Source: Paenibacillus sonchi
GTDB taxonomy: Bacteria > Bacillota > Bacilli > Paenibacillales > Paenibacillaceae
Reading direction: 5' to 3'
Length of the DNA: 64,000 nucleotides
Assembly (NCBI RefSeq): GCF_016772475.1
Contig: NZ_CP068595.1
Location: forward strand, 4,340,001-4,404,000
Positions 1-64,000 of the stretch are shown in pieces. Every line of letters starts with the position of its first letter. Positions within the stretch are counted from its first letter, which is position 1. A program made the position numbers and the translations under genes. Below the pieces are notes generated by a model, which saw only the letters and a program-made list of their open reading frames with translations, made no database searches and had not been told where the DNA came from.

Positions 1-414
1 CTGGGGGTTGTTCCAGTACCTACGGTCGACGGCAAAACGGCCATTACGTTCTCCGGCATCAAGATTTTTGCTGTCAACGCTTATACACAATATCCGAATG
101 CAGCGAAGCTGTATGCTGAATTTGCTTCAAGCAAGGAGTCCCAGCTTGAGCTCAATAAACTGGTTGGTTCGATTCCAACCAATAACGAAGCACTGAAGGA
201 TCCGCAAATTACGGGCGATCCGTATATCTCTGCTTTTGCCGAGCAGGCCAAAAACTCCCAGCCAATGCCGTCCATTCCTGAAATGGGCAATGTATGGAGT
301 CCTGTGAACGCAGCGCTTCCGGAAATCTGGGATAACAATGCAGATCCTAAAGCGGCTATGGACAAAGCAGTACAGCAAATTAAAGACCTCAATAACGGTG
401 CAGCTGCAAAGTAA
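1..414 (+). CDS. malE: Maltose/maltodextrin ABC transporter substrate-binding protein, C-terminal end (partial)
   Basis: Frame 1 is open from the first base to a TAA at 412-414, giving the last 137 residues of a periplasmic-type solute-binding protein of the MalE family. It keeps the typical C-terminal helical lobe (SGIKIFAVNAYT..., later WSPVNAALPEIWDNNADPKAAMDKAVQQIKDLNN, split here by position only). In Gram-positives this is a lipoprotein that hands oligosaccharide to the permease pair encoded just downstream. The N-terminus, lipobox and promoter lie before the window. The exact sugar cannot be told from this fragment; maltodextrin is inferred from the MalF and MalG neighbours. Confidence 0.85.
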   Translation: MGVVPVPTVDGKTAITFSGIKIFAVNAYTQYPNAAKLYAEFASSKESQLELNKLVGSIPTNNEALKDPQITGDPYISAFAEQAKNSQPMPSIPEMGNVWSPVNAALPEIWDNNADPKAAMDKAVQQIKDLNNGAAAK

Positions 415-460
415 CAGCAGTTTTTCAACAGCAAAACAATAGCACACAGTGGAATTCACT

Positions 461-488
461 CGCCCGCCGCTCCGGGTAGCGGCGGGCG
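461..488 (+). terminator. GC-rich hairpin between malE and malF
   Basis: A perfect 11-bp stem (461-471 with 478-488, loop of 6) follows the malE stop codon. Only a short T stretch follows it, so it is more likely an attenuator or 3' mRNA stabiliser than a full stop. This is a common arrangement that keeps the binding protein in excess over the permeases. Confidence 0.6.
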
Positions 489-527
489 GTTTCCTGAATT
501 CCGCGCGGAGAGGAGAACGGAAGGGAA

Positions 528-1839
528 ATGCAGCGACACCGTACGAGAGCCGCAATACTGTCGACCATTTTTATGGGATTGGGACAAATATATAACCGCC
601 AATTCATTAAAGGGCTTATTTTTATAGCTGTAGAGGCTGGAGCTCTGGTCTATTTCATTGCTAATTTGGGAGAGGCGTTCTGGGGATTACTACACTCGGG
701 GATTCACCTAGCCATCTGGAAAAGGTAAAAGGGATCGCCAAAATGGTGCCCGGAGACCATTCTATCGTTATTCTGATTCAAAGCCTGATTACCTTAATGT
801 TTTTTGTGTTATTCCTGATTGCCTGGTATATGAATATTAGGGATGCCCATAAAACCGGAGAAGAACGCGAAACCGGTCGTCCTTCGAATACATTCAAACA
901 GTCCGTACGCTACATTTTGGATTATAAATTTGCCCAGAGCTTTTTGCTGCTTCCGGGAATCGGTATTTTATTCTTCACCATCATGCCGATTATTTTTATG
1001 ATCATGCTGGCCTTTACGAACTACGCCGCTCCGGACCACATCCCGCCGGCGAAGCTGGTGGACTGGGTAGGTTTTGAAACCTTCCGTAATCTGCTGGTCC
1101 TTAAATCCTGGAGCCATACCTTTTACGGGGTACTTACCTGGACGATCATCTGGGCGGTTTTATCCACGATAACTACTTATTTCGGCGGGATGCTCGTTGC
1201 CCTGCTGATCAACCAAAAAGGCATCCGCTTCAAGGGTCTGTGGAGACTGATTCTGATTGTGCCGTATGCCATTCCGCAGATGATTTCACTGCTGCTGATG
1301 CGCAACCTGTTCAACGGGCAATTCGGCCCGATCAACCAGTATCTCGGCTATTTCGGGCTGGGGGTCTGCCTTGGCTGACCGATCCGTTCTGGGCTAAGGT
1401 TACCGTCATTATGGTTAACATGTGGGTAGGTATTCCGGTATCCATGCTGCTGATTATGGGTGTGCTGACTACAATCCCGCGTGATATGTACGAAGCAGCC
1501 GAAGTGGACGGGGCTACCAATTATCAAAAGTTCCGCATTGTTACACTTCCAATGATCTTGTTCTCTACTGCACCTACACTGATTATGCAATTTGCCGGCA
1601 ATATCAACAACTTTAATGCGATCTACTTACTGACTCAGGGGAATCCGGTCAACGGGAATTACCAGTATGCCGGATCAACGGATCTGCTGGTAACGTGGCT
1701 GTACAAGCTTACGCTGGATCAGAACAAAAATAATATGGCTTCCGCGATAGGGATTATACTCTTCATTATTGTCGCCGGGTTCTCCCTGTACAATTACCGC
1801 CGTACCAAGTCATTCCAAGAGGAGGATATGATTCAATGA
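528..1839 (+). CDS. malF: Maltodextrin ABC transporter permease MalF (two frameshifts as read)
   Basis: Three adjoining reading frames (528-728, then 743 to about 1365, then to 1839) together give one MalF-type permease of about 437 residues. It starts with MQRHRTRAAILSTIFMGLGQ, has several hydrophobic spans, and carries the EAA loop (EAAEVDGATNYQKFRIVTLP) that contacts the ATPase. The first break is near 690 and needs one extra base. The second is in the G run 1360-1364, where a sixth G restores GLGGLPWLTDPFW. Both are one-base deficits, so a sequencing error is possible; otherwise this is a pseudogene and uptake would be lost. It overlaps malG by ATGA. Confidence 0.85.
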
Positions 1840-2684
1840 TCATCGGACGCAAGCTTGCGAACTTTTTTCGCCTCAGCTTTAGTTACATTATTCTGATTGC
1901 GCTCGCGGTTGCTGCGATCTATCCGGCGCTCTGGATTCTTTTGTCATCCTTCCGGCCGGGTAAGTCATTGTACAGCAAGACGCTGATTCCTGAACACTTC
2001 ACTCTGGACCACTATAAGGAACTGTTCACTTCACCGGTGTACATGTTTGGGACCTGGTATGCGAATACACTTAAGATCGCCGTATTCTCTATGCTGATCG
2101 GTGTGGTGCTGACCCTTCTGACCAGTTACGCGCTATCCAGATTCCGCTTCAAAACCCGCAAGACTACCATGTCGGTACTGCTCATTCTCGGGATGTTCCC
2201 GGGCTTCATGAGTATGATTGCGATCTATTTGCTGCTCAAGGAGTTCAACCTGCTGGATACCCATCTGGCACTGATTATCGTCTACGCGGCAGGAGCGCCG
2301 CTGGGCGGGACACTGATTGCCAAGGGTTTTCTGGATACCGTCCCGCGTTCACTGGATGAAGCGGCGCGGATTGACGGAGCCAGCAACTTCGGGATCTTTG
2401 CCCGGATTATCCTTCCGCTCTCCCGGCCGATGATTACCTATATGGCGCTTACTCAATTTGTCGGCCCATGGGTGGATTTCATCTTTGCCAAGCTGATTTT
2501 GCGGACCAAGGATAACTGGACGGTCGCCGTCGGGATGTGGGATATGGTGAATACCATGCAGAATTCCAATTTTACCTTGTTCGCAGCGGGAGCTGTGCTG
2601 ATTTCCGTACCGATTATGATTCTGTTCGCTTTCCTGCAGCGGCTGCTCGTGGACGGTTTGACTGCGGGCGCCAGCAAAGGATAG
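1836..2684 (+). CDS. malG: Maltodextrin ABC transporter permease MalG
   Basis: Intact 282-residue inner-membrane permease of the MalG family. Six hydrophobic spans are expected, and the EAA motif is visible around residues 170-190 (DEAARIDGASNFGIFARIIL). It pairs with MalF to form the channel of a carbohydrate ABC importer. The ATP-binding subunit is not in the cluster, as is usual for Bacillales that share one MsmX/MalK-type ATPase. The start codon overlaps the malF stop (ATGA), so the two are translationally coupled. The C-terminus ends near the usual family position. Confidence 0.92.
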   Translation: MIIGRKLANFFRLSFSYIILIALAVAAIYPALWILLSSFRPGKSLYSKTLIPEHFTLDHYKELFTSPVYMFGTWYANTLKIAVFSMLIGVVLTLLTSYALSRFRFKTRKTTMSVLLILGMFPGFMSMIAIYLLLKEFNLLDTHLALIIVYAAGAPLGGTLIAKGFLDTVPRSLDEAARIDGASNFGIFARIILPLSRPMITYMALTQFVGPWVDFIFAKLILRTKDNWTVAVGMWDMVNTMQNSNFTLFAAGAVLISVPIMILFAFLQRLLVDGLTAGASKG

Positions 2685-2719
2685 TTGTTTTGCCTGCTTT
2701 ATGAATTGTTGAAACACGG

Positions 2720-2762
2720 GGTACAGCCTTTATGTTGTCTATTAAGGGCTGTACCTTTATTT
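2720..2762 (+). terminator. Rho-independent terminator after malG
   Basis: A 9-bp stem (2720-2728 with 2747-2755) is followed by TTTATTTT. It ends the malEFG transcript 35 bases after the malG stop. Confidence 0.85.
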
Positions 2763-2784
2763 TGTCATGAGGAGAGAGTAAGTA

Positions 2785-4839
2785 ATGAAACAGCCGCGTA
2801 ACTCGCGATTTAGATCGGTAGGCATGAAGCTGTTCGTCATTTTGTTCTGTACCATTGTGCTGCTGTCCTCTGTCCTGGGCCTGACCTCCTACTATGCCGC
2901 CAAAGGCATTATCACGGATCAGGTGGCTGCGGCTTCCTCCCAGTCTATAGTGCAGGCAGCAGACAAGCTGGACTTTTTATTTGCCGAGTACGAAGCGCTC
3001 TCCCGGCAGTTTGCTGTGGATTCCATTCTAAAAGCAGATATGGAAACGGTGAGCCGCCCCGGAGCCGCAACCGTTGCCAAAGTGGATGCTGAGGACCGCA
3101 TCCGCCGCAAGCTGGACTCGGTAAAAGGCTCCGACGGACGGCTCCTGGGCATCCGGCTGGTGTCGAAAAGCCTGGTGGATGCCGAGTCTTACAAGTCGAC
3201 GGGCATCAGCTCCGTCCGCAGCGCTGAAGGCATCCAGGCAAGAGTGAAGCAGCTTGATGCCGCCAAGGGCAATCCCGTCTGGTTCCCGGTACGGGCCAAA
3301 GGTTTCTTCGATATGTATGACCAATCCTCGCTGACGATGGGCCGTTTACTGCGGAATATGCAGCATCCTGAAGCGGAGTACTACATGCTGATCGAGATTA
3401 AGGGCCAAGCGCTTACGGATATCCTTTCCAACCTGCATATTGGGCTTACGGGAGAAATCCGGATTCTGGACCCGGACGGAAACATTGTATATGGCGCGGA
3501 TAACAAGCTGCTGGGCGAGCCCTCATACATCCATCCGGCAGCAGAGCCAGCGGAGGGAGAGCGGCAGTCGTTTACCGCCAGCAATGAGCAGGGCACCTCT
3601 CAGCTTGTGGTCTATCAGCCGCTGGATACGGCCAAGTGGACACTGATGGGGTATGCCCCGGTCAGTGATTTCACGAAATCAGCCGACCGTCTGCTCTACA
3701 TAACGCTGTCGGTGGTCCTCGCGGCGGCAGTAATTGCACTGGTTATCGGCTACGTTCTGGTGCGGCTGATCGGTCGTCCGCTGGGCAAGCTCGCCGGGCT
3801 GATGGAGGAAGGGGAGCAGGGTAATCTTCAGGTGCGCACCCATTTCAAAGGACAGGATGAGATTGGGCGGCTGGGACACAGCTTCAACAAGATGATGGAG
3901 CAGATTTCGCTGCTGGCAGGACAGAGCAGCCGTTCGGCGGCCCAGGTGCTGGCTACCTCGGAGCAGCTGGTGAATGCGTCCAGCGTCACCTCTACCCATG
4001 CGAGAGAGGTGGCGGCAGCTACGGGAGAAATAGCCCATGGTGCAGCGAGCCTGGCTCTGGAAGCGGAGAGCAGCAACCGCAACGTGGAAAGGATGAACCT
4101 CCAGATCACGGAAGTGAAGGAGATCAACAGCGCCATGGACGCTTCGGCAGAGAAGGTGATCGCGGTCAGCGACCAGGGAGCAGAGCTGATGAAGACACTG
4201 GTGGCCCAGAGTGAATCAACCGTGCAGATGATGGAATTGATTCAGGAGAATTCCATGAAGCTGCGCGAGAGCGCCCATTTGATCCGCAGCATCCTGACCC
4301 CGATGATTGCCGTGAACAAGCAGACGAATATCCTGGCGCTTAATGCTTCCATAGAAGCGGTTAGAGCCGGGGCGGCCGGAAGAGGTTTTGTCGTGATCGC
4401 AAACGAAATCAGAGGGCTGGCTGACGAGTCCAACCAATCGATTGCGATGGTATCGAAGATTACTGAAGAGATCAGCAGCCGGATTGAAAATACGGTCCAG
4501 GTGGTAGGCGATACGGCTCCGCTCTTCCGCGAGCAGATTTCCTCCGTACGGGAATCTTCCAGTATATTTGAAGGGGTCCGTGCGGAGATGGAGCAGTTCA
4601 TCGGCTATTTGAATGAGTCTTCGGCGTCCATCACGGAGCTGATGGAGTACCAGCACCGGCTGGGCGAATCCATGGCCAGTGTCCATGCGGTTGTGCAGCA
4701 GACCAGTGCTTCCACCGAAGAAGTTGCTTCTATGTCCTCGCAGCAGTTCACGGTAAGCGAGGAACTGGTTGCGCTGTCCGGCAAGCTGGAAAAGCTTGCA
4801 GAGGAATTGAAGCAGTCGCTGGTCTCCTTTCACGGCTAG
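2785..4839 (+). CDS. Methyl-accepting chemotaxis protein
   Basis: 684-residue membrane chemoreceptor. A first transmembrane helix lies near residues 12-34, followed by an extracytoplasmic sensing region of the dCache size class (about 40-300). A second helix lies near 303-328, then a HAMP linker (about 328-380) and a long cytoplasmic signalling coiled coil. The signalling tip carries the hallmark NILALNASIEAVRAG at about residue 515, where CheA and CheW dock. Its place between a sugar importer and the AraC/GH4 pair suggests that it senses related sugars, but the ligand is an inference. The start at 2785 follows a GAGGAGAG ribosome site. Confidence 0.93.
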   Translation: MKQPRNSRFRSVGMKLFVILFCTIVLLSSVLGLTSYYAAKGIITDQVAAASSQSIVQAADKLDFLFAEYEALSRQFAVDSILKADMETVSRPGAATVAKVDAEDRIRRKLDSVKGSDGRLLGIRLVSKSLVDAESYKSTGISSVRSAEGIQARVKQLDAAKGNPVWFPVRAKGFFDMYDQSSLTMGRLLRNMQHPEAEYYMLIEIKGQALTDILSNLHIGLTGEIRILDPDGNIVYGADNKLLGEPSYIHPAAEPAEGERQSFTASNEQGTSQLVVYQPLDTAKWTLMGYAPVSDFTKSADRLLYITLSVVLAAAVIALVIGYVLVRLIGRPLGKLAGLMEEGEQGNLQVRTHFKGQDEIGRLGHSFNKMMEQISLLAGQSSRSAAQVLATSEQLVNASSVTSTHAREVAAATGEIAHGAASLALEAESSNRNVERMNLQITEVKEINSAMDASAEKVIAVSDQGAELMKTLVAQSESTVQMMELIQENSMKLRESAHLIRSILTPMIAVNKQTNILALNASIEAVRAGAAGRGFVVIANEIRGLADESNQSIAMVSKITEEISSRIENTVQVVGDTAPLFREQISSVRESSSIFEGVRAEMEQFIGYLNESSASITELMEYQHRLGESMASVHAVVQQTSASTEEVASMSSQQFTVSEELVALSGKLEKLAEELKQSLVSFHG

Positions 4840-4944
4840 GCCGTATAAGCCGCAGTGCTGCGTAGATAAATCCTATAAGTTTTTGTATAATGAAACTTAC
4901 TTCATATCGGATTAATTTGCCTGGATAACAATAATCCCAGATTC

Positions 4945-4986
4945 AGCCTCTGCGGCCGGCATTCGGCAGCGCAGAGGCTTTTGTCC
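4945..4986 (+). terminator. Rho-independent terminator after the chemoreceptor gene
   Basis: A 10-bp stem (4945-4954 with 4970-4979) is followed by TTTTGTCC. It separates the chemoreceptor transcript from the AraC gene. Confidence 0.8.
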
Positions 4987-5027
4987 TGTAGAACAGGATC
5001 AGGTCATTTGGGAAGGAGGGGATTTGC

Positions 5028-5978
5028 TTGCCGGAACTGAACGGAAGCCTGTTTCAGCAGGCTTTGCTGGACGGAGAGTATGGGCCGCATTTTTTTGCCT
5101 ACTATTATAAACAGTGGAATCCGTATACGATGGCATTCCATCAGCATAATTCAACGGAGATTATGTATCTGATCTCGGGGAGCTGCGTGGTCGAGGTGCG
5201 GCAGGAGCCGGATGAGGAGGAGCGCTTCCGCCTGAAGCGGGGAGAACTGATCATGCTTGATGCCAATGTGCCGCACCGGCTGATCGTGGAAGAAGGAACA
5301 TCCTGCCGGATGCTGAATGTGGAATTTGGCTTCACGGCAGCTTCGGGAGCGGTTCCTTCCATCGCCAGGCTGGCGGAAGCGGAGGCTGATTTGGCCGGGC
5401 TGCTGCGGGAGCCTTTCAGAAGTCTGGTGCTGCCGGACCCGGAAGAGGTATTTCATGTGCTGAAATCGCTGGTGCTGGAGTTGGACCAGCATGGCGTAGA
5501 AAGGGAAGGACAGGGGAAGGGGCGCGGAAGCATAATGACCGGGCTGCTGTTCTCTGAGCTGCTGCTGCGGCTCTCCAGACTGCGCAGGGAACAGCTGCAG
5601 GCCAGCCAGCAGCCGGCACAGCTCTATGTGCGGCGTGCGGTTGAATTTCTCCATCAGAACTATGACCGCAGTATTCAGGTCAAAGAGGTTGCCGCCGAGG
5701 TCAGCCTGCATCCCGGCTATTTGCACCGGATCTTCCGCGCGCATACGGGCCGGACGCTGACCGACTACCTGAATATGCTGCGGATCGAGAAGGCCAGAAT
5801 GCTGCTCGGACAGAGCGAAATCCCTGTGGCGGAAATCGCCGACTATGTAGGCATCAGCAGCCGGCAGTATTTTCATCTCCTGTTCAAGAAGTACACCCGC
5901 TGTACTCCGGTGGAGTACCGTAATTCGCTGGAGCGCTTTTCGTGGAGCGATGCCCAGCCGGACATTCAAGACAGGTGA
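5028..5978 (+). CDS. AraC-family transcriptional regulator
   Basis: 316 residues starting at TTG, chosen because GGAAGGAGGG (5011-5020) lies 7 bases before it. The N-terminal third is a cupin-like ligand-binding fold (about 15-110; note the histidines in AFHQHNSTEIMYL). The last 100 residues hold the two AraC helix-turn-helix motifs (VKEVAAEVSLHPGYLHRIFR and the later VAEIADYVGISSRQYFHLLF). Such proteins typically activate neighbouring sugar genes when the sugar binds. The GH4 gene starts about 100 bases downstream and is the likely target. No operator could be recognised with confidence. Confidence 0.9.
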   Translation: MPELNGSLFQQALLDGEYGPHFFAYYYKQWNPYTMAFHQHNSTEIMYLISGSCVVEVRQEPDEEERFRLKRGELIMLDANVPHRLIVEEGTSCRMLNVEFGFTAASGAVPSIARLAEAEADLAGLLREPFRSLVLPDPEEVFHVLKSLVLELDQHGVEREGQGKGRGSIMTGLLFSELLLRLSRLRREQLQASQQPAQLYVRRAVEFLHQNYDRSIQVKEVAAEVSLHPGYLHRIFRAHTGRTLTDYLNMLRIEKARMLLGQSEIPVAEIADYVGISSRQYFHLLFKKYTRCTPVEYRNSLERFSWSDAQPDIQDR

Positions 5979-5984
5979 GGATTG

Positions 5985-6049
5985 TTGACAGATAACCGGC
6001 AAAATGGTCATGATATTGATAACGCTTCCCGTCCCCTCCTTGCTACAAT
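5985..6049 (+). promoter_or_regulatory. Putative promoter region of the GH4 gene with a cre-like site
   Basis: TTGACA occurs at 5985-5990 and TACAAT at 6044-6049, but they are too far apart to be one promoter; each needs a weaker partner. A stretch at 6016-6030 (TTGATAACGCTTCCC) matches the catabolite-responsive-element consensus with two mismatches. This would fit CcpA control of a glycosidase gene, but the call is weak. Confidence 0.3.
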
Positions 6050-6086
6050 GGACAGGTAGAATTCATTCATTGGGAGGAAGATGGCG

Positions 6087-7592
6087 ATGTCTTTTAAAGT
6101 AGCGTTTATCGGGGCGGGCAGCATTGGCTTTACCCGCGGTTTATTGCGTGACCTGCTGACTGTACCGGAATTTAAGGAGATTGAAGTCTCTTTTATGGAT
6201 ATTAATCCCCATAACCTGCAGATGGTCACCGAGCTGTGCCAGCGGGATATCCGGGAGAATGGCCTCAAGATCGTGATCTCGGCTACGACGAACCGCAAAG
6301 AAGCGCTCAAGGATGCCAAGTACGTATTTTGCACAATCCGTATGGGCGGTTTGGAGGCTTTTGCAACCGATGTGGATATTCCGCTGAAATATGGCGTGGA
6401 CCAGTGTGTGGGCGACACCTTATGCGCAGGCGGCATTATGTACGGGCAGCGCGGGATTGCCGAGATGCTGGAGATTTGCCGGGATATCAGAGAGGCGGCT
6501 GCGCCGGATGTGCTGCTGCTCAATTACTCGAATCCAATGGCTATGCTGACCTGGGCCTGCAACAAATACGGCGGTGTGCGGACGATCGGGCTCTGCCACG
6601 GAGTGCAGCATGGACATCACCAGATTGCTGAGGTCTACGGGCTGGAGAAATCCGAGGTGGATATCATTTGCGCCGGAATCAATCACCAGACCTGGTATAT
6701 TTCCGCGAAGCATAAGGGCAGGGATCTGACCGGAGGGCTGCTTGAAGCTTTTGAAAAGCACCCGGAATTCAGCCGGACCGAAAAGGTGCGGATGGATATG
6801 CTGCGCCGCTTCGGCTATTACAGCACCGAGTCCAATGGCCACTTGAGTGAGTATGTGCCGTGGTACCGCAAGCGCAGCGGTGAAATCATGGACTGGATTG
6901 ATTTGGGCAGCTGGATTAATGGAGAGACCGGAGGCTACCTGCGGGTCTGCACGGAGGGACGCAACTGGTTCGAGACTGATTTTCCCAATTGGATGAAGGA
7001 CCCGGCACTGGAATATACGCCTGAGCACCGGGGCGAAGAGCATGGCTCCTATATTATTGAAGGGCTGGAGACAGGCAGAGTGTACAGAGGCCACTTTAAT
7101 ACCGTCAATAACGGCATCATTACGAATCTGCCGGACGATGCGATTATTGAAGCGCCGGGTTATGTCGATCATAACGGCATCTCCATGCCTGTGGTCGGGG
7201 AACTGCCGCTGGGTCCCGCTGCGGTGTGCAATGTCAGCATTTCCGTGCAGCGTCTCGCTGTCGAGGCTGCTGTACATGGCGATGACAAGCTGCTGCGTCA
7301 GGCCTTCATGATGGACCCGCTGGTCGGAGCGGTCTGCAATCCGAAGGAGATCTGGCAGATGGTGGATGAGATGCTGGTGGCGGGAGAAGCGTGGCTGCCG
7401 CAATACGGCGCGGCGATTGCCGAAGCGAAGGTGCGTCTGGCTTCCGGTGACCTCGTACCGACACTGGCCGATAATGCCGGGGCGGCCCGGCTGAAGGTGA
7501 AGTCCGTGGACGAGATGATGCAGGACCGTGAAGCGGCCAACAAGAACGCCGGTGAGTCTGACAAAGGCAAGGACCGCGAGAAGGTGAACTAG
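6087..7592 (+). CDS. Glycoside hydrolase family 4 alpha-glucosidase/alpha-galactosidase
   Basis: About 501 residues. GH4 enzymes use NAD and a divalent metal in a redox-assisted hydrolysis. The NAD-binding Rossmann start (VAFIGAGSIGF) is at the N-terminus. The metal-ligand motif CHGV is at about residue 170 and the paired NH at about 199-200. In this family CHSV is typical of alpha-galactosidases, CHG-x of alpha-glucosidases, and CDMP/CN-x-P of the 6-phospho enzymes, so a non-phosphorylated alpha-glucoside is favoured. That agrees with uptake by the ABC transporter rather than a PTS. ATG at 6081 is possible, but 6087 has the better spacing (9 bases) to GGGAGG. The last 20 residues are charged and variable. 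Confidence 0.88.
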   Translation: MSFKVAFIGAGSIGFTRGLLRDLLTVPEFKEIEVSFMDINPHNLQMVTELCQRDIRENGLKIVISATTNRKEALKDAKYVFCTIRMGGLEAFATDVDIPLKYGVDQCVGDTLCAGGIMYGQRGIAEMLEICRDIREAAAPDVLLLNYSNPMAMLTWACNKYGGVRTIGLCHGVQHGHHQIAEVYGLEKSEVDIICAGINHQTWYISAKHKGRDLTGGLLEAFEKHPEFSRTEKVRMDMLRRFGYYSTESNGHLSEYVPWYRKRSGEIMDWIDLGSWINGETGGYLRVCTEGRNWFETDFPNWMKDPALEYTPEHRGEEHGSYIIEGLETGRVYRGHFNTVNNGIITNLPDDAIIEAPGYVDHNGISMPVVGELPLGPAAVCNVSISVQRLAVEAAVHGDDKLLRQAFMMDPLVGAVCNPKEIWQMVDEMLVAGEAWLPQYGAAIAEAKVRLASGDLVPTLADNAGAARLKVKSVDEMMQDREAANKNAGESDKGKDREKVN

Positions 7593-7902
7593 GCTTAAGC
7601 GGCAAGTGAATCAACGATGAAGCTTTCCCTGGACGGGAGGGCTTTTTCACATATCAGTTGGGTCCCTGCAAAGTATCTGAATCAGCTTCCGTGAGGCCTG
7701 TGGACCGAGCAGACGTTATTTTGGGAAAAAGCCACCTTTTCCGGATGATTCGGACACAGGAGCCTTTATATTATTCTTTCAGGCCCCAAATGAGGGAGAA
7801 TCGGTCAAATAAGCGCACCTGTGTCCGTTTGACCTGGGAAAACGCCGGATCTGACCGAATAGCGGATCTCCTGAATCTCCTGTCCGCGTCTTGACGGATG
7901 AA
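7593..7902. other. Intergenic stretch without a convincing gene
   Basis: About 310 bases between the GH4 gene and yhbH. A weak, GU-rich hairpin with a T tail (about 7619-7646) may end the GH4 transcript. A 9-bp inverted pair GGACACAGG (7752-7760) and CCTGTGTCC (7818-7826) encloses 57 bases. A 78-codon open frame lies here but shows no coding character. Confidence 0.5.
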
Positions 7903-7947
7903 ATGAGCAAAAACCCCCACTCCTTCCGGGTGGAGGTTTTTGCTCAT
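7903..7947 (-). terminator. Terminator of yhbH, possibly bidirectional
   Basis: A long near-perfect hairpin: 7905-7915 (GAGCAAAAACC) pairs with 7935-7945, with further G:C pairs inside. On the minus strand it ends yhbH, whose stop codon lies inside the stem. Confidence 0.75.
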
Positions 7948-9104
7948 TTTACAGCCTCTCTTTTGCCGAAAAACGTCTTCAGCGCCTGATAGACTTCCTT
8001 TTTGTCCTTGATCACATAGTGCATGAACTGCTCCTGCTTCAGATGGCGGTAGGCGGACATCAGCGTGCTGCTGCGGTTGTATTGATTAACCTCCCCATAG
8101 CCGAACATGTTGCTGCGCTCCAGCAGTTCGCCGATCAGCTTGACGCAGCGCTCATTGTCAGAGGTGAGGTTGTCGCCGTCGGAGAAGTGGAAGGGATAAA
8201 TGTTGTATTTGGAGGGCGGATAACGGCTGTCGATAATCTCCAGGGCCTTCTGGTAAGCTGAGGAGCAGATCGTTCCCCCGCTTTCGCCGCGGGTGAAGAA
8301 ATCATGCTCGCTGACCTCTTTGGCCTCCGTATGATGCGCCAGGAACACAATCTCGACCTTCTCGTACTGGCGGCGCAGGAAACGGGTCATCCAGAAGAAG
8401 AAGCTGCGGGCGCAGTATTTTTCAAAGGTGCCCATGGAGCCGGAGGTATCCATCATCGCAATAATCACCGCATTGGAATGCGGAACGGTAATATCGTCCC
8501 AGGTTTTGTAACGCAGGTCGTCGGGGCTGATGCTGTGTATGCCAGGTTTGCCGCGGCTGGCGTTGCGCCGCAGATTCTCAAGCAGGGTGCGTTTTTTGTC
8601 AATGTTGGACATCATGCCTTTTTTGCGGATATCGTTGAAGACGATAGATTTGACCTCGATCTCTTCCTGTGTCTTGGGGGCCAGATGAGGCAGCTCCATA
8701 TCCTCGAACAGAATGTCCTCCAGATCCTCCAGGTCAACCTCCGCTTCTACGGTATCCTGGCCGGGCTGATCGCCCGCCTTGTCGCCTTTGCCCGGATGGG
8801 CGGACTGGGAATCGCGGCCGAGCACATCGCCGACCTGGCTTTCGCCGTCGCCCTGGCCGACATGCTTTTGCTTGCGGAAATTGTAGATGATCCTGTACTC
8901 ATCCAGACTGCGGATGGGCACCTTCACGATCTGCTTGCCGTCAGACATAATAATATTCTCTTCGGTCACAAGGTCGGGCAAATTATCCTTAATGGCTTCC
9001 CGGACCTTCTGCTGATGACGCTCCTGATCCTGATGGCCTTTACGGTGAAGGGACCAGTCTTCTTTGGATACGACGAACGCGGAATGACCGGATGATTGCG
9101 GCAG
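7944..9104 (-). CDS. yhbH: Sporulation protein YhbH (DUF444)
   Basis: A 386-399 residue YhbH/DUF444 protein. The conserved N-terminal block [14 protein letters not shown], the central [15 protein letters not shown] and [18 protein letters not shown], and a von Willebrand-like MIDAS motif (MMDTSGSMG) with later acidic partners are all present. In Bacillus it is a mother-cell sporulation protein of unclear biochemical role, part of a family often found with PrkA kinase. The frame is open back to an ATG at 9143, but the only good ribosome site (GGGAGG, 9118-9113 on the minus strand) lies 8 bases before a CTG codon at 9104, so a rare CTG start is likely. It is monocistronic. Confidence 0.9.
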
Positions 9105-9186
9105 GATGACCACCTCCCATGGAATATGAATCGGTACGGGCACAAGGGGTGCAATAAATGAAGGGCAGGTTGTAACTAAAGTATAT

Positions 9187-10300
9187 TCATGGGGATGGGG
9201 GATATGTGAACCTTCTTAGGCCGTATTTCGCTACAGTCTGCTGGGCCGGCAATGAAGTGACCGTGGCTTGATATGTAACTGTTACAGAGGTGCCGAGCGT
9301 CAATGTCCCGAAAGGGACGCCTGCTGTAATATCATACGAAGGCCGGTACCACACCGGCTACTACAACACTTCTGTTCACAAAGGTTAACCCTGTCGGCAA
9401 AGTGTCCGACAATACGGCGCTGGTTGGACTGGCCGTGCCTGTATTGCTGACTGTTACGGTATAGGTCACGGTATCACCGACGACCGTCCCGGCCACATTG
9501 GAGCCTTTGGTCAAGGTGATCTTAGGGGCGTTGATATCAATTTGCAGCGCATTTCCGTTGACCACATAGACATCGCCGGATGTCGTTGGGGTCAGCAGTG
9601 CGGAAGACTGGTTGTTCACAAGTCTTGCCGAGACATCCACATTGGTAATATCCCAGCCCTGCCGTCTGCCGATGATATTGGTTCCGGGACTGCCGTTGGT
9701 CTGGTTGCGGGTTCCGAAGGTGCCGGTGGTATTGAGCGCGCCGGTATCATTGTTGATCTGGGAAGCAAAAAAGTTATTGGCAAAGTTGTTGGGGCTGGCC
9801 AACGCAACCTGGGTATTCGATGTCGGACCGAACAGCGCCTGATCTCCTGAACGGTTGGCGTCCCCTTCCTGTGCGCTGAACAGAATGCGGCCGCCCAGCG
9901 CTCCAGTTACCGGGGTGGCAAAGCCTGTAATGGTATCTGAATCCGGCGGCACACTTAAAGTGGTTCCGGCCGGGGTTGTGAAGGAGACCGGATTGTTGAT
10001 GGCTGAACTCAGATTGACAGAACCGTTGATATAGGAGCCGCCCCAGATCAGCTCAGCATACAGCACCGTACTTCCTGAGGGGATTGTCAGTATCGCTGAA
10101 GAGCTGTTGTTCTGGTACAGGTTTGCCGTTCCCGCCGGATAGGTTCCGAATACGGAGGCTGTATTCACTGTAGCGAATGCTCCGATACTGTCCTGTGTTC
10201 CGGGAATGCCCGTTGTGTCTGAGCGGCTCAGTCCCAGCGTATTGCCTGTGAACGTGATAGCTCCCGTGGCGTTTATAGTAGCCCGAACGACTAGAGGAAT
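9187..10300 (-). pseudogene. Truncated DUF11-repeat surface protein
   Basis: The minus frame 10333-9332 encodes a lectin-like N-terminal region (ATGAITFTGNTLGLSRSDT...) followed by the start of a DUF11 cell-surface repeat (TVTYTVTVSNTGTASPTSAV). Full-length relatives carry many tandem DUF11 repeats; here only part of one remains. A +1 shift at about 9339 (an extra base in CCTTCG) breaks the frame. The other frame continues the repeat (YDITAGVPFGTLTLGTSVTV) to 9187 and then stops after a non-homologous tail. The ribosome site AAGGAGG (10315-10309) points to an ATT start at 10300; no ATG is suitably placed. Confidence 0.65.
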
Positions 10301-10460
10301 AATTTTTACCTCCTTATGAAGGAATGAGCTCATGGGTGAGAACGAAAAAAAAGCAAACCGGCTTCTTTATTGACGTCGGTATGCTCTATTTCTACTTATA
10401 ATAGGCTATGCCTGACTTGTCTGAAAATTGTTTGTCCATGGATAGCCCGGGATATTATAT

Positions 10461-11099
10461 TTATACTTGCCTGTTTTGTGCGTGTCTTCTCCGCTTCAGA
10501 AGCGCTTGCGGTTCGGGATAGGTTTTCCTGCTCATGGCTGCAAGCTCTTCAGGGGTGGCGGGCTTCTTGACTGCAACGAAATGGTACATGATTTCATGAA
10601 CGACATTGGACTGCAGCGTCTTCAGAATCTCCAGCTCCTCAGCTTCATAAAGCGTGTCGTCAAAAGGATACTGATAGAACAGCTCCATCCGCAGCAGCCT
10701 GTAATCAAAGGGAGGCACAGGCGCCGGATAATCGGGGATTTCCGGTGAAACTGCCCCAGCGGCAGTCTGGAAAAAGCTTCCTGTAAAATAACGGGGGGTG
10801 TATTCGTCGAATTTCTGCTTGAACAGAGGATTGGACAGGTGAGGGAAGCTGTGGGCGTAAGGCGCCAGAATACAGATTACGGCTTTATGGATGCTAATCC
10901 GGTAAATTTCCGCCATTACCGCAAATAAATTGTTCACATACGGCAATACGCGGCTGGCCATAACAAATTCGGCAGTGTTGTCCGGCAGTGGAATTCCTTC
11001 ATTTATGTCGCAGATGATATCTACTCCGGGCCAAGCGGTACGGTCGATTCCAAGATAACCGGTTTCTTTGCCGGAGCCGCAGCCGATATCGATTTTCAA
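10461..11099 (-). CDS. SAM-dependent methyltransferase-like protein
   Basis: About 212 residues. The first residues contain class I methyltransferase motif I (KIDIGCGSGKE), followed by GYLGIDRTAWPGVDIICDI (acidic end of strand 2) and PLPDNTAEFVMASRVLPYV (motif near strand 4), matching the Methyltransf_11 layout. The substrate is unknown. The start is taken as TTG at 11099, 8 bases after AAGGAG; a GTG at 11108 overlaps that site and is less likely. The C-terminus is rich in Arg and Lys. It is divergent from the lipoprotein gene at 11304. Confidence 0.75.
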   Translation of the reverse strand: MKIDIGCGSGKETGYLGIDRTAWPGVDIICDINEGIPLPDNTAEFVMASRVLPYVNNLFAVMAEIYRISIHKAVICILAPYAHSFPHLSNPLFKQKFDEYTPRYFTGSFFQTAAGAVSPEIPDYPAPVPPFDYRLLRMELFYQYPFDDTLYEAEELEILKTLQSNVVHEIMYHFVAVKKPATPEELAAMSRKTYPEPQALLKRRRHAQNRQV

Positions 11100-11303
11100 G
11101 GAAATCACTCCTTCAGGGAATGGCTCAAAAATAAGGCTTTACAGCATTGTATTAATTTCACCGCCTCCTGTCTCCGGTGTACGCCTATCCAAGCCGTAAA
11201 CGTAGAGTAAGTTTATGCAACCCTGGAGAAGGGTTAAACGTTTATAAGAGTAAGCCAAGCCAGGCGGCAATCTTACCGCTTCAACAAAGAGGAGGCAATC
11301 AAC

Positions 11304-12218
11304 ATGAAATCGCAACGCAAATTACCTGTTCTGGCAGCCATCGCTGTATTGATGCTGGCTATAACTGCTTGCGGCGGCAATACACCAGCCGAGGCTCCGG
11401 GAGAGCCGTCACCTACGGCTTCACCCTCTCCTGCAGAGAGTACGGCTTCGCCGTCACCAAGCCCTGCAGCCCAGCCGAGTTCCTCCCCTGCGGAGGAATC
11501 GCAAGTGATTCAGGGGACAGGTATCTATGTCGGGCAGATTGATAATCATTCTGTAGAGATCAAGACAGAAGAGGGGGCGACATCCTTTGAGCTGGGCGCA
11601 GGATTGGAAGAGGCTCCAGAGGCTCTAAGTATGGATGACCCGGTTGTTTTTGAATATGTCGAACGGAGTGTAGAGGGAGATCCCTCCGTCCGGCAGCGGG
11701 TGCTTTCGAAGCTGGAGAAGTCCGCAGAGAGCGGCAGTGCAGCTCCTTCCCAGGCAGCGCTCCCCAAGTCGAAGCCATTCAGTCTGACACTGGAAGGCAT
11801 GAAGGAAGAAAAGACGGCTGTGCTCGCTGCCGGCGACGGCTATTCGCTGTATGTATTTGATATCTTCACTTTTGATGCGAAGACCGGCAGACTGGCCATG
11901 AAAGTTGACCCGGAGTATTACGCTGAGATCACCAAGCTGCCTTCGGACTTCAATCTCGATTCCCTTAAGCTGGAGGGCGAAAAGGAACTGTCCCCTACAG
12001 GGAAAGTGACCGCACTCGATCAAAAAGAACGTGGCCGGCGGATGTCCGGTATCCGGCTCTATCTTACAGCCATGGGGAACGGGCTGACCCGCGAGTATGC
12101 GGTGAAGGAGATTGCAGGGCAGGGGTATGTGATCAGGCTGAACATTCCGCAGCGTGAAGCCTCGGAAGGCTTCGGGCCGCATGTCTACGCTTCGCTGGAC
12201 AGTCTGGTCAGCCAGTAG
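11304..12218 (+). CDS. Putative lipoprotein with Pro/Ser-rich linker
   Basis: 304 residues. A type II signal peptide ends in the lipobox LAITAC (Cys about 22). A Pro/Ser/Thr/Ala-rich linker (about 25-70) follows, typical of wall-spanning spacers. Then come about 230 residues of mixed alpha/beta sequence with no recognised domain, including YSLYVFDIFTFDAKTGRLAMK. It is predicted to be anchored to the outer face of the membrane. AGAGGAGG precedes the ATG at a normal distance. No neighbour suggests a function. Confidence 0.75.
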   Translation: MKSQRKLPVLAAIAVLMLAITACGGNTPAEAPGEPSPTASPSPAESTASPSPSPAAQPSSSPAEESQVIQGTGIYVGQIDNHSVEIKTEEGATSFELGAGLEEAPEALSMDDPVVFEYVERSVEGDPSVRQRVLSKLEKSAESGSAAPSQAALPKSKPFSLTLEGMKEEKTAVLAAGDGYSLYVFDIFTFDAKTGRLAMKVDPEYYAEITKLPSDFNLDSLKLEGEKELSPTGKVTALDQKERGRRMSGIRLYLTAMGNGLTREYAVKEIAGQGYVIRLNIPQREASEGFGPHVYASLDSLVSQ

Positions 12219-12297
12219 CCGGTGGGCAGGCTGAGGGAGCAGCATAGCAGGAGCTGCAATTATTGAACTTAAAAATCGATGAAAAGGGCAGTCTTTG

Positions 12298-12483
12298 TTA
12301 GTGGAAAAAGTATCACTAATTTAACTCATTCGGCTTACGGAGTATTCTATGTGGGAAAAAGTACCACTAATCCGGCTGATATCGTCCATATGGGATGAAT
12401 AAGCATGAATTAAGTGTACAAAATCCCACTAAAACCTTTTGTAGCCAGGATTTCAGCTAAATAGTTTTACTTTTTCCACTTAG
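12298..12483. repeat. Intergenic short interspersed inverted repeats (TTAGTGG...CACTAA type)
   Basis: Four related elements stand in a gene-free stretch: 12298-12319, 12351-12370, about 12420-12434 and, inverted, about 12466-12483. Each carries GTGGGAAAAAGT and/or CCACTAA-like arms and can form a small hairpin. They look like a dispersed intergenic repeat family. No gene is seen in 12219-12622. Confidence 0.5.
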
Positions 12484-12560
12484 CTTCAGTTCCTGATGAG
12501 CCTCATCACGTTCCCCAAACTTTCTCCAGTTCAGCTCATATACTAACAGAATAGAAGCAC

Positions 12561-12603
12561 AATAAGGGACCGATTCCGGAGAGCTTCCGAACCGGTCCCT
12601 TGT
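12561..12603 (-). terminator. Terminator of the 12623 membrane-protein gene
   Basis: AAGGGACCG (12564-12572) pairs with CGGTCCCTT (12593-12601). An inner TTCCGGA/TTCCGAA pair and outer AGCAC/GTGCT arms extend it. It lies just after the stop codon of the minus-strand gene. Confidence 0.7.
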
Positions 12604-12622
12604 GCTTGGTACGGGTTAAGTC

Positions 12623-13081
12623 TTAAACGGAGCCGGCATTTACGAGTACGGTGGAGATGATCAGCATGAACAGCAGCAGAAAAACCGCATTAATGATAGT
12701 GCCGATGATCCCAAACACTTTGCGGCGCTTGCGGAGAGTAAGCCCGATAATGCCCAGCACCCCTCCGATGACATTGAATGCTGCCAGGATGAGCACAGAT
12801 ATTCCGAGATAGAAGATAGCCTCTGCGCTATCGGCAATAAAGGAGTCGCTTCCGTTTACAAGGGAAGAGGACCGGACACCTACAACTACAAAGGCGATAA
12901 TATAGCCTATAAGGGTAATCAAGGCGATGATGAACGAGGCAATTCCGGGTCCGGAATGTTTGAAGTCCCGTTTGTTCTCTTCATACGTTGCATGCTGCTG
13001 TGGTGGTAATCCCGTCTCCGGGACCGTACTCTGCGGCCGTGGTGAGGAAGGATCTGTGTGTGGCGTAGAATAATCGTCCAT
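12623..13081 (-). CDS. Small DUF4190-like membrane protein
   Basis: 152 residues. A polar Pro/Ser/Thr-rich cytoplasmic head (1-45) is followed by three hydrophobic spans (about 48-68, 88-118, 128-150). The Gly-rich GPGIASFIIALI and NVIGGVLGIIGLTLRKRRK blocks resemble the DUF4190/DUF4064 class of small membrane proteins. Function unknown. It is monocistronic with its own terminator. Confidence 0.7.
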   Translation of the reverse strand: MDDYSTPHTDPSSPRPQSTVPETGLPPQQHATYEENKRDFKHSGPGIASFIIALITLIGYIIAFVVVGVRSSSLVNGSDSFIADSAEAIFYLGISVLILAAFNVIGGVLGIIGLTLRKRRKVFGIIGTIINAVFLLLFMLIISTVLVNAGSV

Positions 13082-13249
13082 GGGTGCACTCCTTATGTCC
13101 TGAATGGATTAATGACTGATAGTATCCACTTTTCCATAAGATGGCGGCAAAAGCAAGTCTTGTTTGTAAAATGTAGCAGCGGCTGCTGGAAATAAACAGC
13201 CGGGTTACGGTAAGATAGGGGAAGTTCAATCTTAAGGAGCTGTGTATCC

Positions 13250-13627
13250 ATGCAACGAAGATTTATGGCCTGGGGAGCCTTGCTTGCCATGCTGTCCGTC
13301 GGCATAGGCGCGTTCGGAGCGCATTTGCTCAAACCGGTAATCAGCGAGGATTACCTTAAGGTGTACGAGACAGGTGTACATTACCACATGATTCATGCAC
13401 TGGGGCTGATTCTTATCGGGCTGGCTGCGGGTCAATGGGGAGAGCGTTCACGCCTGCGCTGGGCAGGGAGGCTGCTGATTCTGGGAATTATTTTGTTCTC
13501 CGGCAGCCTGTATGCCTTGAGCATTACCGGTATCAAGGTGCTTGGAGCAATTACTCCCCTTGGAGGGGTATGTTTTCTGGCCGGGTGGCTTTGCCTGGCC
13601 TGGGAAGCTTTGTCCCGGAACAAGTGA
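13250..13627 (+). CDS. DUF423 family membrane protein
   Basis: 125 residues with four hydrophobic spans. The family hallmark GIGAFGAHLLKPVI and the later YHMIHALGLILIG and ITPLGGVCFLAGWL match DUF423 (YwdK-like) integral membrane proteins, whose role is unknown. A ribosome site (AAGGAG) precedes the ATG. Length is normal for the family. Confidence 0.88.
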   Translation: MQRRFMAWGALLAMLSVGIGAFGAHLLKPVISEDYLKVYETGVHYHMIHALGLILIGLAAGQWGERSRLRWAGRLLILGIILFSGSLYALSITGIKVLGAITPLGGVCFLAGWLCLAWEALSRNK

Positions 13628-13656
13628 ATGTTGCTGAGCCGCAAGGTCCATACAAA

Positions 13657-13699
13657 CCAGCAAGCACCTGCCTGGACAATCCGGGCAGGTGCTTGCTGG
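13657..13699. terminator. Strong hairpin between convergent genes
   Basis: A perfect 16-bp stem, 13657-13672 with 13684-13699. It is followed by TTTG on the minus strand. It probably ends the minus-strand gene at 13723 and also blocks read-through from DUF423. Confidence 0.75.
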
Positions 13700-13722
13700 C
13701 GCGGGACCACAGCAAAAAGGTA

Positions 13723-14247
13723 CTACGAAAATTCGTCAATCTCATTGAGCTTGAACGTGTACACTTGCTTTTCATCCACATGGTATACGCTGATTGAATT
13801 GGCCGCTTCATCAAAATTGAGAATACGGCAGGGCATGGAAACCTGTTTGCCGTGACGGTTGGCGCGGAGCCGGACCAATTGGTTGTTCTGAATGTATAAT
13901 CTGATTTTTCCATATGCATCTGCAGGGGTCTCTCCTGGCGCGTCAGCAGGAATACTGCTGGATACGGGCTTGCCGGCTTGCTTGTCCGTTGGCTTCACTG
14001 GCAATTTCACAGGGACTTGAACGGCTGCTGCAGATTCATGTTTCAGGGCAAGCTTCGCGGAACGCAGCAGATGGTCAATCGTTCTTCCAAGCTCAAGACC
14101 CGAGTTGATGTTGAAATCTGTGATTTTGTCGTTGCTGTTCAATATTTCAAGTAAATATTGCAGTGCAAGCGGGTTAGTACGGGCGTTAATCAGGATGTCG
14201 ACATTGAACAGATAATTGCCATCCGTATGTTGTAGTTTCTTGTCCAT
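13723..14247 (-). CDS. Hypothetical protein
   Basis: 174 residues from ATG at 14247, preceded by GGGGGA. The ATG at 14274 is open but lacks a ribosome site. The N-terminal half (YLFNVDILINARTNPLALQYLLEILN) looks helical. A Lys/Pro/Ala/Ser-rich linker separates it from a C-terminal part with YHVDEKQVYTFKLNEIDEF. No domain was recognised. Confidence 0.65.
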   Translation of the reverse strand: MDKKLQHTDGNYLFNVDILINARTNPLALQYLLEILNSNDKITDFNINSGLELGRTIDHLLRSAKLALKHESAAAVQVPVKLPVKPTDKQAGKPVSSSIPADAPGETPADAYGKIRLYIQNNQLVRLRANRHGKQVSMPCRILNFDEAANSISVYHVDEKQVYTFKLNEIDEFS

Positions 14248-14469
14248 AAATCCCCCAGCTTTGTCAGTAGACACAATTAGAAATTCAATTTTTAAAGTAT
14301 ATAAACTATACCACTAATTAAACAATAAGCATATACCTCCTTCTCGAAAAAACAAGGACTATTGACCCCTGCGTTTTGCAGGGGATTTAGGTCTATCGCC
14401 CACACGCTGCCCGGAAAAACAGCATACACATACATCGTGATGAGGATAAAGTAGAAGGAGGTAGTGCAA

Positions 14470-14772
14470 GTGGTTACAATGGAGCCTGTTAATGTAGGCG
14501 GGCATATATTGGTTGGTGTTGAAGTGAAGCTTCCGAAAACTACGCTGCTTTCCATCAGCACGAGCAAAGGATATATCATGTGCGGAGCGCTCGATGTAGG
14601 CCTTCTTAACGAAACGCTAAGCGACCGGGGGATCATTGCAGCCCGGGCCGTTGGCGTGAGAACATTGCCGCAGCTTCTGGCTGCCCCGCTGGAGTCTGTA
14701 ACGATAGAGGCTGAGAAGCTGGGGATTGTACCCGGAATAACTGGTGCGGATGCCCTCCTCCTCATGCTGTAA
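14470..14772 (+). CDS. DUF1805 domain-containing protein (YunC-like)
   Basis: About 100 residues. The conserved blocks LPKTTLLSISTSKGYIMCGALDVGLLN and ARAVGVRTLPQLLAAPLESVT match the small DUF1805 (YunC) family, for which no biochemical role is established. A GTG at 14464 is only 2 bases from GAAGGAGG; the GTG at 14470 has 8-base spacing and is preferred. A weak GGCC hairpin with CTTTTTC (about 14811-14830) may end the transcript. Confidence 0.82.
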   Translation: MVTMEPVNVGGHILVGVEVKLPKTTLLSISTSKGYIMCGALDVGLLNETLSDRGIIAARAVGVRTLPQLLAAPLESVTIEAEKLGIVPGITGADALLLML

Positions 14773-15068
14773 GGCAGCACTCTGTGATGTACTGGTGTAT
14801 GGATTAAGCGGGGCCTGCGGGCCTCTTTTTCTGTGCCTAGTGAGCCAAGTGGAGACGGTTTTATGCGGACGGGGCATAAGGGAAGCGGGCTTGGCTCATC
14901 CTATACATAGCTTTCGATTTATGGGGACAGCAGGGATTCCAGCCGGTGGCGCCCGGTCATATTTCTTGTTTCGTCTTCTGTACGGAAGGGTAAATTCAAT
15001 ATAGACACTGCATTGCCGGACCATGGACAGGCAGCCGGCTAAATTATGGATAAGGAAGGGATTATACA

Positions 15069-15530
15069 ATGGCTAAAGCATCGAACAAAGTCAACACCAC
15101 TTCACTCGAACAAGTACTCAACCGTGAGGTTGCCAACCTGAACGTGCTGTACGTCAAAATTCATAATTATCACTGGTATGTGAAGGGTGAGCAATTCTTC
15201 TCCCTGCATGTAAAATTCGAAGAGCTGTATGATGATGTTACCCTCAAAATGGACGAGGTGGCTGAACGCCTGCTCAGCATCAAGGGCAGTCCGGCAGCGA
15301 CCATGAAGGAATATCTGGAGCTCGCAACCATTCAGGAAGCGACCGGCAAGGAAGATACCCGGGGCATGGTTCAGACGCTGATTGAGGACTTCGCCACTGT
15401 AGCTGAAGAGCTAACAGAAGGCATTGAACTGGCCGAGCAGGTGAGCGATCAGCCAACAGCGGACCTGTTCATCAAAATCCGCAGCGATCTGGAAAAAAAT
15501 CAGTGGATGCTGCGTTCTTTCCTGGGTTGA
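15069..15530 (+). CDS. dps: Dps/ferritin-like DNA-protection protein
   Basis: 153 residues, full length for Dps. The ferroxidase-site helices are visible: NVLYVKIHNYHWYVKG (His ligands) and FEELYDDVTLKMDEVAERLL (acidic ligands from the neighbouring subunit). These proteins form 12-subunit shells that oxidise ferrous iron with peroxide and store it, protecting DNA. The neighbouring suf operon also handles iron and oxidative stress. ATAAGGAAGGG precedes the ATG, and a clear terminator follows. Confidence 0.93.
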   Translation: MAKASNKVNTTSLEQVLNREVANLNVLYVKIHNYHWYVKGEQFFSLHVKFEELYDDVTLKMDEVAERLLSIKGSPAATMKEYLELATIQEATGKEDTRGMVQTLIEDFATVAEELTEGIELAEQVSDQPTADLFIKIRSDLEKNQWMLRSFLG

Positions 15531-15567
15531 TCTTTCCTGTCTCATACACGCAGTTCCAAATAGAGTA

Positions 15568-15598
15568 GAGCCTCCGGTACGGAGGCTTTATTTTTTGC
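15568..15598 (+). terminator. Terminator of dps
   Basis: The stem GCCTCC (15570-15575) / GGAGGC (15581-15586) with a short loop is followed by TTTATTTTTT. Confidence 0.88.
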
Positions 15599-15678
15599 CT
15601 TTTGTCGATCCGTGAAACCGGATATGAAAATACATGTTTGTAAAAAAAATCGGTTTGTAATAAAATTAGTGAGAATCA

Positions 15679-15715
15679 TTGATAATCACTGCGTTTCACT
15701 TTATAATTATTTTAA
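15679..15715 (+). promoter_or_regulatory. suf operon promoter overlapped by a PerR/Fur-like box
   Basis: TTGATA (15679-15684) and TATAAT (15702-15707) are separated by exactly 17 bases, a good sigma-A promoter about 100 bases before sufC. The -10 element lies in TTATAATTATTTTAA (15701-15715), which matches the PerR-type consensus TTATAATnATTATAA at all but one defined position. The -35 lies in a GAGAAT...GATAAT repeat (15671-15686) like half Fur boxes. Iron or peroxide control is inferred; which regulator binds cannot be decided from sequence. Confidence 0.6.
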
Positions 15716-15810
15716 TGTGATATACAATCTAATTTTTGCTGGCATCAGGGATTACCTGTTACAATACAGCTTTCTGATTTCGCAAATCGAACAATGGGGG
15801 GAACATTATT

Positions 15811-16593
15811 ATGGCAGCAGATTTTGTCATTGAAGGACTGAAAGCGACGATTGAAGGAAAAGAAATTCTGAAGGGCATCAACCTTCAAATGAAGGGCGGC
15901 GAAATTCACGCCATCATGGGACCAAACGGTACCGGTAAAAGCACCCTGGCTTCCGCACTGATGGGCCATCCCAAGTACGAGGTTACCGAGGGCACAGCCG
16001 TTCTTGAAGGCGAGGACCTGCTGGAAATGGCTGTTGACGAACGCGCGCGCGCCGGTCTTTTTCTGGCGATGCAGTATCCGAGTGAAATCAGCGGCGTAAC
16101 GAACTCCGACTTCCTGCGCAGCGCCATTAATTCCCGCCGTGAAGAAGGAAATGAAATTTCCCTGATCCGCTTCATCCGTCAAATGGAAGCTAAAATGAAG
16201 GAACTGGATATGAACCCTGAGTTTCTGCACCGCTATCTGAACGAAGGCTTCTCCGGCGGTGAAAAGAAACGCAACGAAATTCTTCAAATGATGATGCTGG
16301 ACCCGAAGATCGTCATTCTTGACGAAATTGACTCCGGCCTGGATATTGATGCGCTCAAAATTGTTGCTGAAGGCGTCAACTCGATGCGCAGCCCGGAACG
16401 CGGCTTCCTGGTTATTACCCACTATCAGCGCCTCTTGAATTACATTAAGCCGGATTTTGTACATGTCATGATGCAGGGACGGATTGTGAAATCCGGCGGT
16501 CCTGAGCTGGCAGAACGTCTGGAAGCGGAAGGCTATGAATGGGTCAAGGAAGAACTCGGCATTGAAGATGAAACCGTAGGACAGGAAGCTTAA
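15811..16593 (+). CDS. sufC: Fe-S cluster assembly ATPase SufC
   Basis: 260 residues, soluble ABC-type ATPase. Walker A GPNGTGKST is at about 37-45, the signature FSGGEKKRNEI at about 147, and Walker B IVILDEIDSGLD at about 166. SufC binds SufB and SufD and drives conformational change in the SufBCD scaffold on which iron-sulfur clusters form. It is the first gene of the operon and follows GGGGGGAAC closely. Confidence 0.97.
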   Translation: MAADFVIEGLKATIEGKEILKGINLQMKGGEIHAIMGPNGTGKSTLASALMGHPKYEVTEGTAVLEGEDLLEMAVDERARAGLFLAMQYPSEISGVTNSDFLRSAINSRREEGNEISLIRFIRQMEAKMKELDMNPEFLHRYLNEGFSGGEKKRNEILQMMMLDPKIVILDEIDSGLDIDALKIVAEGVNSMRSPERGFLVITHYQRLLNYIKPDFVHVMMQGRIVKSGGPELAERLEAEGYEWVKEELGIEDETVGQEA

Positions 16594-16620
16594 GAGACGC
16601 CAGGAAGGAGGAAACCACTT

Positions 16621-19572
<2,952 letters not shown>

Positions 19573-19591
19573 AAACAAGGAGGCTGACACC

Positions 19592-20989
19592 ATGGCTAAG
19601 AAAGCGCCTGATATGGAAGAGTACCAATATGGGTTCCGTGACGAGCATAAGTCGATATTCCAGTCTGGTAAAGGACTTACGGCCGAAATTGTTAAAGAAA
19701 TCTCCGCCATCAAAAATGAACCGGAATGGATGCTGGATTTCCGCCTGAAAGCCCTGGAGCAGTTCTATAAAATGCCGATGCCTAAATGGGGCGGCAATCT
19801 TGACGAATTGGATTTTGACGATATCCAGTATTATGTAAGACCCTCCGAGAAGCAAGGGAAGACTTGGGAGGAAGTGCCTTCCGAGATCAAGGAAACCTTC
19901 GATAAGCTGGGGATTCCGGAAGCGGAACAGAAATTCCTGGCAGGTGTCTCGGCGCAGTACGAATCCGAGGTTGTCTACCACAGCATGCAGAAGAACCTTG
20001 AAGATCAGGGCGTCATCTTCACCGATACCGACACGGCGCTGCGGGAGCACCCGGAGCTGTTCAAGAAGTTCTTCGGCACCATTATCCCGCCTGCGGATAA
20101 CAAATTTGCTGCTTTGAACAGCGCGGTATGGTCGGGCGGAAGCTTCATTTATGTTCCGAAGGGCGTAAAATGTGAAGTGCCTCTGCAGGCCTACTTCCGT
20201 ATTAACTCCGAGAACATGGGCCAATTCGAGCGTACCCTGATTCTTGCCGACGAAGACAGCTTCGTGCATTATGTAGAGGGCTGTACCGCTCCAATCTACA
20301 GCACGAACTCTCTGCACAGTGCGGTGGTAGAGATCCTGTGCATGAAGAACGCGCGCGTCCGCTACACAACCATTCAGAACTGGGCGCCGAATATCTATAA
20401 CCTGGTAACCAAACGTGCCGTTGCTGAAGAGAATGCAACGATGGAATGGGTCGATGGCAACATCGGCTCCAAGCTGACGATGAAATATCCTGCGGTTGTG
20501 CTCAAAGGCCGCGGAGCCAAAGGTTCTGTATTGTCCATCGCGGTTGCAGGCAAAGACCAGCACCAGGATGCAGGAGCCAAAATGATTCACTTGGCACCGG
20601 ACACCACTTCGACAATTGTCTCCAAGTCGATCAGCAAACACGGCGGTAAAGTAACGTACCGTGGTCTTGCTTCCTTCGGCCGCAAAGCGGAAGGCGCCAA
20701 GTCGAACATCAAATGCGATACGCTCATTCTGGATAACCAGTCCACTTCGGACACCATTCCTTACAATGAGATCATGAACGACAACATCGTGCTGGAGCAT
20801 GAAGCGACCGTCTCCAAGGTATCCGAGGAGCAGCTGTTCTACCTGATGAGCCGTGGTCTTACCGAAGCCGAAGCTACCCAGATGATCGTTATGGGCTTCA
20901 TTGAACCCTTCACCAAAGAACTGCCGATGGAATATGCGGTAGAAATGAACCGTCTTATCAAGTTCGAAATGGAAGGCAGTATAGGATAA
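19592..20989 (+). CDS. sufB: Fe-S cluster assembly protein SufB
   Basis: 465 residues, full-length SufB, the main scaffold of the SufBC2D complex. Conserved blocks include [18 protein letters not shown] near the start, [21 protein letters not shown] in the middle, and the C-terminal [11 protein letters not shown], which is complete. AAACAAGGAGG precedes the ATG. It is the last host gene before the mobile element, and its 3' end is intact. Confidence 0.97.
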
Positions 20990-21027
20990 CCTTCTGAAAA
21001 GCTTGATATATCAGCCTTTTTGGGGGT
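20990..21027. other. Candidate left attachment site / suf terminator
   Basis: 38 bases separate the sufB stop from the end of the integrase gene. They hold AAAGCTTGATATATCAGCCT around the perfect palindrome TGATATATCA (about 21003-21012), followed by TTTTT. It may be the suf terminator, the attL core, or both. A matching direct repeat was not found in the rest of the window. Confidence 0.4.
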
Positions 21028-22233
21028 TTATTGCGAAGGAATTAAAAGGTCGTGCCGATTTTGTGCCGATTCAATTTCTCTTTTAGTGTAGGAGGCGAAC
21101 TTTTCAAGTTCGTCTTCTTCTATTTTTTGAGTTATCGAAAGATATGTGTCAGCTGTGGTTTTTATTGTTTTGTGACCCAGCCGTTTGGATACAAACAGAA
21201 GACTTGCTCCAGACTCAAGAAGCAAAACAGCATGAGTATGCCGGAATCCATGTGTCCCCTTATATTCAACCCCTGCTTTAGTACAGTATTTTTCAATTGA
21301 CTCACGCACAGTCGAAGGAGTTAAGTAATTGCCAAGATAGTTTTGGAAAATGATCCCGTCTTTGTTTTGATGGAATGTTGGGCTATTCATTATGAGGTTG
21401 TCTTGAATAGTTTTAAATTTCTCCAAAACTCCTACCACATCCGTTTCTATTCGAATTGTACGATAGGAAGACGTGTTCTTAAGAGTGGTCAGTTTCAATG
21501 CATTGTTATTATTTCTACTGGTTTGTCTTTCGATTGTTATTTTATCTCCTTTTAAGTCTGACCATCTCAATGCTAGTGCTTCGCTGATCCGTAGTCCAGA
21601 TCGGCTCAGAAAGTACATGAGAGTGTAGTATATAGGATAGCCTTCAAATCGTTGGTGTTTGTATTCTTTCATAAAATCGAGAAGTTTGTTTAATTCACTT
21701 AAAGAATGATATTTTACAGGTTCTTTCTTTTTTGTTGAGTCCTTTATAGACACCTTTAATTTATCAGCAAGGTTTTTTTCAAGGATCTCAATTTCATAAA
21801 CAGCATAATGAATAATACTTTTTATAACCGAAAGATACTTCGTACAGGAGCCGTATGAATATTTCGGTTCCCCGTTTTCATCCTTCATATCCACGTACGA
21901 TTGAATCCAATCTTTTATTTCAGACCGCCGGATCTTCATGATTCTCTTATTACCAAAATAAGGGAGGATGTGTAGTCTTACAATAGTTTCTACCTGTTCG
22001 AAAGTAGAGTCTTTTAAATTGGACCGCTTATGCTTCATCCATATCTCAACGACTTCACTAAATAGCATATTGCGGTCATTTAACGTCTGACCGTAATATA
22101 TTCTTTCTTCGACTCTAGCTGCTTCGATTTCTGCTTCTTTTTTTGTTCGAAATGTACCTATACTGAACTCATCGCCTTCTTTTGATACGCGAGCCTGCCA
22201 TTTCCCACTTTTAAGTTTTCTGAAGGTTGCCAT
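21028..22233 (-). CDS. Tyrosine recombinase (integrase) of the mobile element
   Basis: About 401 residues. An N-terminal AP2-like arm-binding domain (FRKLKSGKWQARVSKEG) and a SAM-like core-binding domain precede the catalytic domain. The catalytic set is visible: Arg in SGLRISEALALRW, Lys in LTTLKNTSSY, HxxR in GTHGFRHTHAVLL, His in RLGHKTIKTT and the Tyr nucleophile in TADTYLSI. This Tn916/ICE-type layout catalyses site-specific insertion and excision. ATG at 22233 is preferred (GGGAGGCG upstream), though the frame is open to 22269. It reads toward sufB, so the element boundary lies directly beyond its stop. Confidence 0.93.
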   Translation of the reverse strand: MATFRKLKSGKWQARVSKEGDEFSIGTFRTKKEAEIEAARVEERIYYGQTLNDRNMLFSEVVEIWMKHKRSNLKDSTFEQVETIVRLHILPYFGNKRIMKIRRSEIKDWIQSYVDMKDENGEPKYSYGSCTKYLSVIKSIIHYAVYEIEILEKNLADKLKVSIKDSTKKKEPVKYHSLSELNKLLDFMKEYKHQRFEGYPIYYTLMYFLSRSGLRISEALALRWSDLKGDKITIERQTSRNNNNALKLTTLKNTSSYRTIRIETDVVGVLEKFKTIQDNLIMNSPTFHQNKDGIIFQNYLGNYLTPSTVRESIEKYCTKAGVEYKGTHGFRHTHAVLLLESGASLLFVSKRLGHKTIKTTADTYLSITQKIEEDELEKFASYTKREIESAQNRHDLLIPSQ

Positions 22234-22338
22234 ATTAAGTATCGCCTCCCGAACGTTTGTTCTATTCATATGTAAACTTAAAAAACCTTACGGCAGGAGT
22301 GCGCAAAGGTCTATTGTTTTTGAACTATATTGAAATGA

Positions 22339-22797
22339 TTAAGGATGAAAAAATGAATCCTCGTTTTGCCAAAAACTCCGATTTGAAAGTTCTTTTAACT
22401 TTGCTACTTCTTCAGGAATGCCACAGAGAGCAGCAACTTCTTGGATCGTTGCACCTTTTAGAAGTAACTCGTCAGGAACGAGAAGTTCTACAGCAAAGCG
22501 ATTAGCTTCCTTCTCAATTCGATCTACAGAATAAAGAGTGTGCTTTCTCAAAAAAGGGGTATTGACATTAGAATGCAAAATTGCATGACCTAGTTCATGT
22601 GCACAGGTAAAGCGTTGTTCTTCTATTTTAGCTTCCGAGTTGATGTGTATCATTTGGAAGCGACGATTGTAATTATAATAGCCAAACATCTCGCCCAACA
22701 ATTCAAAAAAAACAAGAATGTTTTTCTGGGATGCAATATCAAAGGGATCGTTCGTTCTGTATTTTTTGACCAGTTGGGTAACAGCGTGTTTAATCAT
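22339..22797 (-). CDS. immA: ImmA/IrrE-family metallopeptidase
   Basis: About 152 residues. The zinc motif is in RFTCAHELGHAILH, with a downstream Glu in EKEANRFAVELLVP, as in ImmA of ICEBs1, the protease that cleaves the element's repressor after induction. The start is taken as ATG at 22797 (GGGAG 5 bases upstream), 19 bases after the restored stop of the repressor gene. An upstream extension to 22989 is the wrong frame of that repressor. Confidence 0.88.
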   Translation of the reverse strand: MIKHAVTQLVKKYRTNDPFDIASQKNILVFFELLGEMFGYYNYNRRFQMIHINSEAKIEEQRFTCAHELGHAILHSNVNTPFLRKHTLYSVDRIEKEANRFAVELLVPDELLLKGATIQEVAALCGIPEEVAKLKELSNRSFWQNEDSFFHP

Positions 22798-22816
22798 ACT
22801 GTCTCCCATCCTCTGA

Positions 22817-23307
22817 TTATTCAGTTTCTCTATATTTTTTTGGAGTATATTTTTTCTTCGCCATTTCCCTTGCCAGCCGCAGTGAGTTTTCAAGGGAAAT
22901 GGCAAACAAGCGTTTTGTTTCTTCATCCATTGGTTCTCCGCTGAATGCGAGAGCTTTATCAGATTCCAAGTCGGCGAGAATTTGCTCAACTTCCTTAGCG
23001 ATATCTCGAGTTTCCTTTACATTAAGAGCATAGTATGCTTTTTTTCTTCATTTTCTTCTTTAATTATAAGAGGTTCTTGAGTATTTTCATACTTAAACGT
23101 TGTATCTATATCACTTTTATGAACCCCGAAGACGTCAGCAATCTTTTGTATTACTCCATGTGATGGTTTGGAGCGATAGTTTAAATAATCACTAACAGTT
23201 GAGGGGCGGAGGCTAATTTTTTCTGCTAATGTTTTTTGTGACATTTTATTTTTATTTAAATACTTTTTAATGTTTTCCGCAATAATAACCTTCGGATCAT
23301 TTTCCAT
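22817..23307 (-). CDS. XRE-family repressor (ImmR-like), frameshifted as read
   Basis: The frame from 23307 encodes an N-terminal helix-turn-helix (MSQKTLAEKISLRPSTVSDY) and ends prematurely at 23017. Adding one A to the seven-A run (T7 at 23039-23045 on the plus strand) joins it to a conserved C-terminal region (AYYALNVKETRDIAKEVEQI..., then DEETKRLFAISLENSLRLAR) ending at 22817. That restores a protein of about 163 residues, typical of repressors paired with ImmA. It is divergent from the XRE gene at 23472, and operator palindromes lie between them. Confidence 0.82.
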
Positions 23308-23339
23308 GGTCTAAGCTCCTTGAAAATACGAAATAACCG

Positions 23340-23456
23340 TAATTTATTCCTATAATACGGTATTAACAAATGAAAAACAAGGATTACATCGTTGACAATA
23401 CGTTTAAAACGTATTATTCTTGGATCATGTATTTATATACGAAAAATACGTATTTG
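23340..23456. promoter_or_regulatory. Divergent promoter/operator region with ATACG palindromes
   Basis: Plus-strand promoter: TTGACA (23392-23397), 17 bases, TATTCT (23415-23420). The spacer is filled by a perfect 9-1-9 palindrome AATACGTTT-A-AAACGTATT (23397-23415). Further sites are AATACGGTATT (about 23354-23364) and AATACGTATT (23445-23454). This fits a phage-like switch controlled by the two flanking XRE regulators. Confidence 0.7.
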
Positions 23457-23471
23457 TTGGGAGGTAGTAAA

Positions 23472-23744
23472 ATGAATAAAACAAAAAGTATTAGTGAGCT
23501 CAGAGAAAGCTTTTGTTTATCCCAAAAGGAATTAGCTGGTATTTTGAATATAAGTGCAAAAACTCTTTGGAATTATGAGCAAGATTCCAGTAACTTACCT
23601 AACAAAATACTGGAAAAGTTAATGATCCTGTTTGATATAAAATATGATCATATTTTTTTGGGAAAGAAATACGAAAAAAACGTACAAAAGCGAAAAGAAA
23701 TATTTGAAAGAGCTGAACTTGTAAAAAAGCAGTTCTCCGCCTAA
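23472..23744 (+). CDS. XRE/Cro-like regulator
   Basis: 90 residues from ATG at 23472, directly behind GGGAGG; the frame is open further upstream but lacks a ribosome site. A helix-turn-helix (LSQKELAGILNISAKTLWNYEQ) lies at about 15-40, followed by a Lys-rich tail. Placed opposite the ImmR-like repressor, it probably plays the Cro or activator role. Confidence 0.8.
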   Translation: MNKTKSISELRESFCLSQKELAGILNISAKTLWNYEQDSSNLPNKILEKLMILFDIKYDHIFLGKKYEKNVQKRKEIFERAELVKKQFSA

Positions 23745-23825
23745 TAGAAAGATTACTGTTAATCTGCTGCTCCTGTCTGTCATCGCTAACTCAGCAAAAC
23801 AACGCACAACTGGCGAGGTGATTAA

Positions 23826-24101
23826 ATGAAAGATTTTCTTTCCGTAACGATAAACAAAGCAGAGATTCTCAAAATTTGTCGTGAGCAAGTGGAGCAACTT
23901 ATTCAGGAATTTGACAATGAATTTGTTTTTTGGGATACGAACCAACTAAAAAAAAGAACTTGTATGAGTTGGAATACAATTCAAGAATATTTCTTTTTCG
24001 ATCCTAGATTCCCTAAACGAAAAGTAGGTGGTAAATGGTACTTTCCGGCGCATGAAACAAGAGAATTTTTAAGGGAATGGCTACTTGAGCAAACGGGATG
24101 A
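23826..24101 (+). CDS. DUF771 family protein (excisionase-like)
   Basis: 91 residues. DTNQLKKRTCMSWNTIQEYFFFDPRFPKRKVGGKWYFPAHETREFL matches, in overlapping pieces, the DUF771 fold found in phage and ICE control regions, which resembles MerR/excisionase winged helices. A role in excision or early gene control is inferred from the family and location. GCGAGGTG precedes the ATG. Confidence 0.75.
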   Translation: MKDFLSVTINKAEILKICREQVEQLIQEFDNEFVFWDTNQLKKRTCMSWNTIQEYFFFDPRFPKRKVGGKWYFPAHETREFLREWLLEQTG

Positions 24102-24156
24102 ACATTAAAAAACATGTCACAAGCATAGAAATTATTAATTTAGGGGGCAAGTAAGC

Positions 24157-24945
24157 ATGGGAGCCGCATTTGCAATCCAAGTCAAGACTGGCAAAGAAAA
24201 CAACGTTCAAAAGCTGATGGAATGGGCATTTTCTAAAAGCGAAACTGCTCAAAAATGGATTAAAGCTATTCATAATTTTACAGAATCTACAGTCCGCATA
24301 CTTAGTGACGGTAGCTTTGGCAAAGAAATTCAACGTGCGGTGATGCCCGGATATATTTTTCTTGAAATGAACTACTCCGTTGATGAAAACAACCAATCTG
24401 CCTATATTCCCGCAGATGTGTGGCACCTTATTAAGAGTATCCCAGGTGTTTTGAAGCAATTTACCAATTCAGGTCAAATCATTGGTGCCGAAGAATTTCA
24501 CAATATGCTTGGTCTTGACATGGAAGAAAAGATCGAGGTTGCTGTACCCGTTCAGGAAAACGCAACTGCATCGGAAGTATCCAAGGTGAACGAAACTGAA
24601 CGTGGTGTAAAGGAAGCTCTCCATCAAGTCAATATTGCAAGCAACGAAGAAGAACGTGTAGTTGCAGAACAAGTATTGAAGGCCGCTGAACAAAACATGA
24701 GTCAACTGACCGAAACTACATATGAAGAAGATAAAGGCATGGTTGCGACAGAATTAGTAAAAGTGAAAATGGACAGCTTGATGAGCAGAATAAAGACGCT
24801 GGTTCGCGGTGGTAAGGAATGCGTTCGTGTTCCTAAGTCTATGATGAATACCATTATATTACAAATCGATGAGTCCGACAAACTATCTCCAACGGTCATC
24901 ATCACCCGTCTACTGAATTACATACGCAACGTAGGTAAAGGCTGA
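24157..24945 (+). CDS. NusG-family transcription factor (element-specific paralog)
   Basis: 262 residues. Residues 4-115 resemble the NusG NGN domain (AFAIQVKTGKENNVQKLM, then RAVMPGYIFLEM and WHLIKSIPGVLKQF), which clamps RNA polymerase. No KOW domain is apparent; instead there is an acidic, Ala/Glu-rich linker and a basic C-terminal helix region (about 205-262). Specialised NusG paralogs (LoaP, UpxY, ActX) prevent termination in long operons. The element's own operon contains internal terminators, making that role plausible. The gene overlaps the helicase gene (TGATG). Confidence 0.7.
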   Translation: MGAAFAIQVKTGKENNVQKLMEWAFSKSETAQKWIKAIHNFTESTVRILSDGSFGKEIQRAVMPGYIFLEMNYSVDENNQSAYIPADVWHLIKSIPGVLKQFTNSGQIIGAEEFHNMLGLDMEEKIEVAVPVQENATASEVSKVNETERGVKEALHQVNIASNEEERVVAEQVLKAAEQNMSQLTETTYEEDKGMVATELVKVKMDSLMSRIKTLVRGGKECVRVPKSMMNTIILQIDESDKLSPTVIITRLLNYIRNVGKG

Positions 24946-27185
24946 TGGAAACCGCCGAACTGGAGTCCAGCACTGGACATATCCTTTACTTTATTCATCC
25001 GAGAAACGGAAGTTTGAATGCAGATAACAACTTCGGAATTGCATGTTGGCAACCAGATAACGGCAGCGAACCGTATGCGATTAAAGGTTCATTGTTTGGG
25101 CTGAACAAAAAAGAGAATGTTACGGTTCACGGCCGTTGGGAGCAGCACAGCAAATATGGGGAGCAATTTGCTGTAGAGCATTGGGAACGCCCGCTGCCTA
25201 AGACCAAAGATCAGATCACTTCATTTCTTGCGTCCAAATTTGTGAAGGGATGTGGGAAAAAACGGGCCGAACTGATCGTGCAGCGTCTTGGAGATCAGGC
25301 TCTTGAATGCATTATGGCCGAGGGAGCAGATTGCCTAACAGGAATTAAAGGTATTGGTGCAAAGTACGCTGTACAGATTGCTGAAAGCGTGAAGGGTAAT
25401 TTTGAAATTCAGCAGATCATGATGACGTTGCTGCCTTATGGGATAACCGCGGATACTGTGACTAAAATGTACAAGCAATGGGGAGCGGAATGTGTAGATA
25501 TTGTACGCCGAAATCCCTACAAACTAACAGAAATCCGTTTGATTGGTTTTTTGAAGGCAGATGAAATTGCTAGGTCGGTTGGGATCAGCTCCGACTCACC
25601 GTATCGCCTGAATGCAGCATTACATTTTGTGCTGAATGAGTTGTGCTATGGTGGTGGTCATTGCTATATCCCCGAAACTGAGCTTACCCAGCGAACAAAA
25701 GAGCTTTTGAATAATGTTTTGGAAGAGGATGTGCAAACCGAATTACAACTGATGTCTGCCCATGAACAGGTCATTTGGGAAAACGATAGGGTATACCCGA
25801 AGCATCTGTACATCTATGAAAAGAAACTCGCACATAAGCTGGCTTGCATGGCAAACCGGGCTGGCTTTGCTATGCCTACTATTGAGCATACAATACGAGA
25901 ATTGTCTATTCGGGAGTATCAATTACAGCATGGCATCGTGTTAGCAGAGAAGCAGCGTGAAGCGATACGTGAGCTGTTTCAGCAGCAGCTTTTGATCGTC
26001 ACCGGAAACCCAGGGACGGGGAAGACCACGCTTGTTCAGGCGATGATTGAAGTTTACTGTAAGGAGTACCCGGAGGCCAACATCGGTCTATGTGCGCCAA
26101 CAGGACGCATAGCGCGCAAGCTGGGGGAAGTATCCGGCTTGGATTCAGAAACCATTCACATGATGCTAGGATTTTGTCCTGGGGCTGACCCTATGTATGG
26201 AGAGGAAATGCCGTTTCCATATGACCTGATTATTGTCGATGAAGTGTCCATGAAAGACCTTCAACTTGCGTATTATTTCTTTCAAGCGGTTGGCTCCAAA
26301 ACGAAAATTGTTCTGATTGGAGACAGCGATCAACTCCCTTCTGTAGGGCCGGGTAACGTACTGCATGACATGATTGCAGCCGGAGTGCCGCATGTCCGGT
26401 TAACAGAAATCTTCAGGCAAGTACAGGAAAGCCAGATTGTTATGAACGCGCACCGAATTAACCAAGGCGAATCTATTGTCATAGATAAGGATAAGGATGA
26501 TTTCTTTTTCATTGAACAGGCTGACCCAGAGCGAACGGCTTACCTGATTGTCCGAAGTGTGCTGCGGTTTCTGGAGAAGGGCTACAAGCTGGAGGATATT
26601 CTGGTTCTTAGCCCGATGAAGAAAGGCGTGATTGGCACAGAGGAATTAAATCGTGCATTGCAGGCCGCGGTAAATCCTCCGGCTGTGGGTAAAGTGGAGC
26701 TGGTGATCGGGGAACGCATTTATCGTCAGGGTGATAAGGTCATTCAGGTTCGCAATGATTACAACAAGAGAGTTCTTAATGGAGATATAGGTGTAGTTGT
26801 GGGAACCACATTCCTTCGAGATGAGGAAGGGGAGCTGACGGACGAAATCGGACTGGTTTGCGAATTTCAAGGTAGAGCTGTTACCTATAACAAGAAGGAA
26901 CTAAAGGACGTTTGGTTGGCCTATGCGATCACCATCCATAAAGCTCAAGGTGGACAAGCCCCAGTTGTCATTATGCCGGTATCGACCAGTCATTATGTCA
27001 TGTTGGCTCGAAATCTGATTTATACGGGGCTGACAAGGGCAGAACGGGTATGTGCGATGATTGGTACTCGGAAGGCATTGAACATTGCTGTAGGCAATAA
27101 TAAGCTGATTCAACGCAATACGGGGCTGAGAGCAGAGATTGAACTGCATATGCTGCAAATGAGCAAAGTCTGTGCGACTCGGTAA
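24945..27185 (+). CDS. RecD2-like ATP-dependent DNA helicase
   Basis: 746 residues, superfamily 1B helicase. Helix-hairpin-helix repeats occupy the N-terminal half (SFLASKFVKGCGKKRAELIV and ITADTVTKMYKQWG). Walker A GNPGTGKTT is at about 354, Walker B in LIIVDEVSM, and the C-terminal UvrD-like motif in WLAYAITIHKAQGGQAP. RecD2 proteins unwind DNA 5'-3'. Here it may serve element replication or transfer. It starts inside the stop of the NusG-like gene. Confidence 0.9.
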   Translation: METAELESSTGHILYFIHPRNGSLNADNNFGIACWQPDNGSEPYAIKGSLFGLNKKENVTVHGRWEQHSKYGEQFAVEHWERPLPKTKDQITSFLASKFVKGCGKKRAELIVQRLGDQALECIMAEGADCLTGIKGIGAKYAVQIAESVKGNFEIQQIMMTLLPYGITADTVTKMYKQWGAECVDIVRRNPYKLTEIRLIGFLKADEIARSVGISSDSPYRLNAALHFVLNELCYGGGHCYIPETELTQRTKELLNNVLEEDVQTELQLMSAHEQVIWENDRVYPKHLYIYEKKLAHKLACMANRAGFAMPTIEHTIRELSIREYQLQHGIVLAEKQREAIRELFQQQLLIVTGNPGTGKTTLVQAMIEVYCKEYPEANIGLCAPTGRIARKLGEVSGLDSETIHMMLGFCPGADPMYGEEMPFPYDLIIVDEVSMKDLQLAYYFFQAVGSKTKIVLIGDSDQLPSVGPGNVLHDMIAAGVPHVRLTEIFRQVQESQIVMNAHRINQGESIVIDKDKDDFFFIEQADPERTAYLIVRSVLRFLEKGYKLEDILVLSPMKKGVIGTEELNRALQAAVNPPAVGKVELVIGERIYRQGDKVIQVRNDYNKRVLNGDIGVVVGTTFLRDEEGELTDEIGLVCEFQGRAVTYNKKELKDVWLAYAITIHKAQGGQAPVVIMPVSTSHYVMLARNLIYTGLTRAERVCAMIGTRKALNIAVGNNKLIQRNTGLRAEIELHMLQMSKVCATR

Positions 27186-27401
27186 GTTCGAAAAAAATAT
27201 GGAAATGTGCATATCATTGTGGAAGCTTTGAGAACAGTCAAGCAAGGCGAACGTTTGATTTGCCTACGAAAATCTATCCGACATGAGTCTAGCTGTTGCA
27301 GCATAATTGGAATCTGGAAACCGTCAATATTACACTTTTTTCTGTTTTACTGAGTGAATGTATTTATGTTGGGTATAGTAAAGGCTTATAGGGAGGTAAA
27401 A

Positions 27402-27845
27402 ATGAACGAAACTGAAGAGATCGAAGTAGTATACAACGTATCGGATAACATTATTTTCATAACTAAACATTCATACTTAACATCAGCCCAGATAGCATTT
27501 TTAATGGATATTTCAATTCTGATGGATGAAGAGAATGATTTAAAGAAATCTACTATAGAAGGCATTGCCCAAAAGATCAAGCGTTCGGAACGTAGTGTAA
27601 GAGGGCTAATCAAGTCTTTAATAGAAAAAGGGATTCTGCTCCAAACTGAAAAGGGCTGGAGTGTACATCCAGAAATTATGATTGTTGCCCACCCGGACCG
27701 AGTACCACTGAAGGTTGTTGAAAAAGCAGTAATAATGCGACGATACCTTGAAGATAGAGGTATCTTTTTTCCTATCTCATTGGTTGCTGGGAAACGCTAC
27801 GGAAAATGGAGACATTTACATGAGGAAGAGACTACAAGAGGCTGA
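27402..27845 (+). CDS. Winged-helix protein A (possible replication/regulatory)
   Basis: 147 residues from ATG at 27402 behind AGGGAGG. The core LTSAQIAFLMDISILM...IEGIAQKIKRSERSVRGLIKSLIEKGIL is a predicted winged helix. The next gene encodes a related core, so the two look like a duplicated pair. Their position before a non-coding palindromic repeat suggests a plasmid-type initiator or partner, but this is unproven. It overlaps the next gene by 26 bases. Confidence 0.6.
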   Translation: MNETEEIEVVYNVSDNIIFITKHSYLTSAQIAFLMDISILMDEENDLKKSTIEGIAQKIKRSERSVRGLIKSLIEKGILLQTEKGWSVHPEIMIVAHPDRVPLKVVEKAVIMRRYLEDRGIFFPISLVAGKRYGKWRHLHEEETTRG

Positions 27846-28446
27846 GTACAGAGCGAAACAACGAGAAGAACTCCATCCTGAAATTATGAATGCGGAAGAA
27901 CAAAAGGCCAATGAAAAAGGATTTATGTATATCCGCAGAAATGAAAAGAACAGGGCCAGATTTTCACCGCTCATCAATGAAAATTTTTGGTGTATCATTC
28001 AGCAGGAGTATTTGACGAATGCAGAAAAAGCGCTCTTTGTGGATTTGCTCGTTTTAGTCGAACTTGGGACGAATCTCATTATCCATCCTTCACTGGATCG
28101 CTATTGCAGCATTACGGATATCGCCGCCTTACTCAAGCGGGAGCTGCGGAGTACCCGAGGACTGATTCACCATTTGATTCATAAAGGGATTCTTTACGAA
28201 CTTGTAGATCCATCTCAGATTAAGAATTACGGTAGAGTGGTGAGCGAACGTCCACTCTATGTGAATCCAGAAGTGTCCTATTCCGGTGATCGGAATAAAA
28301 TCAATATGATGGCGGCGAGACAAGTCGCCAGTTTTGATCGGATGGAAAAGAGTAAAGTTTTATTACCGTGGAAGCTGGATTTTAGGCTAAATGATGAGTA
28401 TGCAAGGCTGGTAGAACGGGAGAAGCGCTTCAGGAGGAAGCGCTAA
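27820..28446 (+). CDS. Winged-helix protein B (possible replication initiator)
   Basis: 208 residues from ATG at 27820. The core LTNAEKALFVDLLVLVE...ITDIAALLKRELRSTRGLIHHLIHKGIL parallels the preceding gene and is a predicted winged helix. The C-terminal region is basic and ends in RREK-type residues. It directly precedes the tandem palindromic repeats at 28485-28548, a typical initiator/origin arrangement. No specific Rep family was recognised. Confidence 0.6.
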   Translation: MRKRLQEAEYRAKQREELHPEIMNAEEQKANEKGFMYIRRNEKNRARFSPLINENFWCIIQQEYLTNAEKALFVDLLVLVELGTNLIIHPSLDRYCSITDIAALLKRELRSTRGLIHHLIHKGILYELVDPSQIKNYGRVVSERPLYVNPEVSYSGDRNKINMMAARQVASFDRMEKSKVLLPWKLDFRLNDEYARLVEREKRFRRKR

Positions 28447-28484
28447 TTTTTTTTTGCCTTTAGAGCTGAACAGGGAGTAGTCTC

Positions 28485-28548
28485 GAAAGGGGGTAGGCAA
28501 AAATTTTCCTACATGTAGGCAGAAATTTTCCTACCCCAAAGGTCGAAA
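28485..28548. repeat. Tandem palindromic repeat, candidate replication origin or oriT
   Basis: Two direct 20-base units, GTAGGCAAAAATTTTCCTAC (28493-28512) and a one-mismatch copy (28515-28534), are each inverted repeats. They are joined by the perfect palindrome CCTACATGTAGG (28508-28519). The flanks TCGAAAGGGG and CCCCAAAGGTCGA extend the symmetry. The site lies right after the winged-helix genes. Confidence 0.6.
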
Positions 28549-28700
28549 AAGCCTTATACAACAAAGGTTTTTGAGATTTGGCAGTTTATATATTCTAACT
28601 CTATATATTGCGAACACGGAGTTGTAGATCGGAAGACAAAGATTAATCAACTTGAGTCTAGAACGCGCAGCATAATAAAGACATCCCCCAACTCCATAGA

Positions 28701-28747
28701 AAAAGAACAGGCGCATCTATACCTGTTCTTTTTTTAATGATTGAAAC
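28701..28747 (+). terminator. Rho-independent terminator
   Basis: AAAGAACAGG (28702-28711) pairs with CCTGTTCTTT (28732-28741) and is followed by a T run. It lies between the winged-helix genes and the spoVS transcript. Confidence 0.85.
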
Positions 28748-28856
28748 CCTTGGGGCTGGTGGGGAGTGGGGAGAAGCGATGGACGGTGTTCTGTTACGTT
28801 GTCGGTAGAGCGGAAGCGTGGCACATCGAGCGCTTCAGATAATCCCTGCCGCCCCC

Positions 28857-28938
28857 AGCCCCCAAATTACAAAAGGTATGCGCGTGCGCTGACGTTTTGC
28901 GAAGTCTCTGACCTGGATTACGGGTTGGGGGCTTTTTA
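28857..28938 (+). other. Long-loop hairpin with T tail upstream of spoVS
   Basis: AGCCCCCAA (28857-28865) pairs with TTGGGGGCT (28925-28933), followed by TTTTAAT. The 59-base loop contains GCGCGTGCGC. It could be a terminator with a structured leader, a small RNA end, or part of a transfer origin. No open frame of note is present in 28748-28997. Confidence 0.4.
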
Positions 28939-28997
28939 ATTTTCAGTTTGCAGAAATACAGTAGCCCGCCTATACCACAAAAAAGGAGGAAGATCAC

Positions 28998-29273
28998 ATG
29001 TTGTTTAAAGTATCGGCTAAATCCAGAGTGAACCAATTGGCAGGCGCAATCGTATGGTCGATGCGCCAGGAGGGACAAGCAGAACTCCAGCCCATCGGCG
29101 CGAAAGCTGTGAATCAGGCGCTCAAGGCGGTTGCGGTTGCTGGTAGCTTGATGACTGCGCAAGAAGTTCGTCTCGTCTGCACGCCCTCTTTTGTCAAACA
29201 TCAACTGGATGGTGAGTCAGTTACAGGTTTAGCCTTGCATGTGGGGACGCTTCCGCTCGAAGCAGCACTGTAG
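28998..29273 (+). CDS. spoVS: SpoVS-family (Alba-like) protein
   Basis: 91 residues. LFKVSAKSRVNQLAGAIV, IGAKAVNQALKAVAVA and VRLVCTPSFVKHQLDGE align with stage V sporulation protein S, an Alba-fold nucleic-acid-binding protein. Chromosomal SpoVS affects septation and coat assembly; an element-borne copy is unusual and may act on gene expression or DNA packaging. AAAGGAGG precedes the ATG. The next gene is 24 bases downstream. Confidence 0.88.
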   Translation: MLFKVSAKSRVNQLAGAIVWSMRQEGQAELQPIGAKAVNQALKAVAVAGSLMTAQEVRLVCTPSFVKHQLDGESVTGLALHVGTLPLEAAL

Positions 29274-29297
29274 CCAAGGTGAAAGGAGCAAAGTCCA

Positions 29298-29978
29298 ATG
29301 GAAACATTGACCAAGCCAGAGCGCATCCACAGCCCACAGACGATTAGGCAGATTAGAGAGGATTCCGAGCATCGTTGCGAATATGTAGACCCGGTAACGG
29401 GTGAGCGATGCGAAGGCGTAACGCCGGAAGACATCGCGTCTGTACTTAAGCTGCCCTTTCAGCAACCGGCAGCGCAGCCCGTCCCACAGCCCAAGGTGGA
29501 GGACTTACTGCAAGCATACATTCAGGTGGACGAGCAAGAACAGGAAACTCGCTTTGTCAAAGGTCAACTGCTTGATGCTATGCTCTCCGCAGGGGCAAGA
29601 CAAAAGTATTTGTCTTCACAAATTGGTATTAGCCCGGCTCAAATCCGGGAGCTGGTGCATGTATTTCGTACCTTTCCAACACCGGAATCACGTAACACTT
29701 CCCTAAGTTGGTATCATCACCGAGTCGCAAGTCACGCACACCAACCGGCTAAGATGCTGGTTAAAGCGAGTGACGAGGCAATGAGCACACGCGAACTGCG
29801 CAAAACGATTTTGGAGCAGGAAGGGGTCAGTCATCTTGCCAAACCAGAATGCGATCAGGAGCAAAAGCAAGCCAGACAGGTGCTAACAACAGTTCAGAAG
29901 GTGTTGGATACCGGAAGCGAGGCCGCCAAGTGGCTTCGTGAGGAACTGAATCACATATTGAAGGAGGAAACCCCTTGA
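29298..29978 (+). CDS. Hypothetical protein, possible DNA-binding (KorB/ParB-like middle region)
   Basis: 226 residues, no family recognised. The N-terminus has Cys-containing EHRCEYVDPVTGERCEGVTP, possibly a small metal site. The middle (QKYLSSQIGISPAQIRELVHVFRT) looks like a helix-turn-helix. The C-terminus is a long amphipathic helix (QARQVLTTVQKVLDTGSEAA). GTGAAAGGAG precedes the ATG, and the end overlaps the HD-GYP gene by 4 bases. It lies in the spoVS to ydjM operon. Confidence 0.6.
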   Translation: METLTKPERIHSPQTIRQIREDSEHRCEYVDPVTGERCEGVTPEDIASVLKLPFQQPAAQPVPQPKVEDLLQAYIQVDEQEQETRFVKGQLLDAMLSAGARQKYLSSQIGISPAQIRELVHVFRTFPTPESRNTSLSWYHHRVASHAHQPAKMLVKASDEAMSTRELRKTILEQEGVSHLAKPECDQEQKQARQVLTTVQKVLDTGSEAAKWLREELNHILKEETP

Positions 29979-30529
29979 TTTTTAAAAATGTATTGGACTT
30001 GTTGGATGCTGTCCATGCCAAACAAGTCGGTCAATTAGCCGAAGCGCTTGCAGTGCAGGCGGGGTTAAGCGCTGGTGAGGCGGCATTAATCGGTGAAGCC
30101 GCCGTGTATCACGATATTGGTAAAATTTCGATTCCCGAATCGTTGCTTAAGGCCAATCGGCCATTGACCGCCGAAGAACGGCTGCGTATGCAGCGACATG
30201 TCGAATATGGCTTGTCTATCCTGTCTGTTTACCAGATGAATCCGATGATGGACGTTGCGAGAATCATCGTAGCTACCCATCATGAGCACTGGGACGGTAG
30301 TGGATATCCAAGGGGATTAAAAGGGGAACAAATTCCGTTATGTGGCCGTATTGTCGCATTGTGCGATGTCTTCGATGCACTGACTTCGGAACGAAGCTAT
30401 AAGAACGCATGGAGCGTAGAAGACACGCTTGAGTACATCGCCCAGCATAAGGGAAGCCATTTCGATCCGGCGCTTGCTAATCTCTTCATCGCCATGATTT
30501 GGCAACAGCAGACGGTGGCTGGATTATGA
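29975..30529 (+). CDS. HD-GYP domain protein
   Basis: 184 residues starting at TTG (AAGGAGG 7 bases upstream). The HD metal motif is in YHDIGKISIPESLL, with HHEHWDGSGYPRGLKGEQIP (HD-GYP signature) and RIVALCDVFDALTSERSYK. HD-GYP enzymes usually hydrolyse cyclic di-GMP. No sensor or membrane domain is attached, so it is a stand-alone catalytic domain. It overlaps the ydjM-like gene by ATGA. A link between c-di-GMP and pilus or transfer gene control is inferred. Confidence 0.88.
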   Translation: MIFKNVLDLLDAVHAKQVGQLAEALAVQAGLSAGEAALIGEAAVYHDIGKISIPESLLKANRPLTAEERLRMQRHVEYGLSILSVYQMNPMMDVARIIVATHHEHWDGSGYPRGLKGEQIPLCGRIVALCDVFDALTSERSYKNAWSVEDTLEYIAQHKGSHFDPALANLFIAMIWQQQTVAGL

Positions 30530-30990
30530 ATGGCGTTTCGCATATTATCGGCGGTATAACAGCAGCGGCAGTGCTGGGCATCCATTCCCCAGCCCCACTT
30601 GCTATTGTTGTTGTCGCCAGTCTGCTGCCGGATATTGACCGTCCAAACAGCTTGTTGGGCCGGTTTATTCCGCTGCTGCCCAGCATATTAGAGAAGGTTC
30701 CAGGCAAACGAACGGTGACCCACTCCCTGCTACTGGGAGCAGGGCTATGGTTTATTCTCCATGCGATGTCTCCTAGCTGGGCAGTGGCATTTGCGGTTGG
30801 GTATGGCTCTCATCTTCTGCTGGACTTATTTACTGGCTACGTAGCCTTGCTATGGCCGATACCCATTAAATTCGGTGTTCCACTATTCGGCATTCCCCCC
30901 ATTGCCATCGAGGTTGCAGCGATTGCCTGCTGGGGTGCATGGGTGGCTACTGGCGGATATCTGCTTTTTTTGAATATGCTACACGCGTAG
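30526..30990 (+). CDS. YdjM-like membrane-bound metal-dependent hydrolase
   Basis: 154 residues with four to five hydrophobic spans. The family residues HIIGGITAA, LLPDIDRPNSLLGRF and RTVTHSLLLGAGL (conserved His and Asp) match YdjM/LexA-regulated membrane hydrolases. The start at 30526 overlaps the HD-GYP stop. It is the last gene before a strong terminator. Confidence 0.82.
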   Translation: MNGVSHIIGGITAAAVLGIHSPAPLAIVVVASLLPDIDRPNSLLGRFIPLLPSILEKVPGKRTVTHSLLLGAGLWFILHAMSPSWAVAFAVGYGSHLLLDLFTGYVALLWPIPIKFGVPLFGIPPIAIEVAAIACWGAWVATGGYLLFLNMLHA

Positions 30991-31021
30991 CGTCTGCACT
31001 CTAGCTGCAGGCGCTTTTTTT
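30989..31021 (+). terminator. Terminator inside the transfer region
   Basis: AGCGTCTGCA (30989-30998) pairs with TGCAGGCGCT (31006-31015), followed by seven Ts. It begins at the ydjM stop codon and ends about 10 bases before the next ribosome site, leaving no room for a promoter. Confidence 0.88.
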
Positions 31022-31046
31022 ATAAAGTTGGAAGGAGGTGAAGCCA

Positions 31047-31160
31047 TTGTTTGCTGGCTGGATTAGTCAAAAACACGCTGTCGTTTGGGTCGTCAGTCAA
31101 TATCGGCGCGATAAACGAACAGGCGTGGTACAGAAGAGAAAGGAGGGGGCCATATCGTGA
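31047..31160 (+). CDS. 37-residue peptide, coupled to the pilin-like gene
   Basis: TTG start 7 bases after GAAGGAGGTG (31031-31040). The peptide begins FAGWISQKHAVVWVVSQYRR and ends with a basic tail. Its stop overlaps the GTG start of the next gene (GTGA). It may be a leader peptide that couples translation, or a small membrane peptide. No homologue was recognised. Confidence 0.5.
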   Translation: MFAGWISQKHAVVWVVSQYRRDKRTGVVQKRKEGAIS

Positions 31161-31555
31161 GGTTGAGGTTAAAGCGCAGTGGAATCATGCTGTCACTGGT
31201 GTTGTTTGCCATACTGGGTCTAAGCTTGACCCTACAGAGTGCACACGCTGATTCGATTAAGGACAAGATTGTGAGCAGCCAAGGGAAAGACAATGTGTCC
31301 GGGCTGGAAAAACAAGTGGATGATTCTACTCAAAAGGTCATATCGTCGGCACGCAAAATTTTTGTGACGCTGACGGTGGTGTTTGGCATTTGGCTGGGCA
31401 TTTGCTATTTTAGAGCAGGCTTTTCACCAGATTCACTCAGGGAGACGAAAGGCCGAATTATGTTCTTTGTGGTCTTTCTCATTCTCTCATTCTGGACAGA
31501 ATCTATTCTAGGGATGATTTTCAATTTTCTTGGTATTGATCTAGGTAAGCTGTAA
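31157..31555 (+). CDS. VirB2/TrbC-like pilin subunit candidate
   Basis: 132 residues, GTG start. A signal peptide ends near SAHADS (about 30). A short polar segment follows, then two hydrophobic helices (about 68-88 and 99-124) joined by a short basic loop, the layout of VirB2/TrbC T4SS subunits. Its location just before VirB3- and VirB4-like genes supports the call. The sequence itself gives no close family match. Confidence 0.6.
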   Translation: MRLRLKRSGIMLSLVLFAILGLSLTLQSAHADSIKDKIVSSQGKDNVSGLEKQVDDSTQKVISSARKIFVTLTVVFGIWLGICYFRAGFSPDSLRETKGRIMFFVVFLILSFWTESILGMIFNFLGIDLGKL

Positions 31556-31573
31556 CTTATGTGAGGTGAGAAC

Positions 31574-31924
31574 ATGTGGGGACAATATCATCCGGTTCCG
31601 TACCAGAGCAAGATTAAGGAAACCTTTCTGCGAATCTTTGGCGTAGCGTTAAGCCTGGATCAGACATTGTGGTGGGCGGCGGGGGCTTTTTTATCATATC
31701 GCTTTGCCCAGCTTGTACCTCCTATCGGCCATGACTGGCTGTACTCGCGGTTGCATCAATTGATTCCTTTTGCGCTCTGTCTGTATTTGTGTTATGCAAA
31801 ACATCCGAAGACGGGCCTGCCGATTTGGCGGTATTACCGTCTTCTGATTGCCCTGCGGTTCCGTCAGCGATGTTATTATTACCGAAAGTACCGGACACCA
31901 GTTTGGGATGAGGGGAAGCGATGA
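31574..31924 (+). CDS. VirB3/PrgI-like T4SS membrane protein
   Basis: 116 residues. VPYQSKIKETFLRIFGVALSLDQTLWW precedes two hydrophobic helices (about 30-48 and 60-75), and the C-terminal tail is basic. Size and position before VirB4 match VirB3/PrgI/TcpE-class proteins. The end overlaps the next gene by 4 bases (ATGA). Confidence 0.65.
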   Translation: MWGQYHPVPYQSKIKETFLRIFGVALSLDQTLWWAAGAFLSYRFAQLVPPIGHDWLYSRLHQLIPFALCLYLCYAKHPKTGLPIWRYYRLLIALRFRQRCYYYRKYRTPVWDEGKR

Positions 31925-32712
31925 AGGGTTTGATATTCCTGTTGCTACTGTTCGTCGCTGTTTGGTGGTTACGGTCAAGACGAAAGACAAGCAGTATACA
32001 AGAACTGCTTTTTAAGGATGTGGATGTCAGCATGGACGGTCTTGTGCAGAATGGAGATTCGTTTGAAATGGTGCTTGAAGTTCAGCCTGCCAATCTCGAA
32101 AATGCCTCAAGGGAAGAGAACAGAGCGGTATGGCTGAACTTTTTGGCGCTCGTGAACACGATAGGCATTCCATACACACTGGTCATGCAGTCCCAACTCT
32201 TTGAAATGAGGGACTACACTTCATATTACCGCGATCAGCCAGATAAGCTGAACTTGCCGGAAAAGCTCAAGCAGAGCGGCAGTGAGGTTGCGGACTATTT
32301 GGAGCAGTCCACGGAAGAAGGGCGAATCCGCCACTACAAAGGGTATGTCATTCTTCGGTACAGCGCATCGTCCACCGCTCAACCAGGCCTGAAGACCGGG
32401 AATGGAACGGTAGATGGTTGGCTTGGCCGGGCTGTTCCTGCCAAGGACCGCATGACGGCTGCTGAAAAAGCGGATTTGGCCGAGCAGATGCTGGAGGAAG
32501 CCGCTGAAATGATCTTCAGCTTCTGTGAACAGGCCAATATGCAATATCAGCGGCTGGATAAGGCGGGAGTATGGAATTACACCTATCAGACGTTGCAGCG
32601 CGATTTATCGCCTCATGCACGGATGATGGATGCTATTGAAGCAGGTGCATTCCAGCCAGAAAAACGCTCGTTAAACGCCAAATGGAAAGGAGGCGCGACA
32701 GAGCATGTTTAA
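31921..32712 (+). CDS. VirB4 N-terminal-domain-like protein (stand-alone)
   Basis: 263 residues. One N-terminal transmembrane helix (about 3-19) is followed by LLFKDVDVSMDGLVQNGDSFEMVLEVQPANLEN, which resembles the beta-rich start of VirB4/TraC-type ATPases. It has no Walker motifs. It lies immediately before the VirB4 ATPase gene and overlaps it by 8 bases, so it may be a split-off membrane-proximal subunit. This reading is an inference from pattern and context. Confidence 0.55.
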   Translation: MKGLIFLLLLFVAVWWLRSRRKTSSIQELLFKDVDVSMDGLVQNGDSFEMVLEVQPANLENASREENRAVWLNFLALVNTIGIPYTLVMQSQLFEMRDYTSYYRDQPDKLNLPEKLKQSGSEVADYLEQSTEEGRIRHYKGYVILRYSASSTAQPGLKTGNGTVDGWLGRAVPAKDRMTAAEKADLAEQMLEEAAEMIFSFCEQANMQYQRLDKAGVWNYTYQTLQRDLSPHARMMDAIEAGAFQPEKRSLNAKWKGGATEHV

Positions 32713-34666
32713 GCATAGGAGATCGACACCGAAAGAAGTGGTGCAGCCCGCATCTTACGAAGGCAAGGCGCAAGGCGTAGATTTTGCTGCGCCGTCGATC
32801 ATGAATGAAGTGATTCCTGGTCAAGTTGTCGGGAGTGGGACCAAAGCAACCGATTACGCTGTGGAAGTGGGAGGAACGATGATCCCCTCCCGGTTCTACC
32901 GCTCATTCTTTGCTGAAATAGCTTCAGGCAATACGTGGTCAGGAATGCTGGATTCCTTGCTCATTGGTGAGTATGGCAACGGGGATGTGGATGTAGCGAT
33001 TCATATCATGCCATCCAGCAACGATAGGGAGCTAAATGAGATTGGTCGCCGTATTGCTGGACTCTATTCCGATTTAGTCGAGGAAAAAGACGTTCGTAAG
33101 ATTGATTCCATGCGGGATGAAATCGCTGATTTAAAAGACAGACAAAAGCGGATTCGATTGAACATTGAGAAAAGCTTCCGGGTTTGTATTCAGGTTATTG
33201 CCAGTTCTACCGAATGGAAGTCCGTCATGCAGCTATGCCGCTTGCTGGTCCAGCGCTTTGCCGGGAAGTCAATCTTCCTCCGTGCGGCGGATGGTCAGCA
33301 GCTCGCGGCCTTGAAATCTGTGTTGCCGACTTGTTCCCCGGAGATTATGAAAGAGCATTTCTTGTCGCTCGAAAGCTCTAACGTAGCTGATTTATTCCCA
33401 TTCATCGGTGGTGGACTCAGCCACCGCAGCGGCATTATTATCGGTAAAGACCGTTTGGGTCGTCCGGTGTGGCTTGATAACTGGCACCCGGAGTTGACTA
33501 ATTATCATATGTGTATTATTGGTCGGTCTGGCGCGGGCAAGACGTATGCGGTGATGTTGGTTATTCACCGTTCGGCGCATATTGGCAGGAGGGTAGGCAT
33601 CATCGACTGGAAGGGCGAGTATGGGGATTTCTTGAGTATGATTGGCTGCCCATCAATGGAGCTGCATGAAAAGTCCAAGCATCGGATTAATCCTTATGAT
33701 GTGGACATTACAGAACTAGCAGATGGGTATCGCTACATTGACCTTGAGGAAGCTTCTAACTCTGTTCAGGCGCTGGCGTTTAAGATGATATCTGTTTATG
33801 ACAGAACTGCACTGACCGGAGAAGTGAAGGTATTCATCGGTCATGCTATACGGGAGCAGTATCAGGAAGCTGGTATTAGCCATGAGGTTGAAAGTCTGTT
33901 TGAAGACACGCCTACGCAGGGAGAGCAAGGACAATTTCGGGTTGGTAGACAGCGGAAGGTTATGCCGGAACTGGTTGGGTTATACCAGCGTATGGCGGCA
34001 AGCAGTCAAGAGGCGGTTCGAAAAGCCGCCGACATGTTAAAGCCGTTTACTCGTCTCGGAAATATGCCTTCTTATGCGATCTTTGATGAGCCATCTACTG
34101 TGGAACTGAAGCATGCACCTGTGTTCGGATTTGCGATTAATCGGCTGGACCCGGAAATTATGCGACCCATCGGCTTATTTGTTGCCGAACGCTGGATGAT
34201 GGAATGCTGGGCCAAAAAGTTCCCGGAGATCCAAAAGCAGTTGGTGATCGAAGAATCACAGAACATCTTTTTGGATGAAGACTTTGGCGCGATTTGGGCG
34301 GAGAGTGCTTATCGGGAAGGTCGTGCAACCAATACCGGTGTCGTATCTGTCACACAAGGGCTTGAAGTATACACGCGCTCTCAAGCAGGTATGGCTGCAA
34401 TCAAAAATAGTCCAGTCAAACTGATTGGTATCCAGGAAACGCTCGATATTGATGCGGTACGCGGAAAACTGGCGTTGACGGAGGGTGAGGCGGACTATCT
34501 GGTCTATCAGGCCCGCAAAGGTGATCTGGTGGTAAAAGTAGATAATCAATCCACAATAGTCCATGTCGATGCTTCGCCGCTGGAAAACATGATGTTTACC
34601 AGTGATCCGAATGACCCGGCGTATCAGGAACGAAAGCGGCGAATGCGAGAGGCGGCTGTGGGATGA
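32705..34666 (+). CDS. virB4: VirB4-family T4SS ATPase
   Basis: 653 residues. The CagE/TrbE/VirB4-type N-terminal half (about 50-230) leads to a RecA-like ATPase with Walker A IGRSGAGKTYAVM at about 272-284, and Walker B in KQLVIEESQNIF. GVVSVTQGLEVYTRSQAG is typical of VirB4/TraE C-termini. VirB4 powers assembly and transport of the conjugation channel. A coiled-coil region (about 120-170) is present. It overlaps the next gene by ATGA. Confidence 0.9.
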   Translation: MFKHRRSTPKEVVQPASYEGKAQGVDFAAPSIMNEVIPGQVVGSGTKATDYAVEVGGTMIPSRFYRSFFAEIASGNTWSGMLDSLLIGEYGNGDVDVAIHIMPSSNDRELNEIGRRIAGLYSDLVEEKDVRKIDSMRDEIADLKDRQKRIRLNIEKSFRVCIQVIASSTEWKSVMQLCRLLVQRFAGKSIFLRAADGQQLAALKSVLPTCSPEIMKEHFLSLESSNVADLFPFIGGGLSHRSGIIIGKDRLGRPVWLDNWHPELTNYHMCIIGRSGAGKTYAVMLVIHRSAHIGRRVGIIDWKGEYGDFLSMIGCPSMELHEKSKHRINPYDVDITELADGYRYIDLEEASNSVQALAFKMISVYDRTALTGEVKVFIGHAIREQYQEAGISHEVESLFEDTPTQGEQGQFRVGRQRKVMPELVGLYQRMAASSQEAVRKAADMLKPFTRLGNMPSYAIFDEPSTVELKHAPVFGFAINRLDPEIMRPIGLFVAERWMMECWAKKFPEIQKQLVIEESQNIFLDEDFGAIWAESAYREGRATNTGVVSVTQGLEVYTRSQAGMAAIKNSPVKLIGIQETLDIDAVRGKLALTEGEADYLVYQARKGDLVVKVDNQSTIVHVDASPLENMMFTSDPNDPAYQERKRRMREAAVG

Positions 34667-36674
34667 GCAAGGTGACGCGCTTTGCTTTTGTTCTCCTGCT
34701 TTCTCTCCTTCTGGTTGTCCAGGTATCGCCTGTTTTTGCTGCTGGTTCAACACCCAGCCCAAGCAATCAAGGGAATCAGGGTGTGATTGGGAAGCAGATG
34801 CAAAAGTATTATGAGGATGACGAACACAAGCCCGGCCTAATGGAACGGACGATAGCAGAGCCGATTATTTCGGTTTCCAATTTTCTTCTGAAGTTCTTTG
34901 GAGCAAAGGATGTAGTCGTTCTGGTATTCGGCATAGACCCCAGTGCTGACAATTCTTCGGATGTGAGAGACGGGCTATATCTAGGTGTTTTTACCGAAGG
35001 TATGATGAACGCCATTGACGCGCTATACAGTAGCTTTGAGCGCTTTATGCCGTTTCCCTTCATTCTGGCCGTCATGCTGATTGCAGGTCTGCTGCTGTTC
35101 CAAGGAATGAGTGCAGACGGACGTTCAAAGGCAAAGGACTATATGTTGGCCTTTTTGGTCGGTTTACTGTCCATCCGTTTCGGTTATTATCTCTGGAGCT
35201 TCGTGGCTTATGTCACTCAGAAGTTTACGAGCCTGATCTGGGCTACGATGCTGGATCACGGTATAAAACCGGATTTGTTTTTAAACATGATTTGGGGCAG
35301 CGGGACGGGATACGATGATATGGTCAAGTATCGCGGATTCGTGGTGGCCCTACTGGTTCTGCTAGCAGCAATCATGGCGGCGTTGCTCAATTATCAGTAC
35401 ACAATGCGCATAATTAACCTCATGGTGTTAGTATCCACCTTCGTGATTTCAGCCATACTGACGATCTTTCCAAAGTATAGGCAATCCTTGCAAATGTGGT
35501 GGAACGAATTTATTTCGCAAATGCTCTTGCCCTGTGCTCATGCACTGGCACTGGGGCTTTTTTTCTTGCTGCTTTATTATGGCAGCGACGATGTATCCAA
35601 TTGGGTGATCGTCGCCTACTTATTTGGCTTTTCTTCCATTCAAGCGCTCGTCTACCGCCTGCTTGGTGCTGAAGACAGCGGTAAGGCTTCTATAGGCAAA
35701 ATGATGGGTTTTGGTACGATGATGGCCCTTGGGCGAATGTTTAAACCTAATGGTGGAAAGGGGAAAAAGTCATCCAAGAGCGGAGGAAATGAAGCTCAAG
35801 AAATGCTGGAGGGGGGAGTACAGCTTCGGCAGAGGGAAGCTCAGGAAACTTGGCCCCCGTACCTGCGATCAGTCAGCCCAAGCAGCGTAACTGGAAACAG
35901 AGTGCCGGACAAATGGGAGGCAAAGCGGCAGGGTATGCCCTTCATTATGGGAGCAGAGCAGCCGGAGCCGTTGCCGGAACCTCCATTGGACTTATGGCTG
36001 GCAATCCCGCTTACGGTGCGCTGATTGGTGCTAAGGCAGGGGGAGCGCTAGGTAAAGGAGCCGAAGGACTTGTAAAAGGGGGGATGTGGCTAGGAAATAA
36101 AGCAGTAGGTGGGTTTCAAAGTAATAAGGCTGCATCAGCAATAGATGGTCCAGAAGAAACAAGGTCTGAGGAAATCGGAGGGGACAGGGGTACACCACCT
36201 GTTGAGTTGTTGCAGTGGGAAGCAAACAGAGGAAGTCGATCCGATGTTCAGCAGTCCTCAAATCCTGTACCGGGAGCGACAAGTTCAACGGGAACTGTTG
36301 GCAGAGTAACTGGAGTTGGTTCATCTAGCAGCGGAGCGGGCCAGTCATCACCAAAGACGGGGACAAAGCCTGCTAGTTCCGGGGGTGTTGTAAATAGCGG
36401 AATCATGATCAATGGTGGCAAAGTTAGATCGAATAGCATTTCCGTTTCAAATAACCAATCCGGTACCAATAACGGCTCCTCGGGTGGAGATGTAAAAGCA
36501 AATTCAATCCGGGTAGATGGAAACACATCTGAAGCAGGTGTGAAAATCACGGGCGGCCATGTACAAGCGGAACACATCTCTCCGAATACCGACATCCGTC
36601 AAGACACAGGCGAAGGTCAATCAGAACAGCCCCGATCTACTCCCAGCGGTAGACATTACAACTATGACTTGTGA
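34663..36674 (+). CDS. VirB6/TrbL-like polytopic membrane protein, frameshifted as read
   Basis: The frame from 34663 encodes a signal-like start, about seven transmembrane helices (residues 120-350) and a Lys/Gly-rich tail, then goes out of frame. Adding one G to the six-G run 35811-35816 joins it to the frame ending at 36674, restoring about 670 residues. Next come LAPVPAISQPKQRNWKQSAG, Gly/Ala-rich hydrophobic segments (GTSIGLMAGNPAYGALIGAK), and a Ser/Asn/Gly-rich C-terminus with repeats such as GGKVRSNSISVSNN. VirB6/TrbL proteins form part of the inner-membrane channel. Confidence 0.72.
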
Positions 36675-36686
36675 ACGGAGGGTCGT

Positions 36687-38414
36687 ATGGAGCAGGCATG
36701 GCAAATGGCTAAACGTCTTGGTAAAAAGCTCGGGAAAAAGCTGCTTAAATTTATACTGGTTAAAACTGCACCCGTTACGCTACCCCTTCTGGGCATTTTG
36801 CTTCTGATGTTTTTAGCATATGTGCTAATCTTTGAAATGCCTAAACAGGCGATTGCCGATACCTGGGACAATACCACAGATCGGGTTGCCAGTTGGTTTT
36901 ATGGTACATCTGAAAAGCAGCAGGACGACATTTTTGAGCAGTACCAAGCGCTCGCCGAAAGATGGAAGGAAGGACTTACAGCCGATCAGCAGCTTCAGGT
37001 CGAGCCATATGCATTCAATTGGGAGTGGCTGGCGGCGGTAGACCGAGCACTAAATGATCCGTCTTTCTTGGAAACCTATGGTGGGACAAAAACGAAAGAA
37101 CTGACGTTGCACCCGGAGCAAACCTTTAAAGAAGTTCGGCCCCGGTTTACGTGGGTGACAAAAGAAAAGGTCACGACCCAACAAGTGGTGGTCGAGGTGG
37201 AAGGAAATCCAAACTCCCCGATGACTGGACCGCCCAGCTATGAGGTGAGGACGATTCAAACATCCGTTCCAGTGAAGTTGCTAGAACGGGCCGAAACGAT
37301 TTACGGAACTTATGACTATTCGTATAAAAATGAGGTCAGCACAAGCACCACGCCTTCCGCAACCGGACCGCTCTCGACCAAGGTTGTTGAGCCGCGGCTG
37401 GAGCGTGTGGAAACCGTGGAGGATAACTGGAAACCCCTGCGACATATCCTGAAGCAGCATGGAGTTACCCGAGCAAGTGACCAGGATTTTTTGCTGGAAT
37501 ATTGGCTGTCGTTTCTATCCAACGATGACGGCAGTGACAATCCCATGACAGACTGGACACCGGTGAACGGGCAGCTTATATGGCCGACTGAGGGGAGGGA
37601 CATTACCTCTACGTTTGGGGTGCGGATTCATCCCATTACTGGTGTGAAAAAAATGCATAATGGAATTGACATCGGTGTGCCTACGGGTACGCCTGTTTTT
37701 GCTGCGCGTGAAGGAACGGTCATTTTCGCCGGAGCGATGGGTACAGCCGGGCAAGCCGTTATCATCAAGCATGACAACGGTCTGGAAACGCGGTATTACC
37801 ACCTGAATCGGGTAGATGTTTTGAACGGACAAGTGGTGACGGCCAGAGAGCAGGTTGCTGAGTCAGGCAATAGCGGTAGCTCCACTGGGCCACATTTGCA
37901 TTTCGAAGTGCGGCTTAGTGGCACTCCTGTTAATCCATTGCTCTATTTCGGTTACAGCGAATCTGCATCTTCCATTTTGACTTACCGGGCGCTAAATATA
38001 TCAGTTCTTATTCAATGGCTGAATGACCGAGACTCCGCGTTGGCTAATGCTGATGTGCTTAGGCTGATTGACCAAGCGGCGAAAAGTCAAAACATAGACC
38101 CGTACTTGCTCATCGCCATTACTGGAGCCGAGCAGAGTTTTGTTCCACGCTCGAATCCCAGCGCGGAAAAAATTATCCGCAATCCGTGGAATGTCTTCGG
38201 AAGCTGGAAGGTGGGGCGCGGCTCTATGCTAACGACTGGTGAAGCGGCCCGCATCGCGGCCAAAACGATAGTGAAGCTGTCGAAGGAGAAGCCGTCCACT
38301 GTGGATGCCATTGAGTGGCTTTCCAGCCGCAATAATCCAAATGGGTATTATGCCGCTGATCCGAATTGGTGGCGAAATGTCTCCAGCATTTATCAGCAAT
38401 TTTCTAACTTTTAA
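36687..38414 (+). CDS. Bifunctional cell-wall hydrolase (M23 peptidase + lysozyme-like), VirB1-type
   Basis: 575 residues. A basic N-terminus and one transmembrane helix (about 28-52) precede a linker. An M23 zinc endopeptidase domain follows at about 290-420, with zinc ligands in KMHNGIDIGVPTG (about 322-334) and GPHLHFEV (about 401-408). A C-terminal lysozyme-like/SLT region carries LLIAITGAEQSFV (catalytic Glu) and PWNVFGSW. Gram-positive T4SS use such two-domain hydrolases to open peptidoglycan. GGAGGG precedes the ATG. Confidence 0.88.
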   Translation: MEQAWQMAKRLGKKLGKKLLKFILVKTAPVTLPLLGILLLMFLAYVLIFEMPKQAIADTWDNTTDRVASWFYGTSEKQQDDIFEQYQALAERWKEGLTADQQLQVEPYAFNWEWLAAVDRALNDPSFLETYGGTKTKELTLHPEQTFKEVRPRFTWVTKEKVTTQQVVVEVEGNPNSPMTGPPSYEVRTIQTSVPVKLLERAETIYGTYDYSYKNEVSTSTTPSATGPLSTKVVEPRLERVETVEDNWKPLRHILKQHGVTRASDQDFLLEYWLSFLSNDDGSDNPMTDWTPVNGQLIWPTEGRDITSTFGVRIHPITGVKKMHNGIDIGVPTGTPVFAAREGTVIFAGAMGTAGQAVIIKHDNGLETRYYHLNRVDVLNGQVVTAREQVAESGNSGSSTGPHLHFEVRLSGTPVNPLLYFGYSESASSILTYRALNISVLIQWLNDRDSALANADVLRLIDQAAKSQNIDPYLLIAITGAEQSFVPRSNPSAEKIIRNPWNVFGSWKVGRGSMLTTGEAARIAAKTIVKLSKEKPSTVDAIEWLSSRNNPNGYYAADPNWWRNVSSIYQQFSNF

Positions 38415-38429
38415 GTGAGGAGGGAACAA

Positions 38430-38876
38430 ATGAATGTTTATCGTTCAGTGACAACGCTAATTGCCCTGCTGCTAATGCTCACGATGGCCCAGCCGCTGGT
38501 TGCCGCTGCTGCCAGTGCGACCGGTACGGCATCAAGTACACCGAAGCTCTCTGAGCAGATCCAGCAGCAAAGTGAGGACTTTAACCCGGATAAGCTAGGC
38601 AAGCAAATGGAGCAGAAAGCAACGGAACTCCAGGTTGTTGTGGTCGGTGGCAGCAAACTCTATATTATCCTAGCGCTTGTTGTCTTTGGGCTGTTATTGA
38701 TCGGGGGGCTGTTTTTCCGCCGTCTGCTGTCCGCTGCTTTTGTTTTCCTGGCACTTGCTTTTTTGGGATACCTGATCCTCAATTATTGGCCGCAAATTAC
38801 AGATTTCCTTTTGTCCGTTTTAAAGTGGTTGTTTGGTAAAGGGGGAAACGCAAGTGAAACTTCATCTGGTCTTTGA
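38430..38876 (+). CDS. Small exported membrane protein (VirB2-like layout)
   Basis: 148 residues from ATG at 38430 (GAGGAGGG upstream). A cleavable signal peptide (cut near AAAASA) precedes a Gln/Lys-rich helix and two transmembrane helices near the C-terminus (about 75-95 and 97-125). The overall layout resembles the pilin-like gene at 31157. It overlaps the TadZ-like gene by 23 bases. Function unknown. Confidence 0.55.
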   Translation: MNVYRSVTTLIALLLMLTMAQPLVAAAASATGTASSTPKLSEQIQQQSEDFNPDKLGKQMEQKATELQVVVVGGSKLYIILALVVFGLLLIGGLFFRRLLSAAFVFLALAFLGYLILNYWPQITDFLLSVLKWLFGKGGNASETSSGL

Positions 38877-40113
38877 AGCTTCCCTTCTTCCAGCATTGAA
38901 AGAGGCTTTGCTGGAGCGTGAATATGTTGTCAGCGGAACGGATGTAACGTTGGAACAATTTCAAATTGCAGTGGAGGCGGGGAGTATTGAAGCCGATACC
39001 GCGCTAGTGGACGGGGCGCTAGGCGTGAATCGCTCAGAGAGTGTGAAGCTCCTCAAGGGGATTCGAGTCGCCGCGCCTGATCTGCGCTTGATTGTCATTC
39101 TATCTTCCGTTGATACGCAGTGGGTCAAAGAGTTGGGAATGCTCGGCATTTACGACGTGTATATGACAGAACAGTTCCAATTGGCAGATATTGAACATTG
39201 GCTATATTCCAAGAAGACATTGGCGGACGTACCGGAGTTTGGAGAGCAGGGTGTTAAACGCCCTGCTCCACCAACCCCGGGCACTGAAGTTCAATTTCAG
39301 CAGAAACCGGAGTCCAAGGACAGCTTTAAGCACCATGTCCAGCGGTTAGGAAACTGGATGGCTCAGAAGAGGGAAGATGCTCGCAACAGGCGGACGGAAG
39401 CAGCGCTAAAGAAGTTGGAAGAAGCAGAGCACCAAGGTGACGAGGAGCTGCAGGAGCTGACAGAGGCGCTTGAAGCAGAGCAACCTCCTGCAGCCAGCTT
39501 ACGGTTTGACTTTCCTAAGCGGGCGATGGCTGTGGGTGTAATCGGATTGAAACCGCGCAGCGGTACCACACATACGGTGCTTGCGCTCGCTTCTGCTTTT
39601 GCCAAAGAGGGGATGAAGGTAGCGGCTATCGAATGCCAACTGCCGGACAAATCATCTGATTTCGCCAGCCTTGCATACCCCTTCACAGAACAAGAGGGAA
39701 TCACATTATACCCGAATGTGTCGCCAGAACGGATTCCTGCTCTGTTGGCCTTACCTTTTGACCTCATTGTGCTGGATCTTGGCAGTGCGGTAGAGGAGCG
39801 AGCCAGTCCTGCAATGTCAGAGTGGCTGCGTTGCGATCTCCAATTGGCCGTGCTTTCCGCAGCTCCGTGGGATGTAAGGGATGCCTTGAAAAACCAAACC
39901 GTGTCCTTGTTAACGAACATCCGGGGGTATGTGCTTGTCAATTATGCCGACCCGGATATGTTCAAGGAAACAAAGGAACTGCTGGAGCCTTTCGGTGTTC
40001 CGGTCATGAATGTTCCGTATGCCCCCAATCCATTTGAGGGGAAATCCGATTGGGTTGCACCGCTGATGCCTGCAAAAGCGCCGAAAAAGAGACGCTTTGC
40101 AAAAACACTGTAG
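38854..40113 (+). CDS. TadZ/CpaE-like protein with degenerate P-loop
   Basis: About 419 residues from GTG at 38854 (GGGGG upstream; TTG at 38833 is also open). A receiver-like N-terminal domain (about 1-125, LRLIVILSSVDTQW) is followed by a Lys/Glu-rich coiled linker. A MinD/ParA-like domain then begins AVGVIGLKPRSGTTHTVLAL. The usual KGGxGKT lysine is replaced, so ATP binding may be weak, as in some TadZ proteins. TadZ places the Tad pilus at a cell site. It lies before a second similar gene and CpaF. Confidence 0.75.
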   Translation: MKLHLVFEASLLPALKEALLEREYVVSGTDVTLEQFQIAVEAGSIEADTALVDGALGVNRSESVKLLKGIRVAAPDLRLIVILSSVDTQWVKELGMLGIYDVYMTEQFQLADIEHWLYSKKTLADVPEFGEQGVKRPAPPTPGTEVQFQQKPESKDSFKHHVQRLGNWMAQKREDARNRRTEAALKKLEEAEHQGDEELQELTEALEAEQPPAASLRFDFPKRAMAVGVIGLKPRSGTTHTVLALASAFAKEGMKVAAIECQLPDKSSDFASLAYPFTEQEGITLYPNVSPERIPALLALPFDLIVLDLGSAVEERASPAMSEWLRCDLQLAVLSAAPWDVRDALKNQTVSLLTNIRGYVLVNYADPDMFKETKELLEPFGVPVMNVPYAPNPFEGKSDWVAPLMPAKAPKKRRFAKTL

Positions 40114-40131
40114 AAAAAGGAGGGGAACGAT

Positions 40132-40842
40132 TTGCTTCAAAAGATGTTTAAAAAAGCAGAATATACACAGCCTGGAACGCAGCGGTCAGCTACAGTCATG
40201 GCACTTTGGAATCCGGCTGGAGGCGACAGCACAGAGTTGCTAGAGGCGCTACTGCCGCTGCTGCGTAAAGCCGAAGAGAGTGTAGCGATAGTGGAGTTTC
40301 CTTGCTTGGGTGTTCCTCGTATTGCCTATCGTTTTGGATTGGAAGAAGTCGCTTCAGTACAAACCATTGACCAACTGCTAATTGACTATGACCGGGGGAT
40401 GCTTCAACCCTTTCATTCGTATCTATTCCCGCACGAAGGCGCGGATTGTTTGCTCATTCAGCCTCGTAGCAAGCCGGATTCTCCGGTGCTACTAAAGCTG
40501 CAACAGGAACAAACCCTGTTGGAATTGCCAGCTTACTTGAAAGCCCAACTCAGCGGCTATGATTGGGTGTTCTTTGTGCTGCAAGGCCAGCTTATTCATC
40601 CCATGACCTTTTTTGCGCTTCGTGCAGCCGATAAGGTGGTACTGGCAGCGCAGGAAGCCATCGAATGGATTCGAACGGTGGGCGCGTATACGCTAATGAA
40701 GGAAGACTACGGCTTCAGTGCGGACCAACTCCTGATGTTCAGCGAGTCCCGTCATTCTATCATCCGAGAACAGAGCAAGAAGGATTTCAATCTAATCGCT
40801 CAGCCCGCAGAGCTGCTGAAGTTGGGGAGGGTGAGCGTATGA
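40132..40842 (+). CDS. Second TadZ/MinD-like protein, P-loop degenerate
   Basis: 236 residues, TTG start after AAAGGAGGGG. MALWNPAGGDSTELLEALLPLLRKA takes the place of the MinD P-loop but has no Lys-Ser/Thr pair. Later blocks (YDWVFFVLQGQLIHPMTFFALRAADKVVL) follow the MinD fold. It may act as a partner of the preceding protein. It overlaps cpaF by ATGA. Confidence 0.6.
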   Translation: MLQKMFKKAEYTQPGTQRSATVMALWNPAGGDSTELLEALLPLLRKAEESVAIVEFPCLGVPRIAYRFGLEEVASVQTIDQLLIDYDRGMLQPFHSYLFPHEGADCLLIQPRSKPDSPVLLKLQQEQTLLELPAYLKAQLSGYDWVFFVLQGQLIHPMTFFALRAADKVVLAAQEAIEWIRTVGAYTLMKEDYGFSADQLLMFSESRHSIIREQSKKDFNLIAQPAELLKLGRVSV

Positions 40843-42200
40843 TCGGTATCATTAATCCTGTGGAGTATGTGCAATACAAACCGCGCGTGGTGCTACAATC
40901 GACCTCTCGTACCCGCAGTGACGAAGCGAGCTTGCGTTCAGTGCTGGAACAAACACAGCGGTATCTCGTTGACCAGCACAATGACGACTTTGTAAAAGCA
41001 TTTGTCGATGAAACGGCTCGGAACCGCATTAAGTATCATATCTCAGATTACATCAAGGAGCAGCGCGGCCTTCAGTTCAGTATGCCGATGGAAGAAGTCA
41101 TAAGCATTGTGCAGACCGAAATCACGGAAATGGGTGTGCTGCAACCGGCGCTAGATGATCCAAGCATCAGCAGCATTGAGATTAATGGCCCCGGTGAAGT
41201 GATTGTTGAACAAGACGGATTCCCTGTACATATGACGGAGATACGTTTTCAGGATAATGACCACATCTACCGGACGATTGATAAAATGCTTATGCCTATT
41301 GGCAAGACACTAACGGCTAACGAGCCGATCATTGATGCCAATTATCGTGGCTTTCGGATTAACGTCATTATGGATGTGACAAGGGGCGGGGTCAGTACCG
41401 GTAGCCCTGTTGTATCCATCCGAAAGTTTCCGCCAGACGTGTATTCGGATGAGGAGTGTATTGCTTATGGTAACATTTCGGTGGACATTTCTCGGTTTCT
41501 GGCTGACATCCTGCCTTATGGCGTGAAAACGATCATTGCAGGCGGAACCAATAGCGGGAAAACCACGCAGCTTATTCGGTTTCCATCCTACTATGACCGT
41601 CTTATCCGTTTCTTCTGCATTGAGGACTCGGAGGAAATGATGCTGAAAGGGAAAACGACTTATCAGGACTATCCGAATATTGCCTCTGTTATTGTGAAAG
41701 AGCATGACGATGAACGCAAAGCGTATACCATTCCGAAGCTGGTCAAAACGAGCTTGCGGCAAAATCCAGATGTCATATTGATTGGTGAAATGCGGGATGA
41801 ACATGCGGCACAACAAGCTCTTGTCGCCGCTAACACGGGACACATTGTACATCTGACCACTCACGCAGACGGAGCGAAGGAAGCTTTAGTCCGTTTCCTG
41901 CAATTGGCCGGGAACAATCGCACGGTAGCTTCACAAATTGCTATGGCTTTTAATTTGGTCTTGTTTCAAAAATATTACGAGTATGAGACTGAATCAGGAA
42001 AACGAAAAGGGATACGCGTTGTTTTTGAAATCGCAGAAATACTTGGTTTTGAAGGAACGGAAGAGCCGCTGATCAATACCATCTTTACGTTTGATCCGAA
42101 TGTAAAGCAATTTCAACAGGTAGGGAAGCTTCGAAAATTGAAAAATAAACTCATTACAGAAGGCGCACCGGTAGAAGTTATTTCCCGCTGGTGTGAGTAA
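40839..42200 (+). CDS. cpaF: CpaF/TadA secretion ATPase
   Basis: 453 residues from ATG at 40839. Walker A GGTNSGKTT is at about 235-243. The Asp box and Walker B are seen in FFCIEDSEEMM and NPDVILIGEMRDEHA. HIVHLTTHADGAKEALVRF matches the His box of the TadA/VirB11/PilT superfamily. It powers assembly of type IVc (Tad/Flp) pili. It could also serve as the VirB11 homologue of the adjacent T4SS, since no other VirB11-like gene is seen. Confidence 0.93.
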   Translation: MIGIINPVEYVQYKPRVVLQSTSRTRSDEASLRSVLEQTQRYLVDQHNDDFVKAFVDETARNRIKYHISDYIKEQRGLQFSMPMEEVISIVQTEITEMGVLQPALDDPSISSIEINGPGEVIVEQDGFPVHMTEIRFQDNDHIYRTIDKMLMPIGKTLTANEPIIDANYRGFRINVIMDVTRGGVSTGSPVVSIRKFPPDVYSDEECIAYGNISVDISRFLADILPYGVKTIIAGGTNSGKTTQLIRFPSYYDRLIRFFCIEDSEEMMLKGKTTYQDYPNIASVIVKEHDDERKAYTIPKLVKTSLRQNPDVILIGEMRDEHAAQQALVAANTGHIVHLTTHADGAKEALVRFLQLAGNNRTVASQIAMAFNLVLFQKYYEYETESGKRKGIRVVFEIAEILGFEGTEEPLINTIFTFDPNVKQFQQVGKLRKLKNKLITEGAPVEVISRWCE

Positions 42201-42212
42201 GGGGGCATGGGA

Positions 42213-43082
42213 ATGACAAGTGGGTACATGGTGTTCTGGTATGCAGGCGTGGCCTTATTAACGCTTCACTTGCTCTTGCCGAAATCGAGAGATAAACCTA
42301 AATCCTTTTCATTATCCAAGGCGTTTGGGTATGAAACACTCCGAAAGGAAGCCGAGGGTGCAGGTTGGAATCTGTCCAGCAAGGAATTTTTATGGATAAT
42401 CGGATTGGCCGGAGCGCTCATCGCGCTCATCGCACTATTTACAGGTAACTACTTTTTTATTGCATTGGGCTTGGCTCTTTGTTTTACACTACCAAGATAT
42501 ATCATCCTTAAAGTAAAGCGGAATAAACGGACGCAACTTTTGTTTGAACTGCCGTCCAATCTTCGGTTGTGGATCAGTAAGATGGGGGATTTCGGTCATG
42601 TGCAGAAGGCACTAGAATCTGCTTTGCCGGATATGGAAGGTAGCACGAAGTCCATGTTTCAGGTCGCTTGTGATAAGCTGCGAATCGGCTTGCCCTTGCA
42701 ACGTGTACTGGAAGAACTGTATGCCGAAATTCGTATCCGTAAGCTGGAGGACTTTGGGGTTAAGCTTCTGATGGCTCAAATGGAAGGTTTTCATCGCCGC
42801 TCTCTCGATAGCCTGAAAGAAACGGTGGAGCAAATCAGTGAGGACATTGCCCAGGTCAAAGAATTGGAGATTGAAGCAAAAAGCAAACGGAGACAGTTGG
42901 TCATTATCGTTGCAATGAGCTGGATGATGCCGATCCTCTTATCCTCACTGAGTAGTAACAACGGGAATTTGTTTCTGGATACATGGTATGGTCAGATATT
43001 CATCGTCTCTTTTGCTACCGCCTCTCTATTTGCGGTTGGCAAAGGGGACGATTTTTTATCACTCAATTTAGATGAACTTTAA
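42213..43082 (+). CDS. tadB: TadB-like inner-membrane pilus assembly protein
   Basis: About 289 residues. Hydrophobic spans at both ends flank a T2SSF/GspF-type cytoplasmic domain (LFELPSNLRLWISKMGDFGHVQKALESAL). It is the usual partner of TadC in the platform under the Tad pilus. ATG at 42213 has better spacing to AAGGGGG than the one at 42207. Confidence 0.85.
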   Translation: MTSGYMVFWYAGVALLTLHLLLPKSRDKPKSFSLSKAFGYETLRKEAEGAGWNLSSKEFLWIIGLAGALIALIALFTGNYFFIALGLALCFTLPRYIILKVKRNKRTQLLFELPSNLRLWISKMGDFGHVQKALESALPDMEGSTKSMFQVACDKLRIGLPLQRVLEELYAEIRIRKLEDFGVKLLMAQMEGFHRRSLDSLKETVEQISEDIAQVKELEIEAKSKRRQLVIIVAMSWMMPILLSSLSSNNGNLFLDTWYGQIFIVSFATASLFAVGKGDDFLSLNLDEL

Positions 43083-43097
43083 GGGGAGGGATGCGTA

Positions 43098-43987
43098 TTG
43101 CTTGTTGCAAATGGCATTTTGTTTGTCGGAGTTTTGATGTTGACTGTAGGGCTGCTGCATGTGCTATTACCCGGATTTGTCCGTGAAAAACGGTATGCGA
43201 CTCAAGCGCTTCTACTATCCAAAAGCGCAGCCGAACGCCAGCGGATGCAGTTTGATCCGATAACGTTGGCAATGGCGGATCGCTTACCTCGGTTGGAGCA
43301 AAAGCTGGGTTGGGGGATGATTGGCAAGCTGCGCCGGATGTATATGGCGCTGGACAAGGAACATTCGTTTGAGATGGAAGTTGCGGGCATTTTGGTCAAG
43401 TCTGTCATTGGCGCGCTTCCTCTTGCGGTATTACCGTTTATCTTGGGTGCGCCTGCGCTTTTAGTTGCGATTCCTGCGGGAATCGTTCTTTTTTTGCAGC
43501 TCAACTGAACGAAATCCCCAAAGCGTATAAACGCCGCCAGACAGAGATCACGAAAGACTTGCCGCAGCTCATTTCTAAGATGATGATTGCTCTGGAAACC
43601 GGGAAGTCATTTATCACGACGATTCAGCGATTGGAGGAAACGAGCGGGCCGCGTACACGAAAAATGCTTTCCCGTCTGAATGCCAATTTACGCATTATGA
43701 GCGTGGGTGAAGCAATGGATCTTTTCGCCAAGGAAACGGGTGTACCGGTGATGCGGGAATTCGCTGCGGCCGTCAAGATTGGTAACAATGCCGGATATGA
43801 AGAAGCCAAATCTTACTTTGAGAGCATCAAGGACGAGTTGAGACAACTCCGCTTGGTGTCCTTAAAGGAGGTGACCCGGAATCAACCCCAAAAGGTGAAG
43901 GGGCTGTACGTGTTAGTGGCTGTACATGCGTTTATTGCGGTGATTATGGCTTTTGTAGCAGTGATGTCGGAAATGCAATCCATTTAA
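43098..43987 (+). CDS. tadC: TadC-like pilus assembly protein, frameshifted as read
   Basis: The frame from TTG at 43098 (AAGGGGAGGG upstream) encodes two hydrophobic spans, then leaves frame at a seven-T run (43489-43495). An eighth T restores LNEIPKAYKRRQTEITKDLP and joins the T2SSF domain (LISKMMIALETGKSFITTIQ) ending at 43987, about 296 residues in total. The pair TadB-TadC forms the membrane platform. Two C-terminal hydrophobic segments are expected. Confidence 0.82.
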
Positions 43988-44016
43988 ATTTTCTAAAACA
44001 TAGGAGGATGTTATTT

Positions 44017-44274
44017 ATGCAAACATGGACAATGGGTAAAGAAAAAGTTGGAGTACGGGTTCGTCGTTTCAAGGAAAAAGCACAAGATAAGCTGACTGAA
44101 CTGACGGTCAAGGCGCTTATGCCGATTCGCAACCAAGAGGGGGCAACCATCATCGAAATCCTCGGCTATGCGCTGGTTGCAGTACTGGGTATTGTCCTAA
44201 TTTGGGGGCTTATCAAGGGCTGGTTGCCTAAACTGTTTGCCAACATTACAGGCAAAATTGATGGTCTCTCTTAA
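44017..44274 (+). CDS. flp: Flp-like type IVb prepilin
   Basis: 85 residues. A basic leader of about 40 residues ends in NQEG, followed by ATIIEILGYALVAVLGIVL. This is a class IVb prepilin site with Glu at mature position 5 and a hydrophobic helix. The leader is long for Flp. It is a likely major pilin, followed at once by a terminator that would favour its expression over later genes. TAGGAGG precedes the ATG at 44017. Confidence 0.75.
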   Translation: MQTWTMGKEKVGVRVRRFKEKAQDKLTELTVKALMPIRNQEGATIIEILGYALVAVLGIVLIWGLIKGWLPKLFANITGKIDGLS

Positions 44275-44285
44275 TTGGAACGTTA

Positions 44286-44313
44286 GGGCGGGAACCCCAT
44301 CCCCGCCCTTTTC
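44286..44313 (+). terminator. Intra-operon terminator after the pilin gene
   Basis: GGGCGGG (44286-44292) pairs with CCCGCCC (44302-44308), then TTTTCT. The next ribosome site begins within 15 bases. Confidence 0.8.
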
Positions 44314-44333
44314 TACCAGAGAGGAGGAGAGCC

Positions 44334-44753
44334 ATGCTTCGAAAAATGCGCTCTGTTCTGAGTAACAACCGAGGGGAAGGACATGCGATTGCCATTTTAT
44401 TCTTTTTATTGATCGCCTCCATCATGCTCTATTGCGCGGTTGATGTGTACGGGTATATGACCCAAAAGCAGAAGCTGACCATTGCTGCTAATGAGTTAAT
44501 GGAGATTATCAAGTCTGAGAATGGTTATGATGCCACGAATCGCAGCCAGTTTGATTATCTGGCTCTCAGCCAAGGGCTGAATCCCGCTGCAATTTCGGTT
44601 GAGGCGACCCCCAAGTTAGTTCAGCGTGGAGCCACGATTGAGCTGAATGTCAGCATGAATTATAGGTTCATCGGGCTAAAGCCATTGGGTCAAGAAATCA
44701 CGATACCGATCAAAGTCCATACAAGCGGGCTGGCACATACGTATTTACGTTAG
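44334..44753 (+). CDS. TadE/DUF4320-like pseudopilin
   Basis: 139 residues. A basic leader with NNRGEGHAIAILFFLLIASIM gives a single N-terminal transmembrane helix. The exported domain is mostly beta. This layout matches TadE and DUF4320 proteins encoded after Flp pilins. GAGGAGG precedes the ATG. Confidence 0.65.
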   Translation: MLRKMRSVLSNNRGEGHAIAILFFLLIASIMLYCAVDVYGYMTQKQKLTIAANELMEIIKSENGYDATNRSQFDYLALSQGLNPAAISVEATPKLVQRGATIELNVSMNYRFIGLKPLGQEITIPIKVHTSGLAHTYLR

Positions 44754-44763
44754 GAGGGATAAA

Positions 44764-45189
44764 ATGCTACGGAATATCGCTCTTATTTTGTTATCCTCTT
44801 TTGCCCTGCTTTTGTTCCGGGATGTCGTTGTAACCTACGGTACGTACCTGAAAGTTGAAAAAAGTATAGAGCAGGCACTGGATGCAGCGATTGTCGCCGG
44901 TACGAAAGAGATAGATAACCAACGGGGAGGTCTGAAGGTCGATGTAGATGCGGCCAGAGAAGCCTTGCGTGTGTCGTTAATCCAAAATTTGAATTTGAAT
45001 TCGGAGATGGCGAACGACTTGTTGCATGGAAGTACCCTTGACGTGTACTTGAAGTACAGCGGTGAGATACCACGCATTGAAGCACAGTTTGATACACGTA
45101 TCGATCTGATTGCCGGGAAGTGGCTCGGGTTATCGGTATGGCCGTTGACGGTCAAAAAGCATACACCTTACTTATCCGAATTTATTTGA
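44764..45189 (+). CDS. TadE/TadG-like pseudopilin
   Basis: 141 residues with one N-terminal hydrophobic helix (about 4-28). An exported alpha/beta domain follows (KSIEQALDAAIVAGTKEIDN, then a C-terminal beta part). Position between the DUF4320-like gene and cpaB supports a minor pilin role. AGGAGG precedes the ATG. Confidence 0.6.
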   Translation: MLRNIALILLSSFALLLFRDVVVTYGTYLKVEKSIEQALDAAIVAGTKEIDNQRGGLKVDVDAAREALRVSLIQNLNLNSEMANDLLHGSTLDVYLKYSGEIPRIEAQFDTRIDLIAGKWLGLSVWPLTVKKHTPYLSEFI

Positions 45190-45202
45190 GGGAGTGAAGC
45201 AT

Positions 45203-45904
45203 TTGAAACGATTATGGAACCAAACGACGCGTCGCTTGGTTATTTTGTTTTGTTCAATATTGCTTGCCGGAGCGGGTGTCTTTGTTCAGAACCGGAATGT
45301 CTCAAACCGCACCGAAATGATATACGTTGCGGTAGCCAGCGAGAACGTAAAGCCGAATCATCCGGTGAAATGGACGTTTCGGAATGTGGTGAAAAGTGAA
45401 TCTCCAGCGGATGCCATCACAGACGCTAAGGAACTGGAGGAACAGAACTGGGTAGCAAACGAGGTGGGGATACCGCAAAATACACCGATAGCTAAATCTA
45501 TGCTGGTAAAAGCAGAGGAAAGCAAGTATGGAGCCAGCGCTGCATTGAAAAAGGGAAGTATGTTTGTCGGGGTTACAACTGACCAAGTACGCAGCGCAGG
45601 GGACTATATTAAGCCCGGTGTGAAGGTGGATGCGTTCGTATATATCAAGGTTGGAAATGAGCGGGGTGAGCAGACATCGAAACTGATTACACCGGAAACA
45701 GACCCATTGCTGAAAAATCTATTGGTCAAAGACCGCCAGAACCAAAATGGGTATGAGCCGAAAAGTGAAGAAAACCAGAATCCGATTCCGGCGATTGCGA
45801 TTATTGAAACGGATAATCCGTTAGTCGCTGCTGCGTTGATTAAGTATCAAGAGGAAGGCAAGGTGTATCTGGTGCCGACCGGTACGCAAGGTAACGAGCA
45901 ATGA
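45203..45904 (+). CDS. CpaB/RcpC-like pilus assembly protein (SAF domain)
   Basis: About 233 residues; TTG at 45203 is favoured by spacing to GAGGGAG, GTG at 45194 being the alternative. One N-terminal transmembrane helix (about 10-28) leads to a SAF-like domain (YVAVASENVKPNHPVKW, then KKGSMFVGVTTDQVRSAGDYIKPG). CpaB/RcpC belongs to Tad systems. It overlaps the next gene by ATGA. Confidence 0.8.
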   Translation: MKRLWNQTTRRLVILFCSILLAGAGVFVQNRNVSNRTEMIYVAVASENVKPNHPVKWTFRNVVKSESPADAITDAKELEEQNWVANEVGIPQNTPIAKSMLVKAEESKYGASAALKKGSMFVGVTTDQVRSAGDYIKPGVKVDAFVYIKVGNERGEQTSKLITPETDPLLKNLLVKDRQNQNGYEPKSEENQNPIPAIAIIETDNPLVAAALIKYQEEGKVYLVPTGTQGNEQ

Positions 45905-46533
45905 AGCGTTGGGGGGCTCTAGGGCTGATGTGTCTTTTGTTGAGTAGCCTACAGCCGATTACTGGTGTGGAAGCTCAGACAGTCACAGAAACGGCCTATT
46001 TTAAATCAGGCGATGTCATTTCTAATGTGTATAGAAATGTGTATGAGTCGAAATTGGCAGTGTCATTGTTGTCCGCGTCATCGGTATCGCTGGATCTGCA
46101 ACAACCACAAGAACTCACCATGCGATTTCAGCTTGAAATAAATCAGGAACATACAGCGGGATGGCAGTATACCGCCCAACTCAGCAATTTTACAATCAAG
46201 CAGCAAAGAGGCAAAGAGATAGTGCGAGCGGAGATTATGGCTGCTTCCGTTTCTTTTTTGGTTCAAAATGTGGCTTCAGAGGATGCGCATACCCTGCCTG
46301 TTGGCTACGCTGGAACGTTTGCTTCTGGCGATAGCCAAACGGTACTTCAGGCCGAAGAAGGGGAAGGAAAAGGACGATTTGAGGCAGATTTGCTTTTGAA
46401 GGTCGCCCTTCCTCCATCAGTTCAGATTGTGTCCGTAGAGGGTGGAAGTGATCTTAAGGCTGGGCAGCAAATCGGGCTTCTATCTGGGGAGTATCGGGCA
46501 AGCCTGGTCAGTACGCTGGTTGCAGGATTATAG
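45901..46533 (+). CDS. WxL-like surface protein
   Basis: 210 residues. A signal peptide (cut near GVEA) is followed by a single beta-rich domain with GWQYTAQLSNFTI (first WxL-type motif) and a C-terminal YRASLVSTLVAGL that ends the protein, as in WxL domains. WxL proteins attach non-covalently to peptidoglycan and form complexes with DUF916 proteins, one of which is encoded next. The second motif is degenerate. Confidence 0.65.
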   Translation: MKRWGALGLMCLLLSSLQPITGVEAQTVTETAYFKSGDVISNVYRNVYESKLAVSLLSASSVSLDLQQPQELTMRFQLEINQEHTAGWQYTAQLSNFTIKQQRGKEIVRAEIMAASVSFLVQNVASEDAHTLPVGYAGTFASGDSQTVLQAEEGEGKGRFEADLLLKVALPPSVQIVSVEGGSDLKAGQQIGLLSGEYRASLVSTLVAGL

Positions 46534-46551
46534 ATAGAAATGAGGTTTTGT

Positions 46552-47652
46552 ATGGAAATAAGAAAGGTTGGAGCGCTGTTATTTATGTTATGTATGAGTT
46601 GTTTTGGGCTGGCGGGCATCGCCAGTGCGGATAGCTCTTTTACGATCTCACCGATTAAAGCGGTTGAAGAAGGTCGGGGCTATTATAAGGACACGGTACA
46701 GCCCGGACAGGTAAGGGAATATACCTTCTATCTTCGTAATTTGAAAAATGAGCCGCTACCACTCACCGTGTATCCCGCTGATGCTAGGCCAGCCCAAAAC
46801 GGCGGAAGGAGCTTTGGCGAAAAAGAACAGCCGCAGACACTGGTTGGCTCTTGGCTATCGCCACAGAAGGTACAAAACGTGACCCTTGCTCCCAAAGAAG
46901 AACGACAATTCAGCTTCAGGGTAAAGGTTCCGAAGTCGCTTACTCCAGGTCAGTATGTTGGGGTTGTAGCTGCGGAGGAACGTATCCCGGCCAGCCCTGC
47001 CAAATCCCTGTCCCAGCAAGCAAGTGTTGCGATTGATGTGGTAAACCGCGCTGGAGTTCAAATCGTATTAGAGTACAAACCGAAGCAGTCCAAGCATACG
47101 ATGAGTATCGACGCATTCCGGCATGACTACATTCCTGCTGGAAACTCACGATTGACGATTGATTTGTCCAACAGCGGCACGATTCTTGAAAAGCCTAAAG
47201 GAAAGATTATCGTCCGAGATAGTAAAAATCAGGTCATGTACCAGAGCGATTATGCCGCTGATTCCATCTATGCTGGAACAACAGCAAACATGGTCTATGT
47301 CGTTAATGAGAAGCTGTTGCTGCCGGATACGTATTCCGTCTATTACGAAGCAACATTTTCCGGTAAGACGATTAACCGTACGTTTAACTTCACGGTGACA
47401 AGAGAGAATTCACAGCAGTCCAAGCAGGCACTTATAGATTCCGGCAAGATTGAGGTCAAACAGACATTTGAAGACTGGTTATGGCAACATAGCTGGATCA
47501 TTATTTTGGTCTTCTTCCTGTTTATTTTGATATTGATCTTAGCCGTATGGCTTTCGCTTGCATTGTCCAAGCGTAAGAAGAAAGAAGCTCAGTCGCAGGA
47601 TGACAGCACAAACCCTATACCGGTTGAACAATCAGGCGCAGGCTCCTCTTAA
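46552..47652 (+). CDS. DUF916/WxL-interacting membrane-anchored protein
   Basis: 366 residues. A signal peptide precedes an Ig-like DUF916 domain (FTISPIKAVEEGRGYYKDTV, YTFYLRNLKNEPLPLTVYP). A second domain follows the DUF3324 pattern (VNRAGVQIVLEYKPKQSKHT). A C-terminal transmembrane helix (about 318-342) and basic tail complete it. This is the WxLIP architecture that anchors WxL proteins. ATG at 46552 is preferred to 46540 because GAGG lies just before it. Confidence 0.82.
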   Translation: MEIRKVGALLFMLCMSCFGLAGIASADSSFTISPIKAVEEGRGYYKDTVQPGQVREYTFYLRNLKNEPLPLTVYPADARPAQNGGRSFGEKEQPQTLVGSWLSPQKVQNVTLAPKEERQFSFRVKVPKSLTPGQYVGVVAAEERIPASPAKSLSQQASVAIDVVNRAGVQIVLEYKPKQSKHTMSIDAFRHDYIPAGNSRLTIDLSNSGTILEKPKGKIIVRDSKNQVMYQSDYAADSIYAGTTANMVYVVNEKLLLPDTYSVYYEATFSGKTINRTFNFTVTRENSQQSKQALIDSGKIEVKQTFEDWLWQHSWIIILVFFLFILILILAVWLSLALSKRKKKEAQSQDDSTNPIPVEQSGAGSS

Positions 47653-47669
47653 GGGGTCTGCGCTTTTTT
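47636..47669 (+). terminator. Terminator overlapping the DUF916 gene stop
   Basis: GCGCAG (47636-47641) pairs with CTGCGC (47658-47663), followed by six Ts. About 70 bases then lead to the next gene, with no clear promoter. Confidence 0.75.
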
Positions 47670-47751
47670 GTATAGGTTGAGGAGGTGAGGCGGTATTTAT
47701 CAAGGTCAGGCAAATGCTACCTGACACAGACCATATCAGGAGGAATGAAGA

Positions 47752-48341
47752 ATGAAAAAAGTATGGTTAGCTTTATGTACATCCATCATGCTGCTGCTTC
47801 CATTGTCAGCAGTACACGCAGAGACGGATGAGTCGGAGGTGACGGTGACGGGTTCTGGATTACAAATGACCCAGACCCAGCCCCGGTTTTCAGACGTGAC
47901 CTTAAGCGTGAAGAACACGCAGACTACACAAGCCACAAATGACCTGTATGTCATGGATGCGCGGGTACGGCAGCCGGGTGGGGCATCACGCTGCGAGCAA
48001 CGGATTTTAAGCTGTCGCGGACGATTGGTGGTGCAGCAGTTGAATTTGTCATTCCAGCTTCGGCGGTGACGTTCACGGCTTCGTACAAAGGTGCGTTGGT
48101 CGGAACGACTATCGACTTTGCTTCTGGAAATGGTGAACTGGCAACGGGGAAGGTACTCAGCTCTGAGGATGAGCGAATTGTCGGCGTAGTTCCTTCCGAG
48201 GGTGCCGGTACGCACCGGATCGGCGTGAACTATACGCTGGCGGTGCCGAAGCTGATCCAGGGCAGCAATGGCAAGACGGTCGGTTTGTTGCAGGGAACAT
48301 ATACCTCAACATTCACCTACACCGCTACTGCAGGACTATAA
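47752..48341 (+). CDS. WxL-domain surface protein, frameshifted as read
   Basis: A signal peptide (cut near VHAE) leads to SDVTLSVKNTQTTQATNDLY. Adding one G to the three-G run 47963-47965 turns the sequence into MDARGTAAGWGITLRATDF, a classic first WxL motif. The frame then runs to 48341, ending YTSTFTYTATAGL, for about 196 residues in all. AGGAGG precedes the ATG. Confidence 0.75.
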
Positions 48342-48353
48342 GGAGGAAATGAT

Positions 48354-51133
48354 ATGATCACTAAACCAAAAGATAATCCCCCAAAAAAACTGCGCAGATG
48401 GGGGACTTTAGCACTCGCCTTTACATTGCTCATCCCTGGACTTGTTATTTCTGGGAGTACGCAAACCGTTGAGGGAGCAGCGTACACCCATATTTCAAAA
48501 GTAGGAGCCTTTGACGAGAAATCCAGGGAATTAAATATTTTCAGCTTGGATAACGGCTATAAAGTATTACAAAGACGAGGCTTTGACACGGTGGATGTTT
48601 CTCCTGGTCCATCAGAAAAATACTATAATTATTACGATAGTTATGGTAGCACTAAAATCGGTAGCGTATATTTACAATCGGGTAAACTGTACACTCAAAA
48701 AGCCGGAGAAAGTGCAGTCGAAAAACTGGATGATGTTGTCGATTTTGAAGTATTAACAAACAACGAATACTCAGATATTGCAAAATTTAGTTATTTTGCA
48801 CTCAAGAGCGATGGAACTGTTTGGGCTTGGGGGCAGGAGCAAAAGGACAGTTAGCTATTGGTGGTGCTGTCGATATGGCCATACCTACATTTGTCCTTGA
48901 CCCAACTGGGGCAGACTTAACGGGGGTAAAGAAAATTTATTCACTGTCTCCGGAGTCAATTATTTTTATAAAGGACAATGCAGTTTACATGGTAGGTTCC
49001 GGCATGGGAAAGTACACGCTGACCACACCAACTTCTAAGACTGCAGATATTACATCATACTTCCCAGCATTCACATCATCGGCTAATTTTCAGATGGCCT
49101 TTCTTAACGGTTTTAACTATAGCCGTGTAGATATGCAACCAGGCAACACTACCCTTGTGGACGCATCCTCTCGTATTTTCACTATAAATGGAGTAAATTA
49201 CTCACTTACTGACTGGAATGCATACAAGGCTCCAGGTAGCACGTCAACCGAGTTGGATAGTGCCCCCACTTTGTATAACATACCTACTGGGGTTGACATC
49301 ACTAATGTGCATCGTTACATCACTCCAGCTAAAAATCCATTTTCTGGTGCGAGATATCTACCAGTCGGATACACGACCATACAGAATGGAGATCTAAAAT
49401 ATTGGGGAACTCCATTTTCGGATTGGGCCTATGGTGGGAACACCATTCAAGCCATAAAAACAATAGCAACTGGAGTTCAATCCGTCGTTGGAGATGGTTC
49501 CGGTGCTTTTTGGTTTTTGAAGGATGGAAATGTGTATACCTTCGGGGCTAATAATGCCGGCAGAACGGGGATTGCAGGGGGTGGAGTGATTTCGGATCCT
49601 GTAAAGGTATCGGGACCAAGCGGCGAAGTAAAGAATGTAAAGCAGATCGCTTCCTATGGATTTCAGACTTATGCTCTCAAGGACAATAATGATGTAATCG
49701 CGTGGAGTGATGCTTCCTCATTCTCAACACTTAGTAAAAAGTATCTATCGCTGTTCCAGGCTCCAGATCGCTCTGGTAAATATATTGTTTATGGAATCAC
49801 CGAATCCGGTGATTTTGTAAAGTTACCGGATGGCACAGCCGTCACCGGATTTCCAAAAATATACCCCGTTGACTATGTGGCTCCCGTTGTTCTGGATACA
49901 CCTACGAGTGTGCTGTCAACGGATAAATTCAATCGGTCTGTGATTACAGTTGATTACGGCAGTTCCCCAGCAATCACCAACCGTGAATACTCCATAGATG
50001 GAGGAGCTACTTGGTTACCGTATACGGCTCCTGTAACGTTGACCTCCGCCGGTATGATATCTTTTAAGGCTCGTTCCTGCGCGGAAGGTGGAATTTATAG
50101 CAAGCTGCTTGAAATTGAGGTGAATAATGATCCAATCATTATAAAATCTGGTTTTCCGCAGATCACAGATAACGGTAACGGAAGTTTTAGTGTTGACTCT
50201 GGAACCACCCATCCTGATGCTAAGACCCAGATCAAAGTCGACAATGGAACTTGGGTTGATTACATTGGAGCGGTGACATTGCCATCTGGCAGCCATACCG
50301 TGGATGTACGGATAATCAATAAAGCAGGTGAAGAACTGGCGACCAACCAAAAGACAGTGAACGGGGCTACGCCATTTCCAACGGCCACGCCAACACCAAC
50401 AGTGGCTCCAACTCCAACTGTAGTGCCAAGCAGCACTCCTACAGCAGTACCCACATCGACAGTAGCACCAGCTACACCCACGCCGACAACTGCACCTACG
50501 GCGGGTCCAACAGCTACAACCGTTCCAACAACGGTACCGGCAACACCAGTGCCGACAGTAGATCCAAGTTGGGGCAGCCCGATTGGTTCTGAAGATGTAA
50601 CCTTTACTGTACTGGGCGGTGGTTTCAGTTCGCAGTTCAGCGGGCTATTATTGGACAATGTGACCATTAGCACGACCAACCCATATCAGCAGATTAATTC
50701 TGTAACCAACTCAGTCATTGAGGACAGCAGAGGGAGTGGTGCGGGATGGAATTATACGCTGAAGATCACGGATTTTGTGAGTGATCCAGTGGTGGACAAT
50801 AGTAATAACACGAACAATTTAGTGGTCAAAATGCCATCGAATGCCTTGAGTGTAGATGTCGCCAATTCCACTACCCTTGCGGGACAATCTGGAATGGTGA
50901 GCCAAACCGGAAATCATGTTTTTAGTGATCAGCCCGTTGTATTGGCACAGGCCAATGAGTACCAAGGTATGGGGCAGTATCAGATTGGACAAAGCTTCAC
51001 ACTTCGAGTGCCAGATAAGGTAGAGATTGTTTCTGCTGGAGAAGGCAGTTCGTATCACCCTGGAACCAAAACTGGCTTGCGAGTCGGGACGTATCGTTCA
51101 CAGTTTACGTTCACTTTGGCTTCTGGAATATAG
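48354..51133 (+). CDS. RCC1-like propeller fused to a WxL domain, frameshifted as read
   Basis: Frames 48354-48854 and 48821-51133 join if the five-G run 48829-48833 has a sixth G, giving DGTVWAWGAGAKGQLAIGG. The protein is about 926 residues: signal peptide; RCC1-type repeats (LKSDGTVWAWG..., FWFLKDGNVYTFGANN); an Ig-like segment (REYSIDGGATWLPYTAPVTL); a Pro/Thr stalk (DNA about 50370-50570); and a C-terminal WxL domain (GAGWNYTLKITDF, ending FTFTLASGI). It probably displays a propeller head from the wall, held by the WxL domain. Confidence 0.78.
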
Positions 51134-51140
51134 CTTTAAC

Positions 51141-51179
51141 AGCAGAGCGAAGCGATCAGCAGTCGCTTCGCTCTCTGCT
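51141..51179. terminator. Hairpin between convergent surface-protein genes
   Basis: AGCAGAGCGAAGCGA (51141-51155) pairs with 51163-51179, with a two-base bulge. It lies between two convergent stop codons and has no strong T tail. Confidence 0.6.
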
Positions 51180-51189
51180 GCATTCCAAA

Positions 51190-53056
51190 TTATTGTGAAG
51201 ATAAGAGATTTGCTTTCAATTCGGCTAATTGAAAGTAATTGTTGCCCGCATCATCTACGCCTAGTCTTGTCGCGTACAGTCGAATAAAACGAGCCAATAT
51301 CGGCTGACTGAATGTAAACGTCCTTGCGGAACCCGTATTGCTGATATTAGTGTAGCTTTGCCCCGGTATATCCTGCCATCGAATACCGTCATTACTATAT
51401 TGCAGCTTGAAATCTAGTGGGAAACTTAACGTTCCTCTTGGCGTTACTGTGATGCTTTTGACCGACTGACTGTTTACCAGATCAAGTGCAGCCCATTCCG
51501 TAGCGATGCTGCTGGCATGGTAAGGGCTGGACCAGATGCTGTTTGTGTTATTATCCATCAGATGGGTTGCCGTCCAACCTTTTAAAGTAGCAGAGGCGGC
51601 TGCGTTGACCAGATTGGTTTTGAGTTCAGATAATTGAAAATAGTAATTCCCCCATCGTCTTTACCGAGCTTCGTTACGTAAAGCCGGATATACTTGGCGA
51701 TTATTGAGCTATCAAACGTAAACGTCTGCACATTACCGTTATTGAGATAATTGACGTAGGATTGCCCTTCAATATCAGTCCAGTGTACGGCATCATTGCT
51801 GGCCTGGAATTTGAAATCTACTGGAAAAGCATACTTAGCTCTCGGTGTGATAGTCACACTCCCTACTGTCTCCGCTCGGCCCAAATGAAATGCAACCCAC
51901 TCACTTTCTGTTGCGATTCCATGTAAATTACTGGACCAGGTGGAAGTGGTATTATTATCGGTTAACCGGGCCACTGACCATCCGGGCAGACTGGATGAGG
52001 CAGCGACCTTCGAATGATGCAGTGTAAATTCCCAAGCTGAAAATAATATCTTCCCCCATCATCTTTGCCGAGTTTCGTTGCATAAATCCGAACATACCTT
52101 CCAATTACGGAGCTGTCAAAAGAGAAGGTTTGCACATTCCCGTTATTCGCATAGTTGGTATAAATTTGTCCCGGAATATCCGTCCAGTTAACGGCATCTA
52201 GGCTATATTGGAGCTTGAAATCTTTTGGAAAGCTTAAGGTGCTGCGTGGTGTCAGACTGATTCCGCTTATAAATGTTGTGTCTCCGGCATCTGCAGCGAT
52301 CCATTCAATACTTGCCTCATTGTCACTTGCGTTACTAGACCAGATTGAGGAGTTATTTCCGTCAATTAACCGTGAAACAGGCCAGCCCTGAAGGCTAGAG
52401 GAAGCTGTGATTTTAATCAGATGAACATCAAACTCTCCCAATTGGAAGTAATAGTTCCCCGCATCATCCTTACCTAATTTTGTAGCGAGAACTCGAACAT
52501 ACCGGGCCGCAATAGAATTGTTAAAAGTAAAGTTTTGAATATTTCCGTTGTTGGAATAGCTAGTGTAAGTTTGACCGGGGATATCCGTCCAATTGACCGC
52601 ATCGGTACTGGATTGCAGACGGAAATCTTTGGGGAAGCTCAAAGTGCTACGTGGAGTCAGGCTGATTCCTCCGATAAAATGAACATCGCCTAAGTCTACA
52701 GCTACCCACTCTGGTCCTTGATCAACCGGATGTCCATGACTCGACCAGATGCTTCCTGAATTTCCATCCCCCAGTTTATAGACGTCCCAGCTAGTCAACG
52801 CCGAAGAAGTGAACAGAGCAGGCTTAGCGGATTGAACAGTGCGTAGCATGTTGCCATTGGCATCATAAACACAATAGACGGTATTGTAAGGAGTGAGTGT
52901 GTAGCTCAGCTTTGCACCACCTACGTCATACTGGTAATAGGTTTTTAAGTTGTTTAGAGATTCGACTGTTGTGGACTCGGCGGTAGCTAGTGCTGGTTCA
53001 TTGAAATAAGCGAGCAATATAAGCAGTAATATTAACGTGCCATATCGAAATTTCAT
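51190..53056 (-). CDS. Exported protein with four discoidin (F5/8 type C) repeats, two frameshifts as read
   Basis: Three minus frames (53071-51962, 51974-51582, 51558-51190) form one gene of about 620 residues if one G is added at 52031-52033 and one at 51649-51653. It has a signal peptide (MKFRYGTLILLLILLAYF), a short YD-like segment (VYCVYDANGNMLRTVQ), and four discoidin/CBM32-like modules, each with IWSS, SLTPRSTLSFPKDF-like and YVRVLATKLGKDDAG-like blocks. Such modules usually bind sugars. ATG 53056 has GAGGAGG upstream. Confidence 0.75.
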
Positions 53057-53252
53057 CAGGAGCCTCCTCATAAGGATATTAGGTATGTAATATTCTGAAT
53101 TCTAGTTTGTAGTTCCTTAAATGGTCAAGAAAAATAATCAATGTAGACATTTAATGATAAATTTCGACAAATTACCTCTATATCCAAATATTTAATTTTG
53201 TCGTATGATGCAAAATAGAGAGAACGAATTACTTAAAGTGTTGAGAGGAGCC

Positions 53253-54380
53253 ATGAAAATATAAGGAATCGGAGTAATGCGTAAATGGTTCGGGGCTGAT
53301 CGTTGCTGTGTTGTCTTTAATCGCGGTAGGGGAACGTCCTCCATACATGCAGCAGATGTGCAGACAACAGACTATATTGTAGTCAATTACTCGGGAACAT
53401 CTTTCACACAGTTAGCTCACGTGTATGACAAAGGAAGATTGGGAAACGGGGAATTGGCCAGAATGATCATTGATTCAATATACATATGACAGTAATGGAA
53501 ATCTTCTCAAGAGAAACAAAAGCGCTTCAATTGGGCAGTATGTGATCAGCAGTTCAACCGTGTCTTACGACCTTTGTGTACTTGGTGTTACTAGAACGCC
53601 CAGAAAGTAGAGTTTCTAACATGGACCGAAACAGATGGTTAGGATGATATTGAATGGATGTAGGTGAGAAACTGGCGTCCGTTGTATGGGAAGGGAATAT
53701 GTGGCTTCCTAAACGCAGAGGAAGTATTAATACTTATAACCCACCATATCTATGTGGATGGAAGAATGATTCTCGGGCTTACAGTAAAGGTGGTGGATGC
53801 TTCGCAATTTATTACGCCTTTACTGGTGTTATTGGCTGATGGAACTGTTTTTATTTATGGGGTAGATTCCAAAGTCCAAAAAGTCCAATTCCCGACGTGG
53901 ACGTCCTATAAAGATCAGGATGATATTGAGTGGATTGACGGGGTGAAGATAGGGAACGGGGTATGGAAAGCAACGGTAGTCTACTCCAAACATCACTCAG
54001 AACTTGGGAGATACATCACCCATATCTATGCAGATGGAAAATATGCGGGAGCATGGGAATTTTCCGTAGTAGACGCACTGAAGTTTACGTATCCATCCGT
54101 CGCTTATCTTAGCAGTGGTTTTTACGAGGTAATGGTTGAAGGGGTTCCTTCTAATGTAACGACCGTGCGGTTTCCCACCTGGACGGAAAGAAATGGTCAT
54201 GATGACCTGGAAAACCCTTGGGTTGAGGGAGAACGGATAGCCAGTACAAGCTGGAGAATCCGTATTCCATACCACAAGCATAACAAGGAGACCGGCGCAT
54301 ACACCACTCATATCTATTCCTATGATGCTTATGGGAATAGCAGAATTATTGGGATGCTGGCGGTGGAGGTACGGAATTAG
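53253..54380 (+). pseudogene. Decayed surface-protein gene with GBS-Bsp-like repeats
   Basis: An ATG at 53253 has a ribosome site but stops after three codons. Downstream, pieces of an Rhs-like YTYDSNGNLLKRNKSAS and three GBS-Bsp-like repeats are spread over different frames. The first repeat has two in-frame TAG codons (53640 and 53661). The frame 53664-54380 preserves the remaining repeats (VQFPTWTSYKDQDDIEWIDG; VRFPTWTERNGHDDL; ITHIYADGKYAG). Real decay by substitutions and shifts, not only run-length errors. Confidence 0.65.
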
Positions 54381-54498
54381 AAGAGATGAAAATAGTTAAA
54401 TAGTATTAGGACAACGAGATTTAAATCCCTAGAGCTGATAAGAACCGATGCACGATTTTGATAAAACTAAAATTATACAATGACAGGAGAGCTGTAAG

Positions 54499-57400
54499 AT
54501 GAAACGTAAGTGTTCTCACAATCGCTGGTTAGCTATAATTCTAACAATTGTTTTAATAGGGAGTGGTTTTCCACCCTTGGAGGGAAGCGCAAGTGCTAGT
54601 GTAAGCTCTTCTGTGTCGAAGTCCGCTACCATTCCTGCACCTTCCGTCGCTCCCTCTGCGACACCGAGCCCCCCCATGTGGAAAAATGAAACGGTGATGG
54701 CAACTCCATCTATTCCACAGGAATCAGCGCTCTTTTCAGAATCGGCGCCTGTTGATGGTGAGAGACTGATGAATAGGGGCCTGCCTGTGGCAGCACCCGA
54801 GCTGCCCAACGAAAACATCTCTGTAGGGAAGACTACATATGGTCAGGGAATGCCGGCAGCCATCCTTTCAGTTAAAGCGAGAACTTTAGAAAAGCAAGGG
54901 TTATTGGAACTCCCATCGTCAGATACTGCCTCACGCTCTCAAGCAATGACCAATCAAAAGCAAAAATCGCAAGATTTGACACAATCCGTGATTGAACAAT
55001 TATTTCTGGCCGGAGCGTCAATGGCAGATGTGTACTGGGTCAATCTTCTTTTGCAGGAGCCATCCACGTACACACCTCTTGAGCTTTTGAAATGGCGGCA
55101 TACAGGCAAGTTAACATGGGAAGAGATTCAACAGGAATTAAAAGATCAGAAAGCTTCCCCAGTAGAGCGGCCTTCGGTTCCAAATACTGTGTACAAGGAT
55201 GAGGGAGGAGCTCATTCTGTAGTCCAGCGCCAAAGTGTGACCTCACTTGTATACGGGGAGGATCTGCTTTCGGACAGCCAACTCAAACTCGCTTCTTCCA
55301 AGGTTACCGCTTTTGATATGACTGTTTCCGGTGTTTTTGACGGGTTAGTCAAGCAAGCGCAAATTAATCAGACGAATAAACCGCAATTTGGAGATCGCGA
55401 TGTATCCAGTGAACTTGTCGATCCCGTTTCCGGATCATTAACCTGGAAAGAAAATGAAATTCATTTACCGGGACGAGACGGTCTGGATCTGGATATTGGA
55501 ATCATGTATAACTCAAATCAAGCCCATTCCTTAGCTCTAGAATATACATCTACTGGTCATTACACAGCAAGATATGACCATTACTTATCGCGTTATAATC
55601 TCGGAACAGGCTGGTCGCTTCAATTCCCTTCGATCCAATATAGTAATGGTTATTCTTATTATCATGATGGGAAAGGAGGGGTCTTTGCTGTAGCACCTTA
55701 CCCACAGAATGGAGATGAGCTTACCCAATACACCAATTTTTTGAATTACAAAAGCAAGGATAAGCGTATTATTTCAAGCCATGAATTTAATAATGGCCAA
55801 AATCAGTCTGAGACTTGTGTAGAGTATGCAGATAAAAGACGTGAATATTTTTCTGCAAGAGGCCTTTTATTGGGGATTGTAGATCGTTTCGGCAACACGA
55901 TTACGTTCAAACATACTTTTATCCAAAATTCGGGTTTTAATATGGAAGTCATCAGTTCTATCACAGATACAGTAGGCCGAGTAGTGACATTCGAATATGA
56001 GAATAACCTGGACACCGAAGGGGACTTTTATGGAGAAAATGTTACCATTCGTGTGAAAGATGGAGGGATGGAGGTTGAGAAGGTCACATTAACCAAAGGA
56101 AGAGTAAAGACTACGGTTAATGAATTAGTGACCTATGTACCTGTATTATGGGTGATTACAGACCAGAACGGGGATGAAACCTTCTTTAATTATGATTACC
56201 AATTTGCGGTATACGATCCTTGGAGCGGGTATGGAGGAGAGCAAAACTATAATTATTACTCCTTGTTAAAGGGAGTCACATACCCTCATTCCAAAACGAC
56301 TTATGAGTACGACCAGACGGTACGCAACATTAATTCTATGGATTCGGTACAGGAATATCGAGTCATTTCCAGAGGGGATACGGCCGGCTCTAAAAGATAT
56401 AATCAGAGCCAATATCGTTATGAAGGAGATTATACCGGCTACCCCAATCATTATCCCCCATATGTACCAGAGGATTATCGTTTCTATTCAAGAGTTATAC
56501 TGCAAAGTGAAACGGCCTCTAACAATACGATCACGACCCGAACCTTTGACGGTAAAGCCAGGCTGCTGTCCACGGATACGCAAGCAGCAAACGGGGAACG
56601 AGAAGTAGTGGCCAATACCGCTTTTCATGAACTGTTCCAGAATTCTCCGACAAGAACGAGGATTTCGGAGTATGGGGCCGGGGACAGCGACGCTACAGCC
56701 AACCACCTTTTTAAGGAAACAACCTATACGAATTGGGGGTGGGTGGGAACGGAAACGAAGCCGTTGACCAGTGATCAGTTTAACAATCCGTACCTGAAAC
56801 AGCGCTATACCACGACAATGAGCTATGAGCCGAAGTATCATCTGATGGAGTCGAAGTCCTGGTATCAAAATGAGACAGATGCTAACCCTGTATCCGAGCG
56901 GTACACCTATACTTCGGAAGGAAGACCGCTAACCGCAATTAACGCGCTAGGGGAACAGACCACGTATAGTTATAACTACACGAATGGGACGGGGCAAATT
57001 TCGCAAGCAATAGCGGAGAAAACAGCAAGCGGTAAAGTAGTTGCTAAAAGTGTAACTCACTATGGAGCCGAAACCATTTATGCTTATCCGACGGAACAGC
57101 AGCAATGGTTTAATATGAACACGCCAGAGCAGACTATTGTCAAAAAGACGATGGCATATGACATGAGGACGGGGAGGCTCATTCGGGAAAGCGACGGCAA
57201 CAATCAAGTGGTCTCCTATGAGTATGATAGGGGGGGCCGTCTGAAAAAAGAAACGCATCCAGTCCGAACCAATACCAAAGGAGAAAGATATAGTGAAGTG
57301 ATCGATTACAATTATTATAATCAGACCTCTGTGAACTTTGATGCTGTGAACGCAGGGACGTTTGTTCTAAAAGTGAATACCATTAAAACCGTAACTAACT

Positions 57401-60111
57401 TGTCCACTCACGATGCCGTTATCACAAATTCAGATGCGTTATATAATGGACTAGGACTTCTTCTGTTGGAAGAGCACCACGATGATAATGCAGGAAAATG
57501 GGTATACCAGCAATATCATTATGACGATATGGGGCGTCCGGTGTATTCCATTGACCCCGCTGGAAATACATTGACTGTCAGCTACGATGCGTGGGGCAGA
57601 CAGAACCGGGCCACGAATGCCAACGGAGATCTCATCGTCAGCGACTATTCATTCAAAGCGCGCACCAACACAAGCTACATTCAGGATAAGAACACAGGCG
57701 AGAAGCTGAACTATGTCCAGGACACCTACGATGCCTGGGGAAATAAAATTTCGGCCTCCACCTATAAGGATTGGCCAACGAATCAACAACAGATTATCGA
57801 ATCCTATCGATACGATATCGCGGGAAACATCACAGGTTACACCGATCCTAATCATAATGTGAACGAGGACGGGGTTACGACCACCTATGCCTATGATGCC
57901 TTAGGCCGATTATCCGCCGTAAAAGATGCGCTGAACCAGACCACCAACTACAGCTATGACGGCAATGGTCACGTATCGAAAGTGACGATACAGGCTAAAA
58001 ACGGCTCGCCGCAAACCCTGAATACCAAGACGTATAACGAACTGGGCCTGCTTAAAGTGAAACAGGACGGGGCTTTACAAAATGAAAGCTATACCTACAA
58101 CAGCGCAGGCCAATTGGCAGCAAAAACAGACCGCAATGGCAGCACGTTTGGATATACGTATGACGAAAGCGGCCAACTGAAAAAGAGCACGATCAGCGGG
58201 ATGGTCAACAATGTGGCGCAAACGCAGGAAACGAATGTGATTTTCGGAGAGGGGGCACCGCAGAAACAGACCATCGAAACGCGTACGAACAACACACTCA
58301 CGGCCACCCAAACGCAAACTCTGGATAGTTTGGGCCAAGTGCGCAACACATACTCGTTATCTGGCAACCACTCGGCGTACATCGGTAATCAGAGAGACGT
58401 ACTGGGACGGATGACACAGATCAATGACAACTACATGGGCTTTTACACGAACTATCAGTATAATAAGCAGCGATTGGATAAAGTACAAACCAACGGGAGT
58501 TCTACGCTCACAGGTGCTTCTTCGGCCAATGTACAGTACAGCTACTTCGCGAACGATTTGGTGAAGTCGATTACGTACCCGACGCTTACAGATGGCAGCA
58601 TCCTGAAGACGGAATATACGTACAACAAAGCGCTGGGCTGGACCGAGAGCATGACGAACACCAAAGGCAGTGACGTGCTATCGGGATACAGCTATGGTTA
58701 CGACAATAACGGGAATCGCATCTCTGTAAGCGAGGTGCGCAAAGGCAGCAGCACCGCGCAAACGACAAGGTATACCTATGACGCGCTGAATCGCTTGGTA
58801 TCCATTACCCGGCCGGATGGCGGGAAAACGACGTATACCTATGATGTGCGGGGCAACCGCCAGACGTTATCGGATACGAGTAATGTCAGTCTGGACACGA
58901 TGGATACGAGCTACACCTATGACTTGCAGAACACCTTAACCTCCGTCACCAAAGGAGGAGGTACCACCAGCTTTAAGTATTATGCCGATGGTATGCGTTC
59001 CATGAAGACAAATAGTAATACCCAGACTCAGGTGAACTATAACCTCAATGGTGAGGTGATCTCGCAAGAAAAGATTGTGAGTGGCGTGTTCGTGGAACAA
59101 GCGAACTTTGTGCGTGGGGACCGGGTGCTGGTGAAGAAGGACAAAAAGAACAACAGCGTCACGGATTACTATTACCTGTACAATGGGCACGGTGACGTCG
59201 TGCAGATCGTGGATACCAACGGGGCGGTAATCAACAACTACACCTACGATGAGTGGGGGAACATCACCAGCCAGGTGGAGGGAACTTCCAATTCCTTCAA
59301 ATACACAGGAGAAGTGTACGATGCCGAAACCGGACTTTACTATCTGCGTGCACGGTATTATGATCCGAGCATGGGGCGGTTTTTAAATGAGGATACGGTT
59401 GAGGGGCAGATAAACAATCCCTTAACTCAGAACCTATATACTTACGTAGGTAACAACCCTCTTAAATATACAGACCCTTCAGGCAAATGCTTCTGGGATG
59501 CTTGTGTTTTGGAGGGAGCGGCGGCGGCGGCATTAGTTGAAGGAGCTATATTTGTGATAGGCGCTTCAAGTATCCTTATCTGGAACCATTCGAATGCTGC
59601 ACCAGTGGAGGTTCCAAGAACTGATGCACCTAAACTAACAGTAATTCAGGGAGGAAAGAATAATAAAAGTAACAGCAATCAAACAAGACCTCTAGCTCCG
59701 CCTGTTGCTCAATCTAAAGGTAAAGATGATGGCAACAACAAAGAGAGGATTATCTTGTACCATTATACTGATGAAGCAGGATATACTGGTATTTTAGACA
59801 CAAGAAAAATTAATCCTTCTATAGCAGGTGGAAGACGAGGGGATGCACGTTATGGTAGTGGAGTTTATCTTACGGATATAGCTCCCAATTCTATGTCTTA
59901 TGAAGATTTATCTGTTAAACTTTACGGGAAAAATAATAAAAGGATTAGTTATACTTATTACTATATTGCTATAGATGTCACAGACTTAGAACTAAAATAT
60001 GGCAGAGAAAATGTTTATGCACACTTAACTACAACTCCGCTAGATATAAGTAATCGATTAGTGAATGCTGGGTATAATTCAGGGACAAATGCACCAAATA
60101 TAAGACCATAA
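54499..60111 (+). CDS. Secreted Rhs/YD-repeat polymorphic toxin with C-terminal HYD1-type ADP-ribosyltransferase-like domain
   Basis: 1870 residues. A signal peptide (cut near SASAS) is followed by a Pro/Ser-rich region and a core of YD repeats. The core ends in the Rhs hallmark YYLRARYYDPSMGRFLNEDT and the junction DPSGK at about residue 1659. A hydrophobic and Asn/Lys linker leads to a toxin tip with YHYTDEAGYTGILDTRK at about 1754 and GDARYGSGVYLTDIAP at about 1781, the Tox-ART-HYD1 pattern. The tip is AT-richer than the core, as expected for exchanged cassettes. An Rhs shell would enclose the toxin until delivery. Confidence 0.88.
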   Translation: MKRKCSHNRWLAIILTIVLIGSGFPPLEGSASASVSSSVSKSATIPAPSVAPSATPSPPMWKNETVMATPSIPQESALFSESAPVDGERLMNRGLPVAAPELPNENISVGKTTYGQGMPAAILSVKARTLEKQGLLELPSSDTASRSQAMTNQKQKSQDLTQSVIEQLFLAGASMADVYWVNLLLQEPSTYTPLELLKWRHTGKLTWEEIQQELKDQKASPVERPSVPNTVYKDEGGAHSVVQRQSVTSLVYGEDLLSDSQLKLASSKVTAFDMTVSGVFDGLVKQAQINQTNKPQFGDRDVSSELVDPVSGSLTWKENEIHLPGRDGLDLDIGIMYNSNQAHSLALEYTSTGHYTARYDHYLSRYNLGTGWSLQFPSIQYSNGYSYYHDGKGGVFAVAPYPQNGDELTQYTNFLNYKSKDKRIISSHEFNNGQNQSETCVEYADKRREYFSARGLLLGIVDRFGNTITFKHTFIQNSGFNMEVISSITDTVGRVVTFEYENNLDTEGDFYGENVTIRVKDGGMEVEKVTLTKGRVKTTVNELVTYVPVLWVITDQNGDETFFNYDYQFAVYDPWSGYGGEQNYNYYSLLKGVTYPHSKTTYEYDQTVRNINSMDSVQEYRVISRGDTAGSKRYNQSQYRYEGDYTGYPNHYPPYVPEDYRFYSRVILQSETASNNTITTRTFDGKARLLSTDTQAANGEREVVANTAFHELFQNSPTRTRISEYGAGDSDATANHLFKETTYTNWGWVGTETKPLTSDQFNNPYLKQRYTTTMSYEPKYHLMESKSWYQNETDANPVSERYTYTSEGRPLTAINALGEQTTYSYNYTNGTGQISQAIAEKTASGKVVAKSVTHYGAETIYAYPTEQQQWFNMNTPEQTIVKKTMAYDMRTGRLIRESDGNNQVVSYEYDRGGRLKKETHPVRTNTKGERYSEVIDYNYYNQTSVNFDAVNAGTFVLKVNTIKTVTNLSTHDAVITNSDALYNGLGLLLLEEHHDDNAGKWVYQQYHYDDMGRPVYSIDPAGNTLTVSYDAWGRQNRATNANGDLIVSDYSFKARTNTSYIQDKNTGEKLNYVQDTYDAWGNKISASTYKDWPTNQQQIIESYRYDIAGNITGYTDPNHNVNEDGVTTTYAYDALGRLSAVKDALNQTTNYSYDGNGHVSKVTIQAKNGSPQTLNTKTYNELGLLKVKQDGALQNESYTYNSAGQLAAKTDRNGSTFGYTYDESGQLKKSTISGMVNNVAQTQETNVIFGEGAPQKQTIETRTNNTLTATQTQTLDSLGQVRNTYSLSGNHSAYIGNQRDVLGRMTQINDNYMGFYTNYQYNKQRLDKVQTNGSSTLTGASSANVQYSYFANDLVKSITYPTLTDGSILKTEYTYNKALGWTESMTNTKGSDVLSGYSYGYDNNGNRISVSEVRKGSSTAQTTRYTYDALNRLVSITRPDGGKTTYTYDVRGNRQTLSDTSNVSLDTMDTSYTYDLQNTLTSVTKGGGTTSFKYYADGMRSMKTNSNTQTQVNYNLNGEVISQEKIVSGVFVEQANFVRGDRVLVKKDKKNNSVTDYYYLYNGHGDVVQIVDTNGAVINNYTYDEWGNITSQVEGTSNSFKYTGEVYDAETGLYYLRARYYDPSMGRFLNEDTVEGQINNPLTQNLYTYVGNNPLKYTDPSGKCFWDACVLEGAAAAALVEGAIFVIGASSILIWNHSNAAPVEVPRTDAPKLTVIQGGKNNKSNSNQTRPLAPPVAQSKGKDDGNNKERIILYHYTDEAGYTGILDTRKINPSIAGGRRGDARYGSGVYLTDIAPNSMSYEDLSVKLYGKNNKRISYTYYYIAIDVTDLELKYGRENVYAHLTTTPLDISNRLVNAGYNSGTNAPNIRP

Positions 60112-60155
60112 AGAAACAGATAAAAATTCTGAATTTATAAAAGGAGAATAAAAGC

Positions 60156-60395
60156 ATGCCGATTTCAAAATATGAACCTAAATTTCCACCTGTAGAAGTG
60201 TTTCTGACAAGATTTTTTGATTATGAAAGTGATATTCTGATCTTTGAACAAGAGACCAAAATCCCGATCCCAACAATCTCCAAGGGTGATATTATAGAAA
60301 TATTTGAAGATGACTATGTGGTTAAAGAAAGAAAATTTGCATTTAATGAAGATGCTTTTTTTACTATATATCGTATAGAAATGTTGGATTTTTGA
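60156..60395 (+). CDS. Candidate immunity protein for the Rhs-HYD1 toxin
   Basis: 79 residues, AT-rich and acidic, 44 bases after the Rhs gene and preceded by AAAGGAG. It has no signal peptide or recognised domain (note FDYESDILIFEQETKIPIPT). Immunity genes normally sit directly behind the toxin tip; the call rests on that position. Confidence 0.55.
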   Translation: MPISKYEPKFPPVEVFLTRFFDYESDILIFEQETKIPIPTISKGDIIEIFEDDYVVKERKFAFNEDAFFTIYRIEMLDF

Positions 60396-60617
60396 AAATA
60401 CGAAGTGCCAAAAGAACGTAGAAAGTCGCGTAGGCGAATACTCAGCCGGGTTTAATGGTAGTCTTGGCCGTTGGCAGAGCTTTATGGCATTATCTCTACA
60501 CATTAGACGGCTCGGCGTAGGGCCGCGGTCAACTTAAACCTTAAAGCACTTGAATACTGCCTTTAAAAGACAGGTTCAGGTGCTTTTGCGTTTTGCGGGA
60601 TGAAATGAGGAAAGATG

Positions 60618-61126
60618 ACTAACATACCGATGGCCTGCGTTCCATGAAGACAAATGGCAATACCCAGACTCAAGTGAACTATAACCTGAATGGTGAAGTG
60701 ATCTCGCAAGAGAAGATTGTCAGCGGTGTGTTCGTGGAACAGGCGAATTTCGTCCGTGGGGACCGGGTACTGGTTAAGAAGGATAAGAAGTTCTCCAAGG
60801 ATTACTATTACCTGTACAATGGGCACGGTGACGTTGTACAGAACGTGGATACCAGCGGAGCGGTAATCAATAGTTACACCTATGATGAATGGGGAAACAT
60901 CACCAGCCAGGTGGAGGGAACCTCTAATTCCTTCAAGTACTCAGGAGAAGTGTACGATCCAGAAACCGGGCCTTACTACCTGCGGGCACGGTATTATGAT
61001 CCGAGTATGGGACGGTTTTTAAATGAGGATACGGTTGAGGGGCAGATTGATAATCCGCTGAGTTTGAATTTGTATACAAGAGATTTACATAGGTACACCG
61101 GAGAGGATTTCTGTTATGCAAGGTAA
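60618..61126 (+). pseudogene. Orphan Rhs C-terminal core fragment
   Basis: A frame from about 60618 repeats the end of the upstream Rhs core (DNA about 58985-59450): GLRSMKTNGNTQTQVNYNL, GDRVLVKKDKK, YYLRARYYDPSMGRFLNEDT. It has no signal peptide or beginning. It diverges after NPLSLNLYT into a short unrelated tail and stops at 61124-61126. It lacks the DPSGK junction and any toxin. This is the usual leftover of a displaced Rhs tip. Confidence 0.8.
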
Positions 61127-61266
61127 TGTGAAGATCGATAGTGACATGGAAGTGTTCTTCATTCCACATCGCTTATGAAAATAAGGCAAGTGAGATTCTG
61201 GAGGAGTAAAGCACAGTATAAGTTGTAGATCAAGAACCTTATTTCTTATTATGGAGATGAAAAATA

Positions 61267-63283
61267 TTGAAAAATATGATGCTATTATTTATTTTGTTCC
61301 TTGTTATAATTGACATGTTTCCTCAAAGGACCTATGCGGATGAATACTTTTATGACAAAAATGGACGATTGGAATCAGTGAAATCAATTAATAATGCTGT
61401 TGATTTTTATTACGATTTGAATGGGAACCTAATGAGGAAAAATCCAAATGGCAATTTAATAAGAAATGGGGATTTTGAAATATCTGATACCAGCAGTGGA
61501 ACTGCGAGTTATTGGAGAACTTATACAGGCCCAGGTTTTCAAGAACCAAAAGGTGAAATAGAAACGTCTACAGTGGCAAGTGGTAAACAGTCTCAAAAAA
61601 TAATAACTAATGGTGTAGGAGGATTGTATCAGGATATACAGATAGGTGGGGATACATCATATGAGCTAATTGGCCGTATAATGCCAAGTAATATGCTGAA
61701 TGGAACGGTGATGCTGAAGGTTGATTATTATAATGCTTCAGGTAACTTAATTAGTGGAGAGACTCTTGCCGAAATAGGCGCACAGAACCTATGGACAACC
61801 GTCGGAGGAGCAATAAGAACGCCTAAAGGAACGCTAATAGCAAGAATACATTTTCATGTGGCTTCTTCCACTGGAGGTACTTTGGTGGTAGATATGGTTT
61901 CGATGCGGAAGAGTATCTACGGAAATATGCTGGCAAATGGAGATTTTGAGGCACAGCAAATGAATGGTGTAGGGGATGGATGGGGTAAATACGGAGCATT
62001 TGGTGAATATCAACTTATATCATCAAACGTGACTTCTGGAGTGCAGGCTCAAAAGCTTACGATGACCAACGTCGGAGGTTTGTATCAGGATATAGCTGTA
62101 AGAGGGAATACTTTATATGACATAAACGGTCGGATAAATATAAGTAATTTGTCGAGTGGAAAGGTTCAATTGATTGTAAATTATTTTGATATATCAGGAA
62201 AAGCAATCAGCGGAGGGATTTTAGCGGAAGTAAGTGTCATCGACACCTGGACTACCACAGGTGGAATAATAAAGACGCCAATAGGAGCTAGCATAGCACG
62301 AATTCATATTCAAGTGGCTTCTTCGTCTGGAGGCACACTGTTGGTAGATATGTTCACTATGAAAAAAGTATAGATGGCAATATGCTAGCAAATGGGGATT
62401 TCGAAGCATCTCAAATTGGTGGTGTTGCAGATGGATGGGGAAATATGGAGCCTATGGGGATTATCAGCTTACAACCTCGACCGTAACTTCGGGTAAACAA
62501 TCCCAGAGACTTACGATGACTGGTACTGGAGGCATATATCAGGATGTTGCTGTAAGTGGGAATACATTGTATGACTTGAACGGCCGCATAAATATAAGCA
62601 GTCTACAAAGTGGGGCAGTAAAGCTAGTCGTCAACTACTTTGATAGTTCAGGAAAAGCAATCAGTGGGTTAGCTGTGACAGAATTAAGCACCTTAAACGT
62701 ATGGACTACGTTTGGAGGGACGATTAAAACTCCAACCGGAGCGGTGGTGGCTAGAATTCATATTCACATGGACTCCTCTTCGGGAGGCATATTTGTAGTG
62801 GACATGGTTAATTTCAAGAAAACTACAGATGGAAATATGCTTGGAAATGGGGATTTCGAAGCATCTCAAATTGGTGGTGTTGCAGATGGATGGGGAAAAT
62901 ACGGAGCCTATGGGGATTATCAGCTTACAACCTCGACAGTAACATCCGGTACCCAAGCTCAGAAGATTGGGATGACTGGAATAGGTGGATTATACCAAGA
63001 AGTGGCTGTATCTGCGGAATCATCATATACTCTTAGCGGTCGGATTAATATAGTCAACTTGCTCAGTGAAAAAGTTAAACTAATCGTTAATTATTACGAT
63101 TCATCTGGAAGAATGATTAGTGGAGTGACATTGGCAGAAGTAAGTGTCTTAAACATATGGACTACTGTGGGCGGAACAATAAAGCCACCAATGGGGGCGG
63201 TGTCAGCGAGGGTACATTTTCACATGACATCTTCTTCAGGAGGCACATTTGTAGTGGACAAGGTTGAGTTTAAGAAAAGCTGA
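61267..63283 (+). CDS. Exported protein with four carbohydrate-binding-like repeats, two frameshifts as read
   Basis: TTG start after GGAGATG. A signal peptide, then YD-like segments (YFYDKNGRLESVK; FYYDLNGNLMRKNP), then four modules of about 130 residues. Each begins NGDFE and contains GLYQDI-, YDINGRINISNL-, LIVNYFD- and IARIHIHV-like blocks, in the style of family 4/9-type CBM modules. One A is missing at 62362-62367 and one at 62441-62443; the fourth repeat has GGGGAAAATAC at the matching place, showing the missing base. Restored length is about 672 residues. Binding to a wall glycan or polysaccharide is inferred. Confidence 0.7.
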
Positions 63284-63308
63284 GAAGGCGTAGGAATACA
63301 CCTTAGCA

Positions 63309-63519
63309 GTGCGCCGAATGATTGAGCCGGAAAGTGTGTTTGGCCAACTAAAAGTAACGGGGATCACGGTGTTTTCTGCTTCGATAACCGTCAGAAGTGA
63401 CACTTGAGGTCAGGGGGCTTTCGCTTGCCCATTATGTGCGGAAGCAAGCCGCAGTGAATAAAAATGCAAGGCAGCGATTCTCCAATAACCCGGGAATCGC
63501 TGCCTTTTTGTCTATTTAA
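63309..63519 (+). pseudogene. IS1182-like transposase C-terminal remnant
   Basis: RRMIEPESVFGQLK (frame from 63309), then in another frame EVTLEVRGLSLAHYVRKQAAVNKN, ending at TAA 63517-63519. Both resemble the last 60 residues of IS1182/DDE transposases (ESVFGQLK and SLAHN motifs). No terminal repeats or N-terminal part are left. Confidence 0.6.
63470..63510 (+). terminator. Rho-independent terminator
   Basis: GGCAGCGATTC (63470-63480) pairs exactly with GAATCGCTGCC (63494-63504), followed by TTTTTG. It lies inside the transposase remnant and is now the first strong terminator after the 61267 gene. Confidence 0.85.
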
Positions 63520-63548
63520 TTCCCATTCACCACCAGACGAATAGTTTT

Positions 63549-63674
63549 CTAAATTTGTACGACTTCTCCATCTTTATTGAATTCTACTCCCAGATCAGCT
63601 ATAAAATTAAGTTTTTTGGCTAATGTACCATTCTCAAGTCGGTATACTTGATTTAGGTGTCGAGCTTTCAGTAC
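63549..63674 (-). pseudogene. Possible C-terminal remnant of an unknown protein
   Basis: The minus frame gives LKARHLNQVYRLENGTLAKK and then FIADLGVEFNKDGEVVQI before a TAG at 63549-63551; it has no start codon and is cut by a TAA at 63675. The sequence is protein-like but unrecognised. The rest of 63520-63893 shows no gene. Confidence 0.25.
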
Positions 63675-63893
63675 TTAATGGGCGTGTGCGTTAAAGACAG
63701 CCTTATTTTTATGATTGGTTTATGGGCTATCGAACTACAGTTAAATGAAACTGGCTGTGTAAGATAGATCACATCCTGCATTTTTCGATACAAGTTTTTA
63801 CTATGCTTGGAATGGAATAGCTGTTACATTATACTAGTAATTTCCTTACGTTTAATACATACATAGCAGTCAAATGAATATGGAGGTTTTTTT

Positions 63894-64000
63894 GTGATTA
63901 TTAAGATATGGCCGAATTCAGGTAAACTAGGAACAATTAGACGATTAATCTTAGCACTAGGTGTACTTTTTACTATGAGTTCAACTCTAGGCGCTGATAA
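63894..64000 (+). CDS. Exported protein, N-terminus only (partial)
   Basis: GTG start after GGAGG (63882-63886). The first 35 residues form a signal peptide: basic KIWPNSGKLGTIRR, hydrophobic LILALGVLFTM, then a likely cleavage region. The gene runs off the window. By context it is probably another surface protein of the same region. Confidence 0.5.
   Translation, partial: MIIKIWPNSGKLGTIRRLILALGVLFTMSSTLGAD

Follow-up and report, generated by a model that had tools for sequence, protein, structure and literature searches.

A type IV secretion system and a Tad pilus locus in one gene run on an integrative element of Paenibacillus sonchi, with a probable role in mating-pair formation

The window, i.e. 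the whole 64,000-nucleotide stretch of Paenibacillus sonchi DNA analysed here (NZ_CP068595.1, positions 4,340,001 to 4,404,000), contains type IV secretion system (T4SS), Tad pilus and WxL-like surface genes in the order and on the common strand that an earlier, sequence-only reading had described (Table 1). Eighteen genes were counted between 31157 and 47652, with junctions of -44 to +59 bp (two split genes left aside) and three 4-bp overlaps, to which a fourth is added if cpaF starts at 40839, a start picked by eye (the longest ORF begins at 40665). The NusG-like protein upstream of the run is, we presume, of the LoaP type. The terminator-like stem after the DUF916 gene suggests that the last two surface genes may form a unit apart from the main run, with terminator-like matches totalling 23 vs 19.0 ± 4.9 by chance and so near chance level. 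Four genes of this assembly are broken into two frames each, namely VirB6, TadC, the second WxL-like one and the last one for a surface protein; VirB6 and TadC are each a single ORF in genome G207.

Table 1. Features of the element and of the T4SS-Tad-surface gene run (positions are those of the window)
Feature	Position	Strand	Evidence
attL, 37-bp direct repeat over sufB 3' end	20957..20993	+	repeat; partner attR at G000:C1:4508542-4508578
Tyrosine integrase of element	21028..22269	-	Pfam Phage_integrase 1.7e-20
NusG-like protein, possible antiterminator	24157..24945	+	Pfam NusG 2.5e-7; in stretches of 5/7 relatives
RecD2-type helicase	24945..27185	+	Pfam HHH_RecD2, AAA_30; 7/7 relatives
Terminator-like stem-loop directly ahead of T4SS genes/VirB2	30989..31015	+	one of two best stems in scan
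VirB2-position small membrane protein	31157..31555	+	Pfam TrbC/VirB2 E 0.096 only; position kept in 7/7 relatives
VirB3/PrgI-position protein	31574..31924	+	conserved order; no Pfam match
Probable detached VirB4 N-terminal part	31921..32712	+	NCBIfam VirB4_plasma positions 97-215, E 0.0025, far under that model's cut-off
VirB4 ATPase	32705..34666	+	Pfam DUF87 1.4e-10, P-loop_TraG 1.1e-6; PDB VirB4-like 4ag5 1.3e-14
VirB6-position membrane protein, split 34663-36024 + 35850-36674	34663..36674	+	position, conserved order
Membrane-anchored M23 peptidoglycan hydrolase	36687..38414	+	Pfam M23 8.5e-33
Small conserved membrane protein	38415..38876	+	7/7 relatives
TadZ-like protein 1	38833..40113	+	Pfam CbiA 0.0066, under cut-off; 7/7 relatives
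TadZ-like protein 2	40132..40842	+	plasmid CpaF query matches ORF at 2.8e-39; 7/7 relatives
CpaF/TadA pilus motor ATPase	40839..42200	+	Pfam T2SSE 5e-30; PDB CpaF 9.7e-28
TadB	42207..43082	+	Pfam T2SSF 4e-5, under cut-off; kept in relatives
TadC, two frames	43098..43987	+	conserved order; neither piece matches Pfam
Flp-like pilin	44008..44274	+	Pfam Flp_Fap 0.027, under cut-off
TadE-like pseudopilin (DUF4320)	44334..44753	+	Pfam DUF4320 1.3e-15
TadG-position membrane protein	44764..45189	+	conserved
CpaB/RcpC	45194..45904	+	Pfam RcpC 1.1e-6, just above cut-off
WxL-like surface protein	45901..46533	+	Pfam WxL 1.4e-4, 22.3 bits vs cut-off 25
DUF916/WxL-interacting protein	46540..47652	+	Pfam WxLIP_PGBD 6.4e-10; PF06030 39.6 bits, cut-off 27.3
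Terminator-like stem-loop ending run, after DUF916 gene	47634..47665	+	longest stem of scan
Second WxL-like protein, two frames	47752..48341	+	by eye; neither piece matches Pfam
RCC1-repeat surface protein, two frames, WxL-like C-terminus (by eye)	48354..51133	+	Pfam RCC1

The element carries a T4SS and a near-complete Tad locus of its own (CpaF, TadB, TadC, Flp-like pilin, TadE, CpaB, TadZ-like proteins and an A24 prepilin peptidase). Of the components expected of a conjugative T4SS in Gram-positive bacteria, two are present: a VirB4 ATPase, supported in Pfam by DUF87, AAA_10 and TraG P-loop matches, and a coupling protein, encoded elsewhere on the element (TraG-D_C 1.6e-7) and split over two ORFs in this assembly. 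The VirB3 and VirB6 proteins gave no relevant Pfam match and are named from position and conserved order, and no VirB8/TcpC match was found among the proteins scanned by profile. The AlphaFold model of the putative VirB4 N-terminal part (mean pLDDT 57) was too weak for naming domains. Fold matches of the M23 protein were to M23 enzymes, its low-confidence AlphaFold model (mean pLDDT 63) showing nothing nameable beyond M23; the lysozyme part proposed earlier was confirmed neither by Pfam nor by these fold matches.

Of the parts that mark a Tad (type IVc) pilus, TadA/CpaF, TadB, TadC (frame-broken here) and the A24 prepilin peptidase (C1:4435634-4435939, within the element) are present. Counted from its expected cleavage site, the pilin has Glu at +5 and, where Tyr would be expected at +6, Ile, and a pilin with Glu +5 and without Tyr +6 is 'Flp-like' in the sense used in the consulted part of PMC3244431. 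TadZ-like protein 2 is fused to CpaF in plasmid relatives.

When compared with PDB structures, CpaF matched CpaF (1e-27) and FlaI (4e-25) more strongly than VirB11 (5e-10). The stretches that extend past CpaF have one or more TadB/TadC matches after it. Judged from these sequence comparisons CpaF is the Tad motor and not a VirB11, and the earlier idea that it replaces VirB11 was not supported. A hybrid machine, in which CpaF would power the T4SS in the VirB11 role and the Tad membrane proteins would be part of the channel, draws on the membership of CpaF and VirB11 in one ATPase superfamily and on the location of CpaF within the T4SS gene run, but appears very unlikely given that TadB, TadC, a pilin-like protein and an A24 peptidase accompany CpaF, that many related T4SS showed no nearby CpaF and that the PDB comparison groups it with CpaF/FlaI. 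We know of no T4SS that needs these companions of CpaF. The hybrid could also appeal to the Bacillus subtilis plasmid pLS20, on which a T4SS is found together with a TadA-like ATPase (annotated tadA): this gene, which we take to be the one published as virB11 (PMC11730352, seen in part), is nearer CpaF (7e-25) than VirB11 (6e-17).

Downstream of CpaB, the DUF916 protein is a WxL-interacting protein by its PF06030 domain, the match being unique to this protein in the whole genome, and its second domain, PF11797, scored under the cut-off. The W-x-L motif, the other mark of a WxL complex, is absent from the WxL-like protein of 45901-46533 and from the four homologues inspected, W-x-Y standing in its place by eye. 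A protein search started from this WxL-like sequence brought up a single relative apart from the query. Of the 22 loci sampled, 9 have the WxL/DUF916 pair after CpaB and the remaining 13 have other surface proteins at that place. The WxL part of the locus is swappable, and the WxL complex of the machine formerly proposed is not supported as an obligatory component. An RHS-type protein with a predicted ADP-ribosyltransferase end is encoded at 54499-60111, downstream of the T4SS-Tad run.

Direct repeats of 37 bp (attL and attR) bracket an element of 147,585 bp inserted at the sufB 3' end. In a search started from sufB (19 loci read, G761 left out), an uninterrupted insertion site was found in 9 of the 19 relatives, where sequence resembling the right-of-attR flank of the P. 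sonchi genome lies at most ~1.5 kb after sufB; in two of the nine this sequence is the ABC-transporter region, ~160-290 bp away. A search with the sequence to the right of attR hit 7 further relatives, with sufB in none of the ~1.5 kb covered in each. An integrase, direct-repeat att sites and an empty site in relatives are thus found as in integrative and conjugative elements, to which a relaxase also belongs: a profile search of the whole genome gave no PF03432 relaxase, and the sole relaxase-like match was a Replic_Relax protein under the cut-off (E 8e-4). As no relaxase was recognised, we go no further than to call it an integrative element that carries conjugation genes, although it is probably conjugative. 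The lack of a recognised relaxase, along with the RHS-type protein, would also fit a T4SS that exports proteins such as the latter rather than DNA, the pilus providing target contact. We hold this to be highly improbable, since the element carries an integrase, att sites, a coupling protein, RecD2 and a single-strand-binding protein (recognised by eye), and in the close relatives read the T4SS-Tad run is followed by different genes.

Gene order was checked across Bacilli: the T4SS-Tad pairing recurs, whereas the DUF916/WxL pair is often replaced. Order was the same in all seven named relatives, and Tad genes lie downstream of the T4SS in all nine close T4SS (8/8 genomes with VirB4 at least 72% identical, plus P. 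hunanensis). In the wider VirB4 clade (21 rows, two of them unscorable) Tad was present in 18 of 19 scorable rows; the miss is G135, where a stretch from 10 kb upstream to 28 kb downstream showed no Tad. The VirB4 survey of 398 Bacilli genomes gave 56 places, of which 50 were read and 45 were scorable, and Tad was found at at least 21 of these 45; at most 24 were without Tad within 10-20 kb each side, some of which may be false negatives. By chance, fewer than one of 45 stretches would hold a Tad locus (a rough figure, from 40 kb of ~4 Mb and fewer than half of genomes with a CpaF match); formal statistics were limited to label shuffles. The profile searches that scored Tad used models built partly from the loci being scored. 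G731 (two loci) and G595 were scored Tad-positive with CpaF 22-26 kb away, outside the 20-kb limit; rescoring after the CpaF survey, among the matches listed, made G414 unknown and pBlat Tad-positive; and G458 was scored without Tad, its genome having two CpaF matches at places outside the matches listed.

Among the best 17 CpaF places listed, 15 sit 5-26 kb from a VirB4 place. The same Tad block occurs beside an unrelated VirB4 (15.5% identical; CpaF 48%) and also adjoins a TcpE-type cluster, and in P. hunanensis and G035 (VirB4 67-74% identical) a different Tad is present, with CpaF 43% identical or only distantly alike. In the CpaF tree, 17 unlinked CpaF form a group that leaves the T4SS-linked ones outside (SH-aLRT 87). 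This tree (several near-copies and G049 left out) and the VirB4 tree (without the too distant pPamy-type rows) were quick searches without bootstrap, in which long-branch rows are unsure in position. The proposal that T4SS and Tad genes belong together on mobile elements is borne out, the pairing being kept across most of a Bacilli T4SS clade and also with unrelated T4SS. The pilus could nevertheless be cargo, an adhesin or biofilm trait that benefits the host or aids persistence of the element, with no part in transfer: some CpaF match was found in 170 of the 398 genomes, CpaF places without a nearby T4SS were common (in G222, which has the Tad block, the 13 kb upstream contain no T4SS gene), no Tad was seen beside many related T4SS, and the authors of the Cutibacterium acnes study saw appendages on plasmid-positive cells and, in the part of PMC5696575 drawn on, left a link with conjugation open. 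We regard this as unlikely, because the tree separates T4SS-linked CpaF from the 17 sampled CpaF that are unlinked, Tad accompanies nearly every scorable T4SS of the clade, P. hunanensis and G035 have a different Tad instead of none, and the Tad block lies in the same closely spaced gene run.

Taken together, the gene content points to the region being the mating-pair-formation part of the integrative element, in which the Tad pilus probably serves donor-recipient contact in conjugation. The M23 enzyme would open a path for the channel in the wall, and VirB4 and the coupling protein would drive DNA through it. CpaF would extend a thin type IVc pilus and retract it again, finding a recipient and drawing it in, a role modelled on the type IV pilus of IncI plasmids and PAPI-1. 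The DUF916/WxL-like pair and its substitutes in relatives may be exchangeable surface anchors or adhesins. The pairing suggests that many Bacilli elements bring their own pilus for catching a recipient.

A 2025 review (PMC12857230, seen in part) describes Gram-positive systems as without conjugative pili genes and VirB11 homologues as universally absent; 'tad' and 'cpaf' do not occur in its main text. How Gram-positive donors catch the recipient is called largely elusive in the part of PMC11730352 consulted. We give even weight, for and against, to the broader proposition that a large share of Gram-positive conjugation systems use Tad-type pili as their mating-pair organelle, assembled several times with unrelated T4SS, and that the pLS20 'VirB11' is the motor of a reduced Tad pilus. 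If true, this would overturn the view of Gram-positive conjugation without pili genes.

The earlier statement that no Gram-positive system of this kind had been described was too strong, since T4SS and Tad genes have been reported together on Sulfobacillus and C. acnes plasmids (PMC6803676 and PMC5696575, both seen in part). The Sulfobacillus thermotolerans plasmids pL15 and pY0017 and the plasmid-like region of Kr1 are described as having a conjugation backbone with VirB4, TraG-like, CpaF/TadA and TadB/TadC homologues, but the latter are termed a putative T2SS, and Flp/TadE/CpaB, WxL and a mating pilus are not named in the portion of PMC6803676 used. The C. acnes plasmids have a tad locus beside VirB4, FtsK-like and TcpC-like genes; unlike the present element they are actinobacterial and linear, and DUF916 is unmentioned in the portion of PMC5696575 used. 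In IncI plasmid R64 and Pseudomonas PAPI-1 a type IV pilus is encoded with the DNA-transfer system, boosting transfer in liquid (IncI) or being essential (PAPI-1), although these are Gram-negative systems with other T4SS parts, whose pili are not termed Tad in the consulted text of PMC12857230. Thaumarchaeal ICEs combine VirB4/VirD4 with TadC, FlaI, a prepilin peptidase and pilins (PMC6563490, in part), but are archaeal. On pLS20, for which the known contact factor is the adhesin TIE (PMC8092201, in part), the parts are highly diverged, the TadB profile giving 0.12 for the first membrane protein and no convincing CpaB being found among the 15 proteins tried; two membrane proteins nonetheless match the TadC profile (1.8e-5 and 1.9e-5), accompanied by a DUF4320-like protein (E 0.0058, under the cut-off) and a 47-aa Flp-like protein, and this plasmid in B. 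subtilis opens the pilus idea to laboratory gene removal.

The 64-kb window (C1:4340001-4404000) from the 7.8-Mb, three-contig genome of P. sonchi carries a run of 18 genes (31157-47652) in the order and on the single strand that the sequence-only reading had described; with two split genes set aside, the spacing between neighbouring genes ranges from -44 to +59 bp. Pfam matches were obtained for VirB4, the M23 peptidase, CpaF, DUF4320 (TadE-like), RcpC/CpaB and DUF916; TadB, Flp, TadZ and WxL scored under the cut-off, the TadC pieces were without any Pfam match, and the names VirB2, VirB3 and VirB6 are given by position. Against solved structures, VirB4 matched the VirB4-like protein 4ag5 (1.3e-14), whereas CpaF was much closer to CpaF and FlaI than to VirB11, which speaks against the suggestion that it stands in for VirB11. 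The best two terminator-like stems flank the block (30989-31015 and 47634-47665), although such matches in total were close to chance (23 observed against 19.0 ± 4.9 expected), and a NusG-like gene lies 5' of the run. Reading frames are broken in VirB6, TadC, one WxL-like gene, the final surface gene and the coupling protein, and the copy in this window may for that reason be defective; short homopolymer runs lie close to the breaks in VirB6, TadC and the coupling protein, so sequencing error is a possible source.

The pairing of T4SS and Tad genes is established both in its anatomy and in its recurrence. A public-genome scan returned seven loci, every one from Paenibacillus, and the order VirB2-VirB3-x-VirB4-VirB6-M23-x-TadZ-CpaF-TadB-TadC was kept in all seven, with Flp matched in six. 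Searching 394 Paenibacillaceae genomes for VirB4 (E 1e-40 or better) identified it in 12, eight at 72–100% identity (a set overlapping with the named loci of the public-genome scan) and four at 38–39%. Tad genes lay downstream of VirB4 in all eight of the former and in P. hunanensis. Among the four more distant genomes, G150 has a Tad block, G194 shows CpaB before its contig ends, the G145 contig stops ~11 kb past VirB4, and G135 has no Tad genes across 28 kb downstream. The reverse search, with CpaF (1e-60 or better), gave 22 places in 21 of the 394 genomes: 13 with a clear T4SS in the stretch (seven of the window type and six with a different set comprising M23 and an FtsK-like ATPase, plus a DUF87 ATPase in five), three where an FtsK-like or coupling-type ATPase is the sole such gene, one (G222) with no T4SS gene in 13 kb, and five where the stretch ends too early to score.

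The modules differ in divergence and layout. Compared with the window, the P. amylolyticus plasmid pY5S7-2 locus has a CpaF 48% identical and a VirB4 only 15.5% identical, while for P. hunanensis the values are 43% and 67%, respectively. On plasmids of P. thiaminolyticus, P. polymyxa SC2 and Geobacillus subterraneus, the Tad block lies upstream, not downstream, of the T4SS; in two Brevibacillus plasmids the two share a strand ~20–25 kb apart; and in P. peoriae HS311 a TcpE-type conjugation cluster lies ~14–24 kb from the Tad block, on the opposite strand. P. amylolyticus pY5S7-1 has a T4SS and no Tad gene within 18 kb. In G674 (stretches L114-L117) a T4SS has a Tad block on either side, the upstream block being in pieces in one of two copies. 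WxL-like and DUF916 genes, proposed as a third part, follow CpaB at 9 of the 22 CpaF places, seven of which have the other T4SS type or a T4SS beyond reach; at the remaining 13 they are replaced by a large fibronectin-type protein or copper-amine-oxidase/CARDB proteins, and the surface module is therefore exchangeable.

Across 398 Bacilli genomes, VirB4 alignment identified at least 56 places in at least 49 genomes, counts that are lower bounds because a maximum of three candidates per genome was scored. Fifty were read (flanks of up to 20 kb on each side for 32 of them and up to 10 kb for the other 18, contigs permitting) and scored for Tad in combination with the CpaF matches listed for the same genomes: Tad genes lay within ~30 kb of 21, none was found by these means at 24, and five could not be scored. 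A VirB4 tree of 67 rows places the window in a clade of 21 with support 100; 19 of these rows could be scored, and 18 have Tad, G135 being entered as the miss. Several separate groups carry the Tad label, which was more clustered than when shuffled (0/500 as low), near-copies contributing. Fifteen of the best 17 CpaF places were 5–26 kb from a VirB4 place. Another 17 CpaF proteins without a nearby VirB4 match, picked from the next-best matches listed (170 genomes have a match), are split off by a branch with SH-aLRT 87, and no row on their side is T4SS-linked according to the stretches read; one is from the window's own chromosome (C1:3382582).

The final 33 bases of sufB plus four more recur exactly at C1:4508542-4508578 (attR), delimiting an element of 147,585 bp with a tyrosine integrase at its start. 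The sufB flank was read in 19 relatives; in 9 of them, sequence like that right of attR here comes after sufB within ~1.5 kb, two of the nine having the ABC-transporter region ~160–290 bp after sufB. The integrase region found here also follows sufB in G158 (L228), a genome that in addition holds a Tad and WxL-like locus with the other T4SS type. Further along, the element encodes an A24 prepilin peptidase and, in two overlapping ORFs, a coupling protein that contains a TraG-D_C domain. The window's DUF916 gene is the single PF06030 match in the genome. A whole-genome search for PF03432 relaxases found none, and a Replic_Relax-type protein on the element matched weakly. 'Replication-relaxation' proteins recur in plasmid records (L039, L100, L101, L103, L182) classed by PLSDB as non-mobilizable, and are perhaps an unrecognised relaxase or helper.

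Further features of the element and chromosome (L012, stretch holding the coupling-protein region; C1, chromosome contig)
Feature	Position	Strand	Remarks
F5/8 type C (discoidin) protein	51190-53071	minus	apparently three ORFs; longest one scanned
RHS-repeat protein, C-terminal Tox-ART-HYD1 (ADP-ribosyltransferase) domain	54499-60111		element cargo; additional RHS pieces 3'
Copper-amine-oxidase-N1 + CARDB protein pair	L012:8629-11487		downstream of Tad block in many such elements
TubZ-like GTPase	L012:14068-15321		near coupling protein; similar proteins, same place, in G035, G094, G150 (by eye)
'Replication-relaxation' protein	L012:16303-17241		
A24 peptidase + CpaF + VirB4-like ATPase cluster	C1:8527-21512		CpaF 2e-72; this and the next cluster may be copies of a single smaller element
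A24 peptidase + CpaF + VirB4-like ATPase cluster	C1:7346968-7359078		CpaF 9e-72

In the proposed mechanism, the pilus would bring cells into contact and might retract, and surface proteins may serve as anchors. The claim that no Gram-positive system of this kind had been described is too strong, as the available parts of earlier papers report T4SS with Tad genes in Sulfobacillus (PMC6803676) and C. acnes (PMC5696575), and likewise in thaumarchaeal elements (PMC6563490); no paper was found joining Tad pili, conjugation or T4SS, and Paenibacillus or Bacillus. Gram-positive systems are described as without VirB11 and without conjugative pili in the available text of a 2025 review (PMC12857230). 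For the B. subtilis plasmid pLS20, published work (PMC11730352, available part) names a virB11 gene, which we take to be the one annotated tadA in the record (9839-11047); among the papers listed on pLS20 with Tad, no title or abstract opening makes this link. The tadA protein is nearest to CpaF among structures (7e-25, against 6e-17 for VirB11). The two membrane proteins after it give TadC-profile matches of 1.8e-5 and 1.9e-5 (VirB6 control 0.34; TadB profile against the first, 0.12); behind them come a DUF4320-like protein, under the cut-off at E 0.0058, and a 47-residue Flp-like protein.
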